Of a stretch of DNA of 64,000 nt, positions 1 through 64,000 are shown piece after piece. The first letter of the stretch is position 1; each line of letters starts with the position of its first letter. The DNA is taken from NCBI GenBank assembly GCA_027600665.1, contig JADGJL010000001.1, positions 1 through 64,000 of the forward strand. Reading direction: 5' to 3'. A program made the position numbers and the translations under genes. The notes under the pieces are model-generated. The model was not told the origin of the DNA. It saw only the letters and a program-made list of their open reading frames with translations, and ran no database searches. The DNA comes from Irineochytrium annulatum (Eukaryota > Chytridiomycota > Chytridiomycetes > Chytridiales > Chytridiaceae).

Positions 1-52
1 ATATGTAATTTAATCTTAAAAATTTTTTATTTAATTTTATTATCTTTTCATA

Positions 53-78
53 CAAAAAAGCAGCCCTACTGGACTGCC
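53..78 (-). terminator. Terminator after cotJC
   Basis: A seven-pair stem with one internal mismatch (60-66 with 71-77) and a four-base loop is followed on the minus strand by a run of six T. It lies 26 bases after the cotJC stop and fits a rho-independent terminator of the cotJ operon. Confidence 0.7.
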
Positions 79-103
79 AGACTTCTGCCTCGATATTAAA
101 TAT

Positions 104-673
104 TCAGAAAATTTTCTTTGTGTCCCGATCGTCTTTCAAAATCTCCACGGCTTCCCGGAACCTTAACGAATGCACGATTTCCCGCTCCCGCAGAAACTTC
201 AGACTATCCTGCAGATCCACGTCATCGGTCAGATCGATTAACCATTGATATGTAGCCCGGGCTTTCTCTTCTGCTGCAATATCCTCGTACAAATCCGCGA
301 TTGGATCTCCCTTTGAAGCAATGTATGCTGCAGTAAAAGGTACACCTGAGGAATTCGTGTAAAATAAAGCAGAATCACGCTGAGCATAATTAGGACCGAG
401 TCCTGCTTCCTCTAGTTGCTCCACTGACGCGTCCTTTGTTAACTTGTAGATCATGGTGGCAATCATCTCAAGGTGAGCAAATTCCTCTGTGCCTATGTCG
501 TTCAGCAGCCCGATTATTTTGTCCGGAATGGTATACCGCTGGTTCAAGTACCGCAGAGCTGCTGCCAGCTCACCGTCCGCTCCTCCATATTGTTCAGCCA
601 GCAATTTTGCCATATGAGGATCACATTTACTAACCCGAACAGGATACTGCAATTTTTTCTCATACACCCACAT
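104..673 (-). CDS. cotJC: Spore coat protein CotJC, manganese-catalase family
   Basis: This 189-residue protein matches CotJC, an inner spore-coat protein of the ferritin-like manganese-catalase superfamily. The expected di-metal ligands are visible: E35, an E-x2-H pair at E64/H67, E135 or E136, and H168. A clear Shine-Dalgarno (AAAGGAGGG) precedes the ATG. It is the last gene of cotJA-cotJB-cotJC, with about 95 bases between it and cotJB. In Bacillus the operon is made in the mother cell during sporulation. Whether this copy has catalase activity cannot be read from sequence, but the ligand set looks complete. Confidence 0.93.
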   Translation of the reverse strand: MWVYEKKLQYPVRVSKCDPHMAKLLAEQYGGADGELAAALRYLNQRYTIPDKIIGLLNDIGTEEFAHLEMIATMIYKLTKDASVEQLEEAGLGPNYAQRDSALFYTNSSGVPFTAAYIASKGDPIADLYEDIAAEEKARATYQWLIDLTDDVDLQDSLKFLREREIVHSLRFREAVEILKDDRDTKKIF

Positions 674-767
674 GCAGAGCCCTCCTTTTTGAATAAAATC
701 GAAATTGCTGGCATGTTCCCCGAGTCCCCGGCTTTACAAATTTGCACGGAAACCCGAGGGGATTATT

Positions 768-1043
768 TCACACCTGCCATGGCCACGGTGTCTGAGACCA
801 CTCCCAAGGATATTTGGAGAATGCATGACCAAAGTTCATCAGCGGTCCATACAATTGTTGAAATTCATGTGCAACTCTCATGCGCTCCTGACTGAATTTG
901 TTATACTGTTCAATACTCTGAAAATCACCCGGATGGGTGTCCAGATACAGATTCAGCTCAACTAATACAAAGTCCAGTGCCTGGAGCTCCTCTAACAGCT
1001 CGTAGTACCTTGCATCACAGGCTTTGGGTACTTCAGGCTCCAT
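768..1043 (-). CDS. cotJB: Spore coat protein CotJB
   Basis: A 91-residue protein of the CotJB family, with the typical N-terminal helical pair (YYELLEELQALDFVLVELNL) and an aromatic Trp/Pro-rich C-terminus ending in WSQTPWPWQV. Its start overlaps the end of cotJA by 11 bases, which suggests translational coupling. In Bacillus subtilis CotJA and CotJC depend on each other for coat assembly. CotJB belongs to the same operon, and its biochemical role is not established. Confidence 0.9.
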   Translation of the reverse strand: MEPEVPKACDARYYELLEELQALDFVLVELNLYLDTHPGDFQSIEQYNKFSQERMRVAHEFQQLYGPLMNFGHAFSKYPWEWSQTPWPWQV

Positions 1044-1272
1044 CCGACTCCACCTTCCTCCCTTTCGATCTCGCTGGTGTATAAGGGCTGTATAATGCAG
1101 GCCACAACGTTCCGATTCTTAAGGCTTCTGCCGGGCTGTACTGAGGCCAGCCCATAGGTTGAAACGGAATGAATAATTGCGGAGGAACCAGATACGTTCG
1201 AATCTTTACGGGTGGACAAGGATCAAACGGTCCCACAAATGGGACATAGGCTCGAAGCTGTGGATCTTTCAC
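1033..1272 (-). CDS. cotJA: Spore coat associated protein CotJA
   Basis: A 79-residue Pro- and aromatic-rich protein (motifs VPFVGPFDPCPP, PPQLFIPFQPMGW) of the CotJA family, the first gene of the cotJ operon. The start is a GTG at 1272 with an AAAGGAGAG ribosome site seven to eight bases upstream. Upstream on the minus strand there is a CATATAAA element that could be a mother-cell sigma-E -10 box, but I could not assign a convincing -35, so sporulation control here rests on family knowledge. Confidence 0.88.
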   Translation of the reverse strand: MKDPQLRAYVPFVGPFDPCPPVKIRTYLVPPQLFIPFQPMGWPQYSPAEALRIGTLWPALYSPYTPARSKGRKVESDGA

Positions 1273-1390
1273 AGAATAACTCTCCTTTCTGCATGTTTAT
1301 ATGCACTCAACGTACCTTTAAAACAATTGCTTCCGTCTCTATATCCATATGTTTCAGGTCGGCAAGTTAATCCCCTTTTAACTGACACAT

Positions 1391-1434
1391 CAAAAAAACC
1401 TCTGAAAGTCCACCATAAGGCGTTCCTTCAGAGG
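1391..1434 (-). terminator. Terminator after the CorC-type gene
   Basis: Ten-base stem (1399-1408 with 1425-1434, one mismatch) followed on the minus strand by seven T. It ends the transcript of the HlyC/CorC gene, just before the promoter region of cotJA. Confidence 0.8.
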
Positions 1435-1439
1435 TCAAT

Positions 1440-2795
1440 TTAGTGTGTTGACTGATCTTCTTCCGTATTCATGTCTTGTGGGACAGATTGCTTATACACT
1501 CGAACCCGGGTGATTCGTAAGCGAGTGGCTTCTTCCACTTCAAAAACGTACCCATTAAGCTCCTGCATTTTCCCCTTGGCCGGACTGCCTCCAAGCTCTT
1601 TAAACAGCCATCCACCAATCGTATCTACTTCCTCATCCTCAATGATGGCCCCAGTCCACTTATGAACTTCTTCAATAAGCGATCGACCATCAATGGAGAA
1701 TGAATCGCCGGTGCGTTCCATATGCGGACGCTCATCCTCAAACTCGTCATACAAGTCTCCAACGATCTCTTCCAGAATTTCTTCCGCGGTCAGTAATCCA
1801 GCTGTGCCCCCATACTCATCCACGACCAGGGTCATCTGAGAATGTTTCTTCTGCATCATCCGCAATACCTGGCTAATCTCCATGGATTCGGGAACGTTCA
1901 AGATGGGACGGACAAGCGAAGCCAGATCACGTTGCTGCTCCGGGTCAGCCAGCAGCAGGTCTGTGATATGGATAAACCCTATAATCTCATCCTTGTCTTC
2001 TACTGCCACAGGATACCGGGAATGTTTGGTTGCATTAATAATCTCCAGATTTTCCTCCAAAGACATGTGGGTATACAAACAATCCATATCCGTACGAGGC
2101 AGCATGACTTCACGTGCAAGCATATCGGAGAAGTCAAAGATGTTATCCATCAGTTTGATCTCATCCTTATCAATGACCCCACTTTTGGCACTCTGCTTCA
2201 TCAGTATACGAAGCTCATCTTCTGAGTGAGCTTCTCCTTCACTGGCAGGTTCGATACCTGCCAGACGCAGCAATGCATTGGCCGATACATTCAGTACCCA
2301 GATGAACGGAAAGAAAATTTTGTAGAACAACAGCAAAGGTGCAGATAAGAACAATGCCACACCGTCTGTTTTTTGAATCGCAAGTGATTTAGGGGCGAGC
2401 TCACCCAGAACAATATGCAGAAATGTAATGATACAAAAACCAATAATGACCGACACGGTCGAAATAAGTCCTGCATCTCCTACACCAAGTTTAAACATGA
2501 GTGGCTCAACGAGCAATTCCGAAATGGCCGGTTCTCCCAGCCACCCAAGTCCGAGCGATGTCAGCGTAATCCCGAACTGAGTTGCCGATAGATAGGAATC
2601 CAGTTTACTATTCACCTTCAATGCGTAACCAGCCATACTTTTTCCTTCACTCTGTAATTGAGTTAAGCGTGTCTGCCTTACTTTCACAAGCGAAAATTCT
2701 GCTGCAACAAATACGCCATTCAAAAATACGAGCAAAAAGACACAGACCAGATTAAATACTAGCTGCCCAAGATGAAACTCGGTATGAATATCCAA
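1440..2795 (-). CDS. HlyC/CorC (CNNM-like) membrane protein with CBS pair
   Basis: 451 residues with the three-part layout of the hemolysin/CorC family. An N-terminal DUF21 membrane domain with about four hydrophobic segments (residues 10-190) is followed by a CBS pair (about 210-340, motifs MLPRTDMDCL and LVVDEYGGTAGLLT) and a C-terminal CorC_HlyC domain (about 355-440, DTIGGWLFKELG). Members are linked to magnesium or cobalt transport or efflux, but substrates are mostly untested. The start is a TTG at 2795 with AGGGGAG eight bases upstream. It is transcribed alone, with its own terminator. The hemolysin name is historical and does not imply a toxin. Confidence 0.88.
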   Translation of the reverse strand: MDIHTEFHLGQLVFNLVCVFLLVFLNGVFVAAEFSLVKVRQTRLTQLQSEGKSMAGYALKVNSKLDSYLSATQFGITLTSLGLGWLGEPAISELLVEPLMFKLGVGDAGLISTVSVIIGFCIITFLHIVLGELAPKSLAIQKTDGVALFLSAPLLLFYKIFFPFIWVLNVSANALLRLAGIEPASEGEAHSEDELRILMKQSAKSGVIDKDEIKLMDNIFDFSDMLAREVMLPRTDMDCLYTHMSLEENLEIINATKHSRYPVAVEDKDEIIGFIHITDLLLADPEQQRDLASLVRPILNVPESMEISQVLRMMQKKHSQMTLVVDEYGGTAGLLTAEEILEEIVGDLYDEFEDERPHMERTGDSFSIDGRSLIEEVHKWTGAIIEDEEVDTIGGWLFKELGGSPAKGKMQELNGYVFEVEEATRLRITRVRVYKQSVPQDMNTEEDQSTH

Positions 2796-2841
2796 GTTGA
2801 AACTCCCCTTTTCTATCTATTTCAGGAATACACCTGGAATA

Positions 2842-3978
2842 TCAACGTGTGATGGCCTTTCTGGATTTGAAATCCACACCTTTGTAATACATATCCGCTA
2901 CGAGCAGGTTTGGCCCGCAACAGGATGCGATATCACAATGGCAGTTAACCGTCTGATTGAGCGGATGTTCCGCTGACCACTCATGGAACACCTCATCCAG
3001 CTTACGATCACGAATGTTGCCAAACGCCGGGATATCAGCAAAATCCGTCACATACACATTGCCTGTAAACATGTTGACGTTCACACGGTTGCGTCCGTCC
3101 GGATCGTTACGTACCGTCACATTTGGCTCGCTGTACAGTCGGTTAATCAATTCCCGATCCTGCTCAGCTGCACTGCATGCGAAGAATGGCAATGTCCCGA
3201 AGAGCATCCACATATCCTTGTCACGCACATCAAGCAAACGATGAATCGCCGCTCTCATATGGTCCAGTGATAACACAGGCAACGACGAAGCAAAGTTCGA
3301 GTTATACATCGGATGCACTTCATGGCGAACGCAGCCCATCTCACGAATCAATTGATGAATACCATCCAGCTTGTCATGCGTACGGAAGTTAATCATTGAC
3401 TCCGCAGAGATAAACATGCCTGCTTCACTCAGTTTGCGGGAATTCTCAATCATTTTCTCATACATCTTCACCGCTACTTCACGTTTTACAGGTCTGCCAC
3501 TATTTGCAAATCCGACTTGATGGAAATCGTCAGCATTCAGGTAGTTGAATGAGATATGCATAACGTCCAGATACGGTAAAAGCTGCTCATACCGGCTGAT
3601 ATCCAATGTCAAATTCGAATTAATCTGGGAACGAATTCCACGTTCCTTGGCATATTTGAGCAGTGGGATGATCATTTCATCCACTGTTTTCTGGCTAAAG
3701 CTTGGCTCGCCACCCGTCAGACTAATCGTCTGCAGATGCTCCACTTCATCCAATCGTTTCAGCATCAGAGGAAGCGGTAGAGCCGGTGCTTCGCGCATCG
3801 TAAGCATATCTCCCACAGCACAATGCTCACACCTCATATTACACAAATGTGTCACAGTCATTTCTACACTGGTCAGCACATGGCGTCCATATGTACGCAG
3901 AGAGCCGATCGGATCCCACGGATCATTGGTCGGCGATAAAGGCATCGGTTGTACCGATCCTGAGTTTAGCATGGTCAT
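2842..3978 (-). CDS. yfkAB: Radical SAM protein of the YfkAB type (CxCxxxxC family)
   Basis: 378 residues. The radical SAM iron-sulfur motif CxxxCxxC is present near residue 47 (CNMRCEHC) and the SAM-binding GGE motif follows (SLTGGEPS). The C-terminus carries the second cluster motif that names the family, C-x-C-x4-C, within NCHCDIASCC. In B. subtilis yfkA and yfkB are treated as one fused reading frame, as here. The reaction is unknown to me. The start ATG at 3978 follows AAGGTGAAG. The gene stands alone, so context does not help assign a substrate. Confidence 0.85.
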   Translation of the reverse strand: MTMLNSGSVQPMPLSPTNDPWDPIGSLRTYGRHVLTSVEMTVTHLCNMRCEHCAVGDMLTMREAPALPLPLMLKRLDEVEHLQTISLTGGEPSFSQKTVDEMIIPLLKYAKERGIRSQINSNLTLDISRYEQLLPYLDVMHISFNYLNADDFHQVGFANSGRPVKREVAVKMYEKMIENSRKLSEAGMFISAESMINFRTHDKLDGIHQLIREMGCVRHEVHPMYNSNFASSLPVLSLDHMRAAIHRLLDVRDKDMWMLFGTLPFFACSAAEQDRELINRLYSEPNVTVRNDPDGRNRVNVNMFTGNVYVTDFADIPAFGNIRDRKLDEVFHEWSAEHPLNQTVNCHCDIASCCGPNLLVADMYYKGVDFKSRKAITR

Positions 3979-4198
3979 TGTTCTTCACCTTATTCCTTTT
4001 ATTAACCTAAAAAGTTTTATTTACATCATACCTTGTGTTTCTCTTTTTGGAGTTATCTTTTATCATAGCACAATTTTGAATGCTCCGGCATACGTAGACC
4101 CTGTCCATTACATGACAAAAAACGCTCAGGCAACTCTGGACCGAATCACGAAACGGCCCCGATATTACGACATGAGCGCTAATCATCTTTCTAGTTGT

Positions 4199-5320
4199 TC
4201 AGCTTTGCACCTGTTCACTTTGGGCCGCAGATGGTATATCCTCCACACCCTCTACACCTGTGATCATCACAGACAGAGCTGTCAGCAGGTTAATTTCGTA
4301 AGGCGAAGATAAAGTCTGGCCGTCCGCATCTTTTAGAACACGGATCAGCGGACGTTGGGGAACACGTGAATGAATGGATGCAACTACCCCAACCTCTCCC
4401 GTACTGAGCTTAACTGAAAGACCTACTGGGTATATGGCTACACAATCCCTGAACTTCTCCAGCATCCGTTGTTCGTACAGGGTCCCTGAACCAGTGTACA
4501 GAACCTCGACAGCCTGATGCGGCAATAAGGCTTGCTTGTACACCCGATTCGTCGTCATGGCATCATAGGAATCAGCAAGCGCAATCCACTTGGCATATTC
4601 GTGAATTTCTTTGTCTTTCAACCCAAATGGATATCCGCTACCATCAATTCGTTCATGGTGCTGCAATGCACAATGCGCAGATAGAAGCGGTATGCCTGGT
4701 TCATCTTTGAGAATACGGTGTCCGTATGTAGTGTGCTGCTGAATGATTTTAAATTCCTCGTCACTCAATCTGGAGGGTTTGTGCAGGATCTCAGGTGCAA
4801 TCTGTGTCTTGCCGATATCATGCAACAAGGCGCCCAGACCAATCTCCATTAATTGCTGGCGTGTGTAACCCGAAGCGACACCAAGAACCAATGTGTACAC
4901 ACATACATTCAGAGAATGGTTATACAGGTCAAAATCACTGGAATTCATGTCCATCAGCATAATCATGGCTTCCTTCTGACTGCCGATGTCTTCCAGAATG
5001 GCATTCATCACACCACTAAGCGCTTTACCGAAATGAGGAATCTGATTTTTGGTTTTTAGTCCTGACATACTCTGAAATTGCTGCTTGATCTCTACCAATG
5101 CCTTCCTCTTGGTCTCTTCCTGCAACATATCAGGAACGATGATATCCTCAGTCGCAGCATCTTTGATATACACATAACCAACCCCGAGATCTTTGAGCCG
5201 CCCAATCAATCGACTGGTTAGCTCTACATCCTCACTAAGTAATACCAGGCCTTCTTCACTATAAATTCGTTTCCCCAGCTTCATGCCAGGCTGCAATAGG
5301 TTTATATGTACTAAACGCAC
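4199..5320 (-). CDS. HD-GYP domain protein, probable cyclic-di-GMP phosphodiesterase
   Basis: 373 residues. A short N-terminal domain (MRLVHINLLQPGMKLG type) precedes an HD-GYP domain with the full signature: HDIGK, the HKP motif, HHERIDGSGYP and ALADSYDAMTTNR. HD-GYP enzymes hydrolyse cyclic-di-GMP to GMP or pGpG, and all expected metal-binding His and Asp residues are visible. There is no membrane segment, so it should be cytoplasmic. The start is GTG at 5320 after GGGAGAGG. It lies 72 bases downstream of yunD on the same strand and may be co-transcribed. The protein is a clear paralogue of the product of 7813-8862, sharing the N-terminal domain as well as the catalytic core. Confidence 0.9.
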   Translation of the reverse strand: MRLVHINLLQPGMKLGKRIYSEEGLVLLSEDVELTSRLIGRLKDLGVGYVYIKDAATEDIIVPDMLQEETKRKALVEIKQQFQSMSGLKTKNQIPHFGKALSGVMNAILEDIGSQKEAMIMLMDMNSSDFDLYNHSLNVCVYTLVLGVASGYTRQQLMEIGLGALLHDIGKTQIAPEILHKPSRLSDEEFKIIQQHTTYGHRILKDEPGIPLLSAHCALQHHERIDGSGYPFGLKDKEIHEYAKWIALADSYDAMTTNRVYKQALLPHQAVEVLYTGSGTLYEQRMLEKFRDCVAIYPVGLSVKLSTGEVGVVASIHSRVPQRPLIRVLKDADGQTLSSPYEINLLTALSVMITGVEGVEDIPSAAQSEQVQS

Positions 5321-5392
5321 AGCCTATCCTCTCCCGCTCCGTAGATGTAATTACCACTAGCCGCCGCTTCAGCAGAAGGCAAGTCCTTTAAT

Positions 5393-6823
5393 TTAGCTTT
5401 GATGCCAGCGGGCTCGCAGGCTGTCGTCCAGAGCCCCTGGTCGTTTAATTTCCGTTTCCAGCAGATCGCGTATGAATTCGGGAAGATGATAGAGCGTACG
5501 GGTTCCATGAGCCAGAGGAGGATACCCGACATTGAACGTAAACATGTCCAGTGTTCCAACGATATACTCACACTGTTCGTCCATAGGCTCCCCATTAATG
5601 GATATGGTCTGGATCTTCTCATAGGCAGGCGCATGCGGATTGTATTGAACTTCCATTCCATCCATACATAACGTACCTAGAATTTGACCACGAAAACCAA
5701 AGCCGACAATAGGCTTACCTGAAAATTCATCCAACAAGGACTGTTCAAGTGCTTCACGAATATGACTTCCACTCAAGCATATTGTACAAGCATTTATAGG
5801 AGATGGACATAGGGAATGCAACATTCCTTTTGTAATATTACCTTGTGGAAGATCTCCGAGAAGCTGACCTGCATTCACCAACGATAGCTGTGCCCCCGTG
5901 AAATGACGAACAGCTTGTGCAAGCAATGTTGCTAGCGGCGATTCCCGGTCATACGCGATGGGCAGTACCCGGTCTGTTATCACTGCCGTCTGATTAAGTG
6001 CCCTTTCGGCTTCCGCACGATCCGTAGCGATTGCCAGCGCGACCTGATCATCCAGTAATATACTCTTGGCAGCCATACAACCGCTACTTACCAGTTGAAG
6101 AGGTTCTCCCCCGCTTGTTCGTTCCAGAACCACTTTCCCAAGCCATTGTCCAAATTTCCCAGCTGCGCCCAGCACGGTCTGGCCTATGACTAATGGTTCT
6201 TCTAGAACATGATGGGTATGTCCACCGAGAATAACATCAATTCCAGTGATCTGCTCCGCCAGTCTCCGATCTGTGGAAAGTCCCAGATGTGAAAGAATAA
6301 CCACCACATCCACTTCATCACGTAACGATTCTACTTGAGCACTTAGTGACTCCAGAGGGTCCAGAACATCCCACCCAAGAAGTTCGTAAAACGTGATGAA
6401 AGGCGCAGTTGCCCCCAGCAGACCAATGCGAAATGGACCTTTCTCCACAATCAGAGAAGGCTTCATCCAGACTGGCGGAAGGCCAGTGTCTTGCTCCACA
6501 ACATTACCGCATACCACAGGACACAGAAGGCCAGCGTAGGACTGCGCGAGCTGATCTGGCGTAAACGTGAGTCCTTCGTTGTTACCGATTGTAATGGCAT
6601 CGTAGCCCGTCAGGTTAATAACATCAACATTAGCCGTACCCAGTGTTCCCTCTGTTTCAACGGCCATCCGGTCCATATGATCACCGATATCCAATACAAG
6701 AAGGTTACCACCTTGGTCCCGTTCCTCATTGATCATAGCGGCGATGGTGCTCATGGAGCCAAAGTGGCTATGAATGTCATTGGTGTGTAGAATCGTTAAC
6801 GTTTGCTTCTCCCTGGTGCTCAT
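5393..6823 (-). CDS. yunD: YunD-type metallophosphatase/5'-nucleotidase
   Basis: 476 residues from the ATG at 6823, chosen over a GTG one codon earlier because AGGGGAGG lies seven bases upstream. The N-terminal calcineurin-like metallophosphatase domain shows LHTNDIHSH, DIGDHMD and an NNE motif, then LSHLG and GGHTHH. The C-terminal 5'-nucleotidase domain carries the FGFRGQILGTLCMDG and YIVGTLDMF region. No signal peptide is visible, unlike secreted UshA-type enzymes, which matches cytoplasmic YunD. The natural substrate is not certain; nucleotides or related phosphoesters are likely. It is divergent from moaX. Confidence 0.87.
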   Translation of the reverse strand: MSTREKQTLTILHTNDIHSHFGSMSTIAAMINEERDQGGNLLVLDIGDHMDRMAVETEGTLGTANVDVINLTGYDAITIGNNEGLTFTPDQLAQSYAGLLCPVVCGNVVEQDTGLPPVWMKPSLIVEKGPFRIGLLGATAPFITFYELLGWDVLDPLESLSAQVESLRDEVDVVVILSHLGLSTDRRLAEQITGIDVILGGHTHHVLEEPLVIGQTVLGAAGKFGQWLGKVVLERTSGGEPLQLVSSGCMAAKSILLDDQVALAIATDRAEAERALNQTAVITDRVLPIAYDRESPLATLLAQAVRHFTGAQLSLVNAGQLLGDLPQGNITKGMLHSLCPSPINACTICLSGSHIREALEQSLLDEFSGKPIVGFGFRGQILGTLCMDGMEVQYNPHAPAYEKIQTISINGEPMDEQCEYIVGTLDMFTFNVGYPPLAHGTRTLYHLPEFIRDLLETEIKRPGALDDSLRARWHQS

Positions 6824-6943
6824 CACACCGCCTCCCCTGCTCTTGAATAAACGTTCATTCTTCTAATGGATAAGCATAACATTTTCCACGTCGTTATGAT
6901 ATATTTAAAGGGTTTAAAGACCAAAAAGAGGTGGACCATATCC

Positions 6944-7687
6944 ATGAAATTGACAATTCAACTATTTGCAGGCATTGCTGAACGCTTAAATACATCCCTT
7001 CTGGAGTTTGAATATATTGAAGGCATTCCAACCGCTGCCGAGATAAAAGAAAAACTGAGTCTGGCTTACCCTGAGGCAGCTTCTCAGATAAGGTCATCCT
7101 TTTTGGCCGTTAACCAACAGTACGCTCCTGCCGATACTATAATTAGATCAGAAGACGAACTTGCCTTAATACCTCCAGTCTCGGGAGGCGATGGTACGGA
7201 TATATCCAATGAGCATCAATCTACTTTTCCTGAGCATCGGACGGAAGATGGCTTATTCCTGATTACAGAGTCCACCTTGTCTGTAGAAGCAACAACGGCG
7301 CTAGTGATTACCCCGAATCACGGGGCAGCTCTTACTTTTGTAGGTACGACTCGTGAAATGACTGGTGAACAGCGCACCGTCCATCTGGAGTATGAGGCCT
7401 ATGTGCCAATGGCCCTTTCTCAGATGGCGGCTATTGGTGTGGAAATCTCCGATCGATGGCCTGGTGTGTTGTGTGCAATCAGTCACCGCATTGGCAAAGT
7501 GGATGTGGCAGAGATTAGTGTAGTCATTGCCGTATCCTCACCTCATCGCAACGATTGCTATGATGCAAGCCGCTACGCCATAGAGAGACTCAAACAGACC
7601 GTTCCGATCTGGAAAAAGGAAATCTGGGAAGATGGATCAGAATGGAAGGGTCATCAATTAGGACCATGGAACCCCATGGAGAACTAA
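6944..7687 (+). CDS. Fused MoaD-MoaE molybdopterin synthase (MoaX type)
   Basis: 247 residues from the ATG at 6944, which follows AGAGGTGG; a longer upstream frame lacks this site. Residues 1-82 are a MoaD ubiquitin-fold sulfur carrier ending in the diagnostic GlyGly (PPVSGG, G81-G82). After a linker of about 20 residues, residues 105-247 are MoaE, with its PIWKKE active-site segment and the SPHR motif. Together the two subunits convert precursor Z (cPMP) to molybdopterin. The GlyGly is internal here, so the protein must either be cut after G82 or work unusually; the fused MoaX of Mycobacterium tuberculosis is reported to be cleaved there. No other moa gene is in the window. Confidence 0.9.
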   Translation: MKLTIQLFAGIAERLNTSLLEFEYIEGIPTAAEIKEKLSLAYPEAASQIRSSFLAVNQQYAPADTIIRSEDELALIPPVSGGDGTDISNEHQSTFPEHRTEDGLFLITESTLSVEATTALVITPNHGAALTFVGTTREMTGEQRTVHLEYEAYVPMALSQMAAIGVEISDRWPGVLCAISHRIGKVDVAEISVVIAVSSPHRNDCYDASRYAIERLKQTVPIWKKEIWEDGSEWKGHQLGPWNPMEN

Positions 7688-7812
7688 ACAATGAGCCTTT
7701 ACACCTTTTTAGACAGAGTGGGTTAATAGTAAATAAGTCGTTGTCAACCCATTTTTTTCTTGTTATTATAATGATATATGTCGATATTAGTCGAGGAAAA
7801 GGTGGTTTATAC

Positions 7813-8862
7813 GTGAGAGTGCATGTTACTGATCTCAAACCTGGCGACCTGTTAAAAAATGATGTATACAACAGTTCGGGTCTCCACATCCTGATGAAAG
7901 GTTCCACCCTCAGTGAAGATGACCTGTCCAAGCTGCTGCAACATGGAATCGATTACGCAGATGTAGAACATACAACATCCGACCTACACTCTGATGCACA
8001 AACCTTACCTTCCGATCAAACCCGTCTGTTAACTAATCTGTTTAACGATACGATCAAAGGTACTGAGTCTCTATTTCAACAAGCGATGGAGAAGGGTTTT
8101 ATTGATGAGACACAAGTCGATGAGATTTTGATTACCCTAACGGGACAGTTGGAAAAGCAGAAAGATGTTGTCTCCTTGTTGCTTATGCTGGACGGGGATA
8201 GTGATTATACGTATAACCATTCATTGCAAGTCGGAATGCTCGCTTTTTATATCGCCGGCTGGATGGGTTATAACCCCGAGGAATGTCTAACGGTAGCCAA
8301 AGCAGGATATCTTCATGATATTGGCAAGTCCAAGATTCCTTCTGAAATGTTACATAAACCTGGTAAATTGACCACGGAAGAATTTGACGAAATGAAGAAA
8401 CACACATTCTATGGGTACGATATCATTAAAGAATCCACGCAGGATGAAATTCTGGCAACGGTTGCTCTTCAGCATCATGAGCGCGAGGATGGAAGTGGTT
8501 ATCCCCATGGACTGCGAGGGGACGAGATCCACCCATATTCCCGTATAACGGCTGTAGCGGACGTTTACAGCGCCATGACGACCAATCGGGTGTATCAAAC
8601 CAAACAGGAACTCATCTCTGTTCTGTGTGAACTGTACAGTCTCAGTTTCGGTCAGTTAAATGGTGAAGCCACGCAGGAACTGATCAAGCACATGTTGCCT
8701 AATTTTATCGGTAAACGGGTTCTGCTCTCCACGGGTCAGACGGGACTAATTGTGATGAATAATCCTGCAGATTACTTCCGCCCACTCGTTCAGACCTCTA
8801 CGGCCTTTATTGATTTAGCGAAAGAAAGAGATATTGCTATCGTTGAGATCTATGTACAGTAA
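7813..8862 (+). CDS. HD-GYP domain protein, second paralogue
   Basis: 349 residues from the GTG at 7813, supported by AAAAGGTGG. Reading frames further upstream run into the end of moaX. The N-terminal domain opens with VTDLKPGDLL, comparable to INLLQPGMKL in the other HD-GYP protein. The catalytic core has HDIGKSKIP, HKPGKL, LQHHEREDGSGYP and AVADVYSAMTTNR, so the cyclic-di-GMP phosphodiesterase site is intact. No membrane segment is present. It is transcribed away from the paralogue at 4199-5320. Together with the GGDEF-EAL protein at 56852-59332 it gives three cyclic-di-GMP genes in the window. Confidence 0.9.
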   Translation: MRVHVTDLKPGDLLKNDVYNSSGLHILMKGSTLSEDDLSKLLQHGIDYADVEHTTSDLHSDAQTLPSDQTRLLTNLFNDTIKGTESLFQQAMEKGFIDETQVDEILITLTGQLEKQKDVVSLLLMLDGDSDYTYNHSLQVGMLAFYIAGWMGYNPEECLTVAKAGYLHDIGKSKIPSEMLHKPGKLTTEEFDEMKKHTFYGYDIIKESTQDEILATVALQHHEREDGSGYPHGLRGDEIHPYSRITAVADVYSAMTTNRVYQTKQELISVLCELYSLSFGQLNGEATQELIKHMLPNFIGKRVLLSTGQTGLIVMNNPADYFRPLVQTSTAFIDLAKERDIAIVEIYVQ

Positions 8863-8944
8863 CTGTTCATTGTACAAACATGCATACGAAGAACCAAAAA
8901 GTAGCTTAGATAGGCATAGCAAACTTAATAAGTTGATTATGACC

Positions 8945-8973
8945 AAAGGGAAGCCTTAATCGGCTTCCCTTTG
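8945..8973 (+). terminator. Terminator between HD-GYP gene and yjcZ-type gene
   Basis: A perfect 11-base stem (AAAGGGAAGCC with its complement) and a six-base loop lie between two convergent genes. The T tract is short on both strands, so it may act in both directions. Confidence 0.65.
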
Positions 8974-8998
8974 TGTATTTCTATTCGATCATATTGGA

Positions 8999-9139
8999 TT
9001 ACACGCAGAATGCTTTTGTGATGATAACCAACAGAATGAACAGTACCAGGATTGCACCCGTGTTAGTGAACATATTGTATCCACCAACGCCACCTACTCC
9101 GCCTACGTTGCCTCCACAGCCATATCCTACTTCGCTCAT
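8999..9139 (-). CDS. YjcZ-family sporulation micropeptide
   Basis: A 46-residue peptide below the size of most ORF lists. It starts MSEVGYGCGG, continues with a Gly/Val-rich stretch (GGVGGVGGY) and ends in a single hydrophobic segment of about 15 residues (GAILVLFILLVII) followed by TKAFCV. That is the layout of the YjcZ/YhzC-like membrane micropeptides that many spore formers carry in several copies. A GAGGAGGCAATC ribosome site precedes the ATG. The function is unknown. The peptide is probably inserted in a membrane during sporulation. Confidence 0.85.
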   Translation of the reverse strand: MSEVGYGCGGNVGGVGGVGGYNMFTNTGAILVLFILLVIITKAFCV

Positions 9140-9305
9140 GTGATTGCCTCCTCTTCATCAGGTATACCCTAACATATGACGTTTATCGACCTAATGAACC
9201 GGGCGAAGTGGCAACATTCCACAATTGGTTGTCTGCCTGGTTCTGCCCCGAGGATTCGAACTATTCATAAAAATAAATCCTGTCGTTCCGAATGATCTAT
9301 ATATT

Positions 9306-10016
9306 CTAATCCGAATGAACCTGGATGCCTTTTTCCTTACGGTGCATGATAACAAGTAATCTCCAAAATTCATAACTGCCTTTGTCGTTCATAATAAACG
9401 GACGATAATAATCATAAGCTTGTTGCGCCCATGTGGGACAATCCATATTGGAAAGTTGCTTTTGTTGCTGAATCCATTCCCCTTGAATCTCCAGCGTCTT
9501 CTGCATGTCTTCAAATATTCTCTTCTGCTCAGCGGTCATCGGCGGAGCCTCCTGTTCCTGAGTCGCAGTTCCGTATTCGGCCGCCAGATATGCAGCGGGT
9601 TCCGTCACACCATCTTCACTGGCTGTATACCCGTAAGAAGGTGCACTTGTTTTACGAATCTCATAATGTACATGCGGACCAGTACTCTGACCCGTGCTTC
9701 CCTGATTACCGATCAGCTGGCCTCGTTTCACCAACTGTCCAACTGTTACGGCAATGCGAGAAAGGTGACCATAACAATGCAAGTAGCCTCGATGATCTTG
9801 AAGGGCAACTGTAAGCCCATAACCGCCGAATCCGGAGCCTGTAACTCCTTCGGAAGCAAAACGTACCCTGCCTTCCATAAAGGCATAGACAGGGCCATTC
9901 CACGGCTCTGTTACGAGATCAATTCCGCGGTGAAATGTTTGTCCACCATGAATGGGATGAATGCGATAGCCGAATGAACTTGTAATCCGATATCCCTCGA
10001 AAGGGTTAACGCTCAT
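9306..10016 (-). CDS. M23-family metallopeptidase without signal peptide
   Basis: 236 residues. The LytM/M23 zinc site is complete: H-x3-D in HRGIDL near residue 29 and HVHYEI near residue 115. Such domains cut peptide cross-links of peptidoglycan. The protein starts directly with MSVNPFEGYRITSSFGYRIHP and has no signal peptide or membrane segment. The C-terminal 70 residues are a linker rich in Gln/Glu and then a compact domain (MDCPTWAQQAYDYY...). The lack of a secretion signal fits a spore-packaged or phage tail-tip type enzyme; I cannot choose between these from sequence. Confidence 0.8.
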   Translation of the reverse strand: MSVNPFEGYRITSSFGYRIHPIHGGQTFHRGIDLVTEPWNGPVYAFMEGRVRFASEGVTGSGFGGYGLTVALQDHRGYLHCYGHLSRIAVTVGQLVKRGQLIGNQGSTGQSTGPHVHYEIRKTSAPSYGYTASEDGVTEPAAYLAAEYGTATQEQEAPPMTAEQKRIFEDMQKTLEIQGEWIQQQKQLSNMDCPTWAQQAYDYYRPFIMNDKGSYEFWRLLVIMHRKEKGIQVHSD

Positions 10017-10331
10017 ACACTCACATCCTTTTCTATCATTACATGCTTAAATCTATGAAATGGCTTGTGCTATTGGTCTTATTTTATTACAAAAAAGCAC
10101 CGCTCAGACTAGGTTTAAGCATAGCAGTATGCTTTTTTAGTCAAATTCTTTTCCCTTATATTTCGTTCTATACTAGAATCTGATCATTAATATGTACAAT
10201 AAATGAACAGAACAGTATAAAAAAAAGACCGAGGAATTCACCTCGATCTTTTTTAGTATTACATGATTTAAGTTAGGTCGGATTCAGGACGAAAACGTCC
10301 CGATCTGCTGAATAATCCTTTTTGAAAAGAA
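10017..10331. other. Intergenic region between M23 gene and sufB
   Basis: No gene is supported here. It holds the promoter region of the M23 gene, an imperfect inverted repeat around 10092-10138 with A and T runs at its ends, and the suf terminator listed separately. Confidence 0.6.
10221..10254 (-). terminator. Terminator of the suf operon
   Basis: Stem 10221-10234 with 10241-10254 (one mismatch), six-base loop, six T on either strand. It lies 78 bases after the sufB stop. Confidence 0.8.
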
Positions 10332-11729
10332 TTAACCAATAGAGCCTTCCATTTCGAATTTGATCAATCTATTCATCTCAACGGCGTATTCCATTGGCAA
10401 TTCCTTCGTGAATGGCTCAATGAAGCCCATGATGATCATTTGTGTAGCTTCTGCATCCGTCAGACCGCGGCTCATCAGGTAGAAGAGTTGATCCTCGGAC
10501 ACTTTGGATACCGTAGCTTCATGCTCCAGCATGATGTTATCATTCATGATTTCATTGTAAGGAATTGTATCTGATGTGGACTCATTATCGAGAATGAGTG
10601 TATCACATTTGATATTGGATTTCGCGCCCTCAGCTTGACGTCCAAAGGAAGCCAAACCACGGTACGTTACTTTACCACCATGTTTACTGATGGATTTGGA
10701 TACGATCGTAGATGTTGTATCCGGAGCCAAGTGGATCATTTTCGCACCTGCATCCTGATGCTGGTTTTTACCAGCTACAGCGATAGAGAGTACGGAACCT
10801 TTAGCTCCACGGCCTTTCAGTACAACCGCAGGATATTTCATCGTCAGTTTGGAACCGATGTTACCATCGACCCATTCCATTGTTGCATTTTCTTCTGCAA
10901 CCGCACGTTTCGTAACGAGGTTGTAGATGTTTGGTGCCCAGTTTTGAATCGTTGTGTAACGAACACGAGCATTTTTCTTACAGATGATCTCAACGACTGC
11001 ACTGTGCAGTGAGTTTGTGCTGTAGATCGGAGCTGTACAGCCCTCTACATAGTGAACAAAGCTGTCTTCGTCCGCAATGATAAGTGTACGCTCGAATTGT
11101 CCCATATTTTCGGAGTTGATCCGGAAGTAGGCTTGCAGAGGCACTTCACATTTAACGCCTTTAGGCACGTAGATGAAGCTTCCTCCAGACCATACCGCAC
11201 TGTTCAATGCAGCAAATTTGTTATCTGCTGGCGGAATAACTGTTGCAAAATATTCACGCAGGATTTCCGGATGCTCTCTGAGAGCCGTATCCGTATCCAT
11301 GAAGATTACCCCTTGATCTTCCAATTCCTTTTGCATGTTGTGATATACAACCTCAGATTCATACTGAGCCGATACCCCTGCAAGGAATTTTTGCTCTGCT
11401 TCAGGGATACCCAATTTATCAAAGGTTTCCTTGATTTCAGAAGGGACCTCTTCCCATGTTTTACCTTGTTTTTCAGAAGCACGAACGTAGTACTGAATAT
11501 CGTTGAAATCCAATCCGTCGAGATCTCCGCCCCATTTCGGCATCGGCATCTTTTCGAATTGCTTCAAGGATTTCAGACGGAATTCCAACATCCATTCCGG
11601 TTCGTTCTTAATCCGGGAAATCTCGGTAACTACTTCTGCAGTCAGACCTTTACCGGTTTGAAAGATGGATTTGTGCTCGTCGCGGAAACCATATTTATAC
11701 TCTTCCATTTCTGGTGCTTTTTTAGCCAT
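10332..11729 (-). CDS. sufB: Fe-S cluster assembly scaffold protein SufB
   Basis: 465 residues, full length for SufB, with the beta-helix core and conserved segments ([49 protein letters not shown]). SufB is the scaffold on which SufBCD builds iron-sulfur clusters, accepting persulfide sulfur from SufS by way of SufU. It is the last gene of sufCDSUB, with GGGAGG before its ATG. This gene order is the standard one in Firmicutes, where the system is usually essential. Confidence 0.96.
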
Positions 11730-11749
11730 CTTGCTCTACCTCCCTATCG

Positions 11750-14692
<2,943 letters not shown>

Positions 14693-14717
14693 TAATTAAT
14701 CCTCCTCCGTTTTGTCT

Positions 14718-15500
14718 TTACGCTTCTTGACCTACAGTTTCGTCTGTAATTCCCAACTCTTCCTTAACCCAGTCATATCCTTCAGCTTCCAGACGGTGTG
14801 CCAGTTCAGGTCCGCCGGATTTCACGATACGACCTTGCATCATAACGTGTACGTAGTCAGGAGTAATGTAGTTAAGCAGGCGTTGATAGTGAGTGATGAT
14901 CAAGAAACCACGATCTTCGCTCTTCATTGCATTTACGCCGTTTGCCACGATTTTCAGAGCATCGATGTCCAGACCGGAGTCAATTTCATCAAGTACTACG
15001 ATTTTCGGATCAAGCAGCATCATTTGCAGAATCTCGTTACGTTTTTTCTCACCACCGGAGAAACCTTCATTCAGGTAACGGTGAGCGAACTCAGGGTTCA
15101 TGTCGAGTTCTTTCATTTTACCTTCCATTTGACGAATGAACTTGATCAGGGAGATCTCGTTACCTTCGCCACGACGTGCGTTAATTGCACTACGCAAGAA
15201 GTCGGAGTTAGTAACACCAGCAATTTCACTTGGATATTGCATAGCCAGGAAGAGACCTGCACGTGCACGCTCATCTACTGCCATATCCAATACATCTTCA
15301 CCATCAAGTGTAATTGTACCGTCAGTTACTTCATATTTCGGATGGCCCATCAATGCAGAAGCCAAAGTTGATTTACCTGTTCCGTTCGGACCCATGATTG
15401 CGTGGATTTCTCCACCTTTCATTTCCAGGTTGATGCCTTTCAGGATTTCCTTACCTTCGATCGTCGCTTTCAGACCTTCAATGACGAAATTCGTAGCCAT
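14718..15500 (-). CDS. sufC: Fe-S cluster assembly ATPase SufC
   Basis: 260 residues, ABC-type ATPase. Walker A is GPNGTGKSTL, the signature is FSGGEKKRNE and Walker B is IVVLDEIDSGLD. SufC drives conformational change of the SufBCD complex. It is the first gene of the operon, with GGAGGG before the ATG, and its promoter must lie in the 370-base gap upstream. Confidence 0.96.
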   Translation of the reverse strand: MATNFVIEGLKATIEGKEILKGINLEMKGGEIHAIMGPNGTGKSTLASALMGHPKYEVTDGTITLDGEDVLDMAVDERARAGLFLAMQYPSEIAGVTNSDFLRSAINARRGEGNEISLIKFIRQMEGKMKELDMNPEFAHRYLNEGFSGGEKKRNEILQMMLLDPKIVVLDEIDSGLDIDALKIVANGVNAMKSEDRGFLIITHYQRLLNYITPDYVHVMMQGRIVKSGGPELAHRLEAEGYDWVKEELGITDETVGQEA

Positions 15501-15641
15501 GTGTATTGTTTCCCTCCATTGATTAAATTGATGTTTGCTGTCGAAAACGAAAAAGCGCCTATTATATCTGAACAGGGCTTCCCCTGAATTTCTCTTGTAC
15601 TCGAATCTTCAAAGCAAGAACACTTTAGAATAATTCTAAAC

Positions 15642-15660
15642 TGATTCTCAATGATAATCA
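15642..15660 (-). promoter_or_regulatory. Near-palindrome upstream of sufC, possible metalloregulator site
   Basis: The 19 bases form a 9-1-9 inverted repeat with one mismatch, about 140 bases upstream of sufC. The half TGATAATCA occurs in the core of Fur boxes, but the arm spacing does not fit the classic 7-1-7 Bacillus Fur box, so this is a weak call. Confidence 0.3.
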
Positions 15661-15823
15661 AGCTATTTCCTAAGAGTGTATATTCCTTGAAGGAAACATT
15701 ATTCTTTCTGATTCTATAATAAATACCAGATTGAATCAAATGAGAAAACATCTTCTGCCGAGATGGACAGTGAGAAAAATCACAGAAAATCAAGCTTTTA
15801 TCATATCTGCTGCACACTAATCC

Positions 15824-15856
15824 AAAAAAGGACTTATCCATATTATGGACAAGCCC
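15824..15856 (-). terminator. Terminator after the DUF1802 gene
   Basis: A 12-base stem (15830-15841 with 15845-15856, two G-T pairs) and a three-base loop are followed by six T on the minus strand. Confidence 0.75.
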
Positions 15857-15870
15857 CTTCATTAATAATA

Positions 15871-16446
15871 TTACAATTTGAGCATCTCGTTAATCTTCTG
15901 TACCTGTTCGTCAAAATCCGCAACGTCCACCACTGGCGTCATTTCGCGCGGCACCGGACCATTCGGAATAGAAATCCATGAGCGACAGCCATTATATTCA
16001 GGCAATACGGGGATTTCCATCGGTTCTTTCAAAAGGTACACACGTAAAATCAATACATGGAGCGGATCTTTCCGTTTCCATTTCAAACGGTCTTCGGCAA
16101 AATCCGCTGTCCACATATGAAAGTCAAGAAGTCGATCCAGCATCTCCTGATCTCGTATCTCCAGATCCTGCGTTACTTCGGCATAAGCAGTAATGCGGAT
16201 TGTCGAAGCTTCGGGCACCCATTCGGCCAATGATTCTTCAACAAAGGATTGATCCGAGGACTTAATCAGTTCTTTACGCTGATGTTCATAAGTCGGATAC
16301 AGGTAAAACGCCGGACTTTTCAGCTCAAAATGTCGGGTTTCCTCTACAATCCCACCTTTGCGCATCACCATAATTTGGCGACCCGTTTCCAGTGCTTTGA
16401 TTGCTGAGGCCCATTCTTTTAAAGCCGGTATCGTTGGTTCTAACAT
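15871..16446 (-). CDS. DUF1802 family protein
   Basis: 191 residues from the ATG at 16446, which follows GGGGGAGGAACAGCTT; a start six codons upstream would lie on this ribosome site. The sequence (ALKEWASAIKALETGRQIMVMRKGGI, then FYLYPTYEHQ) matches the DUF1802 family, which has no assigned function. No membrane segment or signal is seen. It is followed by its own terminator. Confidence 0.75.
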   Translation of the reverse strand: MLEPTIPALKEWASAIKALETGRQIMVMRKGGIVEETRHFELKSPAFYLYPTYEHQRKELIKSSDQSFVEESLAEWVPEASTIRITAYAEVTQDLEIRDQEMLDRLLDFHMWTADFAEDRLKWKRKDPLHVLILRVYLLKEPMEIPVLPEYNGCRSWISIPNGPVPREMTPVVDVADFDEQVQKINEMLKL

Positions 16447-16570
16447 AAGCTGTTCCTCCCCCATCGTTCTTGTCAGCAGTATAGACGCTCAGGGCGTTTC
16501 TGACAACATGATCGGGGATCAGAAAGCTTACGAAAGAATCATACTTGTATTAGATTAAATCTTGCTTGTA

Positions 16571-17032
16571 TTAACCCAGGAAAGAGCGAAGCATCCACAT
16601 GTGTTTCTCAAGGTCAGCCTTGAAGCCTGTCAGCATATCGGATGTCGGTTGATCTTCGGCTGCTTCTGCAACTTCAATACCTTCCTGATATTCGTTCGAA
16701 AGTGTAGCAAAGTCCTCGATCAGGTTTTGCACCATTGTCTTCGCGTCTTCGCCACCAGCTGCCTCCTGGATAGAGGAAAGCTCCAGATACTCTTTCATTG
16801 TAGCCGCCGGGCTACCTTTGAGCGTAAGAATACGCTCCGCAATTTCATCCATTTGCACGGTAACTTCGTTGTAGAACTCTTCGAATTTCACATGCAATGT
16901 GAAGAAGTTAGGTCCTTTAACGTACCAGTGATAGTTATGAATTTTGACATACAATACGTTCAGGTTGGCTACCTGACGATTAAGTACTTGTTCCACCGAT
17001 TTCGCTTGATCTGTTTTGTTTTTTGTAGCCAT
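16571..17032 (-). CDS. dps: Dps-family ferritin-like DNA-binding protein
   Basis: 153 residues, the usual length for Dps. The ferroxidase motif is visible: H33 and H36 in KIHNYHWYVKG, then the FEEFYNEVTVQMDEIAERIL helix with D and E ligands. Dps dodecamers store iron, and many bind DNA and protect against peroxide. The N-terminus has a few Lys residues (MATKNKTDQAK), which could contact DNA. It is transcribed alone, divergent from mtnK. Confidence 0.92.
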   Translation of the reverse strand: MATKNKTDQAKSVEQVLNRQVANLNVLYVKIHNYHWYVKGPNFFTLHVKFEEFYNEVTVQMDEIAERILTLKGSPAATMKEYLELSSIQEAAGGEDAKTMVQNLIEDFATLSNEYQEGIEVAEAAEDQPTSDMLTGFKADLEKHMWMLRSFLG

Positions 17033-17330
17033 ATTAATCCCATCCTTTTATTTAAAATTAGCCTGTCATGCCGTGATAAGCAGGTTGTCCCGCAATGCAT
17101 AACAGAGAGTTAATAATGTGTCACCGCTTGGTAGCGGAGAGGCTCATGATCAGCGTTTCTCACAACTGTCCGGCCTATTTGTTTTTACCCTTGAACAGGA
17201 AGTTCGAATCAGAATTAACTTGGGTTATCTCAAAAAAAAGTTCAAAAACCGCGCTATTTCCGATATACTGACATATACCAAGCAAAGAAGTGGGTTTTCC
17301 TGTTTCTTCATATATATGGAGGTGGCACCT
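17033..17330. other. Divergent dps/mtnK intergenic region
   Basis: It holds both promoters. I looked for an S-box (SAM riboswitch) leader, which is common before mtnK in Bacillus, and did not recognise its conserved elements. A short hairpin CCGCT-tggt-AGCGG lies near 17127-17140. Confidence 0.5.
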
Positions 17331-18548
17331 TTGTCCCAATATCGCCCTTTAACCCCCCAGGATGCAATTGAACTGGCCAAAACATTACCGGGTCCATTTG
17401 CGGCAGATGCAAATCTGGATTGTCACGAGATCGGCGACGGCAATCTGAATTTGGTATTCCACATCACGGATCAGAACTCCGATAAAAGTATCATTATCAA
17501 ACAGGCGCTTCCTTATGCGAAAGTGGTTGGAGAATCATGGCCACTCTCTCTTGTACGTGCCCGAATTGAACGTGAGATTCTTCAAGAAGAGTACCGTCTG
17601 TGTCCAGGGATGGTACCGGAAGTGTATCATTACGATGATGACCTCGCATTAACCGTTATGGAAGATCTGAGTGATCATGTGATCATGCGCAAGGGTCTGA
17701 TTGAAGGTGTTTCCTATCCTCTTTTTGCACAGCATATTGGGGAATTCATGGCGAGAACGCTGTTCTTCACATCCGACTTGGGTATGGATCAGCAATTGAA
17801 GAAGGAACAACAGGGCAGATTCATTAACCCGGACCAATGCAAAATAACGGAAGATCTGATCTTTGATGAACCCTACCGGATCGCTGAAAAAAATAATTAT
17901 GATGCTTCCATTGAAGATGAAGCTGACGCCCTTCGCACGGATGGGGAGCTCCACCTTGAAGTGGCCCTGCTGCGGGAAAAATTCCTGACACATGGACAGG
18001 CATTGCTTCATGGAGATCTGCATACAGGCAGTATTTTTGTTACACCTGAATCGACCAAAGTCATCGATCCCGAATTTGCATTTTACGGCCCCATGGGATT
18101 CGATGTCGGTGCAGTCCTTGCAAACCTGCTCTTAAATTACGCATCCCTGCCAGGATGGATTCAGGATGAGACTGCTTTACGTGAGCGTGAAACGCTTTTG
18201 CTGAATATGGTTCGTGATGTATGGACTGAATTCGAATCCCGTTTCCGTGCCCTCTGGGCTAACGACCTGGTGGATCCGATGGCAAAAACGCCTGGGTATC
18301 AGGAGCTGTATGTGCAGCAATTGTTCAGAGATTCGATCGGCTTCGCAGGTGCCAAAATGGTTCGTCGTATCGTGGGACTCGCTCACGTGGCGGATATAGA
18401 TACCATTCCGAATGCAACTGAACGTGAACGTGCTCAGCGTAAATCATTGACCATTGGTAAAGCGTTAATCAAAAACAATCGCCGTTTGAATATCATCGGT
18501 GAAGTACTGGATATTGTATCTACAGCGGTTACTACGACTAAGGCTTAA
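17331..18548 (+). CDS. mtnK: S-methyl-5-thioribose kinase MtnK
   Basis: 405 residues from the TTG at 17331, which follows GGAGGTGG; an ATG five codons upstream would overlap this ribosome site. The sequence matches MtnK closely: [41 protein letters not shown] and [17 protein letters not shown], the last two being the catalytic and metal-binding loops. MtnK phosphorylates 5-methylthioribose in methionine salvage. The gene is followed by mtnA after 23 bases, so the two consecutive salvage steps are co-transcribed. Confidence 0.95.
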
Positions 18549-18571
18549 CACAAGGAACGGAGGAACCACCC

Positions 18572-19645
18572 ATGACAACCCCTGAATATCAGCCTCTGTC
18601 CTCTCTGATCTGGAAAAAGGACAAACTTGAAATGCTTGACCAGCGTCTATTGCCCGAAACCATTCTTATGCTGAAACTCTATACACCCGAGGAAGTATGG
18701 GAATCGATCCACTCCATGAAAGTACGCGGTGCTCCAGCGATAGGTATTGCTGCTGCATTTGGTGTTGTATTAGGTGCCAAATCATACGATGGAACAACCA
18801 TTCAAGGCTGGCTGGATCATGTAAAATCCATCTGTGCTCATCTGGCGACTTCCCGTCCAACAGCAGTGAACCTGTTCTGGGCGCTGGATCGCATGATGCA
18901 AAGAGCAAATGTGGTCGTTGAGTCCGGTTTGAGCCTGGAAGAGGGCAATGATGCCCTTGAAGTTGAAGCTCTGTTGATCCAGAAGGAAGATGAAGAAGTA
19001 TGCCGCATGATCGGCGAGAATGCACTACCTTTGTTCGAGGATGGTATGGGTGTGCTCACTCACTGTAATGCAGGCGGACTGGCTACAGCGAAATACGGTA
19101 CGGCAACCGCTCCAATGTATCTCGCACAGGAACGCGGTATCCATTTGAAAGTATTTGCAGACGAGACTCGTCCTGTACTTCAGGGTGCACGACTGACTGC
19201 ATTTGAGCTTCAGCAAGCCGGTATTGACGTTACGTTGCTCTGTGATAATATGGCAGGCATGGTGATGTCCAAAGGTTGGATTCAAGCCGTTATCGTCGGA
19301 ACAGACCGGGTTGCAGCGAACGGTGACGTGGCTAACAAAATCGGAACCTACAGTGTGGCCGTTCTTGCCAAGGCTCACAACATTCCGTTCTATGTAGCCA
19401 GCCCATTGTCGACGATCGACTTGTCTACTCCATCCGGAGATCTTATTCCGATTGAGGAACGAGCTGCGGAAGAAGTCACTGAAGGATTTGGCAAACGTAC
19501 CGCACCGCAAGGTGTTAAAGTATTCAATCCGGCGTTCGACGTAACGCCTAACGAATATGTAACAGCTATCATCACGGAAAAAGGCGTGGTTCGCGCACCT
19601 TTCAAGGAAAATTTGGCTGCTTTGTTCGCAAAGGAAGAAGCTTAA
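18572..19645 (+). CDS. mtnA: S-methyl-5-thioribose-1-phosphate isomerase MtnA
   Basis: 357 residues. Conserved family segments are present: [26 protein letters not shown] with the catalytic cysteine, the TRP-loop [13 protein letters not shown], and [16 protein letters not shown] with the catalytic aspartate. The enzyme converts 5-methylthioribose-1-phosphate to 5-methylthioribulose-1-phosphate. GGAGGAACC precedes the ATG. Confidence 0.96.
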
Positions 19646-19727
19646 CTTAATAAGAGTATTCAAGAAGAGAGTGTCGTGTATAGCGTTGGTGCCTACGATG
19701 TGCCAGGCCAATATTACGATGCTAAAG

Positions 19728-19756
19728 AAGGGCTTCCCTTATGGGGAGCCCTTTTG
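19728..19756 (+). terminator. Bidirectional terminator between mtnA and yunC
   Basis: An 11-base stem with one mismatch (19728-19738 with 19743-19753) and a four-base loop is followed by TTTTG. It lies between the convergent genes. Confidence 0.75.
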
Positions 19757-19763
19757 TTAGTGA

Positions 19764-20066
19764 TTAAATCATTTTCAACAAAGCCTCTACACCCGTCATG
19801 CCAACCGTAATGCCCATGGCCTCGGCCTCTGTTGTCACCGACTCCATAGGTGCATGCAATAACTGCTCCAGTGTACGCACACCAACCGCCCGAGCCGCAA
19901 TAATTTTGCGATCCCCGAGCTTCTCATTAAGTAATCCCACATCGAGTGCTCCACACATGATATATCCTTTGGATGTATTAATGGTCAACAACGTTGTTTT
20001 GGGCAGCTTGACTTCTACCCCAACCAATACATGCTCTCCAACTACAATGGGCTCCATCGTCACCAT
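19764..20066 (-). CDS. yunC: YunC-type DUF1805 family protein
   Basis: 100 residues from the ATG at 20066 behind AGGAGGTGG; a longer frame to 20093 would start upstream of that ribosome site. It matches YunC of the DUF1805 family: VKLPKTTLLTI, GYIMCGALDVGLLNEKLGDRKIIAARAVGVRT. The fold is known in the family but the function is not. In B. subtilis yunC is near yunD; here they are about 13 kb apart. Confidence 0.82.
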   Translation of the reverse strand: MVTMEPIVVGEHVLVGVEVKLPKTTLLTINTSKGYIMCGALDVGLLNEKLGDRKIIAARAVGVRTLEQLLHAPMESVTTEAEAMGITVGMTGVEALLKMI

Positions 20067-20383
20067 AATTTCCCGATCCACCTCCTCTTCCACAGGTCAC
20101 GATAATTGTATGCCTCATTCGGGATTGTCGTGTGGACACCTGCCGTGTTTGAGAAAATGTAGGTACTTATCTTTCGAATATTTTGTTGGTAATTCTTCTC
20201 GCAGACTTGGATGTAAAAGAATGCTTTCTGTGAAATATTAAAAAAGCCACCTCGGAAATGAGGCAGCTCTCATAATAATCATTTTTAAGTGTCTAAAAGT
20301 TTATCTCGGAGTGTTTGATAACATCTAATCAGCTTCTCGAGTTAAGAAGACGAGTTAATTTAACTGGTCAAAGTGGACCTACC
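20067..20383. other. Intergenic region at the left edge of the fibre locus
   Basis: No gene is supported. It holds the yunC promoter region and a terminator-like hairpin at 20244-20270. Confidence 0.5.
20244..20270 (-). terminator. Terminator after the 86-residue gene
   Basis: On the minus strand GCTGCCTC pairs with GAGGTGGC through two G-T pairs, with a six-base loop, followed by six T. It lies about 115 bases after the stop of the small gene. Confidence 0.55.
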
Positions 20384-20644
20384 TTAAAACGTATGCTCAT
20401 CATTCTTTAATTTCCTTATCTCCGTTAACTCTCTTCTAATTCCCAGTACACGTCTATGAAGTACACTGCGGTCTACTGATTCAGCTACCGAATTTTTGAA
20501 CTTAATATCCAATGCATTTAATTGCTCCTGAGCTAGTTTCTTTTTATGTATTGGCTCTACTTGAAGATTATCAGTTCCAGACTTGATCGTCCTCAATCTC
20601 TTCTGCTTCATAATTTGTTCAAATACACTGTCCTCTTGACGCAT
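20384..20644 (-). CDS. Small basic protein of unknown function
   Basis: 86 residues from the ATG at 20644, which has AAGGA seven bases upstream; an ATG three codons earlier sits directly on that site. The product is highly charged and mostly helical by appearance, with no cysteines (QIMKQKRLRTIK, HRRVLGIRRELTEIRKLK). I do not recognise a family. The 15-base palindrome ATGTGTTTATCACAT lies just upstream, next to a TATGAT-like -10, so the gene may be repressor-controlled. It lies between the fibre operon terminator and its own terminator, and may be a small cargo gene at the element's edge. Confidence 0.5.
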   Translation of the reverse strand: MRQEDSVFEQIMKQKRLRTIKSGTDNLQVEPIHKKKLAQEQLNALDIKFKNSVAESVDRSVLHRRVLGIRRELTEIRKLKNDEHTF

Positions 20645-20754
20645 GGTCTTCATTCCTTAATATGTGATAAACACATTGTATCATAACGAGAAGAGGACTG
20701 TTACATAATAAAGTACAGATGCTTAGAGTTGGACATGATCCTAAACGCAAAAAA

Positions 20755-20774
20755 AAGAGGGCCAATGCCCTCTT
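20755..20774 (-). terminator. Terminator at the end of the fibre operon
   Basis: The perfect eight-base stem AAGAGGGC with its complement has a four-base loop and is followed by a long T run on the minus strand. It lies 16 bases after the last gene of the array. Confidence 0.85.
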
Positions 20775-20789
20775 TGATAGTTAACTCAT

Positions 20790-22748
20790 TTATAAAATGT
20801 AAAAATACGCTTGATTCCCTGGACTCTTCACAATCACTGTGGTCACTAAATCACTGGCATCCCGTTTACGGATACTTGTGATCGAACCTAACTCCTCATT
20901 CGCAATAACTCTAGGTAGGACATAAGCGGCCAGATCAGGCTTGGAAATTGTCATTTCAGTAGCCATATCCACAATCTGTCTCACATCTACCGTAGACTGC
21001 ATATCCTTCCACTCTCGCACCTGAAGATAACCATCCAAGTATTCTCTTTCTTTGATACTAATGTGGCCATCCATTACATCCATATACTTGACCTCAATGC
21101 TCGAAAGTACATCAGGTCTGGAGATATATAATTGCCCAGGCTGTTCTTCCAAATAAGGAATCTCAAGACTCGCTGCCCTTTCATCATGATCTAATGCTCT
21201 GACTTGAAGAACACTATTCAGATCAGGTTTATTAACCTTAATCTCCGAAATGACAGTCGAATCACCGTCGTACATGACCGTTAGCAAAGCCCCCAACGTT
21301 GAAGTTGCTTTTGTATAATTGGAGACATCCAATGAAGCATGTAGATCAGGTATGGATACAATTAAACTCGTATCCCGTCCATCATCGAACAACTGTGATA
21401 TCGTTAACGTGCTGACCAGAGACATTTGTCTATCTACTGTAATAACTGAAGGTAAGTCAGGATGAGAAACTGCGATTTCTACAATTTTTGCGTCGTCCAG
21501 ACCTGTTCTAACCGCAAGATTACCGTCTGTATCCTTAGTTGTTCGTATAGCAGTAATGAACTGCGAATGAAGCTCGGGTTTAGAAACAGCAATCCATGTT
21601 TCCTTCTCTTCTGTTCTACTTTCAACAATAGAAATGTTCGAATCCAGTTCTGCATCTATACGTTTAGCTATAGTCAGGTCTGCATCCAGTTCCGGACGGC
21701 TGACCGCGATGACTTGAGGTATATCATGATGCATGTGATCCTCATAGCGGTGGATGTACAACTGAGATTTGAGCCAATCCAGCCCAATATCACTGTTTAC
21801 AACTAACGATGAAGCTATATCTTTGCGACCTGCACCATAAATAAAAATTTCACTTCTGATTTCGGTTCGACCGATGGAATAGATCTGAGAAGTGATATAT
21901 TTAATTTGCAAAACAGGTGGTTTGGAAGACTCGCGAGTGTTGAAATATATCGGCGTGTTACCTCTAGACTGAATAATCATTCCAACATTCGAAAGCATGC
22001 CTTCTCTCCACATGTGAAGTAAAGCCATCATATCAAACTCAACATAACGTTCAGTCGTATTAATAACATAACTGGACGATAAGAGCTGAATGGAATGAGG
22101 TCTGTTTGCATACGTAATTCCGTACTCCCGCCACAATGTATCCGGCTGATGCAGCTCAATATGTGCTCCAGGTGCCAGGGTTCCTGTATAATACAACCTC
22201 AATTTAGCTTTTTCCAAATATAACAGATCAGGTATTCTGGTATCCAAATCACCGAAGTGTATGAATGATTCGAATTGTTCCATCTCGTCGCTGCCGATCA
22301 TCATGCGCTGTGTATCACCAAAGTTGATTGTCTGCAGGTGAGTTTGACTTCGTGTGGTTGCATCAGCAACAGGCTTTAGGTCAACAGTCACACGAGGTGC
22401 TTCCAATAATTCGTATTTGCCGTGCGCACGGTTATGTGGCCGAACGTATAGCATGCCTTCAAGATCAACTTTGGATGCCGCTTGAATGGTTGCGTTCAGA
22501 TCTCCTTGCGACTTGTACATCACATATAGTGAATTGGTTAATTCCTGTGAACGTCTGACACGTACGGATACAGTAGAGACGATCTCGGATACTTTTCTTG
22601 TAGCAGCTATTAGGGTCGAAGACAGTTCTTCATCGACTTGATTGTATAGGATATACTTTGCTGCAAAACGATTTTCCGGACTTTTAATATGTATAACACT
22701 ATCTAATAGAGTCTCCTCGTTATTAATTCCACTCACTTCCTGTCTCAT
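20790..22748 (-). CDS. DNRLRE-domain fibre protein with repeated PDL strands
   Basis: 652 residues. Around residues 140-290 there is a DNRLRE-type beta-sandwich (NFGDTQRMMIGSDEMEQF, then KAKLRLYYTGTLAPGAHIELH and WREYGITYANRP), a domain found in bacterial surface and phage tail proteins. The C-terminal 350 residues are a run of short beta-strand units in which the motif hxVSxPDLxxxhxV recurs (VSRPELDADLTI, VSKPELHSQFIT, VSHPDLPSVITV, VNKPDLNSVLQV, ISKPDLAAYV). That looks like a fibrous shaft. There is no signal peptide and no cell-wall anchor. It is the last gene of the array, 11 bases after the previous one, with a weak ribosome site. The role is inferred to be structural. Confidence 0.7.
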   Translation of the reverse strand: MRQEVSGINNEETLLDSVIHIKSPENRFAAKYILYNQVDEELSSTLIAATRKVSEIVSTVSVRVRRSQELTNSLYVMYKSQGDLNATIQAASKVDLEGMLYVRPHNRAHGKYELLEAPRVTVDLKPVADATTRSQTHLQTINFGDTQRMMIGSDEMEQFESFIHFGDLDTRIPDLLYLEKAKLRLYYTGTLAPGAHIELHQPDTLWREYGITYANRPHSIQLLSSSYVINTTERYVEFDMMALLHMWREGMLSNVGMIIQSRGNTPIYFNTRESSKPPVLQIKYITSQIYSIGRTEIRSEIFIYGAGRKDIASSLVVNSDIGLDWLKSQLYIHRYEDHMHHDIPQVIAVSRPELDADLTIAKRIDAELDSNISIVESRTEEKETWIAVSKPELHSQFITAIRTTKDTDGNLAVRTGLDDAKIVEIAVSHPDLPSVITVDRQMSLVSTLTISQLFDDGRDTSLIVSIPDLHASLDVSNYTKATSTLGALLTVMYDGDSTVISEIKVNKPDLNSVLQVRALDHDERAASLEIPYLEEQPGQLYISRPDVLSSIEVKYMDVMDGHISIKEREYLDGYLQVREWKDMQSTVDVRQIVDMATEMTISKPDLAAYVLPRVIANEELGSITSIRKRDASDLVTTVIVKSPGNQAYFYIL

Positions 22749-22759
22749 TGTATTGAGAG

Positions 22760-24835
22760 CTATACACGGTCTGCTGTGACCTTCATTTCAAAATTACCAT
22801 TTGGGTTCGGCTTGGCATGAATATCCGTTGCGATGCGAATATAAAAATCGATGCTATCCTCCGGTTGGATCAGGCCATAGGTCAGATAATCGATCGGAAG
22901 AAACGGATCGGCCTGTCTGGATAATTGGACATCAACCCCATCCGTTTCGAATTTTTTATCCATCTCCAGGTATACATGATCCACAGCGTATCCAAGCAAG
23001 TTTTTGATTCTGACTTTCTTCGTTAACGTCGTCTGTCCGGCAATAATCACCCCATAATCGAGTTGTTTCAAAATTCCGCCAAAGGTATCTGACAGAAAGT
23101 CTCCAGACTCATCCATAAACATTAATCCTGAATACGATCCGATAAACTTGGTTTCCCAGGAGTCTACGGCACCCCAATAATCCTGAAATTCAACCTTCAG
23201 CGTATTCTCTACGCCAAAATGTACATTTCTCTCGTCGATATTGAGTTCGATATTGAATGGAGAAGTTGCTAGTCGTGTAAAATTGCCATCCGCCGGATAA
23301 TACGTTTTACCGTTCAACAACACGCGGTACTTAACCTTGCCTTGATCTGCATCACCCAGCACACCTGTAAGTTTGTTACCAGAGAAGGTCAGGTCAATTG
23401 TGGCTGTGGTGTTTAACAGTTGCAGTGACATATCTCTAAACTCCACTGCATGTCGCGGTGCATCAACGACCATCTTCACTTCATCAAGCAAATAGCTGTT
23501 TTCATAATGCTTGCTGCTATCGAAGTAGTAGGAAATTCGTGTCAAACCGATTAAATCCTTTTCAGGAATAGCGTTGAGTATCTCCAGATCCATTCCTTTT
23601 CTTTTGAATAGGGTGGTATTCTGGATATCCATATTAATCCACTTGTTGAAACGGTATGTCTTCCATGTGAGCCCCGAATCGAACGAAGCAGCCATTCTTA
23701 ATATACCTTCCGGAATGTTCTCCGTTACTTTCGTAGCGACAACCTTTTTCACGTCTCCATATAACGCTATGTCTGTTGGTTGCACAATTAATTGCTCAAA
23801 CGGTAGCGCGTCATACGTTAGCATCATGTCCCGATTACCGGCAATAACCTCTTCATCATTCGTCCACGTAACCACGTCAAAATCTCCCTCAAGTTCATCC
23901 AATGGGGAGTAGTTAGCCGTTATATTTAGTTCAGCTGACGTTTTATAGGGATCGTCTGTGTAATATAAAACGTCTACACTATCACCTAATTCATCATAGA
24001 TGGTAAAAGGTTCAGTTTCAATTGTAATCGTTGATTCGGTTTGGTTGGGGTCATCAGTGTATTCAATAATTTTGATCTCTTTGTCTTCCCATTCTTCGGC
24101 TAGGGTAAAGGGTTCGGTTTCAATGTTGAAGGATGCTTCTGTTTTGGCTGGGTCGTCTGTATAGTAGCATAGTTCTACTTCACCTTGAAGTTGCGCCCAT
24201 GCGGATTCAGGGATAGTTGAGATGTCGTCCATTCCGTATATGAGATAGTCTTGTTCCTTGAGTGGTTCTATTAGGGACAACTGATTAAATTGATTATTGG
24301 AATAATTTAAAAAGCCCCCATCGTGTTTCACTAATAAATGTTCGGATGCAGTGTACATATCTAATTCATTTATTTGGAAATAAGTTGCACCACTGTATTG
24401 ATATGAAACCAAATACAGTCTATACATCAGATATAAATTATTTTTAGCTATTGAAAATTCCTGATATCCTCCGCTTGATACCCACAAATCTTTACTGAAA
24501 TTAGTTTTTTCATCAAGAATAATCCAATCCACTCCATTATTCGATGCTTCAAATCTCCATGATTTTGGTGCTGTTCCTACTTGCCATTGATCGGTTGCTG
24601 TACCACTTAATACACTTAGCGAGTATTTAATAACCTTTTTAGGTGTGTCTAAATTATACCTAAGCCATTGATTTGTTTGCACTGTACCGCTACTATATTG
24701 ACTGAGCCAAGCATCGCCCCTATTTTTATTAAATCCCCTCCAAGCGGAACGCGTTGAATCATAGACGCTACTTGCACTCGAAATACCTGAAGGGGTAGTA
24801 TTAGATGTCATTCTTGGAATTACACTAATCACCAT
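22760..24835 (-). CDS. Tail-fibre-like protein with discoidin domain and 36-residue repeats
   Basis: 691 residues. Residues 5-162 form a discoidin-like (F5/8 type C) carbohydrate-binding domain (TTPSGISSASS, WLRYNLDTPKKVIKYSL, PKSWRFEASNNGVDWIILD). Residues 170-215 carry the FLNY...YGMDD module seen in neighbouring proteins. Residues 219-328 are about three repeats of some 36 residues built on YYTDDPxKTxAxFNIETEPF. The rest (330-691) is beta-rich, resembling phage distal tail or baseplate proteins. There is no signal peptide. AAAAGGAGATGATTC precedes the ATG. A structural, sugar-binding role is inferred. Confidence 0.7.
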   Translation of the reverse strand: MVISVIPRMTSNTTPSGISSASSVYDSTRSAWRGFNKNRGDAWLSQYSSGTVQTNQWLRYNLDTPKKVIKYSLSVLSGTATDQWQVGTAPKSWRFEASNNGVDWIILDEKTNFSKDLWVSSGGYQEFSIAKNNLYLMYRLYLVSYQYSGATYFQINELDMYTASEHLLVKHDGGFLNYSNNQFNQLSLIEPLKEQDYLIYGMDDISTIPESAWAQLQGEVELCYYTDDPAKTEASFNIETEPFTLAEEWEDKEIKIIEYTDDPNQTESTITIETEPFTIYDELGDSVDVLYYTDDPYKTSAELNITANYSPLDELEGDFDVVTWTNDEEVIAGNRDMMLTYDALPFEQLIVQPTDIALYGDVKKVVATKVTENIPEGILRMAASFDSGLTWKTYRFNKWINMDIQNTTLFKRKGMDLEILNAIPEKDLIGLTRISYYFDSSKHYENSYLLDEVKMVVDAPRHAVEFRDMSLQLLNTTATIDLTFSGNKLTGVLGDADQGKVKYRVLLNGKTYYPADGNFTRLATSPFNIELNIDERNVHFGVENTLKVEFQDYWGAVDSWETKFIGSYSGLMFMDESGDFLSDTFGGILKQLDYGVIIAGQTTLTKKVRIKNLLGYAVDHVYLEMDKKFETDGVDVQLSRQADPFLPIDYLTYGLIQPEDSIDFYIRIATDIHAKPNPNGNFEMKVTADRV

Positions 24836-24882
24836 GAATCATCTCCTTTTGAAATTATAAATCAAACAATCATTTCACATGC

Positions 24883-26586
24883 TTATGTGATTGTTGTTTT
24901 ATTAATTGGCGTTTTAGTTGTATCGATTTTTTGCGTAAATACTTTTCCTGAACCTAAGTTTTCCAAAGAATTTTTGACCAATGTTAATTGATCAAAATCA
25001 GTGTCCGTTTGAATATCGAAAAGTTTATACATTCCATAATTAAGAAAACTAGATTCGCTAAGTGTTGGAATTTCTATAATAGCTTTATCTTCTTTATTCA
25101 ATAGCTCGAACTCATTTACTCGAATACTTGATCCTCCATTATTCGAAATAACAAAAAGTCGATAATAGAGGTATGCCGTATTATTGGAAATTTTGTAAAT
25201 TCTCTTTTCATTGGATACCCAATCAGAAACGTTTAACTGAGTGTCTAAATCAAAAAATGTGACCCCATCATCAGAACCTTGCAACTTAAAACTTTCAGGG
25301 GCTAATGTAATAGAACTGTTAGTCAAGGCATATGAAGAGATAACAACAGGATTTGTGAATTTATAACGAAGCCATTGATCCCCGATCATGCTACTACTTG
25401 TTTGCCAATAAGATGATAGGTCTCCGTCAAATGCTCTCCATTCATTATTCGTAGAGTTTGTGCTTGAACTTAACACTTCCCCCATAGGTAAGGTATTGGT
25501 AGTCATTTTGGGAACTTGATTCAAACTCTCTTTAACCATTAGAGAGTAGTATTTATCTTCTGATGAAATCAAGAATTTATTGTTATATAATATTGTAACT
25601 TTATATATATTTATAAATGGAGTTCTACTTGAAGCAAGTAGCATATAATCTAAATTAGGATAAAATTTAGCATCTTTCCCTTGTAGGAAATCTCCTGTTG
25701 GAAAATTATCTTCTAACTTATTGAAATTCTCATTTTCAACTTTATATAGACTAGCAAATGGAGTAGCGTCATGTGCTACCACTAGGTATTTTCCATTTTC
25801 AGAAAATGACGTACTGTTTGCAGAAGAAGGAGGTAATTTTTCTGGATTCGGAAGTTTATCAAAGTTTCCATTTTCTATCTTGAAATTTATAAGATAGGGA
25901 GCATTTGGAGATGCTATGCTCAGAAGCTTACCATCTGGAGAGAACGAAGATCCATTACTCACACCTGTCGTTGGTAGACCAGCTAACCCCATCGTTTTAA
26001 TGTATGAATCTACCTCTTTCTTAAATATTGTAGCAGAGGTTCCATTGGAATAACCGTGGTTAACGCATATATAAGTGTTATCTTTTGAAAAGCTAATTCC
26101 GTAAACAGATTCGGAGAAACCTAGGTTTATTCTATTAAACGTATCTTCTGATTCTACTTTATATAATACAAATTTTTCTGTTCCTGCTGTTGCACCTGCG
26201 GCTAGATATTTGCCATCTGGAGAAAATGAAAGAATGTTAACTCCAATAGGAATTCCACCTACTGGATCAGGGACTTTAGTGAAACTATCGCCATTCCTTT
26301 TGTAAATGATCAGATAAGGACTTCCCCCTGCACTTGCTACAGCTAAAAATTCACCATCTGGAGAAAATGAAGGGCTTCTACCTATAGAATTAGGTAAACC
26401 TCCAGTTGGATTAGGTAATTTTGTAAATGTGTCGTTATTACGTTTATATAAAGTTATAAAGGGTGAGTTATAATGCGTAACCGCAACATAATTTCCATCT
26501 GGAGATATGTCTACTCCAGTAGTCTGACCAGTAGGTAATCCAGTAGTTGGGTTAGGTAATTTTTCTAAAATTAAATCATGAATCAT
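24883..26586 (-). CDS. Seven-bladed propeller protein with discoidin domain
   Basis: 567 residues. The N-terminal 330 residues hold seven WD40-like beta-propeller repeats, each with a strand of the type SFSPDGKYLAxA followed by an x-IYKxxxDxFxKL strand. Residues about 345-510 are a discoidin-like domain (NTLPMGEVLSSSTNS, WLRYKFTNPVVISSYAL, PESFKLQGSDDG). The last 50 residues are the shared C-terminal module (SSFLNYGM ... GSGKVFTQKIDTTK). No signal peptide is present. The gene is AT-rich compared with the flanks. A propeller head on a fibre-like protein suggests a binding tip; I infer this from layout only. Confidence 0.7.
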   Translation of the reverse strand: MIHDLILEKLPNPTTGLPTGQTTGVDISPDGNYVAVTHYNSPFITLYKRNNDTFTKLPNPTGGLPNSIGRSPSFSPDGEFLAVASAGGSPYLIIYKRNGDSFTKVPDPVGGIPIGVNILSFSPDGKYLAAGATAGTEKFVLYKVESEDTFNRINLGFSESVYGISFSKDNTYICVNHGYSNGTSATIFKKEVDSYIKTMGLAGLPTTGVSNGSSFSPDGKLLSIASPNAPYLINFKIENGNFDKLPNPEKLPPSSANSTSFSENGKYLVVAHDATPFASLYKVENENFNKLEDNFPTGDFLQGKDAKFYPNLDYMLLASSRTPFINIYKVTILYNNKFLISSEDKYYSLMVKESLNQVPKMTTNTLPMGEVLSSSTNSTNNEWRAFDGDLSSYWQTSSSMIGDQWLRYKFTNPVVISSYALTNSSITLAPESFKLQGSDDGVTFFDLDTQLNVSDWVSNEKRIYKISNNTAYLYYRLFVISNNGGSSIRVNEFELLNKEDKAIIEIPTLSESSFLNYGMYKLFDIQTDTDFDQLTLVKNSLENLGSGKVFTQKIDTTKTPINKTTIT

Positions 26587-26668
26587 AGCGTTCGCTCCTT
26601 TCTATCTCATTTTCAATTGAGAGAATGAGTTTTAGAATTTTATTTCACTTTATTTTTAACTTTGCTAA

Positions 26669-27802
26669 TTACAATGTAATCATATCTATCCTTTGCTTTG
26701 ACATATCAATCGTGTGTTCAAAGGTTTTGCCTGAACTTAACACAGCAGAATTGCTATTGTATAATTTCATCTTATCTGCTAACACAGACAGATTTCCAGA
26801 CTCCATTCCATAACTTAAAAATGTTGATTCGTTTCTATTGGAAAAATAACTCACTATGGACAAACCTAGCTCCATCATTTCCATTTCGCCTATGCTTACA
26901 TATGAGGTGTCGCCGTTATTAGATGTTACATTAATACGATACATAAAAAACTTCGTTTTATTTTTGAATATATATGATCTTTTCTCTCCTGTTGACCAGT
27001 TAGTCTCATTTGTTCGCGTATCCAGTACAGTCCAGTTTGTATCATCATTTGATCCTTCAAATGTCCATGATTTAGGTGTTCTTGTTGTGCTATTGTTGCC
27101 AGATTTAATTGTATATGCTTGTATCAATGTTGCTGATTGGAAAGTATATTTTAACCAACCAGTAATTGCATTTGATAGCCATCCATAACTGTCATCAACT
27201 CGATCAAATGCTTTCCATGCATAATAAGAAGAATATGTCGTACTCGCTTCTGCTTTTCCTGATGGCAGTGTATAGTTAGTCATAACTGGGACTAGATTTT
27301 CTCGTGGTGAACCCTGCTTAATGCTGAACAATTTATCACCAGATGAAAGTAAGATTTTATTTAATGTCATCCTCTCAGCATACCACTCACCATCAACCCT
27401 TCCATTGAAGCCAGTGGAAGCTGCGTCTAGTACAAATCTATACTTTCCAGCCTCTAATGTTTCAGTGAAACGCATCCATGTTAAAGTTGTCTGCTTAGAT
27501 ATATCTAAGTGCATAGCTGTTAAGTCAATATTGTAGCCTACTCCGTCATGCTTAAAAATCTTTAGTCTCTGATTGTTACTATTACTCCAAGAATAATATC
27601 TGTGGAGTCTGAATCTATCCAAAAATTCTATCTCAACCCATGAAGTAGAGTCATTCCAGTAAAATACTGTGGTTGTGTTCCATGCATTTGGTGTTGTTCC
27701 ATCAAAAAGACCAGAAGGACTACCATTTTGTGCACTACCACCAATTAGACTATATCTTGCTTCAGTATTAACTTCGTATTTAGGCTTTGCGCTACCAGCC
27801 AT
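26669..27802 (-). CDS. Fibre-tip-like protein with discoidin domain
   Basis: 377 residues. Residues 1-165 look like a beta-sandwich of the carbohydrate-binding kind (NAWNTTTVFYWNDSTSWVEIEF, LHRYYSWSNSNNQRLKIF). Residues 170-320 are a discoidin-like domain close to those of the neighbouring genes (PSGKAEASTTYSS, PKSWTFEGSNDDTNWTVLDT). The last 50 residues are the shared C-terminal module (STFLSYGM ... SSGKTFEHTIDMSK). AGAAAGGAAATG precedes the start. It follows an internal terminator, so its level may be lower than that of the upstream genes. Confidence 0.68.
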   Translation of the reverse strand: MAGSAKPKYEVNTEARYSLIGGSAQNGSPSGLFDGTTPNAWNTTTVFYWNDSTSWVEIEFLDRFRLHRYYSWSNSNNQRLKIFKHDGVGYNIDLTAMHLDISKQTTLTWMRFTETLEAGKYRFVLDAASTGFNGRVDGEWYAERMTLNKILLSSGDKLFSIKQGSPRENLVPVMTNYTLPSGKAEASTTYSSYYAWKAFDRVDDSYGWLSNAITGWLKYTFQSATLIQAYTIKSGNNSTTRTPKSWTFEGSNDDTNWTVLDTRTNETNWSTGEKRSYIFKNKTKFFMYRINVTSNNGDTSYVSIGEMEMMELGLSIVSYFSNRNESTFLSYGMESGNLSVLADKMKLYNSNSAVLSSGKTFEHTIDMSKQRIDMITL

Positions 27803-27847
27803 ATAAACATTTCCTTTCTAAGTGAAATCATTATTTCAAAACAAAAA

Positions 27848-27873
27848 GAAGTAGAGCATTTACACTCTACTTC
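27848..27873 (-). terminator. Internal terminator inside the fibre operon, after the 1155-residue gene
   Basis: The perfect nine-base stem GAAGTAGAG with CTCTACTTC has an eight-base loop and is followed on the minus strand by TTTTTG. The stop codon of the upstream gene is inside the hairpin. Confidence 0.75.
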
Positions 27874-30800
27874 ACACTTATAGTTGTTATTTCAAAGTAC
27901 TTTTTCAAATCGATACTTCTTTTAAATAACTTACCTAAACCTAATGATCCATTGGAAGTCATGGTCTGAACGAGAACTTCATTTTTTCTATCTAAAACAG
28001 ATAGATCATCCATTCCTTCATTAATAAAAGTGTCTTCTGATGGCAAAGTTCTTGAAGTTGTATTCCATCCGACTACGCCACCTTTTTGGGTTTTCTCAAA
28101 CATTTTCAACTCTGCAATTACAGTTATTGTTGCATTTCCCTGATTGGCGCTCACGTTAACTCTATAATAGGTATAAGCATCTGAGTTGTTAATTCTATAC
28201 TCTTCTATCGACCCTCTTACCAGTGTTGCATTGTCGGTTTGAGTATCTAACACAGCCCAATTAACAGCATCATTAGAACCTTCGAATGTCCATGATTTAG
28301 GCTGTTCACCAGAAACATAATAGGTACTATTGGTTCTCATCGAAAGAGAATATTTGTATATAATTTTCTTAGTTGGGAACTGATATTGCAACCAGCTTAC
28401 AGGCGTTAGAGAAGCCCATCCATATCGCTCATCCTGTATCCCGTTGAACGCTTGGTATGCATCATAGCTTGCACTGTTAATGCTACTTGCACTAGCGATA
28501 CCTGATGGAGTGGTATTAGATGTCATAACTGAAATCGCATTATCATTTGATTCAATAAATTCTATAGGTAAATATTTCTTATAAGACCCCTCGTGATTAA
28601 TGAACGATCTATCCATTGGAAGAATTTCAACTTTAAGTAATGGTCTGAATCCAGATGTGGCATTGGTTAAAGTAGTAGCTACAGCACCATAGCCAGAGAT
28701 GCTATTTCCTCTTTGCGCTCGATTTGTAGACGTATTACTTGTAGATGAAAGTGAAGCTATACCACCCCAATTCCACACATTGTTATCACCAGCAATGATT
28801 GTTCCATTTAGTGTTGAGTTAACAATGTATTTATCCCACTCGTTATCTTTGTCACTAGAATTAATACCGCCTGTGAGAAGTCTTACTTTGAAAATGTTAT
28901 TATTATCTACTTTCTCTGAATAACTTAACTCAAGAGTTAATCTTGCGGCGTTACTACCCGAAACTTGTGTGGTTTTCATAATCTTGTAATATCTGTATCC
29001 TACGGGTTCGTCAAAATAAAATGTTGCTTGTTCTGAGTTGCTCCAACTGGATTTTTGGCAACTTTTTATTAGATTATAATCAACATTATTATCACTTCCG
29101 TATACATCAATCACTGAAGCCATATTCGCTCCATAGTATGCAGTGACTTTTATTTCACCAAACTTTACTCTTCGCTTGCAATCTAATATTAAACCTGTAC
29201 CTGCATATGATCCCCACCATCCATTTAACGAAAAGGCTCTCCATGGGTCTTCATTCGTTAGGGAATTCCCAATACCAGTTACACTATATACATCTGAAGC
29301 CGAAGTTAGATACGGTGTCTTGTTATACGTCTTAAAAATAGTTGTTGATTCAACCCCAAAAACATAGCCCTCCTTGTTAATTGAATCCCAAGATATAGCA
29401 TTCTGTATGTTTCTATCAGCCACTAGAAACTTTCTCTTATTCCAGTCCTCAACCATAATCCAATAAAAATCTCCCATTGGAATAGGACTGCCTGAAGAAC
29501 CTATAAAATCAAAAGTCTCTTCTCCAAGCCTACTAAATACTCCAGCACTATTCCTAGCCGCAATGTAATGACATCTGATTCGCTTGCCAACCTCAAGTTC
29601 TGCAATGCTTGTCACTTCATCTGGATGAAACATTCGTCCATCAAGGTCAATGTCTACAGCATCAAGAGAAAATGTTCCACTCAAACTAGTTGTAGAAAGC
29701 TTCACTTCATGTAAACCCTTCTCCAAACCTGACACTTCAAAGACCAATATTTGATACTTATTTGCTGGATTGTTGGGATTCCATGTAGAGACTTTTCCAT
29801 CAATCTCTATGGTCACGTTATCCACTCTATTAGTCCAATACAGATCAATGATCCTCAATTTTGTCCCATAAAAATTAAATTTAATGCTATTTGACGATGC
29901 TCCATTAAGTGAAATATAGTGGGCTGTTCCTGCATAAGTATTAGGATCACCTGTAGCCGAAACCCAACCTAATCCTTCGTACTTCATAGCTGAACTATTG
30001 TCATACCTTTTCCAACCTGCGTCAGGTGTAGTCAATTGAGATCCAATGGGCCTTACGATGTATCCATTTACATCAACATCAACAGCATCAATATGAAAAT
30101 TTCCTGTTCCACTAACCTTTTTGACTACAACCTCATGACTACCTTCAGATAAATTTGTTTTTTCGAGAACTATCCTTTGAGGTTGATATGAAGAGGAGGT
30201 AGTTGATAAATTAATATATTCAACAACTCCATCAATACTAACTTCAACATTCGGATCATATAAGCTTCCGTATTCTGCAACAAGACGAATCTTCTTTCCT
30301 GTAAAAGAAAATTTTATATAATTCCCAATTACATTACTATACATAACAGAACCGCCTTCAAATACACGCCCTGTAGTATTCGCCACTGTTTTCCAATCAG
30401 TACCGGAATGCTCTAAGCTATCTGCATCATACCTACTCCAACCACTTTCTGGCACGGTTACCTCAGACCCAATATATCTTACTAAGCTTCCATCAGAATC
30501 AATATCTATAGCATCTAGACCGAAAGCAGCGGCTCCAGAAGTAACCCCTTTGAAATCGAAAATCTTTATAGTGTGCGTCCCGTAAGGTAGACCAATCTTT
30601 TCATACACAATTGTCTGCGCTTGGATTACGGAGGTTCTAGGTGTAAACGTCTCAACATCGCCATCAATAGAAATAGACACGCTCTGTGCTCTACTTGTAT
30701 TAGTAGATGAAGAAATGATCCTTACCTTAGTTCCCACGAAAGAGAAAACAACTTCCCCTACTGTAGATCCATCTGCATTATATGAGCTTTTCCCTTCGTA

Positions 30801-31334
30801 AGCACCCGTAACCATATAGTTTCTTTGAGTGAATCCTGTATAGCTGATGATTGGTTCAGTATCGTCATATCTCGTCCATCCATCTTCAGGAGCCGTTATA
30901 ACAGCTCCAACACTTCTAGTCATGTACCCATCTTCACCTAAATCGACAGCATCTAAAATTAGAGTTTTGCTGTCTACTGTTTTAATTTGAACAATATGTT
31001 TACCTTGGGATAGATCTTTTTTTTCAAAGACTAAGGCTTTGGTTCTGGAAGTTGTTGAGTCTTCATTGATTATTCCAACGTTAGTTCCATCAATAATAAC
31101 TTGAGCCGTTGTTGTTCTACCTGAATACAAACCACCTATAATTCTTACTTTCGTTCCATAAAAAGTAAAGCTCATCGTTGAACCACTGGTCGAAGTATAC
31201 TTTGCACTTCCATTATAGTTTCCAGCAAGTGTTTCTGTTGACCATATACCTGTGTACACAATCATGTTATTCGTATCATCGTACCTCTGCCATCCACTTT
31301 CTGGTACAGCTAATTGATCTCCAAATACTGCCAT
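27867..31334 (-). CDS. Large modular adhesin/tail-fibre-like protein with four tandem domains
   Basis: 1155 residues, the largest product of the array. Residues 5-571 are four tandem copies of a roughly 140-residue beta-sandwich, each running from xVPESGWxRYD to LDAVDIDxDGYxxR. Residues 572-900 match the whole protein of the preceding gene (31338-32039), including SWDSIN and NEWDKYIVNS...SGFRPLL, but are interrupted by an inserted discoidin-like domain. Residues about 920-1085 are a further discoidin-like domain (TTPSGIASASSIN, PKSWTFEGSNDAVNWAVLDT). The end is the shared C-terminal module (DTFINEGMDDL ... GLGKLFKRSIDLKK). No secretion signal, sortase motif or S-layer domain is seen. The role is inferred as a multivalent glycan-binding fibre. 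Confidence 0.72.
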   Translation of the reverse strand: MAVFGDQLAVPESGWQRYDDTNNMIVYTGIWSTETLAGNYNGSAKYTSTSGSTMSFTFYGTKVRIIGGLYSGRTTTAQVIIDGTNVGIINEDSTTSRTKALVFEKKDLSQGKHIVQIKTVDSKTLILDAVDLGEDGYMTRSVGAVITAPEDGWTRYDDTEPIISYTGFTQRNYMVTGAYEGKSSYNADGSTVGEVVFSFVGTKVRIISSSTNTSRAQSVSISIDGDVETFTPRTSVIQAQTIVYEKIGLPYGTHTIKIFDFKGVTSGAAAFGLDAIDIDSDGSLVRYIGSEVTVPESGWSRYDADSLEHSGTDWKTVANTTGRVFEGGSVMYSNVIGNYIKFSFTGKKIRLVAEYGSLYDPNVEVSIDGVVEYINLSTTSSSYQPQRIVLEKTNLSEGSHEVVVKKVSGTGNFHIDAVDVDVNGYIVRPIGSQLTTPDAGWKRYDNSSAMKYEGLGWVSATGDPNTYAGTAHYISLNGASSNSIKFNFYGTKLRIIDLYWTNRVDNVTIEIDGKVSTWNPNNPANKYQILVFEVSGLEKGLHEVKLSTTSLSGTFSLDAVDIDLDGRMFHPDEVTSIAELEVGKRIRCHYIAARNSAGVFSRLGEETFDFIGSSGSPIPMGDFYWIMVEDWNKRKFLVADRNIQNAISWDSINKEGYVFGVESTTIFKTYNKTPYLTSASDVYSVTGIGNSLTNEDPWRAFSLNGWWGSYAGTGLILDCKRRVKFGEIKVTAYYGANMASVIDVYGSDNNVDYNLIKSCQKSSWSNSEQATFYFDEPVGYRYYKIMKTTQVSGSNAARLTLELSYSEKVDNNNIFKVRLLTGGINSSDKDNEWDKYIVNSTLNGTIIAGDNNVWNWGGIASLSSTSNTSTNRAQRGNSISGYGAVATTLTNATSGFRPLLKVEILPMDRSFINHEGSYKKYLPIEFIESNDNAISVMTSNTTPSGIASASSINSASYDAYQAFNGIQDERYGWASLTPVSWLQYQFPTKKIIYKYSLSMRTNSTYYVSGEQPKSWTFEGSNDAVNWAVLDTQTDNATLVRGSIEEYRINNSDAYTYYRVNVSANQGNATITVIAELKMFEKTQKGGVVGWNTTSRTLPSEDTFINEGMDDLSVLDRKNEVLVQTMTSNGSLGLGKLFKRSIDLKKYFEITTISVK
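29622..31322 (-). repeat. Four tandem domain-length repeats within the large fibre gene
   Basis: The repeats encode residues 5-142, 143-288, 289-431 and 432-571. They are diverged at the protein level, not recent DNA duplications: conserved positions are GW-x-RYD near the start, GTKVRI in the middle and LDAVDID near the end. Confidence 0.8.
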
Positions 31335-31337
31335 CTA

Positions 31338-32039
31338 CTACAACTCCCTATATTCAAATAATGGTCGAAATCCCCAAGTGGGATAAGAACCACCACTTGC
31401 AGAGTAGTTTATGTCACTCCACTGTGCTCTCGTATTACTACCTCTTCCAATGCGCTGATTATTAGATGCTGTTGTAGTCGAATTTCCAGCTTTGTCTCTC
31501 CATGTGCCATAATTCGGTGTTTCTTTGCACCAGCTATAATTACTTAAATGATGAAAAACATCATCTAGAATTTTTCCTGGCAGAATCTTGTTTACAGGAA
31601 AATTAATGAGATACTTGTCCCACTCATTAATTGTGGGAAAGGCTCCAAAACCCAAATCGGCATTTGACTTATTTCCATTTGAATCGGCATATAATACACC
31701 TCCGCTTAAAGAGCGAATCGAACCCGATTCAAATGTAACGCCTTCTATCCAATTTTTAGAGTTGAGTTGATCCCATGTGATAGAGTTGAAAATCATTCTA
31801 TCGGAAATGAGTAATCCCTTGTCTACCTTAATAAAGTAAAACGTTCCACCCACTCCTGCTGTAGTTCCTAAACCGGCTAATGGTATTTCTCCGCTATTCG
31901 CAGGAGCGCCAGACCCAAAATTATATACTGTAGTTAGTGCGATAGTACTTCCTCTGACTGCACCACATTTGATATAATCCCCAATCTCCATGTCCTCCAC
32001 ACGCTCTCTCAACTGCCCTGTCGTGGCTGGAACTGCCAT
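31338..32039 (-). CDS. Fibre-associated protein sharing a domain with the large fibre gene
   Basis: 233 residues. The sequence aligns along its length with residues 572-900 of the next gene product: an N-terminal ERVEDMEIGDYIKCGA segment, then KGLLISDRMIFNSITWDQLN, NEWDKYLINFP and a C-terminal SGGSYPTWGFRPLFEY. A domain ending in GFRPLL occurs in bacterial phage-tail-like and surface proteins. No signal peptide is present. It lies only four bases from both neighbours, so stoichiometric production is likely. Confidence 0.65.
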   Translation of the reverse strand: MAVPATTGQLRERVEDMEIGDYIKCGAVRGSTIALTTVYNFGSGAPANSGEIPLAGLGTTAGVGGTFYFIKVDKGLLISDRMIFNSITWDQLNSKNWIEGVTFESGSIRSLSGGVLYADSNGNKSNADLGFGAFPTINEWDKYLINFPVNKILPGKILDDVFHHLSNYSWCKETPNYGTWRDKAGNSTTTASNNQRIGRGSNTRAQWSDINYSASGGSYPTWGFRPLFEYREL

Positions 32040-32043
32040 AAAT

Positions 32044-32616
32044 TCACCCCTTGCTCACTCTGATTCTATCCACTTTTTTAAATTTCGTATTTTCAACCTT
32101 CTGACGTAATACTGTCCCTGTTGGAGTATCCGCTGCTCGTTCCATGTTCAATTGATATATTCTCTTTAAGCCTAGTGAACCCGAGTCACTTTCAATAAAA
32201 GGATTACTGTATTTTCCCTTCTCCTTGAAATCGTCTATGTAGAAATTCGAATATTCTCTCTCAGCTGCAATCTCAATTTTCAACTTCGCATACTTTGCTG
32301 GAGATTTAGGAGCAGTTACATCTGTTACGATCTCCTCATACGCCCCCCACTCAAAACCATCCTCAGATGTGCTCCAGTAGATTTTGTATGATGCTCCACC
32401 CATTACGTCTACACTTGCAGCTACACCTTTAAACGAAGCGATCTTATCCTGAATCCGAATGGGAGTGGATTCCCAAGATCCATTAGCTGGATAGATTGAA
32501 TTCCCGTCCGCATCTTGGCTCAACTCTCTTAGTTTCAACTTTTGATCCTCATATATGGTATCTTGAAATACACCAACCGATAGATCTATCTCTAGTGCAA
32601 TTTCTTGAATTGCCAT
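32044..32616 (-). CDS. Tail-structure-like protein of unknown function
   Basis: 190 residues, beta-rich, with a central segment of the type seen in baseplate-associated beta-sandwiches (SYKIYWSTSEDGFEWGAYEEIV, KYAKLKIEIAAEREYSNFYIDDF). The C-terminus (SGSLGLKRIYQLNMERA) vaguely recalls the shared terminal module of the other fibre genes. AGGTGGTGATATT precedes the ATG. I do not recognise a named family. Confidence 0.6.
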   Translation of the reverse strand: MAIQEIALEIDLSVGVFQDTIYEDQKLKLRELSQDADGNSIYPANGSWESTPIRIQDKIASFKGVAASVDVMGGASYKIYWSTSEDGFEWGAYEEIVTDVTAPKSPAKYAKLKIEIAAEREYSNFYIDDFKEKGKYSNPFIESDSGSLGLKRIYQLNMERAADTPTGTVLRQKVENTKFKKVDRIRVSKG

Positions 32617-32649
32617 AATATCACCACCTATCTCATGTCAAAATCCAAC

Positions 32650-33270
32650 TCAACGAATATCCCAGTTTATGATCCCTGCATGATTTGCCTTCAGAGGAGC
32701 TACGATTTGATCTATGACAAATCCATTTTTACGAATAACCAATTGCCCAGGCAGGTCCTGATTGGAGGTAATTTTAATTTGGAGAAAGGCCGTTTCTTTC
32801 AAAGGCAGGGAACAAATACATTGAAAGTTAATCTGCACATCATTCAAATTCATTGTTTTTTTGTATCCGAAGTTAAAACATTCAATCGTATTATTGAAAG
32901 CCCCCGAACTCCCAGGGCCTGAGTGCCCACTCATATTCACATCTGAAGAAACATTCTTGAATTGAATGATGTCATTGTATAGAAAGGTCCTGCCCGTTAA
33001 AGGGTATTCTTGCTCTTCACATACGTAAGATACAGAGTACCGATCCGCATTAATATGAAAAACACCGTTGGCAACGTTGTGATACACGTGAGATCCTTGC
33101 CCGATCAATCCGAAAGAGACCAACTTTTCTTTGTTAATATTATAAAAACTGTTTGATTGTTGAGTCTGCAGATCAAATTCGCTTAAATAAGTACCATCAT
33201 AATAATCTGCAATCCATACATAAGCTTGACATACAGGTGAGCGCGTAAATTGTGTATTACCTAGAATCAC
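32650..33270 (-). CDS. Structural protein of unknown function
   Basis: 206 residues from the GTG at 33270, which has a strong AAAGGAGG seven bases upstream. A longer frame to 33390 would run through the internal terminator and overlap the upstream gene, so I reject it. The product is beta-rich and contains several Cys residues; the CQAYVWIADYYDGTYLSEFD and TIECFNFGYKKTMNLND segments stand out. There is no signal peptide. The family is not recognised; position in the array suggests a structural part. Confidence 0.6.
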   Translation of the reverse strand: MILGNTQFTRSPVCQAYVWIADYYDGTYLSEFDLQTQQSNSFYNINKEKLVSFGLIGQGSHVYHNVANGVFHINADRYSVSYVCEEQEYPLTGRTFLYNDIIQFKNVSSDVNMSGHSGPGSSGAFNNTIECFNFGYKKTMNLNDVQINFQCICSLPLKETAFLQIKITSNQDLPGQLVIRKNGFVIDQIVAPLKANHAGIINWDIR

Positions 33271-33285
33271 AGGACTTCCTCCTTT

Positions 33286-33318
33286 TAATAAAAAGGACAG
33301 GCTGCAATAGCCTGTCCT
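33286..33318 (-). terminator. Internal terminator inside the fibre operon, after the 180-residue gene
   Basis: The perfect ten-base stem AGGACAGGCT with AGCCTGTCCT has a five-base loop and is followed on the minus strand by TTTTTATT. It lies 17 bases after one stop and ends about 15 bases before the next start. Confidence 0.85.
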
Positions 33319-33334
33319 CATGATTGTTTCTTTT

Positions 33335-33877
33335 TTACACGTATCGATAAGAGATACGTTTTTTGAATTGTTGCTTGCCACTTTTTGCATTCAGCGGTAC
33401 TACACATTGAATGGATAGGGTCACATAGTTACCAGCCGCATCTTGAGGATTTCCATTATTACTCACGCCCAAGATTTCTTTCGGCCCGGGTGCAAATGGT
33501 GTTGCATAAGCGGTTCCTGTATGGTCTTTAGTTGTCTTGCCTGTTGTTCCGATGGGTTTAGAGAAATCCTTGCCAATTCGTGAACTTTCTTCTTCCAGGT
33601 CTGTCTCGCCCAAGGAGTCAACCTGAACGTGGAACCAGTTATTCTTCACCACTTCTACATCATGAGCCTCTGTGTCACCAGTACCACCAGTCATATCTCG
33701 CGTAGTAATCGTGCAATCTTCCATTTTAGATACGTCCGAAGCACCGTTCTTATTGTTCCAAACATTGAAGATAAAAATATCACTTTTGCTATCTGCATCA
33801 ATAACCTTGTAGTCGAACGGTGCACTAATCTCATTACTATGTGTAGCATCCATCCATGAAATAATCGGTTGTGTCAT
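33335..33877 (-). CDS. Putative major structural protein of unknown family
   Basis: 180 residues, rich in Asp, Thr and Gly, with no Cys-rich or membrane segment. It starts MTQPIISWMDATHSNEI and ends with a basic beta-strand KQQFKKRISYRYV. A strong AAAGGAGATGG site and an intrinsic terminator directly behind it suggest that it is made in higher amounts than the downstream genes, as for a tube or shaft subunit. That role is an inference; I do not recognise the family. Confidence 0.6.
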   Translation of the reverse strand: MTQPIISWMDATHSNEISAPFDYKVIDADSKSDIFIFNVWNNKNGASDVSKMEDCTITTRDMTGGTGDTEAHDVEVVKNNWFHVQVDSLGETDLEEESSRIGKDFSKPIGTTGKTTKDHTGTAYATPFAPGPKEILGVSNNGNPQDAAGNYVTLSIQCVVPLNAKSGKQQFKKRISYRYV

Positions 33878-33897
33878 TATAATCCATCTCCTTTGAT

Positions 33898-34659
33898 TTA
33901 TGTTCTGATTGTTAATTGAATCGTAAGATGTTGTATATTTGAACCTGCTTTGATGATGTTGATTCTGAAAATATCTCCAGCCTCCACTTTTTTCATCTCA
34001 AATGTAGCCTTACCATCATCTTGATGTTGAAGTGCCTCAAACTTCAGTGAACTTCCCATCACATCCTGCCAGTGAATGAGATCCTTGGAATGTTCAATTC
34101 TGATCTCAGTTGCGGTATCTCCAGAAACCCCACAATAGCCCTTTACATGTACAATCTCGCCATCGAATGGAAAGGGGGCTAAAATTCCCAGTACTTCCGG
34201 GTACACCCGTGATTCTTTGCAAAAGACCATAACGCGATCCTGTACTTCCAACGGAATCTCATTTAATTTCAGATGTTCAGCTGTACTCATGAGCCCATCC
34301 ACATCGGAATTAACAACCTGAAGGTTTTGACCAAATACATCAATCTCTACCCATGTCTTCCCATCGTAACGATATCGTTTGCCATCCTTGTACGTTTGTA
34401 CCGTCCAGCCTATTTCAGGAGAAGGGTACTGCATACTTAACTCCTCAAAATTAGCAACTGGACTCTGATAAACAAGTCGAGTCGTTTGATAAGCCTCTTT
34501 TGCTTTTCCGGCAGCCTGCATGGCTTCGCTAGCAGCATCCAGTGCCCGCCTGATAGCAAGTTCAATTTCGCCAGATTCCCCAGGCTGCCCTGGGCTACTA
34601 TGTTTGACTGCTTCTCTAATTAAAGACTCTACGTGTGCTAAAGTTATCCCATTAGACAT
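33898..34659 (-). CDS. Phage-tail-like protein, first structural gene of the array
   Basis: 253 residues. The N-terminal 65 residues are a helical stretch (IELAIRRALDAASEAMQAAGKAKEAYQ) following a short collagen-like SPGQPGESGE. Next comes a segment often seen in phage tail proteins, GWTVQTYKDGKRYRYDGKTWVEID near residues 80-105; the C-terminal half is beta-rich. No signal peptide is present. The ribosome site TAGGTAGGTG is weak and follows the stop of a possible 12-codon leader ORF by about ten bases. Confidence 0.62.
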   Translation of the reverse strand: MSNGITLAHVESLIREAVKHSSPGQPGESGEIELAIRRALDAASEAMQAAGKAKEAYQTTRLVYQSPVANFEELSMQYPSPEIGWTVQTYKDGKRYRYDGKTWVEIDVFGQNLQVVNSDVDGLMSTAEHLKLNEIPLEVQDRVMVFCKESRVYPEVLGILAPFPFDGEIVHVKGYCGVSGDTATEIRIEHSKDLIHWQDVMGSSLKFEALQHQDDGKATFEMKKVEAGDIFRINIIKAGSNIQHLTIQLTIRT

Positions 34660-34670
34660 AATTCACCTAC

Positions 34671-34709
34671 CTAAGCGTTATGTAGCTTTCTTTGTAAGAC
34701 AGTTTCCAA
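34671..34709 (-). CDS. Possible 12-codon leader ORF
   Basis: A TTG at 34709 has a very strong ribosome site (AGGGGGAGG) seven bases upstream and opens METVLQRKLHNA, then TAG. This ribosome site serves no other start codon, and the next gene begins 11 bases after the stop. The ORF overlaps one arm of an inverted repeat. It may be a leader peptide coupling translation to the fibre operon, or chance. Confidence 0.3.
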   Translation of the reverse strand: METVLQRKLHNA

Positions 34710-34741
34710 GTTGATACCTCCCCCTAACTAGGAAACCTGTC
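34698..34741 (-). promoter_or_regulatory. Inverted repeat in the leader of the fibre operon
   Basis: GACAGGTTTCC and GGAAACTGTC (one bulged base) flank about 23 bases that hold the AGGGGGAGG ribosome site. As RNA this would form a stem presenting or hiding the site; as DNA it could be an operator. It sits between the polymerase genes and the structural genes. Confidence 0.45.
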
Positions 34742-34800
34742 TCTGGCTTATCATTAAAGAAATTCTTGAACAACCATGCGAAGCATTGCTGTGTCTAGCT

Positions 34801-35559
34801 TTAGAGAAGTTTTCTAATGGGATTAATGCCGTTTTTTTTACATTCCTTGCAGTATTTCATTCGGTTCGATTTTGCCAGCATCCGTTTTCCGCATACAGTA
34901 CAATTTTTAATATTCTCTCCTTTCCAGCGGGAGTACTCCAACACAAAGTCATCGAAGCGAACTAACTGGAAGGCGACCTCACCATACTCCACAGCGAACA
35001 AAACCTGTACATTAGTCGAATCTAAGCGATTACTTTCTTTGAGATACCCTAACTGAATAAGTTTGTACACTAATAGCCCCTGATCTTTTTTGCTTACTGC
35101 CATTTGGGTATCGCCATAGATTTCTTTCCATTGATTATTAATCCAATACGTATCATTTTTATTGATTTGTTTGTTGATCTTGCTATAGACCAGTAAAACA
35201 AAGGCCAATCTCTCAAGTCGTTTACTTTTGAGTCGTTTGATCTTTTGAAGTTCTTCGTGCATTACTGGTACATGATCAATCTCGATTAGGGTGCTCTTGT
35301 TGGCATCCTCCCTTATCTTGATATACTTCTGCGACTGCTTAATGATACGATTGAGGAATGTATCCCACTGGACAGCATTGTAGTCTGGGTAGTATCGGGT
35401 CATAAACTGATTTAATAACGTGTACGTATCTTCGACGTTCTTCCCCTTTTCAAGCCCATATTTAGCTAAACAAATCAACGTTTTGGTTGGCTTCTTATCC
35501 ATGATCCCATGTGCAATGGCCTGCTCGGCATGCTGACGTTCATTCAGAATGATTTTCAA
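34801..35559 (-). CDS. Zinc-ribbon protein coupled to the two-barrel RNA polymerase
   Basis: 252 residues from a TTG at 35559 that overlaps the polymerase stop (TTGA), with AAGGAG eight bases upstream. The last 40 residues hold a C-x2-C-x13-C-x2-C zinc ribbon (NCTVCGKRM ... YCKECKK) followed by a basic tail. The middle part (VSKKDQGLLVYKLIQLGYLKESNR) looks like a winged-helix unit; the N-terminal half is helical. I do not recognise a family. The overlap and the DNA-binding look suggest a partner of the polymerase, such as an initiation or specificity factor. This is inference. Confidence 0.65.
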   Translation of the reverse strand: MKIILNERQHAEQAIAHGIMDKKPTKTLICLAKYGLEKGKNVEDTYTLLNQFMTRYYPDYNAVQWDTFLNRIIKQSQKYIKIREDANKSTLIEIDHVPVMHEELQKIKRLKSKRLERLAFVLLVYSKINKQINKNDTYWINNQWKEIYGDTQMAVSKKDQGLLVYKLIQLGYLKESNRLDSTNVQVLFAVEYGEVAFQLVRFDDFVLEYSRWKGENIKNCTVCGKRMLAKSNRMKYCKECKKNGINPIRKLL

Positions 35560-38276
35560 GGGCGCTGCTCCTTCACATGCATTTGTGTCATTTTAAAGGT
35601 TCTCCCGGCATATTCAATATCGCCGTCCGGGTCTCTCACCGGATAATGGATGATGTGATCATTGCTATGCAACAGATTGCGAATAATCTGATCTCCCGAC
35701 ACATCCCATACAAATTGCTTCGATTTCTCGGCATTTCGATAACACATGTCCACAATCATATTGCACAGATCTTCTTCATTATTACAGATCTCCAGCGCCT
35801 GCTCCTTAAAGCGGGAAACAAACAACTGCCATCGGGCTGATCTTTCTTCCTTCCTCACCTTGCTCTTGCGTAAATTGGTCATATAGCTACGTAGTTCTTC
35901 GTTATGCATCTGATATAATCGTTGAATCTCTTTATAACGAGCTTGGGAGTATTTTTTGGTACTCATCAATATCGTATGATCAAATGGCCTTGCGGTCTGT
36001 TTCAACTTTAACTTGTTGAACTCGTCTTCCACTTGAAGGCATAACCGGTTCATCACGGAAGGTGCCTTGGATACAGGCATTCTCTGTTCATACTGTGCCA
36101 GGAACTGTTCCTGATTCGGTGATAGTTCCTTCTTCGAATACAATTCATCAACAGTCAAGCCAAATAACTGCAAACACTTCTGACTCGTTTTTTCTACATA
36201 GGTGGTATATTCTTTTTTCTGCTCCGGGTCATTGTATATGAAAAAATAAGGCTTCTTATGCGCTACCATTTTCAAGGCTGACTCATCCGTTACCGCAGCG
36301 CGAATATCATACCAGTGTTTCGGCATCTTTTTACATTCAATCCCTTTGGCTTGGTCAATGGCATTTTGCTGATAATGCTGACCACATTGAATTCGGTACA
36401 TCATTTCCTGATATTCTGCACTATGCTCCTCATAATTGGCTAATACATCGAACATCGACGTGATTTTATTGGTTGTAAAACCGATCAGATCTCCAAAGCT
36501 GTCTTTGTTGGCCTGGATTAGATCCTTCTCATCCGGAATTTTTTGGGCTGAAGTTTTCTGCACACATACAATCGCATCAAGCTCCTGAATTGCTCCAAGA
36601 ATCGTTGCGTTATCCGTAGTCAAGACTTGATCACTATCCATATCTGCACCATTCAGAGAATGCGTCGTCGTATCCCATGAATTCAAGATCGTGACCGTAC
36701 TCATATAGCGATACCAATGCTGCATTTCATCTGTATTTTGGAAACGAAGTACCTTGATATTGTTATGACAAGTCATTGGAGCTCTGAAGCAAGCCACGCT
36801 ATTAACATGACGCTCATTCCAATAGCTGGAGTAAAACTCACCTGAACTCAGCAGTCCAGTTAAAGGCATACCAAAAATGCTCTGACACAATGTATAGGGA
36901 TCTCCAGATATAATGCTAAAATTGCCTTTGACTCTCAGCACACCGATCTTGGCTTCATTCATTCGTTTGCGTATTAAGGTATGGATTTTGCTCCGTACAA
37001 AAGGATCATCTATAAGTCGCGGGTCTACCATCAGCCCTTTAATATAATCATCCGGACTATTTCTGTAGTCATTCTCATGAATATGAATTCCTTTGAGAAA
37101 TAACAGTGCCTTGCGATGGTCCTCGCCCAGTACATCTGTAATCGAGTCAATAGTGGGACGAATGAGTTCACCAATCTCGTTATCATCCAATTGAAGCGAC
37201 TGAATGAACTGATAGTTTAAATGACGCTCATCCTCTAATTCTCCGGGTGTAACTTTCGTAACGCTGAACGTGTAGCCATAATAACCGCAACATAACAGGT
37301 AATCATCAATACTGTTATACGAGCTCCATAGTTTGAGCATCGACGTTGTGAGGATCAGATCTACTTCTCGGATATCCACAGGATTACCCCAGGCATCGTC
37401 CACCATATACTTGCCTGCAACTTGATCTGCAAATTCGTGATAATCAAATGTAAATACCATTCCTTTACAGAAGCTATTGCGAATACAAAATCCACTCGGG
37501 ATATATGCATGCCCCAGTTCGGTTGCCCATCGTTCACTAAGTGCAGGAGAGATAAGACCGAATCCGTCACTCATGTTCATTTGAATAGACTCATTTTTCC
37601 TGCGCTCAATGCGAGGGTACTCTGTCTCGGTATCATCAATCTGAATAATGTCCGCTCCAAATTCGGTTATACAATCATGAACAACCAACACACGTTCAGG
37701 ATGTGATACAGGCGTGCTTGTACTACAAGCCAAGGCCTTGTATGCCTCCAGTTTGGCAGGAACCAGTTCTTTATTGGGATCTCTGCCATTATTCAATCTT
37801 TTCTCCAAAAGCGGATGAATATCCTCACTCACATAGATGACCGTCGAACTTTTGGCCCCACCTGTTGTCGCCAATAGCCGCTTGTATTTCTTACCGTTGA
37901 TGGAGAAAGCTTTCGATGAATTCAGCCGATCGTAGTCTTTATTATTTTCAATGACCACCAGCAGGTAATCATCGACAAATTTCAGATTTTTCAGTTCTTC
38001 ATGTCGTTTCTTCATTGTTCTTTTATGCTCGGCATTGGTTTTCAAAACTTTTAATTGCTCTATATCCAGCTTGATTCTAGCCAGATTCTGTTCCCTTTCC
38101 ATGTAGCCTCGAATACGATCTATGAAACGAAACACTTGATGATTTCCTATAGATGCCACTTCTCCATTAACTGTCGCTTCTTGATAAGTAAGATGCAGAT
38201 CATAATCCGCTTTTCTAATTCTGGAAGATGTAATTTTATAAACGTATCTCAATCGATCCTGATATGCATTGCCCAT
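35556..38276 (-). CDS. Single-chain two-barrel RNA polymerase (YonO/QDE-1-like)
   Basis: 906 residues. The features of the single-subunit double-psi-beta-barrel polymerases are readable. MSDGFGLISP lies at residues 235-244, like the DGxGxIS motif of eukaryotic RNA-dependent RNA polymerases. CIRNSFCKGMVFTF follows at 264-277, and VKGNFSIISGDPYTL at 449-463 sits where relatives have the HPGD motif. The catalytic metal-binding triad D-x-D-x-D is at 545, 547 and 549 (NGADMDSDQV). YonO of the B. subtilis SPbeta prophage is a DNA-dependent RNA polymerase of this superfamily. This copy is followed by a zinc-ribbon gene and ten structural genes on the same strand. An AGGGGG site precedes the ATG. The N-terminal 130 residues include a Lys/Arg-rich helical stretch. 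Activity and template are untested. Confidence 0.85.
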   Translation of the reverse strand: MGNAYQDRLRYVYKITSSRIRKADYDLHLTYQEATVNGEVASIGNHQVFRFIDRIRGYMEREQNLARIKLDIEQLKVLKTNAEHKRTMKKRHEELKNLKFVDDYLLVVIENNKDYDRLNSSKAFSINGKKYKRLLATTGGAKSSTVIYVSEDIHPLLEKRLNNGRDPNKELVPAKLEAYKALACSTSTPVSHPERVLVVHDCITEFGADIIQIDDTETEYPRIERRKNESIQMNMSDGFGLISPALSERWATELGHAYIPSGFCIRNSFCKGMVFTFDYHEFADQVAGKYMVDDAWGNPVDIREVDLILTTSMLKLWSSYNSIDDYLLCCGYYGYTFSVTKVTPGELEDERHLNYQFIQSLQLDDNEIGELIRPTIDSITDVLGEDHRKALLFLKGIHIHENDYRNSPDDYIKGLMVDPRLIDDPFVRSKIHTLIRKRMNEAKIGVLRVKGNFSIISGDPYTLCQSIFGMPLTGLLSSGEFYSSYWNERHVNSVACFRAPMTCHNNIKVLRFQNTDEMQHWYRYMSTVTILNSWDTTTHSLNGADMDSDQVLTTDNATILGAIQELDAIVCVQKTSAQKIPDEKDLIQANKDSFGDLIGFTTNKITSMFDVLANYEEHSAEYQEMMYRIQCGQHYQQNAIDQAKGIECKKMPKHWYDIRAAVTDESALKMVAHKKPYFFIYNDPEQKKEYTTYVEKTSQKCLQLFGLTVDELYSKKELSPNQEQFLAQYEQRMPVSKAPSVMNRLCLQVEDEFNKLKLKQTARPFDHTILMSTKKYSQARYKEIQRLYQMHNEELRSYMTNLRKSKVRKEERSARWQLFVSRFKEQALEICNNEEDLCNMIVDMCYRNAEKSKQFVWDVSGDQIIRNLLHSNDHIIHYPVRDPDGDIEYAGRTFKMTQMHVKEQRP

Positions 38277-38545
38277 TCCCGATTCCCCCTGTTGCTTCCT
38301 GTCCTGATTAAATAAATTATAGAGTAGACCCGCGCGACTGACGCAGGTGAACAGGATGATCAGGGGATGAAAAAAGAAGAATATTAGTTCTATTATGGGG
38401 AGAAATTAAAGGGCAATCCGGGTCTTGATTCATTTCAAATCGGCATATTTCCCCTTCTCTAGCACTATGATAAATTCATTTTTAATGATATAGTGGATTG
38501 AAGCGTTTTTTTAAGCTGACATATCTTTTAACGGGGCTGGGATGA
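38277..38545. promoter_or_regulatory. Divergent control region of polymerase gene and 192-residue gene
   Basis: No ORF is supported. An inverted repeat CACTAT ... ATAGTG (38463-38468 and 38490-38495) lies 50 bases before the plus-strand gene. A TTGAAG around 38498 could be a -35 box for that gene. No clear promoter for the polymerase gene could be assigned. Confidence 0.4.
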
Positions 38546-39124
38546 ATGAAAGAAACCTTATCCAATCAAGAGGAAATCGGCTTTTTATTTAATGTCGATA
38601 TACTTATTAAGAGCCGCTCAAATGCATTGGCACTGCAGTCCCTGTTGGAGTTCATAAACAAAGAGGAACAAATTGCGGACTTTCGGATTCAATCCGGCAT
38701 AGAGCTAGGCAAAATTATTGAAGCGACACTCCAGTCCAAGAAGGACTCTTTCGTCACACTTCACAATGAACGTAAAAAATCACAAGTGAGCGCGGCACAG
38801 AAGGCGTCCGGTTCTACGCAGACACCTACCTCAACTGCTCCAGCCAAAACACAGAACAAGCAAGAAACACCTGCTATTGAGAAAAAGACCTCTACTCAAA
38901 CATCCAATATTTCCGAAGGAAATTCGTTTGATGCGTGGATTGACACGCTCATTAAAGAGAATCGACTTACCCGTATTGTGGTCAATAATAAGAACGGTAA
39001 ACATCAGAGCATTCCATGCCGCATTTTGAATTTTGATCGGGATACTAGTATTGTGAGCATATACCATGTCGATGAAAAACAGGTGTATACGTTCCGAACC
39101 AATGAAATCGATGAGTTTCTGTAA
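38546..39124 (+). CDS. Unknown protein divergent from the polymerase, possible regulator
   Basis: 192 residues in three parts: a helical N-terminal domain (1-75), a Thr/Ser/Gln/Lys-rich disordered linker (76-127) and a C-terminal beta-rich domain of about 60 residues (SFDAWIDTLIKENRLTRIVV ... CRILNFDRDTSIVSIYHVDEKQVYTF). The C-terminal part resembles small barrel folds that bind nucleic acid or peptides, but I cannot name a family. It is transcribed away from the polymerase and ends in a very strong terminator. The position suggests control of the adjoining operon, which is an inference. Confidence 0.55.
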   Translation: MKETLSNQEEIGFLFNVDILIKSRSNALALQSLLEFINKEEQIADFRIQSGIELGKIIEATLQSKKDSFVTLHNERKKSQVSAAQKASGSTQTPTSTAPAKTQNKQETPAIEKKTSTQTSNISEGNSFDAWIDTLIKENRLTRIVVNNKNGKHQSIPCRILNFDRDTSIVSIYHVDEKQVYTFRTNEIDEFL

Positions 39125-39145
39125 CCTACTTCATCGGAATAAAAC

Positions 39146-39197
39146 AAAAAGCAACTTGCGTTAGAATGACGGGACATTCTAACGCAAGTTGCTTTTT
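39146..39197 (+). terminator. Long perfect hairpin terminator
   Basis: Arms 39146-39168 and 39175-39197 pair perfectly over 23 bases, with a six-base loop and T/A runs at both ends. It works for the plus-strand gene and could end transcripts from the right. It marks the right edge of the fibre locus. Confidence 0.85.
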
Positions 39198-39248
39198 TAG
39201 TTCGATGGTTCATGTAGGATTGAACTCTCCGAGATTCCTTCGGCCCGA

Positions 39249-39635
39249 TCAGGAGCGATCCTTACCTCGTTGCCATACATCTAATGCCAATAACAACCAT
39301 CCAGCAATGAAGGCTACCCCACCAATCGGTGTGATGGCTCCTAGAATCTTGATACCAGAAATGCTAAGCACATACAAACTACCCGAGAACACGATAATCC
39401 CGATAAACAACAAACGTGCTGCCCACTTTAGTTTCGTCGATGCCCCAAGCTGACCAGCCGTCAAGCCAATAATGAGCAAGCCCAATGCATGAATCATGTG
39501 ATATTGCACACCCGTCTCATATGTAGCTATGGCCGCCGGCCCAATCGTATCCTTAAGCATATGAGCACCAAATGCGCCGATCGCCACCGATAGCATGGTC
39601 ATTACAGCTCCAAGCATCATCCATCTTCGTTGCAT
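39249..39635 (-). CDS. DUF423 membrane protein (YwdK type)
   Basis: 128 residues with four hydrophobic segments. The conserved DUF423 start (GAVMTMLSVAIGAFGAHMLKDTI, then YETGVQYHMIHALGLL) is clear. These small inner-membrane proteins are widespread and have no assigned function. AAGGGAGAG precedes the ATG. Confidence 0.85.
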   Translation of the reverse strand: MQRRWMMLGAVMTMLSVAIGAFGAHMLKDTIGPAAIATYETGVQYHMIHALGLLIIGLTAGQLGASTKLKWAARLLFIGIIVFSGSLYVLSISGIKILGAITPIGGVAFIAGWLLLALDVWQRGKDRS

Positions 39636-39967
39636 GTAAGTTCTCTCCCTTATTTCAACTACTCTTCACTCCTATCATTGTAGCGAATCCACTCCTCCTT
39701 TGCCAGTCGGGACGAGGCTTCAAAGATCATATGTCTGTTTATACTTAACAATTCTATCTCCGCCCTATAAATTGTAGGAAACAAGCGTAAATCCTTGATT
39801 TTTATCGTTATTTATGGAAAAGTAAACAGGTATGTCATCGTTGTATTTTAAGTGCAAGTCCAAAAAAGTTGGTGTTTCAGTACCGGAAAGATGGGAACAA
39901 GCTAATAATTACTCATCAATTAGGTTAATAACACTCATAAGATGTTTAAGGGAGGCAAGTTACAATT
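39636..39967. other. Intergenic region before the DUF4190-like gene
   Basis: 332 bases between divergent genes. I see AT-rich promoter-like sequence, but no gene and no riboswitch that I can name. Confidence 0.4.
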
Positions 39968-40438
39968 ATGGATAATCGCGATTCCTATAATTCAGGTTAT
40001 AACAATACGGATCAGAACCCTGGCCATGCAGATCCATACAATAACAACAGTTATGATCCATACCCACCAGATCATGAGAGACAACCGATTGTACCACTGA
40101 AACATTCCGGACCTGGTATCGCCAGCTTTGTCATAGGATTGGTTGCGATTTTGGGTTACGTTCTGATATTCTTTATTGCCACCATGGCTATAAACGAGTC
40201 CATCGGAGTGCTCACCCCGTTGCAGGCAGAAGAGATAGCCTTACATCCAGCAGTGGTTCTGGCTTCATTAGCCATTTTGGTCGGTCTGATTCTCAACCTC
40301 GCCGGAGGCATCCTTGGAATTATTGGTCTTGTCCTCAAGAATCGAAAGAAAGTCTTTGCCATAATCGGAACCATATTAAATGGAATGATGATTCTGTTAT
40401 TCGTTGCACTTATTGTGATAGGCATGAACATGATGTAA
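39968..40438 (+). CDS. DUF4190-like small membrane protein
   Basis: 156 residues. The first 45 are a disordered Asn/Tyr/Pro/Asp-rich cytoplasmic tail. Three hydrophobic segments follow (about 50-75, 95-120, 130-155), with the GIASFVIGLVAILGYV and LAGGILGIIGLVLKNRKK pattern of DUF4190 proteins. GGGAGGC precedes the ATG. The function is unknown. Confidence 0.7.
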   Translation: MDNRDSYNSGYNNTDQNPGHADPYNNNSYDPYPPDHERQPIVPLKHSGPGIASFVIGLVAILGYVLIFFIATMAINESIGVLTPLQAEEIALHPAVVLASLAILVGLILNLAGGILGIIGLVLKNRKKVFAIIGTILNGMMILLFVALIVIGMNMM

Positions 40439-40544
40439 CGGTTTGCATCAGCGCCTTGTTTCCTTATAATTAAAATGAATGGGTCTACACATAAGTATAA
40501 TCTATATTTTTTTGCCAAAATCATTGTTTTCAAAGGAGATTGAC

Positions 40545-41393
40545 ATGTCACGAATCAAAATTTTTGCGGACAGCACAAGTGATCTGGCTCCAGAATGGAT
40601 CCAGCAGCACGATATCGGCATTATCCCCTTATATGTGGTGTTCGGTGATGAATCACTGAAAGATGGTGCTGAGATCAAGCCTGAACAGCTATATGAACGT
40701 GTCAGCCAAGATGGGCGTCTTCCCAAAACGGCTGCACCTTCCCCCGCTGATTTCATGACGGCATTTCAACCTTACATAGATCAAGGGGATGAGATTCTAT
40801 ATATCAGCTTATCTTCTGAACTTTCCTCTACCTATCAAAATGCACGACTAGCGAGTTCCGAGTTCCCGGAAGGTCGAATTTCGGTCATTGACTCACAGAA
40901 TCTCTCATCAGGAATTGCGCTGATGGTGATGAAAGCTGTACACGCTGCCGAAAAAGGACAAAACTTGACTCAGATTACACACCTGATCGAAGCGATGAAA
41001 CCAAATGTACGCACTGAATTTGTCATCGATACACTGGAGTATCTGCATAAAGGCGGACGTTGTTCGGGCATGCAGAACCTGATTGGCAGCCTGCTCAAGA
41101 TTCGTCCCGTCATCCGGGTAACGGATGGAAAGATGGCACCTGCCTATAAAGTACGCGGTAAACGGGAGAAAGCGCTGGAACAAATGCTGAATAACACACT
41201 CAGTCAGAAGGATCAGATCGATCCGGATCTGTTGATTGTTGTGCATACCATGGCTGAGGAGGATGCGCTCGACTTGCAGAAGTCTTTACAGGAGCAGACA
41301 GGTGCCCGGGTGGAACTAACCACGGCTGGGTGCGTAATATGCAGTCACTGCGGCCCGAAAACAATTGGAATCATCTATAACACTGTTTTATAG
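40545..41393 (+). CDS. DegV family fatty-acid-binding protein
   Basis: 282 residues from the ATG at 40545 behind AAAGGAGAT; the frame upstream has no ribosome site. DegV motifs are clear: IFADSTSDLAPEW, TAAPSPADF, SSELSSTYQNAR, VIDSQNLSSGIAL and the C-terminal HCGPKTIGIIY. In Firmicutes these proteins act as FakB-type subunits that present fatty acids to the FakA kinase. No fakA is in the window. Confidence 0.9.
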   Translation: MSRIKIFADSTSDLAPEWIQQHDIGIIPLYVVFGDESLKDGAEIKPEQLYERVSQDGRLPKTAAPSPADFMTAFQPYIDQGDEILYISLSSELSSTYQNARLASSEFPEGRISVIDSQNLSSGIALMVMKAVHAAEKGQNLTQITHLIEAMKPNVRTEFVIDTLEYLHKGGRCSGMQNLIGSLLKIRPVIRVTDGKMAPAYKVRGKREKALEQMLNNTLSQKDQIDPDLLIVVHTMAEEDALDLQKSLQEQTGARVELTTAGCVICSHCGPKTIGIIYNTVL

Positions 41394-41489
41394 TATTACA
41401 CGCACCATCGTATCGTATTACCCAATCCTTTCTTCTGGATCTGTATGTGGTTACATCCATTACTTGGACAGACATACCGATACAACTAA

Positions 41490-41527
41490 AAAGGGCATTC
41501 CGAGCCTAATCGCTCAGGATGCCCTTT
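41490..41527 (-). terminator. Bidirectional terminator between degV and pdaA
   Basis: A 16-base stem (41490-41505 with 41512-41527) with one mismatch and one G-T pair and a six-base loop is followed by TTTTTAG on the minus strand. Confidence 0.75.
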
Positions 41528-41586
41528 CATATTTTGCTATACTTTTGAATGACCTACATTTGATCCATTCTTCATCACGAAACAGA

Positions 41587-42366
41587 TCAATAATTTTTGG
41601 TTCGCAAATCATCCAGACTTTTAAATACATACCCTTGCTTGCGTGCCTCATCAATAATGGAGCCGAGTGCTTCCGTGTTATCTTTGGATACCGAGTGAAG
41701 CAAAATGACAGCCCCTGGATGAAGTTGCTTCAATACCTCTTGATGAGCATATTGTGCACCACGTTGCACATTGGTATCCCAATCTTTGTAGGCAACAGAC
41801 CAGAACACATTCACATAACCCTGAGCATGACTCTCCGCAAGCGTGCGATTGTTAAAGATTCCGCGCGGTGGGCGTAAAAAGGTCGCTTGTTGACCTGTCA
41901 GACGATTCACCTCTGATTTGACCTTCTCCAGTTCCACTTTAAGCTTTTCATTGGAGATACGGGTCATATCCGGATGACTCCATGAATGATTACCGACGAT
42001 ATGACCTTCAGCCGCCATGCGTTTGACCAACTCAGGCTGATCTTTCAGATAATGACCTGTTACAAAGAAAGCAGCTGGCACCTTCTTGGTACGCAAAACA
42101 TCCAGTATGGCAGGCGTGAATCCATTCTCATACCCGTTATCAAACGTGAGATACAATTCCTTTTGCTTTGTATCCCCCAGGAAAATGGCATCGTTATGTT
42201 GTAAGATCGATTTGAAGCCTTCCTGATCAATGGAGGGCAGCTGACCGTTTTGACTCTTTTTGAAGCCAAAGTGATATGCTCCGGTAACCGGTGATGCTTC
42301 AGTCTGTGCCGGTACCATACTGATGGATAACAGTGCCACCAATATATATAGAACCATTCGCTTCAT
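41587..42366 (-). CDS. pdaA: PdaA-type polysaccharide deacetylase
   Basis: 259 residues with an N-terminal signal peptide (MKRMVLYILVALLSISMVPAQTEA, cleavage expected near residue 24). The NodB domain shows the PdaA-type LTFDNGYENGFTPAIL in place of the usual TFDDGP, then GNHSWSHPDMT with the metal-binding His pair, and RPPRG. PdaA removes the acetyl group from muramic acid during spore cortex synthesis, allowing delta-lactam formation needed for germination. AGGAGC precedes the start. Confidence 0.88.
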   Translation of the reverse strand: MKRMVLYILVALLSISMVPAQTEASPVTGAYHFGFKKSQNGQLPSIDQEGFKSILQHNDAIFLGDTKQKELYLTFDNGYENGFTPAILDVLRTKKVPAAFFVTGHYLKDQPELVKRMAAEGHIVGNHSWSHPDMTRISNEKLKVELEKVKSEVNRLTGQQATFLRPPRGIFNNRTLAESHAQGYVNVFWSVAYKDWDTNVQRGAQYAHQEVLKQLHPGAVILLHSVSKDNTEALGSIIDEARKQGYVFKSLDDLRTKNY

Positions 42367-42462
42367 TCCATCCGCTCCTGTTCCTGAAAATTCGGCTAGT
42401 CGTTTGTATACACGAACACCTTCAGGTAATATGCCACAGGAACGGCTAATGTATGTAAATTA

Positions 42463-42873
42463 TCAACGATCAAAACGTTTATTTTCAGGTTGTGGCGGAG
42501 ATTGATAGAACAATTCAAGCAAGGTCTGGGGTTTGCCACTGGAAGCAAGCCATTCCCTCACGGTCTGTATGGCACGAGTCTGTCCATCTCCCCGATCACG
42601 CCATGTAAGCAGCTCGATAACTTTGATAATTAAGGCGGACATATTGTGATTATCCAGTTCAGAGCGTTCTGCCCTCAGCTTGTGATACAATGCCTCCTGT
42701 TCCCAATCCAGAAGAATCTCATCACCAATGGTTGGCTTCAACAAGGTATATGCTCTGTCACAACCTTTGCAACGAACAGTGCTGACCTGTTCATCTATAA
42801 ATTCCACTCGAACATCCTGATGGCAATCCGGGCATTTGAATCCAACTTGTATGTTTTGTATGTTTTCGTTCAT
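42463..42873 (-). CDS. Zinc-ribbon protein of unknown function
   Basis: 136 residues. Residues 10-45 carry a C-x2-C ... C-x2-C zinc ribbon (FKCPDCHQDV, VRCKGCDRAY). The remainder is helical (DWEQEALYHKLRAERSELDNHN) and unrecognised. GCAGGAGGAAC precedes the ATG. There is no clear operon partner. Confidence 0.6.
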   Translation of the reverse strand: MNENIQNIQVGFKCPDCHQDVRVEFIDEQVSTVRCKGCDRAYTLLKPTIGDEILLDWEQEALYHKLRAERSELDNHNMSALIIKVIELLTWRDRGDGQTRAIQTVREWLASSGKPQTLLELFYQSPPQPENKRFDR

Positions 42874-43080
42874 GGCCTTGTTCCTCCTGCGATGTGAGCA
42901 TTCTACATCATTTCATGCAAAATACTCCTTGGATATATGCATATTGCTTATGTATGTACTACATCTATACCCGATATTTTGTCGATTCACGCTTATTTTG
43001 AAGAAATCTGTAAGGTGCTATAATCTTGTAAATATGTTAAAATATTATACATATCATGGTAGGGAAAAGGCGGGATACAC

Positions 43081-43719
43081 ATGTCGAAGGAAGAGCGCAA
43101 TATAACCTGGCAATCATCCAACATCAAAAGACAAGACCGGGAGAAACAACATGGGCACCGTAGTCGTGCCATCTGGTTTACCGGGTTATCAGGTGCAGGA
43201 AAGTCATCCCTTGCATTTGCCCTGGAGCAATATCTCTATGACCAAGGCGTACGCTGTTATGTTCTGGACGGGGATAATGTTCGTCATGGACTGAACCGTG
43301 ATCTCGGTTTTACAACAGGGGATCGTCAAGAAAATTTGCGGCGTATTGGCGAAGTGTCCAAGTTAATGGTAGATGCCGGGTTGTTTGTCCTTTCAGCCTT
43401 TATCTCTCCAGATGCACAGGATCGGGAGATGGTCAGACAGTTATTTGAACCCGATGATTTTATTGAAATCTATGTGCGCTGTTCAATTCAAGAATGTGAG
43501 CGGCGTGATCCCAAGGGTCTATACAAAAAAGCACGCAACGGTGATATCCCGCATTTCACAGGCATTTCGGCCCCCTATGATGTACCAAAATCTCCTTCAT
43601 TCATCATCGATACAGAGCAATCGTCCATTGAGGAAGCCGTGCAAGAGATTGTACAACATTTGAAGCAGATCGGCGCTCTTCAGCTTCCGATCCCTTCCAA
43701 TACAGCACTTTTTCATTAA
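43081..43719 (+). CDS. cysC: Adenylyl-sulfate kinase CysC
   Basis: 212 residues. The APS kinase signature is complete: P-loop GLSGAGKSS, then [38 protein letters not shown] and [14 protein letters not shown]. It phosphorylates adenylyl-sulfate to PAPS. No sulfate reduction genes (cysH, sat) are nearby. The gene faces a lasso cluster that encodes a PAPS-dependent sulfotransferase, so a supply role is plausible. Confidence 0.95.
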
Positions 43720-43750
43720 TCCTTGTCATTATACTAGCCCACTTACATGA

Positions 43751-43780
43751 AAGGCGCGCCCGCAGTGGCGCGCCTTTTAA
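43751..43780. terminator. Bidirectional terminator between cysC and the lasso operon
   Basis: A perfect ten-base stem (AAGGCGCGCC with its complement) has a six-base loop and is followed by TTTT. It lies between two convergent units. Confidence 0.85.
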
Positions 43781-43831
43781 CATAATAATTGCTGGTTATC
43801 CTTCGATAAACGAATATACAGAAAAACTTAC

Positions 43832-45652
43832 TTACTGTCCTACAACACCCGCTTGCATATTCAGAAGTTTACTGAACGTCCCTACCGGATCAGTTGATAA
43901 CTGCTGGTACCCGCCCTCTTGAATCACCCGACCTTCATCGAGCACAATGACACGATCCGCTGTCCGAATCGTAGACAATCGGTGTGCAATCACGATAATG
44001 GTCACATGTCCTTTCAGTCGTTCCAGCGCCTCATGAATATACTGTTCATTCTCACTATCGAGCGCACTTGTTGCTTCATCCAGTACCAATACCGAAGGAT
44101 TCCTCAGCATGGCCCGGGCAAGCACCAATCGCTGACGTTCGCCACCGGATAGACGAATACCTCGATCACCAATAATCGTATCCAGACCCTGCGGCAGCTT
44201 CCGTACAAAAGCCGCAGAGGAGGAAAACTGCAAAGCCTGCCACATCTGTTCTTCACTTGCATTGGGATCAACCAGACGCAGATTCTCACGAATACTGGTA
44301 TGAAACAGGAAAGGGTCCTGGGAGACATATCCGATAGAACTTCTCCAGCTCAATAAACGCTCTTCTGACAGAGGAACACCGTCAATCAGAATACGACCGC
44401 TCTCTGGCCTTACAAGACCCATAATCAGATCGATTAGTGTGCTCTTGCCTGCTCCAGATTTACCCACAATCGCGGTCATGCCACTTGCGGGAATCGAAGC
44501 CTTTACATTCCTCAATGAGTACGTATCACTTCCCTCATAACGATAACAGACATCCTCACATGTGATCGATTCTTGAAATACCATGGGTTGAATCACATGA
44601 GACCCCGTCTCTCCCGCTGAAGCCACTTCTTCACTAATCTCACGACTTTTCGCCGTCTGAGCTTGCATTTCTCTTACCACACGGAACGCAGGCAGCATGG
44701 AGCTGATGTACTCCAGATTGGACTGAATCGCTGTAAATCTAGGCCATAAGCGGGAAAAAATAAGGATGATGAGCAGCAGACTTGCAGGTGGCACCGTCAT
44801 TACACGAAGAGAAAGATAAATGAATGCCGCAATAATGATCGCCGCAGACATCCGATGAATCAGCTGTGTTCCACTGTTCAATTGGCTAAATTGAATGACA
44901 TTGCGTTCAATCTGTCTGCACATACGCTCGAACCAATTCATGTGTGATCGCTCAAGCATATTGCTCTTAATATCCTTAATTCCGTTAAAATGCTCGGTTA
45001 TGCCATTATAATAACTTTGCGAGAATTCAGAAGTCTGATCCCCGATCTGTTTGGCTCGCTTGACGAATTTTCTCAAGACCATAAAGAGCAGCAATCCACA
45101 GACCAACACAAGTGCTGTCAATTTCGCAGACAACCAGAAAGCCAGACCAATCTGTATGCCCGTAAAGATCAGGGAGGCTGTCATTTGCAGTACAATGCCT
45201 GTGCCTTGGCTGACACGTGCAAGCTCAGTCGTTAATATATGGTTAAAATCGGATTTTCGTTTTTGGAGAAAAAATGACCACTGCGCCATAATAATGGCAC
45301 CATAGGTTTCCATGCGCAGCGTTCGTACAAATTGCTGCTGGATTCGAGTATTACGGATCGTCTGAAGACGCTGCATCCAGGCCTGTCCGGAGACAATCAA
45401 TACAAAGGTGAACAATACGAGTAACAATTGGCCATTCTCAGAAAAACGATTCAACATTTGTCCAATCCAGGGAATGTTCAACCCAGCGGAGCCCATCTCA
45501 AATATACCGATCAGACTCAACATCGGAACAAGCATGTAGATCCCGATCCCTTCCATGAGACTGATACAGATCATCCCTAGCAGATTCCAATATAAAATGG
45601 GCCCCGTGACATGATGCAGCTTTCGCATAAAATACTTTAATTCCGAGATCAT
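43832..45652 (-). CDS. Lasso-peptide ABC exporter (D protein)
   Basis: 606 residues, a half-transporter with fused parts: six membrane segments in residues 15-320, then an ATPase domain with Walker A GKSGAGKSTL, signature LSGGERQRLVLARAML and Walker B VLVLDEATSALD. No peptidase domain is present, as expected for lasso exporters, which also serve self-immunity. Its ATG overlaps the stop of the nucleotidyltransferase gene. Last gene of the cluster. Confidence 0.88.
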   Translation of the reverse strand: MISELKYFMRKLHHVTGPILYWNLLGMICISLMEGIGIYMLVPMLSLIGIFEMGSAGLNIPWIGQMLNRFSENGQLLLVLFTFVLIVSGQAWMQRLQTIRNTRIQQQFVRTLRMETYGAIIMAQWSFFLQKRKSDFNHILTTELARVSQGTGIVLQMTASLIFTGIQIGLAFWLSAKLTALVLVCGLLLFMVLRKFVKRAKQIGDQTSEFSQSYYNGITEHFNGIKDIKSNMLERSHMNWFERMCRQIERNVIQFSQLNSGTQLIHRMSAAIIIAAFIYLSLRVMTVPPASLLLIILIFSRLWPRFTAIQSNLEYISSMLPAFRVVREMQAQTAKSREISEEVASAGETGSHVIQPMVFQESITCEDVCYRYEGSDTYSLRNVKASIPASGMTAIVGKSGAGKSTLIDLIMGLVRPESGRILIDGVPLSEERLLSWRSSIGYVSQDPFLFHTSIRENLRLVDPNASEEQMWQALQFSSSAAFVRKLPQGLDTIIGDRGIRLSGGERQRLVLARAMLRNPSVLVLDEATSALDSENEQYIHEALERLKGHVTIIVIAHRLSTIRTADRVIVLDEGRVIQEGGYQQLSTDPVGTFSKLLNMQAGVVGQ

Positions 45653-46845
45653 ACTTTACCCCTCTCCGTGACCGTATACCTTTTAATTCGCCGCCAGAAC
45701 CAGAGAAACGGACGTAACGGAAAGTACAGAAAAAACAAAGAACGCGGAAGCGGCAGTTGATCCACATCCCATGTACTTGGATATAACCGCTCAATAAAGA
45801 AAAACCACTTCTGTTTCGTACTTCGGAGTTTAAACAGATACGACGGATACGATTTCATATCAGCCGGACTTTCCAGCATATCATTCATGAACTCTGCGCC
45901 TTCACTCGCTAATCGTTTGCCTGTACGATCACTCAAGGACATCAAGGACCTGTACTCTGTATCCAGTGGCGTGTTCAGCAGATCTGATGCCAAGTGAAGA
46001 GCCTGTGAACCAATGGACAAACGTCCCTCCGCTTTCAGACGCCGTTCTACTTTTTTCACATCGAGTGGCATGCTTCGAATCATCTGATCGATATCCAGCA
46101 ACCAACGCAGTCTGAACCAGCCATGACGTGCTCCATGGGTTACCAAATAAGCCCAGAGATCTTCTTGTTCAAGCATACGAACAGGTGTCTGTGTGTATGA
46201 ACTGAACCGGCTCCGTTTCCACAACAATTCAAAATCGGTTTCTTTGCCCGAATCCGGGTTCAAACGCCAATGAATCTCCACTTGAGTCCTTTTGACCGGA
46301 TGGATGTAACAGATATGATGTTCCCGCCATTTCCAGCTGCGAACCGTAGGTGCCCGCTCCCCTTCCTTGGATACGTAACCAAGGGTAGCCAGAATGCCTT
46401 CAGCCGCTTCCACATCATCGAACGGAATCAGAATATCCAGGTCTTTGGAGGTTCGCATGGATACATCACCATATAGATCATGAGCCAGCGCGGGCCCCTT
46501 CAGCGTAATATTACGGATGCCGTGTTCACGGAAAGCTCCACACACCTGTTCCATTTCAGCTGTCAGATGTAACATGCGGAACGTATTGGCCGTGTATTGT
46601 TGTCTCAAGCTCTCCATAACATCTGCTGGAATGATCACCGAGTTCAATTCTTTCATTTTCAAATAAAGGACAGAGTATAAGCGGTGATGATAGACCAGCC
46701 GCAGAAAGAGCTGCCAATCCGTTCCTTGTAAACCGGCCTTGCGTTCTTCAGGGGATAGAGCCGTCAGATCACCTCTAATGATGCTCAAAATCAGCTTAAG
46801 TTCCTTCGGAAATCCTGATGAATAGAGTTCACTTTCATGTATCAT
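45649..46845 (-). CDS. Lasso-cluster nucleotidyltransferase
   Basis: 398 residues from the ATG at 46845 behind GGGGAG; a longer frame overlaps the B2 gene too far. It is a NTP_transf_5-type protein: the polymerase-beta-like core GPALAHDLYGDVSMRTSKDLDIL contains the D-x-D metal site. Homologues are known next to the kinase in paeninodin-like clusters, where they are thought to decorate the phosphorylated peptide. The exact reaction here is unknown. It overlaps B2 by 11 bases and the exporter by four. Confidence 0.8.
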   Translation of the reverse strand: MIHESELYSSGFPKELKLILSIIRGDLTALSPEERKAGLQGTDWQLFLRLVYHHRLYSVLYLKMKELNSVIIPADVMESLRQQYTANTFRMLHLTAEMEQVCGAFREHGIRNITLKGPALAHDLYGDVSMRTSKDLDILIPFDDVEAAEGILATLGYVSKEGERAPTVRSWKWREHHICYIHPVKRTQVEIHWRLNPDSGKETDFELLWKRSRFSSYTQTPVRMLEQEDLWAYLVTHGARHGWFRLRWLLDIDQMIRSMPLDVKKVERRLKAEGRLSIGSQALHLASDLLNTPLDTEYRSLMSLSDRTGKRLASEGAEFMNDMLESPADMKSYPSYLFKLRSTKQKWFFFIERLYPSTWDVDQLPLPRSLFFLYFPLRPFLWFWRRIKRYTVTERGKV

Positions 46846-47320
46846 AGACAATCTCCCCAGATCCCTTCTCCGGACACCGTTTGCCAAACACGCCGACAAC
46901 CGTATATTGGTCCATAGTATCAGCTCCGGTCACGATCAATTTACCACTTCGCAGCCAGGCATGAGCCATCATATGTCCTTGCTTATTCCGCGCAGTCCCC
47001 ATGTATAACGTACTCTCTATCTTGCGACGCTCAAGCATCTTCATCCCGGCAATCGCCATTACAAGGCAGCGGCTTTCCCATAACGTATATTTACTAGCAA
47101 GCGAAATCGCTTTGGAAATATTCCGGATAGCGATGACCTCGCTGCGATCAATTCCTGTCATCGGCGTTTCAACCATGGGTGTACCCAGACCTGGGGCGAT
47201 TTTGGCGAATGGCATAGCCTTCTGTATGCGCGCCCAGCCAAGGAAGAGATAGGCCTCCCATATCAGTCGACGCATCGCCCGCGGGAGCGAGAGATAAGCC
47301 TTTATTTTTCGCAACATCAT
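46835..47320 (-). CDS. Lasso-peptide leader protease B2
   Basis: 161 residues, the transglutaminase-like cysteine protease that removes the leader. The catalytic residues are visible: Cys85 in WESRCLVMAIAG, His120 in MMAHAWLRSG and Asp134 in VTGAD. It works with the separate B1 protein. The B1 stop and its ATG are one base apart. Confidence 0.92.
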   Translation of the reverse strand: MMLRKIKAYLSLPRAMRRLIWEAYLFLGWARIQKAMPFAKIAPGLGTPMVETPMTGIDRSEVIAIRNISKAISLASKYTLWESRCLVMAIAGMKMLERRKIESTLYMGTARNKQGHMMAHAWLRSGKLIVTGADTMDQYTVVGVFGKRCPEKGSGEIVYDT

Positions 47321-47321
47321 G

Positions 47322-47621
47322 CTACACTCCGCGAGTAACGTCGATCAGACCTTCACGGGACAAATGTTCCAGGAACTGCACTACCTGCTCACGACATACA
47401 TCCGGCTCAATCTCATACTCCGCAGCGAGTACGTCTACAACTTCACCCAGCGTGCGTTCTTCTGCGATCAGATCCCAGATTCGTCCTCCGGTACTTCCGA
47501 GATTATAGTATTTTCCAGAGCTAATGCTCATCATGACTTTCTCACTGCCCATGTCACTCACCAGATTGCCTTCCTTCCGGGTTACCCGGTCTTCCACATT
47601 CATCGGCGTAGTCGCTGTCAT
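47322..47621 (-). CDS. Lasso-peptide B1 (PqqD-like leader-binding protein)
   Basis: 99 residues of the PqqD/RRE fold (YYNLGSTGGRIWDLIAEERTLGEVVDVLAAEY). B1 binds the precursor leader and hands it to B2. Its ATG overlaps the kinase stop (TAATG). Confidence 0.9.
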   Translation of the reverse strand: MTATTPMNVEDRVTRKEGNLVSDMGSEKVMMSISSGKYYNLGSTGGRIWDLIAEERTLGEVVDVLAAEYEIEPDVCREQVVQFLEHLSREGLIDVTRGV

Positions 47622-48565
47622 TATCCTGTGTGCACTCCTTTACGTATATGATCTGTAATCCGATCCACCATCTCAAATGCTGTAAACTCAGCACCCGTTC
47701 TGACCAATCTGCCAATCTCCACACTCGCTGAAAGTCTTGAAGCCGTCTCGAACAGCCACTGTGCCAATCCCTGTCTTGCAACGAGTCCACCACGGAACGT
47801 ATGCGAGCATAAGAGATGCAATCGTTCCAGCCCCTTCACTTCAACCAGTTGAACGGACGAATAGTTTGCCTCCGGTTGTGGAGCGAGTTCGAAGATTCCG
47901 CCTAGTGGTACGGCCATCTCATGAAAATAGTGCTGAACAGGTATCGCATACTTCGTAATCTCCGCGTGAACCGTTGCATAATCCTGTTCCTTCATGCCGA
48001 AACCATCCAGACTGGGCTGCCACAATTTTTGTTGTGGATAACCAGGCGATACGATGGCTCTTCCCCCGGCACCCCAGGTGAGTGCAACGACATCATCGGT
48101 GAGAAGCGGATATCCGCGTGATGCCAGGGCAGCCGATAGTGTCGATTTGCCTGCTCCAGAATGTCCGACAAATGCGTAAGCCCACCCATCAATAACCACT
48201 GCACTACCATGCAATGGAAGAATGCCACGTTGCATCATTATGACCGCCATACACGTGCCCAGAATGAATAATCTGACCTTTTTCTCATCTGCACCCGATA
48301 TAGGGGACACGACAATGCGCTTTCCTTGCTCTATCAGAAACAGACCTGTATCTTCGATTTTGAAAAAAAGGCTGCCCTCTCGTGCAACAAAGTTGTCGTT
48401 GCCTACATCCCAGTCCTCCCACAATGGGGTCAAATCTGAAGACTCGATGTGTACATCCGCTACATCCCAATCCGTCTCCGAATGCTTGGGTGCAATCTGA
48501 AGTTCAGGCATTCGAATTTGGCTCGACCAGCGTAGACCATACGCTACATAATGCACAAGCAACAA
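47621..48565 (-). CDS. HPr-kinase-like lasso-peptide kinase
   Basis: 314 residues from a TTG at 48565 with GAAGGAGG nine bases upstream. The Walker A loop GHSGAGKS is at 134-141, with TDDVVALTW next to it, as in HPr kinase-related enzymes. In paeninodin the equivalent kinase phosphorylates the C-terminal Ser of the precursor, and this precursor also ends in Ser. It follows an intrinsic terminator behind the precursor gene. Confidence 0.88.
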   Translation of the reverse strand: MLLVHYVAYGLRWSSQIRMPELQIAPKHSETDWDVADVHIESSDLTPLWEDWDVGNDNFVAREGSLFFKIEDTGLFLIEQGKRIVVSPISGADEKKVRLFILGTCMAVIMMQRGILPLHGSAVVIDGWAYAFVGHSGAGKSTLSAALASRGYPLLTDDVVALTWGAGGRAIVSPGYPQQKLWQPSLDGFGMKEQDYATVHAEITKYAIPVQHYFHEMAVPLGGIFELAPQPEANYSSVQLVEVKGLERLHLLCSHTFRGGLVARQGLAQWLFETASRLSASVEIGRLVRTGAEFTAFEMVDRITDHIRKGVHTG

Positions 48566-48594
48566 TGAACGACGCCTCCTTCGTGATTAAATGT

Positions 48595-48633
48595 AAAAAA
48601 AGCCCTTATATTCATGTTGCTCAATATAAGGGC
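48595..48633 (-). terminator. Terminator between lasso precursor and tailoring genes
   Basis: A perfect 11-base stem (48602-48612 with 48623-48633) and a ten-base loop are followed by seven T on the minus strand. It should make the precursor more abundant than the downstream enzymes. Confidence 0.85.
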
Positions 48634-48710
48634 GGAGGCGAAATCTGGATTGGTACCATTTCCGCCCTTTAAGTATGATGACGCTGGTTAAAACTTAATA
48701 ACTTAACAAC

Positions 48711-48848
48711 TTAGGAAGTTGGATCATACAGATCCGCATCGTGATCAGTTACCCAGTCAATTTGTCTGTAGCCAGTACCGGCCATCGTTTGATTAACTTC
48801 CAACACTTCAAGAGCTGGAGCTTGCCATTCTTTCTTTTCGTTTTGCAT
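48711..48848 (-). CDS. Lasso-peptide precursor
   Basis: A 45-residue peptide with a strong AAGGGAGGTG ribosome site. The leader (residues 1-22) has the W8-x2-P11-x-L13 recognition pattern and Thr21, which falls at position -2 of the core. The core is 23 residues: Ala1, Gly2, Thr3, Gly4, Tyr5, then Asp9 as ring acceptor, Trp10, a tail rich in Asp, Tyr19, and C-terminal Pro-Thr-Ser with Ser23 last. The predicted ring is a nine-residue Ala1-Asp9 lactam. From memory, paeninodin also has a 23-residue core with an Ala1-Asp9 ring and terminal Ser, but the residues between differ. The gene is 29 bases after the cyclase stop. Confidence 0.9.
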   Translation of the reverse strand: MQNEKKEWQAPALEVLEVNQTMAGTGYRQIDWVTDHDADLYDPTS

Positions 48849-48877
48849 TGTTTTCACCTCCCTTCATGTGCACATGG

Positions 48878-50809
48878 TCAAAATTTGCGAATAAAGCGGT
48901 ATACGATCAGACTATGCATCATCAATCGCAGATCCGGATGTGAAGCGAGCTCCGGTCTCGGACTCGGAAAATTGGCCAGGGCAGATTGGATGCGCTCCGT
49001 GTTTAATATGCCAGCGACCTTGCTGTCAGAACACAACTCACGCAACTCGGCCGTAAACGACTCCCAATTTGGAATGATGCGATGTAGCCAATCCGCCGGT
49101 TGTACCCCCCGTACACGCTGATTCAGTCTGACCTTGTCGGGCAACTCGGGTGAAGTCGCCCGGCGAATCAATGAACGATCCGTTCCGTGCTTCACATATT
49201 GTTCAATCGGTACAGACAGACAGAATCGAATAACCCTGATGTCACTGGTCGGGTCACGTTCCCAAGCCCGATAACGGAGAGAACATTTTGTGGCTACGGC
49301 ACCATTTTTATTCGCAATGGCCAGGTTATTGAATTTCTCGGCACGAACCTTGAGTGCATCCGCCTGCGCACCGCCTTGACGAACAATAATGGATTTGAGT
49401 CGTTCCAGCACACCCGTTCTTTGCGCAAAATCAGGATGGATCAATTGTACAGATGCGGCCTTGCTTGCTCCCTTGGACTGAGCCTTGAACCATTCCGGAT
49501 ATGCCTTTCGCCCCGTAATCTTGGCTATACGGGAGAAGGGCATGCCAGTCCGTTCACTATACTGCTGCATCTCACGGAACCAGCGGTACCATCGGCCACT
49601 TTTCAGCAGACTGGCGTAATAATCCAGAGCCGGCCCCCAGGAGATGGTGAAATTACCACGTGCGCCTGTGAGCAGAATACCTGCATCTTGCTGGCTTGCT
49701 TTTTCATAGAATCCGCGAATCCAGAATGAATTTTCAAAGTATTTATAGGGCATTTCCATAATGTCGAGCCACGTATCTATTTCACTAAGTGGGCTTCTGC
49801 CTTCAAAATCAAGGTAGTTCTCCGTAATATTGCCGACGTGATTAATCGTGGAACGTATGAAGGGCCTCTCATCGGCTAGCAACGTTTTTGACGTATAATC
49901 AGTGAAATCCGGTACGGGAACATAACTATAGGCATGCAGGCGTTTGCCCTGACTTCTCAGTGTTCCGGAAGCAAAACCTACCACGGCCCCCGAGTCCAGT
50001 CCTCCACTTAATGCGGCAGCCACCTGCCTGTGCGTTCGCAATCGTGATCCGACTGCCTGAGCGAATACCTCTCGGAACGCTTCTACATATTCACCGTCGG
50101 ATTTGAGCCGTAGAGGTTCCACTTCATCCCAACGATGATATTGCTTCAGCTCCAGCCTGCCGTCACGGAAGACAAGTGTATGTGCAGAAGGCAGCTGGCT
50201 TACCCCACGATATACGGTCGAATTGATATCTGCTGAATCATGCATGTCGGGAATGGCAAGAAACTCAGATAGCCAGGTCTCATCAAGTTCTTTATGTACC
50301 CCTTCAAGCCCGAGCAACGGATTCATGAGTGTGCAGAAAGCAAATCGTGAACCATCGTGTCGGTAATAGAAAGCTCTCATGCCTGTAATGTCTCTCGCTG
50401 CATACAGTTTGCGATTCCGCTCATCCCATATGGCGAATACAAAATCCCCCAGCAATCGGACAGCTACATCGTCTCCCCAGCGCTGATAGGCACGCAAGAT
50501 CAGTTCACTATCAGCCAACATAGCCAGTTCAGCTCTGGATATCTGTAATTGATCTGCCAGTTGTTCCCGATTATCCAGAATGGCATCTGCCGTGATCGTC
50601 AGGCCACTTTCCTCATCATATAAAGGCAATTTCTCGCTAACCGATTCCGGTGTAATCCATTGGGCATGACAGCTAAGAAAAGCCTCGTTGCCTTTCCACA
50701 CTCCTGTTGTGTCCGCAGGCACATGCCCCAGGCTTGCATACAAGCGCCAGCTGTCTTCCCATAGCGCCTGTTGACCATCGTTATGAACAATTCCCGCTAT
50801 GGCGCTCAT
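48878..50809 (-). CDS. Lasso-peptide cyclase (asparagine synthetase-like, C protein)
   Basis: 643 residues from the ATG at 50809, which overlaps the sulfotransferase stop (ATGA); the longer frame to 50878 would lie inside that gene. The C-terminal ATP-pyrophosphatase domain has ALSGGLDSGAVV. The N-terminus reads MSAIAGIVHN, so the catalytic Cys2 of true glutamine-dependent asparagine synthetases is missing, as in other lasso macrolactam synthetases. It adenylates the Asp9 side chain and closes the ring onto the core N-terminus. Confidence 0.93.
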   Translation of the reverse strand: MSAIAGIVHNDGQQALWEDSWRLYASLGHVPADTTGVWKGNEAFLSCHAQWITPESVSEKLPLYDEESGLTITADAILDNREQLADQLQISRAELAMLADSELILRAYQRWGDDVAVRLLGDFVFAIWDERNRKLYAARDITGMRAFYYRHDGSRFAFCTLMNPLLGLEGVHKELDETWLSEFLAIPDMHDSADINSTVYRGVSQLPSAHTLVFRDGRLELKQYHRWDEVEPLRLKSDGEYVEAFREVFAQAVGSRLRTHRQVAAALSGGLDSGAVVGFASGTLRSQGKRLHAYSYVPVPDFTDYTSKTLLADERPFIRSTINHVGNITENYLDFEGRSPLSEIDTWLDIMEMPYKYFENSFWIRGFYEKASQQDAGILLTGARGNFTISWGPALDYYASLLKSGRWYRWFREMQQYSERTGMPFSRIAKITGRKAYPEWFKAQSKGASKAASVQLIHPDFAQRTGVLERLKSIIVRQGGAQADALKVRAEKFNNLAIANKNGAVATKCSLRYRAWERDPTSDIRVIRFCLSVPIEQYVKHGTDRSLIRRATSPELPDKVRLNQRVRGVQPADWLHRIIPNWESFTAELRELCSDSKVAGILNTERIQSALANFPSPRPELASHPDLRLMMHSLIVYRFIRKF

Positions 50810-52074
50810 GACTTTCCTCCCCGTAGAATCTTGCGCTGTGAAGCCCAGGCGCTGATCTGATGACCAAATGGTACCCATGATTTGATACGCTGTATTTTGC
50901 TTTGAGCAGAAGCCAACTGAACTTTCAGGCGTTCCCGCTCACTGTATCCCCGTTCCAGACGATGATCTGCCGCCCGTAATGCAGCTTGCAGTTGTCTGAT
51001 CGTGACCAGTGCAGCCAGTGTAGGGTCTGTCTTTTCAGGTTCTTCGACAACTTGGTCATCAGGAGTCCCAGGCGGAGCATGAACGACAGAATCTGCTGGC
51101 TGCATTCGGTATTGCGGTTGCCACTGGCAACCGGTCGCTGCTGTCAACTGATGCGTGATCCGGTCGATAACCTCTTGATCAGGACTTGCATCATAATGGA
51201 CTCCCGTCCATTGTTCGGCTTCTGCGAGCTGTTCACTGTATCCCATCCGGTGGAACAGATCTGCCCCCATCACACGGCAATACAATTCAACTTCACCCGG
51301 CTCCAATATGTTTTTCCAGTTGTTAACAGAACCCTGATGTGCCTCTTGATGCGAAGAAAGAAATGGATCACCCACGCCCATACTGTAAAACATGTCAGAC
51401 TTCGGACTGTCCAGAAACTGTCCATATTGCTCCATACCCTGTTCATATCGAATTCCCAGAAATGCGCATAGTTTCTCAAGTTCTTCCTGAGGATTAGAAA
51501 CTAATTGTTCATATTGCAACTCATACGCATTGGAGTGTGGTTCGGCAAAATAATCATTCAAGCGGAGCATCCCAAGTGTGAGATCCGCAGATTTCATATT
51601 TAATTTGGGGCTATGCAGACTATGAATCAGGTCGAATCCTTCTCCTGTATGGCGGTTTACCTTTTTGAATGATGCAGCTATGGCCAGAGGATTACGTTGG
51701 AGATGAATGCGCTTGGACTGAGGGAATAGACGATCCAGCCATTCAAGCATGTAATAGTACCGTGGAGATTTATCTACGATGAAGTCTGCTCCGCTACCCT
51801 CCAGGAATCCATTGTAGATCTCGAGAGCAAAACTTCGGCACGCCTTTTCGAAGACATCCTCGGGTACCATGGCATTGTAGAACTGACGAACGATGGAGCT
51901 ACCACCATAAGCGCGTGAATCACCTTTGGGCAAATCGACAAGATTCATCAGAAACCACATTTCCTGGGTGGCAAATATACGACTGTGATTTTGCAGCATG
52001 ACGGTGGATAAGGAACTACCACTGCGGGGAACACATAGTAAGAAAACAAGTCCGTTACCTTGAGCATCGATCAA
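50806..52074 (-). CDS. Lasso-cluster sulfotransferase
   Basis: 422 residues. The PAPS-binding loops are readable: the 5'-phosphosulfate loop FLLCVPRSGSSLSTVM at the N-terminus and the 3'-phosphate segment KRIHLQRNPLAIAASF near 140-155. The C-terminal 70 residues form a coiled coil (IRQLQAALRAADHRLERGYS...), which is not part of the usual fold. It is the first gene of the operon and overlaps the cyclase start by four bases. Sulfation of Tyr5 or Tyr19 of the core, or of another tailoring product, is inferred. Confidence 0.82.
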   Translation of the reverse strand: MIDAQGNGLVFLLCVPRSGSSLSTVMLQNHSRIFATQEMWFLMNLVDLPKGDSRAYGGSSIVRQFYNAMVPEDVFEKACRSFALEIYNGFLEGSGADFIVDKSPRYYYMLEWLDRLFPQSKRIHLQRNPLAIAASFKKVNRHTGEGFDLIHSLHSPKLNMKSADLTLGMLRLNDYFAEPHSNAYELQYEQLVSNPQEELEKLCAFLGIRYEQGMEQYGQFLDSPKSDMFYSMGVGDPFLSSHQEAHQGSVNNWKNILEPGEVELYCRVMGADLFHRMGYSEQLAEAEQWTGVHYDASPDQEVIDRITHQLTAATGCQWQPQYRMQPADSVVHAPPGTPDDQVVEEPEKTDPTLAALVTIRQLQAALRAADHRLERGYSERERLKVQLASAQSKIQRIKSWVPFGHQISAWASQRKILRGGKS

Positions 52075-52272
52075 TGGCAGCCTCTCCTCTGTTCATTAGT
52101 ATAAATATGTAGCCGGGATAGACCAGACTCTACCTTTGTGTTTGGCAAAACGAGTAACATGCACGCTATTGGTCAGTATTTTGCAATATTCCGGCGGAAT
52201 CTTACACGGGAATGAAGCAAAACACATGGTTGTATTCGACAACTCTCAGATACAGTATGTATTCATAGTTTT

Positions 52273-52301
52273 ACTCTATGATACAAAATGTATCATGTCA
52301 A
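52273..52301 (-). promoter_or_regulatory. Sigma-A promoter with palindromic operator, lasso operon
   Basis: On the minus strand the consensus -35 TTGACA (52296-52301) is separated by exactly 17 bases from TAGAGT (52273-52278). The whole 17-base spacer is the perfect 7-3-7 palindrome TGATACATTTTGTATCA. It lies about 200 bases upstream of the sulfotransferase start. A repressor dimer bound there would block polymerase. Confidence 0.7.
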
Positions 52302-52412
52302 TCTTTTATTTTCACCTTTTCATAAATTCTTACTCTTACATGGTATTCTGCTGTCTGTCGTTTCAGCACTTCCTCCTAATTCATCTTGATTAAGATGCAC
52401 AAATGCGAATAA

Positions 52413-52449
52413 GCTTCAGACATGTTCTGCGAAGAACAACGCCTGAAGC
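52413..52449 (-). terminator. Hairpin after the MFS gene
   Basis: Two paired blocks, GCTTCAG/CTGAAGC and TGTTCT/AGAACA, are separated by a small internal loop. There is no T run, so terminator function is uncertain. Confidence 0.4.
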
Positions 52450-52508
52450 CATGAGTATTCCAACGAGAAGTTGGATATGACACCTATCAAAAAACTAACC
52501 AGTAGACC

Positions 52509-53840
52509 CTACATTTGAACTTTGCCCAGCAGAGTTCCGACACTCCCCTTACGCCCTTCTTCCTCATCTGCAAAAGTAGCATCCTGCATTCCCTTCTGTA
52601 CGTTTACAGTTAACAATACTGCAATTCCGGCGACGAAAAAGAAAATGAGGGACAGAATTCCCCAACGTGTAGAACCTGTTATTTGCCCAACATAACCAAA
52701 CACAAAGGGACCGAAGATCGAAGAGAATTTGCCTGTAATATTCACGAATCCAAAATACTCACCTGTTCTGCCAGCTGGCATCAGATTGCTGAACATGGAA
52801 CGAGCTGTGGATTGACTTACACCCTGCACGACACCAACCAATCCAGCGAGCATATAGAAGTGAATCGCTTGTGTCATGAAATAACCGAGAATTACGATAC
52901 ATATGTATACAGATAAACTGAAGATCAATACCCGCTTCGCTCCCCAGCGCTGTGCCCAGGCTCCCAGTAACAAGGTGCAAGGAAAACCGATAAACTGGGT
53001 TAACAGTAGCGCCAACATCAAGTCGGCTGTACCTATGCCTATACTTGTCCCGTAGATCGTAGCCATCAGAATGATGGTATTAATGCCGTCATTAAAAAAC
53101 CAGAAAGCCACCAGCATGCGGATTAACTGGGGAAAACGCCTCATCTGACGAAAGGTTTGCCGTAGTCTGCGAACACCCACCGCAGCATACCCTTTCCACG
53201 TGCCGGGCAGATCTGGTGATGCTGGCCGTCTCGGAGCATGGCGAAAGATCGGTATTGAGAACAAAAACCACCACAGCGACACGGAGATAAAAGCTAGCCT
53301 TGTGCCTGCCAATGTACTGCTCATCCCGAACCAGCCCGGTTGCTGAATCATCAGCATGTTCACTGCAAATAGCAAACCTCCTCCAATGTAACCATAGGCA
53401 TAACCTTTGGAAGATATCATGTCTCTTCGTTCCACAGGTACCAGATCCGGCAGCATGGCATCGTAAAAGGTATTACCACCTGCAAAACCAATCGTAGATA
53501 TGACCAGTAATGCGGAAGCAAGTAACCAGTCCCCTTCTCCGATTGCGCTGAATCCCAATGTGGCAAGGACACCAATGATTGCAAATATACGCAGGAAGTC
53601 GCCCTTCCGTCCTGACAAATCAGCCAGCGTGCCAAGCAGCGGTGTTAGCAGAGCTACGCACAACATGCCAATGGAATGGGTATAGGCCAGGTAGGATGCG
53701 GCCGTATCTGTATCCAGCGTAGCCGCAGCAACCGAAGCATAGAATACAGGCAGTACTGCTGCCAGCACAGTTGTCGCATATGCCGAGTTGGCCCAATCAT
53801 ACATAATCCAAGCCTTGATCGCCTTTTTATTCACATACAT
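52509..53840 (-). CDS. MFS transporter of the UMF1/Atg22-like family
   Basis: 443 residues with about twelve membrane segments. The family signature is the start KAIKAWIMYDWANSAYATTVLAAVLPVFY, followed by GNTFYDAMLPDLV and GVVQGVSQSTARSMFSNLMPAGRTGEYFGF. Bacterial members are uncharacterised permeases related to Atg22. It is transcribed toward the lasso operon but separated by its promoter region, so it need not belong to it. Confidence 0.85.
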   Translation of the reverse strand: MYVNKKAIKAWIMYDWANSAYATTVLAAVLPVFYASVAAATLDTDTAASYLAYTHSIGMLCVALLTPLLGTLADLSGRKGDFLRIFAIIGVLATLGFSAIGEGDWLLASALLVISTIGFAGGNTFYDAMLPDLVPVERRDMISSKGYAYGYIGGGLLFAVNMLMIQQPGWFGMSSTLAGTRLAFISVSLWWFLFSIPIFRHAPRRPASPDLPGTWKGYAAVGVRRLRQTFRQMRRFPQLIRMLVAFWFFNDGINTIILMATIYGTSIGIGTADLMLALLLTQFIGFPCTLLLGAWAQRWGAKRVLIFSLSVYICIVILGYFMTQAIHFYMLAGLVGVVQGVSQSTARSMFSNLMPAGRTGEYFGFVNITGKFSSIFGPFVFGYVGQITGSTRWGILSLIFFFVAGIAVLLTVNVQKGMQDATFADEEEGRKGSVGTLLGKVQM

Positions 53841-54141
53841 CCTTCCTTTTCATGCATCTCTATAGTCTGTGTTTAGAGAATCAAAAGTGGACTTTTTAAA
53901 CAACCTCTATCAGATGCCAGATCGATGTCTTTCTCCTATTGTAAAGGAAGGATATCACACTTGTTCACTGTTTATGTAAAAAATGGAGCCGTTCTGTTCT
54001 TACGACACACCTCACCTCTGAGGTGAACTTGTGTAATTGTATCATTTTATATCCACTCTCATCACATATCGTCCTCGCCCGTGAATATACTTAATTACCG
54101 ACAGGCCAAACTGTGCCGCGTAATCAATGGGGGGTGCCTAC
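53841..54141. other. Divergent MFS/yhbH control region
   Basis: 301 bases without a gene. It contains the perfect 15-base palindrome TCACCTCTGAGGTGA (54012-54026). On the plus strand TTATAT (54047-54052) and CATATCGT (54065-54072) resemble a mother-cell sigma-E promoter before yhbH. Confidence 0.45.
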
Positions 54142-55311
54142 ATGTCAAATTCACACCAGCCTTACTCGTTCGTCGTGTCGAAGGAAGATTGGTCGCTTCA
54201 CCGCAAAGGGTACCAGGACCAACAGCGCCATCAGCAAAAGGTGAAAGATGTCATCAAGCAGAATCTGCCTGATCTGATTACGGAAGAAAACATCATCATG
54301 TCTGATGGAAAACAAATCATCAAGGTACCAATCCGCAGTCTGGATGAGTACCGTTTTGTGTATAACTACCAGAAGCAAAAACATGTCGGTCAAGGAGACG
54401 GTGACAGTCAGGTCGGAGACGTCATCGGTCGTGATCCCTCTGCTTCGCAGAAACCCGGCAAAGGCGAAAAGGCTGGTGATCAGCCGGGCCATGATATTGT
54501 GGAAGCCGAAGTTAGTATTGAGGAATTGGAAGATATGCTCTTCGCTGAGCTGGAATTACCCGATCTGAAGCAGAAAGATAAAGACTTGATTGAGACACAT
54601 ACGGTGGTATTCAACGATATTCGCAAAAAAGGCATGCAGTCCAATATTGACAAGAAACGTACCATTCTGGAGAATCTGCGTCGCAATGCAACAACCGGTA
54701 CGCCGGGCATCCATCATATCAGTCCAGATGACCTCCGCTACAAGACATGGGAAGACAAAATTATTCCGCAATCCAATGCCGTTATTATTGCCATGATGGA
54801 TACATCCGGGTCTATGGGTTCGTTTGAGAAATACTGCGCGCGCAGCTTTTTCTTCTGGATGACCCGTTTTCTACGCCGTCAGTATGAGAAAGTCGAGATT
54901 GTTTTCCTCGCCCATCATACGGAAGCCAAGGAAGTTACTGAAGAAGAGTTCTTTACCCGTGGCGAGAGCGGAGGCACCATCTGCTCCTCTGTATATATGA
55001 AGGCGTTGGATATTATTGACAGCCGTTATCCACCTTCAAGCTACAACATCTACCCTTTCCACTTCTCTGACGGGGATAATCTAACCTCGGATAACGAACG
55101 GTGTGTGAAGCTGATCGGGGAGTTAATGAAACGCAGCAACATGTTTGGGTACGGCGAGGTGAATCAGTACAACCGCAGCAGCACACTGATGTCGGCTTAC
55201 CGTCATATCAAGATGGATCAGTTCATGTATTATGTGATCAAAGAAAAAGGCGAAGTGTACAAAGCTTTGCGCAGCTTTTTCCAGAAAAGGGAAGGAGGCA
55301 GCGTTAGATGA
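54142..55311 (+). CDS. yhbH: Sporulation protein YhbH
   Basis: 389 residues from the ATG at 54142 behind GGGGGGTG. It belongs to the YhbH/YeaH (DUF444) family, with a von Willebrand A-like domain whose metal site reads [12 protein letters not shown] near residues 225-235. Such proteins are linked to the PrkA kinase and SpoVR, but prkA is not in this window. It overlaps spoVR by four bases. Confidence 0.92.
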
Positions 55312-56744
55312 CAGATGAGATTCGCGACCTCGAATACGCCATTGCCGAGATTATGGAGATTGCCAATGGATTCGGCCTGGATTATTACCCCATGCGGTAC
55401 GAAATCTGCCCATCGGATATTATTTATACCTTTGGAGCTTATGGCATGCCGACCCGATTCAGTCACTGGAGCTTCGGCAAAACTTTTCATAAGATGAAAA
55501 TGCAATACGATTTTGGACTCAGCAAAATTTATGAGCTTGTCATCAATTCCAACCCTTGTTATGCCTTCCTGCTGGATGGCAATTCCCTGATTCAGAACAA
55601 ATTGATCGTAGCCCACGTCCTGGCCCACTGCGATTTTTTCAAAAACAATGCCCGCTTCTCCAAGTCCAACCGTAATATGGTCGAAAGCATGGCCGCTACG
55701 GCCGACCGGATCAGCAATTATGAGATGGAGTATGGAACGGAAGCTGTTGAAGCATTTATCGATGCTGTCATTGCCATTCAGGAGCATGTAGACCCACAGC
55801 TGATTAAACCCCGCCATTTGGACAAACAACGCTATATGGAGATGAAAATGCGGGAGCAGCGCGGTGAGAAAGCACCCCGGCCGGAAGGTCGCTATGATGA
55901 TCTCTGGTCACTTGATGATGTGCAGACCGAAGAATCACCCGCCGAAGGTATTCAGGTTCATCACTTTCCGCCTGAACCGGAGAAGGATGTCATGTGGTTT
56001 ATTCAGGAATTCTCGGAAGTATTGACCGACTGGCAGCGGGATATCATGAGTATGATGCGTGAAGAGATGTTATATTTCTGGCCACAGATGGAAACCAAAA
56101 TCATGAATGAAGGCTGGGCATCTTACTGGCATCAACGCATTATCCGTGAACTCGATCTGAACAGTGAAGACACGATTGAATTCGCGAAGCTCAACTCCTC
56201 TGTCGTGCAGCCATCCAAACAAAGTCTGAATCCGTATTATCTGGGACTGAAGATTTTCGAGGATATTGAACGGCGTTGGGATAACCCCACCCGTGAAGAA
56301 CAGGAACGTTGGGGCCGCAAACCAGGGCAAGGTCGTGCCAAAATGTTCGAGGTACGTGAATTCGATTCCGATACCTCTTTTATCCGCAATTACATGACCA
56401 AGCAATTGACCGAAGATCTCGACCTCTACGTATTTGAGAAAAAAGGACCGGACTGGAAAATCACCGACAAGTCCTGGGAGAACATTCGGGATCAGCTCGT
56501 ATTTTCACGTGTCAACGGGGGATCACCTTATCTGGTCGTGCAAGATGCTGACTATCTGCGGACAGGTGAACTCGTACTGAAACATCAATATGAGGGCATC
56601 GAGCTGGATTTAAAATACATGGAACGCACGTTGCCTTATCTGTATCGCCTCTGGGGGCGTACGGTACATGTAGAGACACGTGTAGAGGATAAACCGATCT
56701 GGTTTACGTATGATGGTAAGAAGCATCACCGCAAGTTTATGTGA
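55308..56744 (+). CDS. spoVR: SpoVR family protein
   Basis: 478 residues, full length for SpoVR, with family segments [42 protein letters not shown] and [18 protein letters not shown]. SpoVR affects spore cortex formation in Bacillus. Its start overlaps the yhbH stop (ATGA), and a strong terminator follows. Confidence 0.94.
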
Positions 56745-56799
56745 GGTTATGATAAATGCTTATATCGTGAACGATATCATTAAAAGATATGATACCAAA

Positions 56800-56838
56800 A
56801 AGCGGCAAGTTCCCGACATACACGGGAACTTGCCGCTT
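56800..56838. terminator. Terminator between spoVR and the GGDEF-EAL gene
   Basis: A perfect 16-base stem (56800-56815 with 56823-56838) has a seven-base loop and A/T runs on both sides. It serves both convergent genes. Confidence 0.9.
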
Positions 56839-56851
56839 GGCATACAAAAAA

Positions 56852-59332
56852 TTAGGAAGGTAACGCTGGTGTACCATTACCCTGCAATCGCAGCGGCACA
56901 AAAAAATCATGCTCCACTTCACTCGCAGGCAGCGGACGACTGAAATAATATCCCTGAATTTCCCGGCAGTCATTCTGCATCAGAATATCGAGTTGGCCTT
57001 TCGTCTCAATGCCTTCGGCAATCACTTCCATCTTGAGATTCTGTGCCATCGATATAATGGTCGCCACAATCGCCTGATCGCTGTGACTCTCTGTAATGTC
57101 CGTCACGAATGAACGATCAATCTTAAGCTTGTGAATCGGGAAATGCTTCAGATAACTCAGGGAACTGTATCCCGTACCGAAATCATCCAAGCTGATTTTG
57201 ACACCCAGTGCATTAAGTTCATTCAGAATTGCTGTAGATACCGTTGCATCCATCATCATGCTCTCTGTAATCTCCAGCTCCAGATAACGTGCCTCCAGTC
57301 CTGTCTCCAAGAGTGCATTCTTGACCTGTTCTACCAGGTTGGATTGATGGAACTGCTGGCTGGACAAGTTTACCGATACCGGAATGAGCGGCCCACCGCT
57401 GGCATGCCAGAGCTTCATCTGCCTGCACGCTTCGCGCAGCGTCCATTTCCCAATCTCATAGATCATACCTGTCTCTTCTGCAAGCGGGATGAACACATTG
57501 GGTGCAAGCAGCCCTTTAAGTGGATGGTTCCAACGTATAAGAGCCTCGACACCAATCATACGACTATCCTCGGTACGAATCTGCGGTTGATAGTACAGAA
57601 CCATCTCATCGCGTTCCAACGCTTTACGCAGGTATCCTTCCAGCTCAATGCGTTCATAAAGTTCCGAATCCAGTTGGGCCGTGTAAAATTGGAAGCCATT
57701 TTTGCCGTTCTTCTTCACTTCATACATGGCGGAGTCCGCATGTTTCAGCAAAGCATCGACGCCCACTCCATGATGGGGATACATCGCAATTCCAATGCTG
57801 GCGGTCACGTAAAAGTCATTTTCCTTCAAGCGATAGGGTAACTGAATGGCTTCAACAATCTGTTTAGCAAGTTCTGCCACTCTTACCTCTGTCGCTTGAT
57901 CATGGGTCACAACGAGTGTGAACTCGTCACCGCCCATGCGGGCCAGCATGACATTCTCCATAGCCAAGGGATCAGAAGCCTCTATGGCTTTCATAATCCG
58001 GTTGCTGACTTCTCTTAGAAATACATCTCCAACGGAGTGTCCCAAAGAGTCATTTATCATCTTGAATCGGTCTATATCCATCACCATAACAGCAAACGAA
58101 TGTCCTTTTTCTTCTGAAGATTGGATTGTACATGCCAGCACCTCATCCAGCTTGCGCCGATTGGGCAGCCCCGTCAACGGATCATGCAAAGCTTGGTGAC
58201 GAATATTCTCCTGAGCCTGCTTCTCCTCCGTAATGTCTTTGATCAGAATGTGGCTTCCCACATGATTACCATCAATGACAACCGGGACTACAACAATACT
58301 AAGGTCCAGAAGTTCACCCCGCACGTCTCTCATCTTGGCCATGTAATGCATCTGCTCCATCCCATGATCATCCCAATCAATGGAATCGAATTCACTGATC
58401 CATTCTATATCGATCTGCTGAACAATCTCATCAATGGAACGATTCATGACCCTTGTTTCAGGATAACCGGTGATTGTTGTTACCGCAGCATTAATGCCTT
58501 TGACAATGCCTTCCTTGTCTACTGAAATGATCGCATCCGAATGATTATGATACAGGGCCTGATACCATTGCTCGTTCTCATGAATCCGTCGATCCTTCTG
58601 GGACATACGCTGATTGATAAATATGCCGAATAACGTCAAGCCCAAGGCAATAAATGTGCCCGATGCGATCAGGTAGGCGAGAATACCGGGTTCAATCTGC
58701 ATCCCTGAACTTGCCATCGAGGCATTTGAATGATGGAACTGTGCGGCTGACATCCCTGTATAGTGCATGCCAGAGATTCCAACACCCATAATAAGACCGC
58801 TGCCCATCTTGTAAACCCAGGTATGTCTGGATTGATGATATCGGAAGAAAAACATGAGCCATAGTGCCGCAAATGAAGCAAGTGCTGCAATCAGAATGGA
58901 TAACATCACTCTGCCAGGTTCATATGTAACCGGAGTCGACATCGCTGCCATTCCCACATAATGCATTGAGCTGATTCCGACTGTCATAAGCACTCCAGCA
59001 ATCATGAGCTTGCTAATCCTGCCCGATTGTCTTCCCGCAATGTTCAAGGCTACCCCCGATGCGACAATAGCAAGTAGAACAGATAAAACGACCTTACCGG
59101 TGGAATAGGAGACTTGCGTAGGCAGAACAAAAGCCAGCATACCTACGAAATGCATGGACCAGATCCCCAGCCCCATCGAGACTGCACCGCAGGTAAGCCA
59201 TACATTCCGCGCCATCCCGCTAGCCTGACTTACACGGCCTGCAAGGTCAAGGGCTGCGTACGAAGCTAACGATGCAATAATATAGGATAAAATAACAAGT
59301 TCTAAGTTGTACGTACCATGTAGGTGCTCCAC
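56852..59332 (-). CDS. MHYT-PAS-GGDEF-EAL cyclic-di-GMP signalling protein
   Basis: 826 residues from a GTG at 59332 behind AAAGGACAG. The N-terminal 240 residues hold the seven-helix MHYT sensor with repeated MHFVGM, MHYVGM and MHYTGM motifs, thought to bind copper and sense gas. A PAS domain follows at about 250-370. The GGDEF domain has an intact MGGDEF, and the EAL domain has GVEALIRWNHP with the later DDFGTGYSSL. Both cyclase and phosphodiesterase sites look intact, so the net activity cannot be predicted. The layout resembles YkoW of B. subtilis. Confidence 0.92.
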   Translation of the reverse strand: MEHLHGTYNLELVILSYIIASLASYAALDLAGRVSQASGMARNVWLTCGAVSMGLGIWSMHFVGMLAFVLPTQVSYSTGKVVLSVLLAIVASGVALNIAGRQSGRISKLMIAGVLMTVGISSMHYVGMAAMSTPVTYEPGRVMLSILIAALASFAALWLMFFFRYHQSRHTWVYKMGSGLIMGVGISGMHYTGMSAAQFHHSNASMASSGMQIEPGILAYLIASGTFIALGLTLFGIFINQRMSQKDRRIHENEQWYQALYHNHSDAIISVDKEGIVKGINAAVTTITGYPETRVMNRSIDEIVQQIDIEWISEFDSIDWDDHGMEQMHYMAKMRDVRGELLDLSIVVVPVVIDGNHVGSHILIKDITEEKQAQENIRHQALHDPLTGLPNRRKLDEVLACTIQSSEEKGHSFAVMVMDIDRFKMINDSLGHSVGDVFLREVSNRIMKAIEASDPLAMENVMLARMGGDEFTLVVTHDQATEVRVAELAKQIVEAIQLPYRLKENDFYVTASIGIAMYPHHGVGVDALLKHADSAMYEVKKNGKNGFQFYTAQLDSELYERIELEGYLRKALERDEMVLYYQPQIRTEDSRMIGVEALIRWNHPLKGLLAPNVFIPLAEETGMIYEIGKWTLREACRQMKLWHASGGPLIPVSVNLSSQQFHQSNLVEQVKNALLETGLEARYLELEITESMMMDATVSTAILNELNALGVKISLDDFGTGYSSLSYLKHFPIHKLKIDRSFVTDITESHSDQAIVATIISMAQNLKMEVIAEGIETKGQLDILMQNDCREIQGYYFSRPLPASEVEHDFFVPLRLQGNGTPALPS

Positions 59333-59381
59333 TCACTCTGTCCTTTCAACCGGGAAATGCCTCATATGTATGCAAAAATGT

Positions 59382-59420
59382 AAAAAAGAAGCGAGTGCGC
59401 TGTCTGGATGACAGGCACTC
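59382..59420 (-). terminator. Probable terminator after the xylanase gene
   Basis: The stem GAGTGC-g-CTGTC with GACAG-GCACTC has one bulge and is followed on the minus strand by CTTCTTTTTT. It lies about 180 bases after the stop. Confidence 0.6.
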
Positions 59421-59597
59421 CCTCCGCATCATTTGACTCGTGACCACAGACTCAGTTGAAGCCGTTATCATACATTGGAACCCGTTTATTTGAATGTATA
59501 TAGTCTAAACGTCCCAGCCTTTAAAATCAACACTTATTTCCAGAAAAACGAGGTTTAATAGCTCACATTCTCATATTCTGATACACAGCTCAATATT

Positions 59598-62420
59598 CTA
59601 TTTGCGAGTCAGTAACAGACTGCCAAAACCGGAAGTATCCTGATAAGAATTACCTGATGAATCACTCCAGATGGACACACTGCTTCGCTTGCCATCCCCC
59701 GCGCCATCATCATTAACTTGAAGATCGAATCCAATCCATCGTTGCCCTTCAGCACGAACGCTATCTAGTGGGATTGCCACTTCAACGGTATACCCTCCGC
59801 TTGTTAATCGGGTAGCTGATTTGAAGTTTTCTTTCCGTGCATTTCCTCCAAAAGAAGCCTCATTATCAAAGTTAACCCGGTACTGGGCGTCATCCTCCTG
59901 ATAGAACGTTGTCTGATCTTTGTTTTGGTCAATAAAAATCTCGATCGAATCCTGCTCATGTGCATTAGAACTTAATTTGCTTCGCAGAGGATCTTTCACA
60001 TCTGCCAATACGTACAGGTATTTTTCATCCCATAACAGCTGTGCAGTCGCCGTTGCACCTGAGTTTCCGATGACCCAGACATCCGTTTTAACAGATGCAG
60101 CCTTTTTCCAGATGTCATCCTTTTTCGCATCAATTACAGGTTTGCCATACGTGACCTTCGTTTGTTTCAAGACAGAACCCAGCTTCAATTTCCCCCGGTT
60201 GGCTGGTTTATCAGGCTGTTGATTGGAAATATCATTCCAGACGATGGTAGCTGTCTTACCCGCAGCATATTCATCCGTAATCCGAAAATCTAAAGACAAG
60301 ACCTGGCCTTCGGCAAGTAAAGCAGCTGACATCGGCAGGGATGCATATACAACATAACCCGTTTTTGTCTCCTGTACGTTGTATGCATTCTTATCCTTGC
60401 CTTTACCGCCTTCCCGTTTGAACGTATATTGACCATTTGCAGACGGCGGATTTTTCTTCTTGGCAGTTAGATCAGCTTCAGAAGTGGCAGCGCCTGTACT
60501 CTTTACTTCTTCCGTGAGGAAAACCTGCACCTGATCCCCTTTGCGACGTGTGGTGTCCTTCACTTCCACTCGTAAATTCACCTTTTTGGCATCCCACATT
60601 ACACGGGCCTCACCCGTAACTGCGGATACACCATCTGCCAGATGATTAATTCCAAGCCCTTTCACAGCACCCCATAGAACATCTTCCTGTCCTTTGTGAT
60701 TTGGAAAAGAAGGGCTGGCCTTCAGTGCTGTCCACTCATTACGATAGATCGGAAGCGTGGTAGCATCCACCAGTGCCCAATAGGCCGGTTTTGCTTTCAA
60801 TTTACGATCAAACAGCAATGGTGCATCTTTGCGTCCTTTGACTGGATGATTATCAAGCCATGTACCGTCATCCGCAAGTCCCCAGACCGTAACACTGTCC
60901 ATGACACCACGTTTTCCCAGGTCGTCAAACAGATCGAACAGCTCACGATAACGATAAGCTTGCTGCAACATTAATTCATCCGTAACAGGCATCTCCTGCT
61001 CAGAATTACTTGAATAGATCGAAACGTCCAGCTCTGTAACCTGTACGTTCACACCAAGAGCGATCACTTTCTCAAAAGCCTCACGAATGAGCTTTACATC
61101 CGGTCCGTACATCGACACATGCATCTGAAATCCAACCGCATCAATCGGTGTTCCTTTGGCAAGCAGCTTCTCTACAAGCTTCACCATATCATTCACCTTG
61201 TTTCCATTGCCCTCCATTCCATAGTCATTAATCACTAATACAGCATCCGGGTCAGCCTCGCGTGCATATCGGAAAGCCAGCTCAATGTAATCACTGTCAT
61301 CTCCATCACCGTCCACATCCCCAATAATATCTCTCCATTTGGAACCACTCGCCTGATTGCGCAAGCCGCCTCCATCCGAGATGACTTCATTGACGACATC
61401 CCATGTATGAACCTTTCCTTTGTAACGAGTCACGATGGTCTGAATATGAGTTTTCATCCGTGCAAGCAACTGTTCACGCGTGGCAGGTTTGGAAGCATCA
61501 TTCGGATCGGTAAAGAACCAGTCTGGCACCTGACTATGCCATAACAGAGTATGACCTCTTACCTCCATGTCATTTGCTTCGGCAAAGTTCACCAGACGAT
61601 CTGCCTCTGACCAGACAAACTGCCCTTCCTTTGGTTGCATCGCATCCATTTTCATAAAGTTGCCGGCTGTAATACTATTAAAATGTTTGGTCAACAACTG
61701 GGAATGCGGATCTTCTGCATCCAGTGCAGACTGGTCGATTGCCGCTCCCATGGCATAGTTTTTTCCCACGACATCCACTAGATTCGGAATGTTCGGCTCT
61801 ATCTCTATTTTTTCGGCTTCGGTAATCAGAACATCATCCACGTAAAAAGTAATTGTATCTGCCGGCGTCACTTCCGCTGACGTCTTCCAGGGTGTCTCTG
61901 CATACATCCGGAATCCGGTGATGCCACTATTTTCCCCTGGAATCACCACATCCGCCTCGATTTTTTTCCATTGTCCTTTATTCAGGGTTGCAGAGGCAAA
62001 TGTAGCATATTCACGAGTTGAAGCGTCGTTATTGTACTCTTTCTCCAGTGAACCGTTAATGACCTGACTGTCAGGTCCTTCATCGTACATGGCCCAAAAC
62101 GAAATATGAACCGTGCTGCCCTTCTGTACATGGTCCATTACTTCAATTAAGGGTCCATGGAACGTTTCGGTACGGGAAGAGGTTCTCAGACTGCGTGTGC
62201 TGTCGTGACCTTGCGCTACGATATCAAGCTTTTCACTCGCCCGTGGACGCCATTGTCCCAACGCACCATCTTCAAAATTAGCCTCGAACAGCACTTCATC
62301 ATCGCCCGTCTTAACGTCAGCAGCCGCTTGAGCACGTGTCCCTCCTGTTCCCACACTCGGGAACAAACTGAAGATCAATACCGCCGACAAGCACAAGCTC
62401 CACCATTTTCTCAAATGCAT
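59598..62420 (-). CDS. Secreted endo-1,4-beta-xylanase, CBM22-GH10-CBM9-CBM9
   Basis: 940 residues from the ATG at 62420 behind AAGGAGGAG; the longer frame lacks this site. A signal peptide (MHLRKWWSLCLSAVLIFSLF, cleavage near residue 32) directs secretion. Residues about 42-205 are a CBM22-like domain, and 215-570 the GH10 catalytic domain with acid/base Glu345 (WDVVNEV) and nucleophile Glu463 (TELDVSI). Two CBM9-like domains follow to the C-terminus (VMWDAKKVNLRVEVKDTTRR and LLWDEKYLYVLADVKDP). No S-layer anchor is present. It cuts xylan backbone. Confidence 0.94.
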   Translation of the reverse strand: MHLRKWWSLCLSAVLIFSLFPSVGTGGTRAQAAADVKTGDDEVLFEANFEDGALGQWRPRASEKLDIVAQGHDSTRSLRTSSRTETFHGPLIEVMDHVQKGSTVHISFWAMYDEGPDSQVINGSLEKEYNNDASTREYATFASATLNKGQWKKIEADVVIPGENSGITGFRMYAETPWKTSAEVTPADTITFYVDDVLITEAEKIEIEPNIPNLVDVVGKNYAMGAAIDQSALDAEDPHSQLLTKHFNSITAGNFMKMDAMQPKEGQFVWSEADRLVNFAEANDMEVRGHTLLWHSQVPDWFFTDPNDASKPATREQLLARMKTHIQTIVTRYKGKVHTWDVVNEVISDGGGLRNQASGSKWRDIIGDVDGDGDDSDYIELAFRYAREADPDAVLVINDYGMEGNGNKVNDMVKLVEKLLAKGTPIDAVGFQMHVSMYGPDVKLIREAFEKVIALGVNVQVTELDVSIYSSNSEQEMPVTDELMLQQAYRYRELFDLFDDLGKRGVMDSVTVWGLADDGTWLDNHPVKGRKDAPLLFDRKLKAKPAYWALVDATTLPIYRNEWTALKASPSFPNHKGQEDVLWGAVKGLGINHLADGVSAVTGEARVMWDAKKVNLRVEVKDTTRRKGDQVQVFLTEEVKSTGAATSEADLTAKKKNPPSANGQYTFKREGGKGKDKNAYNVQETKTGYVVYASLPMSAALLAEGQVLSLDFRITDEYAAGKTATIVWNDISNQQPDKPANRGKLKLGSVLKQTKVTYGKPVIDAKKDDIWKKAASVKTDVWVIGNSGATATAQLLWDEKYLYVLADVKDPLRSKLSSNAHEQDSIEIFIDQNKDQTTFYQEDDAQYRVNFDNEASFGGNARKENFKSATRLTSGGYTVEVAIPLDSVRAEGQRWIGFDLQVNDDGAGDGKRSSVSIWSDSSGNSYQDTSGFGSLLLTRK

Positions 62421-62526
62421 CCGATCTCCTCCTTGGTTGTTTGTGAAGAGTAACCTCTGTTCTGTCATGCGTCCGCCCTTCACAAGTTCGTTGGGCAGGA
62501 TTGGATAGACATTATTCAACAGAAAT

Positions 62527-62545
62527 TGTAAGCACTTTCATTATA
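62527..62545 (-). promoter_or_regulatory. Xylanase promoter -10 and cre-like operator
   Basis: On the minus strand TATAAT (62540-62545) runs straight into TGAAAGTGCTTACA (62527-62540), which matches the cre core TGAAAGCGCTTTCA at 12 of 14 positions. Binding of CcpA or another LacI-family protein would block transcription. A convincing -35 is not visible. Confidence 0.6.
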
Positions 62546-62620
62546 CGATTGCCAGCAAACTTTGTTTACCCGTTAAACTATAGGACTTCTTCTAAAATCT
62601 TCACCATAATATAGAACGAC

Positions 62621-62646
62621 AAAAAGCACAGCTTGTTCGCTGTGCT
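62621..62646 (-). terminator. Terminator after the LacI-family gene
   Basis: A perfect eight-base stem (AGCACAGC with its complement) has a six-base loop and is followed on the minus strand by TTTTT. Confidence 0.8.
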
Positions 62647-62661
62647 ACGTGTGAAACGTCT

Positions 62662-63666
62662 TTACACTTTTAAAGGCGCTGTCGTCTGACGGATGACCAA
62701 ATTGGAAGGTTCCGTCACAACGGGTGGAGAATAAGACGGATTCTCAATCATGGCAATCAGATATTCTATGGACTTAATGCCAATCGAATAGATATTCTGA
62801 TTCACCGTGGTCAGTCCCGGTTTGAATACTTCAGCATAATATGTGTTGTCAAATCCGACAACAGAAATATCTTCTGGCACACTCAGTCCATGCTTTTCAA
62901 TTTCATGAATTGCCCCAAAGGCAGACATGTCTGATGCGCAGACAATCCCCGTCGGTTGATCCTGAAGTGCCAACAATCTTCTTGCAGCCTTGCTACCGCC
63001 ATCAAATGAGTAATCGCAAACTTCCAGATATATCGTAGAATACGGAATGCCGCATTCTCGCAGTCCTTCCCGATATCCTTCCAATCGCAGATTAGCTACG
63101 GCAGGTCCGAGTGTTCCCGAGATATAAGCAATCTTGCGGTGTCCGAGCTCATACAGATGTTTGACACTCATGGAGATGCCGTTTGCGTTATCCGTAGTAA
63201 TGTAACCGGCGCGTTTGCCCAACAGGTCCGTATCGATAAACATTGTTGGGATCTCTGCATCCACCAGTTCCTGAATACTCGCGTTATCTCTGCCTTCCCC
63301 GAATACCACCACACCATCCACATTACGACTGCGGCAATGTTTGATGAACGAGTACGTCGGATCATCGAATCGTGTAGACAACCGGACCAGATCATAACCA
63401 CTGTTCTCTAGCGCAGTCTTAATCCCTTCCAGCAATTCCGACACAAAAGGGTTTGTAAATGGGACCGTCAACAATACACCTACCGTCCATGAACGGCGTT
63501 TTACAAGTCCACGTGCGACCACATTCGGTTGATATTTCAATAATTCGATGGCTATATTGACTTTTTTGCGTGTTTTTTCACTTACATCAGGATAATCGTT
63601 TATCACTTTGGAAACGGTTGCAACAGATACTCCCGCTTCCTTGGCCACATCATGGATAGAAGCCAT
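62662..63666 (-). CDS. LacI-family transcription regulator
   Basis: 334 residues. The N-terminal helix-turn-helix and hinge (SIHDVAKEAGVSVATVSKVIND ... RKKVNIAIELL) are typical. The remainder is the periplasmic-binding-like effector domain (VGVLLTVPFTNPFVSELLEG, VVGFDNTYYAEVFKPGLTTVNQN). It lies directly upstream of the xylanase gene, on the same strand but separated by its own terminator. It is a candidate regulator of the xylanase; the effector is unknown. Confidence 0.9.
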   Translation of the reverse strand: MASIHDVAKEAGVSVATVSKVINDYPDVSEKTRKKVNIAIELLKYQPNVVARGLVKRRSWTVGVLLTVPFTNPFVSELLEGIKTALENSGYDLVRLSTRFDDPTYSFIKHCRSRNVDGVVVFGEGRDNASIQELVDAEIPTMFIDTDLLGKRAGYITTDNANGISMSVKHLYELGHRKIAYISGTLGPAVANLRLEGYREGLRECGIPYSTIYLEVCDYSFDGGSKAARRLLALQDQPTGIVCASDMSAFGAIHEIEKHGLSVPEDISVVGFDNTYYAEVFKPGLTTVNQNIYSIGIKSIEYLIAMIENPSYSPPVVTEPSNLVIRQTTAPLKV

Positions 63667-63795
63667 CTGATCACCTCAACCTCTTTCAAATCCCCTGTCT
63701 CCGGCTGCATTTTCCATAACATCGGCAGGTTTGTCTACCCATTATAGCTTAAAACAGCCTGAAACGGTATGGAAGGTTCCTATTGCTTTTAACGT

Positions 63796-64000
63796 CTATT
63801 CCTGTTGTTCCAGATTCTTCAAATCCAGAGACAGTTTCTCCATTGTTGTTGCAAATACAGCCAGTTCAGCCGAGCGTGAAGCTTGGCTACGTGCTCCACG
63901 AGACGTATGATCCGACTCTTGCTGCACACTACTTAGTTTCTTCATGATCTGCTCTAGATTAGACTGAATTTTACCCTGGGCATCCCGGGAACTGGCTGCG
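63796..64000 (-). CDS. C-terminal part of a coiled-coil protein, cut by the window edge
   Basis: 68 codons remain; the start lies beyond the window. The sequence (QSNLEQIMKKLSSVQQESD, RSQASRSAELAVFATTMEKLSLDLKNLEQQE) is a heptad-like coiled coil rich in Ser, Ala and Gln. It could be the end of a chemoreceptor-like or similar signalling protein, but the fragment is too short to name. Confidence 0.45.
   Translation of the reverse strand, partial: AASSRDAQGKIQSNLEQIMKKLSSVQQESDHTSRGARSQASRSAELAVFATTMEKLSLDLKNLEQQE

Follow-up and report, generated by a model that had tools for sequence, protein, structure and literature searches.

A Paenibacillus chromosomal island that looks like a reduced form of headless phage-tail islands led by their own RNA polymerase

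The stretch of DNA analysed here (the window, 64,000 nucleotides) looks like Paenibacillus chromosome carrying a reduced version of headless-phage-tail islands, each of which is led by its own small RNA polymerase. In the reading that we prefer, with a probability of about 0.8, the island descends from a siphophage late operon, belongs with F-type tailocin-like systems equipped with their own polymerase, and is in the window a deletion derivative.

Position and gene content of the island

All twelve open reading frames of the array lie on the minus strand at 20790-38276, as the earlier note had read them. Comparison by eye with empty sites places the island at about 20,745-38,440; in a 13-locus alignment, likewise read by eye, the likeness to empty sites ends near 38,440. 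An 89-aa gene at 20384-20653 lies outside the island and is found at 7 of the 9 empty sites read. In the order of transcription, the features are as follows.

38277-38440, minus strand: leader and presumed promoter region of the polymerase gene, within the island; TATAAT at 38316-38321
35556-38276, minus strand: POL, single-chain two-barrel YonO-like RNA polymerase, 906 aa, with D545, D547 and D549
34801-35559, minus strand: ZnP, 252-aa partner with a C-terminal zinc ribbon
34747-34764, minus strand: candidate POL promoter, a motif common to the intergenic regions after ZnP
34660-34740, minus strand: deletion junction, where the tail core and the 5' part of F1 are gone
33898-34659, minus strand: F1, truncated baseplate or fibre-proximal protein, 253 of about 384 aa, relative of Sundance gp041 and YomF (phrog_11315, 5e-67)
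33335-33877, minus strand: F2, conserved tail-tip protein, 62% to Sundance gp042 and 29% to phage G gp361
32650-33390, minus strand: F3, conserved tail-tip protein, relative of Sundance gp043 and phage G gp362
32044-32616, minus strand: F4, tail-tip protein that ends the constant arm (phrog_21223, 4e-34; weakly the minor tail family phrog_3475)
24236-32015, minus strand: variable fibre cassette, comprising F5, F6, F7, F8 and the first ~200 residues of F9
31338-32039, minus strand: F5, fibre protein (phrog_30895, 6e-40)
27867-31334, minus strand: F6, 1155-aa fibre with CE2_N and F5/8-type-C domains
26669-27802, minus strand: F7, fibre with an F5/8-type-C domain
24883-26586, minus strand: F8, fibre with a beta-propeller and an F5/8-type-C domain
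22760-24835, minus strand: F9, fibre with a variable N-terminus and a conserved C-terminus
20790-22748, minus strand: F10, terminal fibre with CBM96 (PF24517, 5e-17), relative of Sundance gp053
20754-20775, minus strand: terminator-like hairpin at the array end, 9-bp stem and T-run

The TATAAT-like box and the leader are kept across 13 aligned loci; the POL leader has no good -35 box, and the region is absent from the promoter-scan hits. The tail- or fibre-like nature that had been proposed for the genes after ZnP is borne out by PHROG matches, reaching 1e-122 for F6, and by the colinearity of F1-F3 with gp041-gp043 of Brevibacillus phage Sundance (38, 62 and 45% identity). Judged on these matches, the phage-tail homology of the fibre array lies far beyond chance. 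The true start of F3 is probably near 33270, because its long-form relatives are 206 aa long and the extra 5' part contains a terminator-like hairpin. Pfam and PHROG scans of the 12 island genes returned no head, terminase or integrase gene, and Rfam gave no match at gathering scores over the window. The assembly that includes the window measures 26.9 Mb in 1082 contigs, against 4.5-9.2 Mb for the Paenibacillus genomes searched, and is possibly a mixed assembly with a Paenibacillus contig.

A two-barrel polymerase with a separate zinc-ribbon partner

The YonO/QDE-1-type motifs that the earlier note had read in the 906-residue protein were confirmed by alignment: D545, D547 and D549 are invariant with YonO and with two further phage relatives, BUCT082 and PMBT24, and the Asp triad is invariant in 51 of 51 members of the POL family. 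The comparison with YonO and QDE-1 that had been proposed upheld the claim also at the level of structure, since a two-barrel fold is predicted for POL, the nearest folds being RDR2 and QDE-1. As modelled, POL is a two-barrel polymerase of the YonO/QDE-1 type in one chain. Its identity to YonO is 23%. Pfam searched with POL alone returned no family, the RdRP family being matched by 12 of the 51 members, and PDB searched by sequence gave only chance matches for POL alone and none for the family profile.

The nearest folds, together with the name RNA-dependent RNA polymerase given to some relatives by annotators, would suit an RNA-dependent enzyme serving silencing or defence. The operon layout with tail genes speaks against this, as does YonO, which in the consulted sections of PMC5467207 is DNA-dependent in vitro and drives the SPbeta late genes; we consider an RNA-dependent POL improbable.

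The coupling to a zinc-ribbon protein was also found as described earlier: the ZnP gene overlaps the POL gene by 4 bases, and ZnP carries CxxC-x13-CxxC at residues 220-240, while POL has no CxxC at all. A ZnP homologue adjoins POL in 36 of the 39 distant loci described below. In two-protein comparisons only, residues 156-240 of ZnP from the long-form locus LS1 match YonO 732-819, CxxC-CxxC included, at E 6e-8, and residues 202-240 of the window ZnP match the YonO C-terminus at E 3.4e-7. This domain is fused in YonO and separate here, which suggests that the two proteins work together. ZnP may be pictured as a putative promoter-recognition or elongation factor.

The same site in related genomes

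Contigs taken at one genome per species provided 45 loci, of which 6 share neighbouring genes with the window and 39 are distant. The search for the same gene order in other Paenibacillus genomes, as the earlier note had suggested, found an orthologue of at least 78% identity in 12 of 75 genomes of the genus, always between mtnA and a 192-aa gene (38546 in the window). From the coordinates, the gap between the flanking genes is 32.6-37.4 kb in four long forms (G002, G005, G004, G058) and 16.8-20.9 kb in eight short forms (G060, G006, G017, G015, G014, G049, G001, G003). In the other 63 genomes the flanking genes lie near each other in 43, with less than 4 kb between them in 39; they are at least 12 kb apart or on different contigs in 14, and one match is missing in 6. 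Wider gaps without an island orthologue measure 4.4 kb in G073, 6.6 kb in G022, 7.0 kb in G023 and 18.2 kb in G078. Alignment of seven close-flank genomes showed the site without the island. Distant POL matches (at most 32% identity) occur in 14 further genomes of the 75, and that of G037 lies in a phage-like locus with HU and terminase. Separately, the mtnA-flanked site of G078 (contig C151, about 298,400-316,600; L103) carries a different 18-kb insertion that lacks POL and has genes unlike those of the island, so the site accepts other insertions too.

These comparisons bear on the possibility that the array is an arbitrary slice of an SPbeta-like prophage present elsewhere in the same genome, which the earlier note had kept in view. 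Colinearity with the tail-tip genes of Sundance and of Psychrobacillus phage Perkons would be expected of such a slice, but the window's assembly has a single POL match and no tail-tube or hub match, and the same locus with its flanks recurs in 12 genomes. On these grounds the slice of a complete prophage was rejected, and we give it almost no credence.

Long forms encode a headless tail

In the locus of Paenibacillus sp. LS1, POL and ZnP are followed by relatives of Sundance gp028, gp029, gp030, gp031 and gp034. Next come a tape measure of 2182 aa containing an SLT domain, a hub of the YomG type (1172 aa), Dit-like genes and a PAAR match too weak for the Pfam cut-off; after these stand full-length F1 (384 aa), F2-F5, fibres, F9, F10, a few small ORFs and mtnA. 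SZ31, P. polysaccharolyticus BL9 and G058 agree with this layout, so that all four long forms have tail tube, tape measure, YomG-type hub, Dit and weak PAAR in roughly the Sundance order. By homology, the long forms appear to hold all of a non-contractile tail but no genes for terminase, portal, capsid or integrase: none of these was matched in the ORF lists of LS1, SZ31 and BL9 or by homology in G058, and no sheath was matched by PHROGs on 10 proteins or Pfam on 19. The PHROG runs used 10 LS1 and SZ31 proteins, with LS1_16-19 covered via their window counterparts F2-F5, and the test for head genes consisted of tblastn against genes of SPBc2, Perkons, PMBT24 and Sundance at E 1e-4, plus reading of the ORF lists in five distant loci.

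PHROG places three LS1 tail genes under "head and packaging": LS1_04 and LS1_06 are labelled "virion structural protein" and LS1_12 "head decoration" (9e-85). LS1_06 is the tail tube, since its profile, built from 12 sequences, matches two tail-tube sequences of the PDB (8k98 and 9jgh groups; E 1.6e-25); LS1_12 is a relative of Sundance gp037, which is likewise annotated as head decoration. The long-form hub shows weak side matches to minor head proteins. Pfam revealed neither holin nor endolysin among the LS1 proteins scanned.

Omega of the tail genes among LS1, SZ31 and G058 is 0.07-0.21, so selection appears to maintain the headless tail; a value of 0.83 for LS1_08 with BL9 is an artefact of dropped saturated dS. 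The four long forms have no confirmed broken genes, the first residues of the G058 hub being in another frame. A transposase-like gene (HTH_38/rve) lies inside the fibre cassette of the LS1 locus (L054, 10924-11922).

Exchange of the fibre cassette

Comparison of the window with G060, a genome of the same species, gave 99.45% identity in the polymerase arm, through to the end of F4, and 98.5% in the other arm, which begins inside F9; the 7.8-kb cassette that separates the two has no more than short, scattered matches. In the 12 locus comparisons the arms align wholly or nearly so, and less in BL9 and, for F1, in the long forms. The bases shared with any of the 12 other loci amount to at most 13% for F7 and 6% for F8; F6 reaches 71%, and F5 is complete in one other locus. 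This is the manner in which receptor-binding modules evolve.

Candidate promoter and proposed working of the islands

A motif of approximately TTTTCTTATTRTGAAAG was found, with no prior pattern, in the stretch after ZnP of 32 non-redundant loci. Its information is 11.25, compared with 8.68-9.24 in 12 shuffled sets, the same sequences having served for discovery and scoring; 7 of the 32 sites, including that of BL9, score below 10 bits. The window copy at 34747-34764 (13.3 bits) is the top promoter candidate within the island, and the best match of the 64 kb, 14.3 bits at 39671, lies outside it. The self-contained expression unit proposed in the earlier note is in this respect plausible, as the top candidate falls within 34660-34800, the very stretch suggested there as a transcription template. 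The block around the window motif aligns across short and long forms. The fit is poor in LS1 and BL9, where the matrix chooses other places (10.4 and 4.1 bits); the motif is the top match of the stretch in L020, L018, L028 and L016, and L043 has two stronger copies further on.

Terminator-like sites number 12 in the scanned 18 kb against 9.9 expected. Two such hairpins lie inside the array, at 33293-33319 between F2 and F3 and at 27848-27873 after F6, and a dedicated polymerase might read through them.

We propose that the island goes back to the late operon of an SPbeta/Sundance-like siphophage, from which the genes for head, packaging and integration were lost while the polymerase and the whole tail stayed; the result would have been a tailocin-like system of the non-contractile (F) type that brings its own RNA polymerase. 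Host RNA polymerase would transcribe POL and ZnP, ZnP would guide or assist POL at a promoter just downstream of its own gene, and POL would transcribe the remaining genes as a single long late operon. The long form would make a tail without a head, fitted with an exchangeable set of fibres and probably lethal to related bacteria. The window would have lost the genes for tail tube, tape measure, hub and Dit, together with the 5' part of F1, in one deletion; with the tail core deleted and the promoter candidate kept, only truncated F1 and F2-F10 could be made. Sequences and models directly show the two-barrel fold, the anatomy of the headless tails in the relatives, the deletion common to the short forms, purifying selection and the exchange of the cassette, whereas the role of ZnP, the use of the promoter, the formation of particles and killing are inferred.

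Deletion, selection and decay in the short forms

The window island contains no tail tube, tape measure or hub. The earlier note had seen in it either a domesticated SPbeta-like fragment or an undescribed surface or extracellular structure; comparison shows that it was not originally fibre-only and that it arose by deletion from a kind of headless-tail island which four related genomes still have in full at this site. The observation that only receptor-binding or structural genes accompany the polymerase is correct for the window, but it reflects the lost tail core. The junction between ZnP and F1 is identical in the window and all 8 short-form genomes, which is most simply explained by one ancestral deletion. 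Likeness of the short-form F1 to the 384-aa protein begins at residue 144, or at 177 in G017, where F1 is broken. The short forms are interspersed among the long ones on the POL tree, which points to a probable exchange of alleles by recombination; a single deletion also needs recombination between lineages.

Mean omega in the short set, calculated without G060 as a genome of the window's own species, is 0.086 for POL, 0.154 for ZnP, 0.151 for F1, 0.064 for F2, 0.125 for F3, 0.219 for F4 and 0.199 for F10, to be compared with 0.039 for mtnA and 0.170 for the flanking gene g38546. Broken genes, checked in POL, ZnP, F1-F4 and F10, occur in 3 of the 8 short forms: POL, F3 and F4 in G006, F2 and F4 in G003, and the POL C-terminus, F1 and F4 in G017. 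"Partial" flags on F3 and F9 mostly mark start or cassette differences.

A tail-tube homologue is present in none of the 8 short-form genomes and is missing from the window's assembly, which leaves no source in trans for a tail of this type, and help to the short form from another tail was rejected as an explanation. The hub likewise has no match in the window's assembly; as a query it was matched in part in G014, in G003 and in G060, there with 32% over 865-1169 and in two weaker places.

Two alternatives within the headless-tail-island reading describe what the short form now is. It may be a decaying relic that became functionless after the deletion and is being lost, its gene order and low omega reflecting recent common descent and import from intact relatives. 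The absence of a tail tube, the three genomes with broken genes and the lack of the island at this site in many related genomes are all in keeping with decay. It accounts less readily for the five short forms unbroken in the genes checked, for omega of 0.06-0.22 across these genes, for the short-type F1, which occurs only in short forms (13 loci) and still has omega 0.15, and for a cassette replaced within one species while the arms are 98.5-99.5% identical. We put decay at just short of an even chance. Alternatively, the short form may be functional and yield a fibre-only product, for instance soluble or surface-bound carbohydrate-binding proteins or decoys made by POL on demand. The omega values, the unbroken genes of the same five genomes, the exchange of the binding cassette, the retention of the stretch with the promoter candidate and the terminator-like hairpin that closes the array would all be expected of such a unit; an F1 without roughly its first 140 residues, and breakage in 3 of 8, would not. 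We regard a functional short form as a reasonable possibility, though one on which we would not rely.

Relation to known systems

YonO-like polymerases and F-type tailocins are each already known. YonO of SPbeta resembles POL in being a single-chain two-barrel enzyme with an Asp triad, encoded ahead of late structural genes, and YonO-dependent late transcription forms one operon that starts upstream of yonK (Forrest et al. 2017, PMC5467207). The islands differ from SPbeta in that the zinc ribbon is a separate protein, head genes are absent and the location is a fixed chromosomal one. The tail and fibre genes are alike in order and sequence to those of Sundance and Perkons, which are complete phages. 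The head genes of Perkons separate its polymerase from its tail, and Sundance has no POL match at E 1e-3.

F-type tailocins, such as the F-pyocins of Pseudomonas and the Listeria particles of this type, known as monocins, resemble the long forms, which have a headless, apparently non-contractile tail cluster with variable fibres. The long forms differ in having their own two-barrel RNA polymerase and an SPbeta/Sundance-type tail, and the window itself is without a tail. In the consulted portions of two tailocin reviews no dedicated polymerase is named for F-type tailocins, and a passage of one review lists "RNA polymerase", with no details, among the regulatory genes of clostridial R-type tailocins. 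The PBSX-like defective phages, among them the Brevibacillus laterosporus particle, are also chromosomal phage-derived antibacterial particles of Gram-positives; as far as the consulted text of PMC9406221 describes it, the B. laterosporus system has a contractile sheath and a terminase gene, unlike this island, and the terms RNA polymerase and YonO are absent from the main text of that paper.

None of the literature matches listed describes a YonO-type polymerase that belongs to a tailocin or an island. As far as those matches go, the pairing and its spread are new, and so are the separate zinc-ribbon factor, the candidate promoter and the derivative reduced to fibres. The consulted sections of PMC5467207 note YonO-like genes in main genomes, guess at special gene sets, and leave open both the role of chromosomal YonO-like polymerases and the need for promoter factors. 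The islands suggest one such role, that of heading headless-tail operons, and the question of promoter factors becomes testable, as SPbeta has the counterpart of the ZnP C-terminus fused to YonO, and a candidate promoter motif occurs at the same place in many loci.

Distant loci and a possible wider class

The 39 distant loci comprise 17 headless, 14 phage and 8 unclassed loci (L012, L019, L024, L035, L038, L039, L040 and L047, several of them short contigs). Tail genes directly follow ZnP in the 17 headless loci, with uneven match strength: phrog_4051 and/or phrog_2729 are the first genes in L018, L021, L025, L030 and L041, and L021, L025 and L041 were called headless from these PHROG matches; L020, L026, L029 and L043 have one or two tail matches of 22-30% after ZnP, and L031, L033 and L048 one weak tail match each (20-21%) together with likeness to L030. 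In the phage class, terminase is found in 12 of 14, and L032 and L049, with no terminase in the available stretch, were placed by HU, yonJ or integrase. The control, L023 of P. ferrarius, has POL, ZnP, HU, terminase and capsid ahead of relatives of these tail genes.

Both flanks were read for five headless islands of 18.2-30.2 kb, in P. fonticola (L013), P. pinihumi (L042), CAVE-418 (L016), Frisingicoccus (L020) and [Clostridium] aerotolerans (L030); from their N-termini, we take the flanks to be ordinary chromosomal genes. Lysis genes are found in L018 (ELLD endolysin and Hol44-family holin), L025 (ELLD), and L043, L021 and L041 (Amidase_3). A quick tree of 53 polymerases has long branches and represents intron-split polymerases by their 5' piece only; on it the headless or phage label needs to change six times, so the head module was lost repeatedly with polymerase and tail retained, or the change has also run in reverse.

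The islands also point to a class of tailocins that have a polymerase of their own, in Firmicutes from several habitats; cultured Paenibacillus and gut or faecal assemblies are among the sources of the loci. We advance only tentatively, and as a rather doubtful extension, the view that YonO-type two-barrel polymerases with a split zinc-ribbon factor are the dedicated transcription engines of widespread, repeatedly evolved headless-tail weapons in Paenibacillaceae and Lachnospiraceae, and that the window is a selected, POL-driven, fibre-only derivative that moves between lineages and swaps its cassette within species.

The POL genes of L042, L044, L045, L038, L039 and L046 are interrupted directly after the middle Asp codon of the triad (codon 547), and those of L041, L047 and L045 near codon 641. 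The L046 insert (11627-11900) matches a group I intron model with 46.8 bits (E 7e-11; gathering score 50), the L042 insert with only 18.7 bits, and some inserts hold frames that by eye resemble homing endonucleases. In L012 (14482-22525, Anaerovorax), POL and ZnP precede a 1965-aa protein (phrog_10385) and an ORF that, by its motif, is presumably RHS-like, in place of a clear tail operon. Two phage-class loci carry tRNA genes just downstream of the ZnP homologue, at 14992-15210 in L044 and 15320-15681 in L045.
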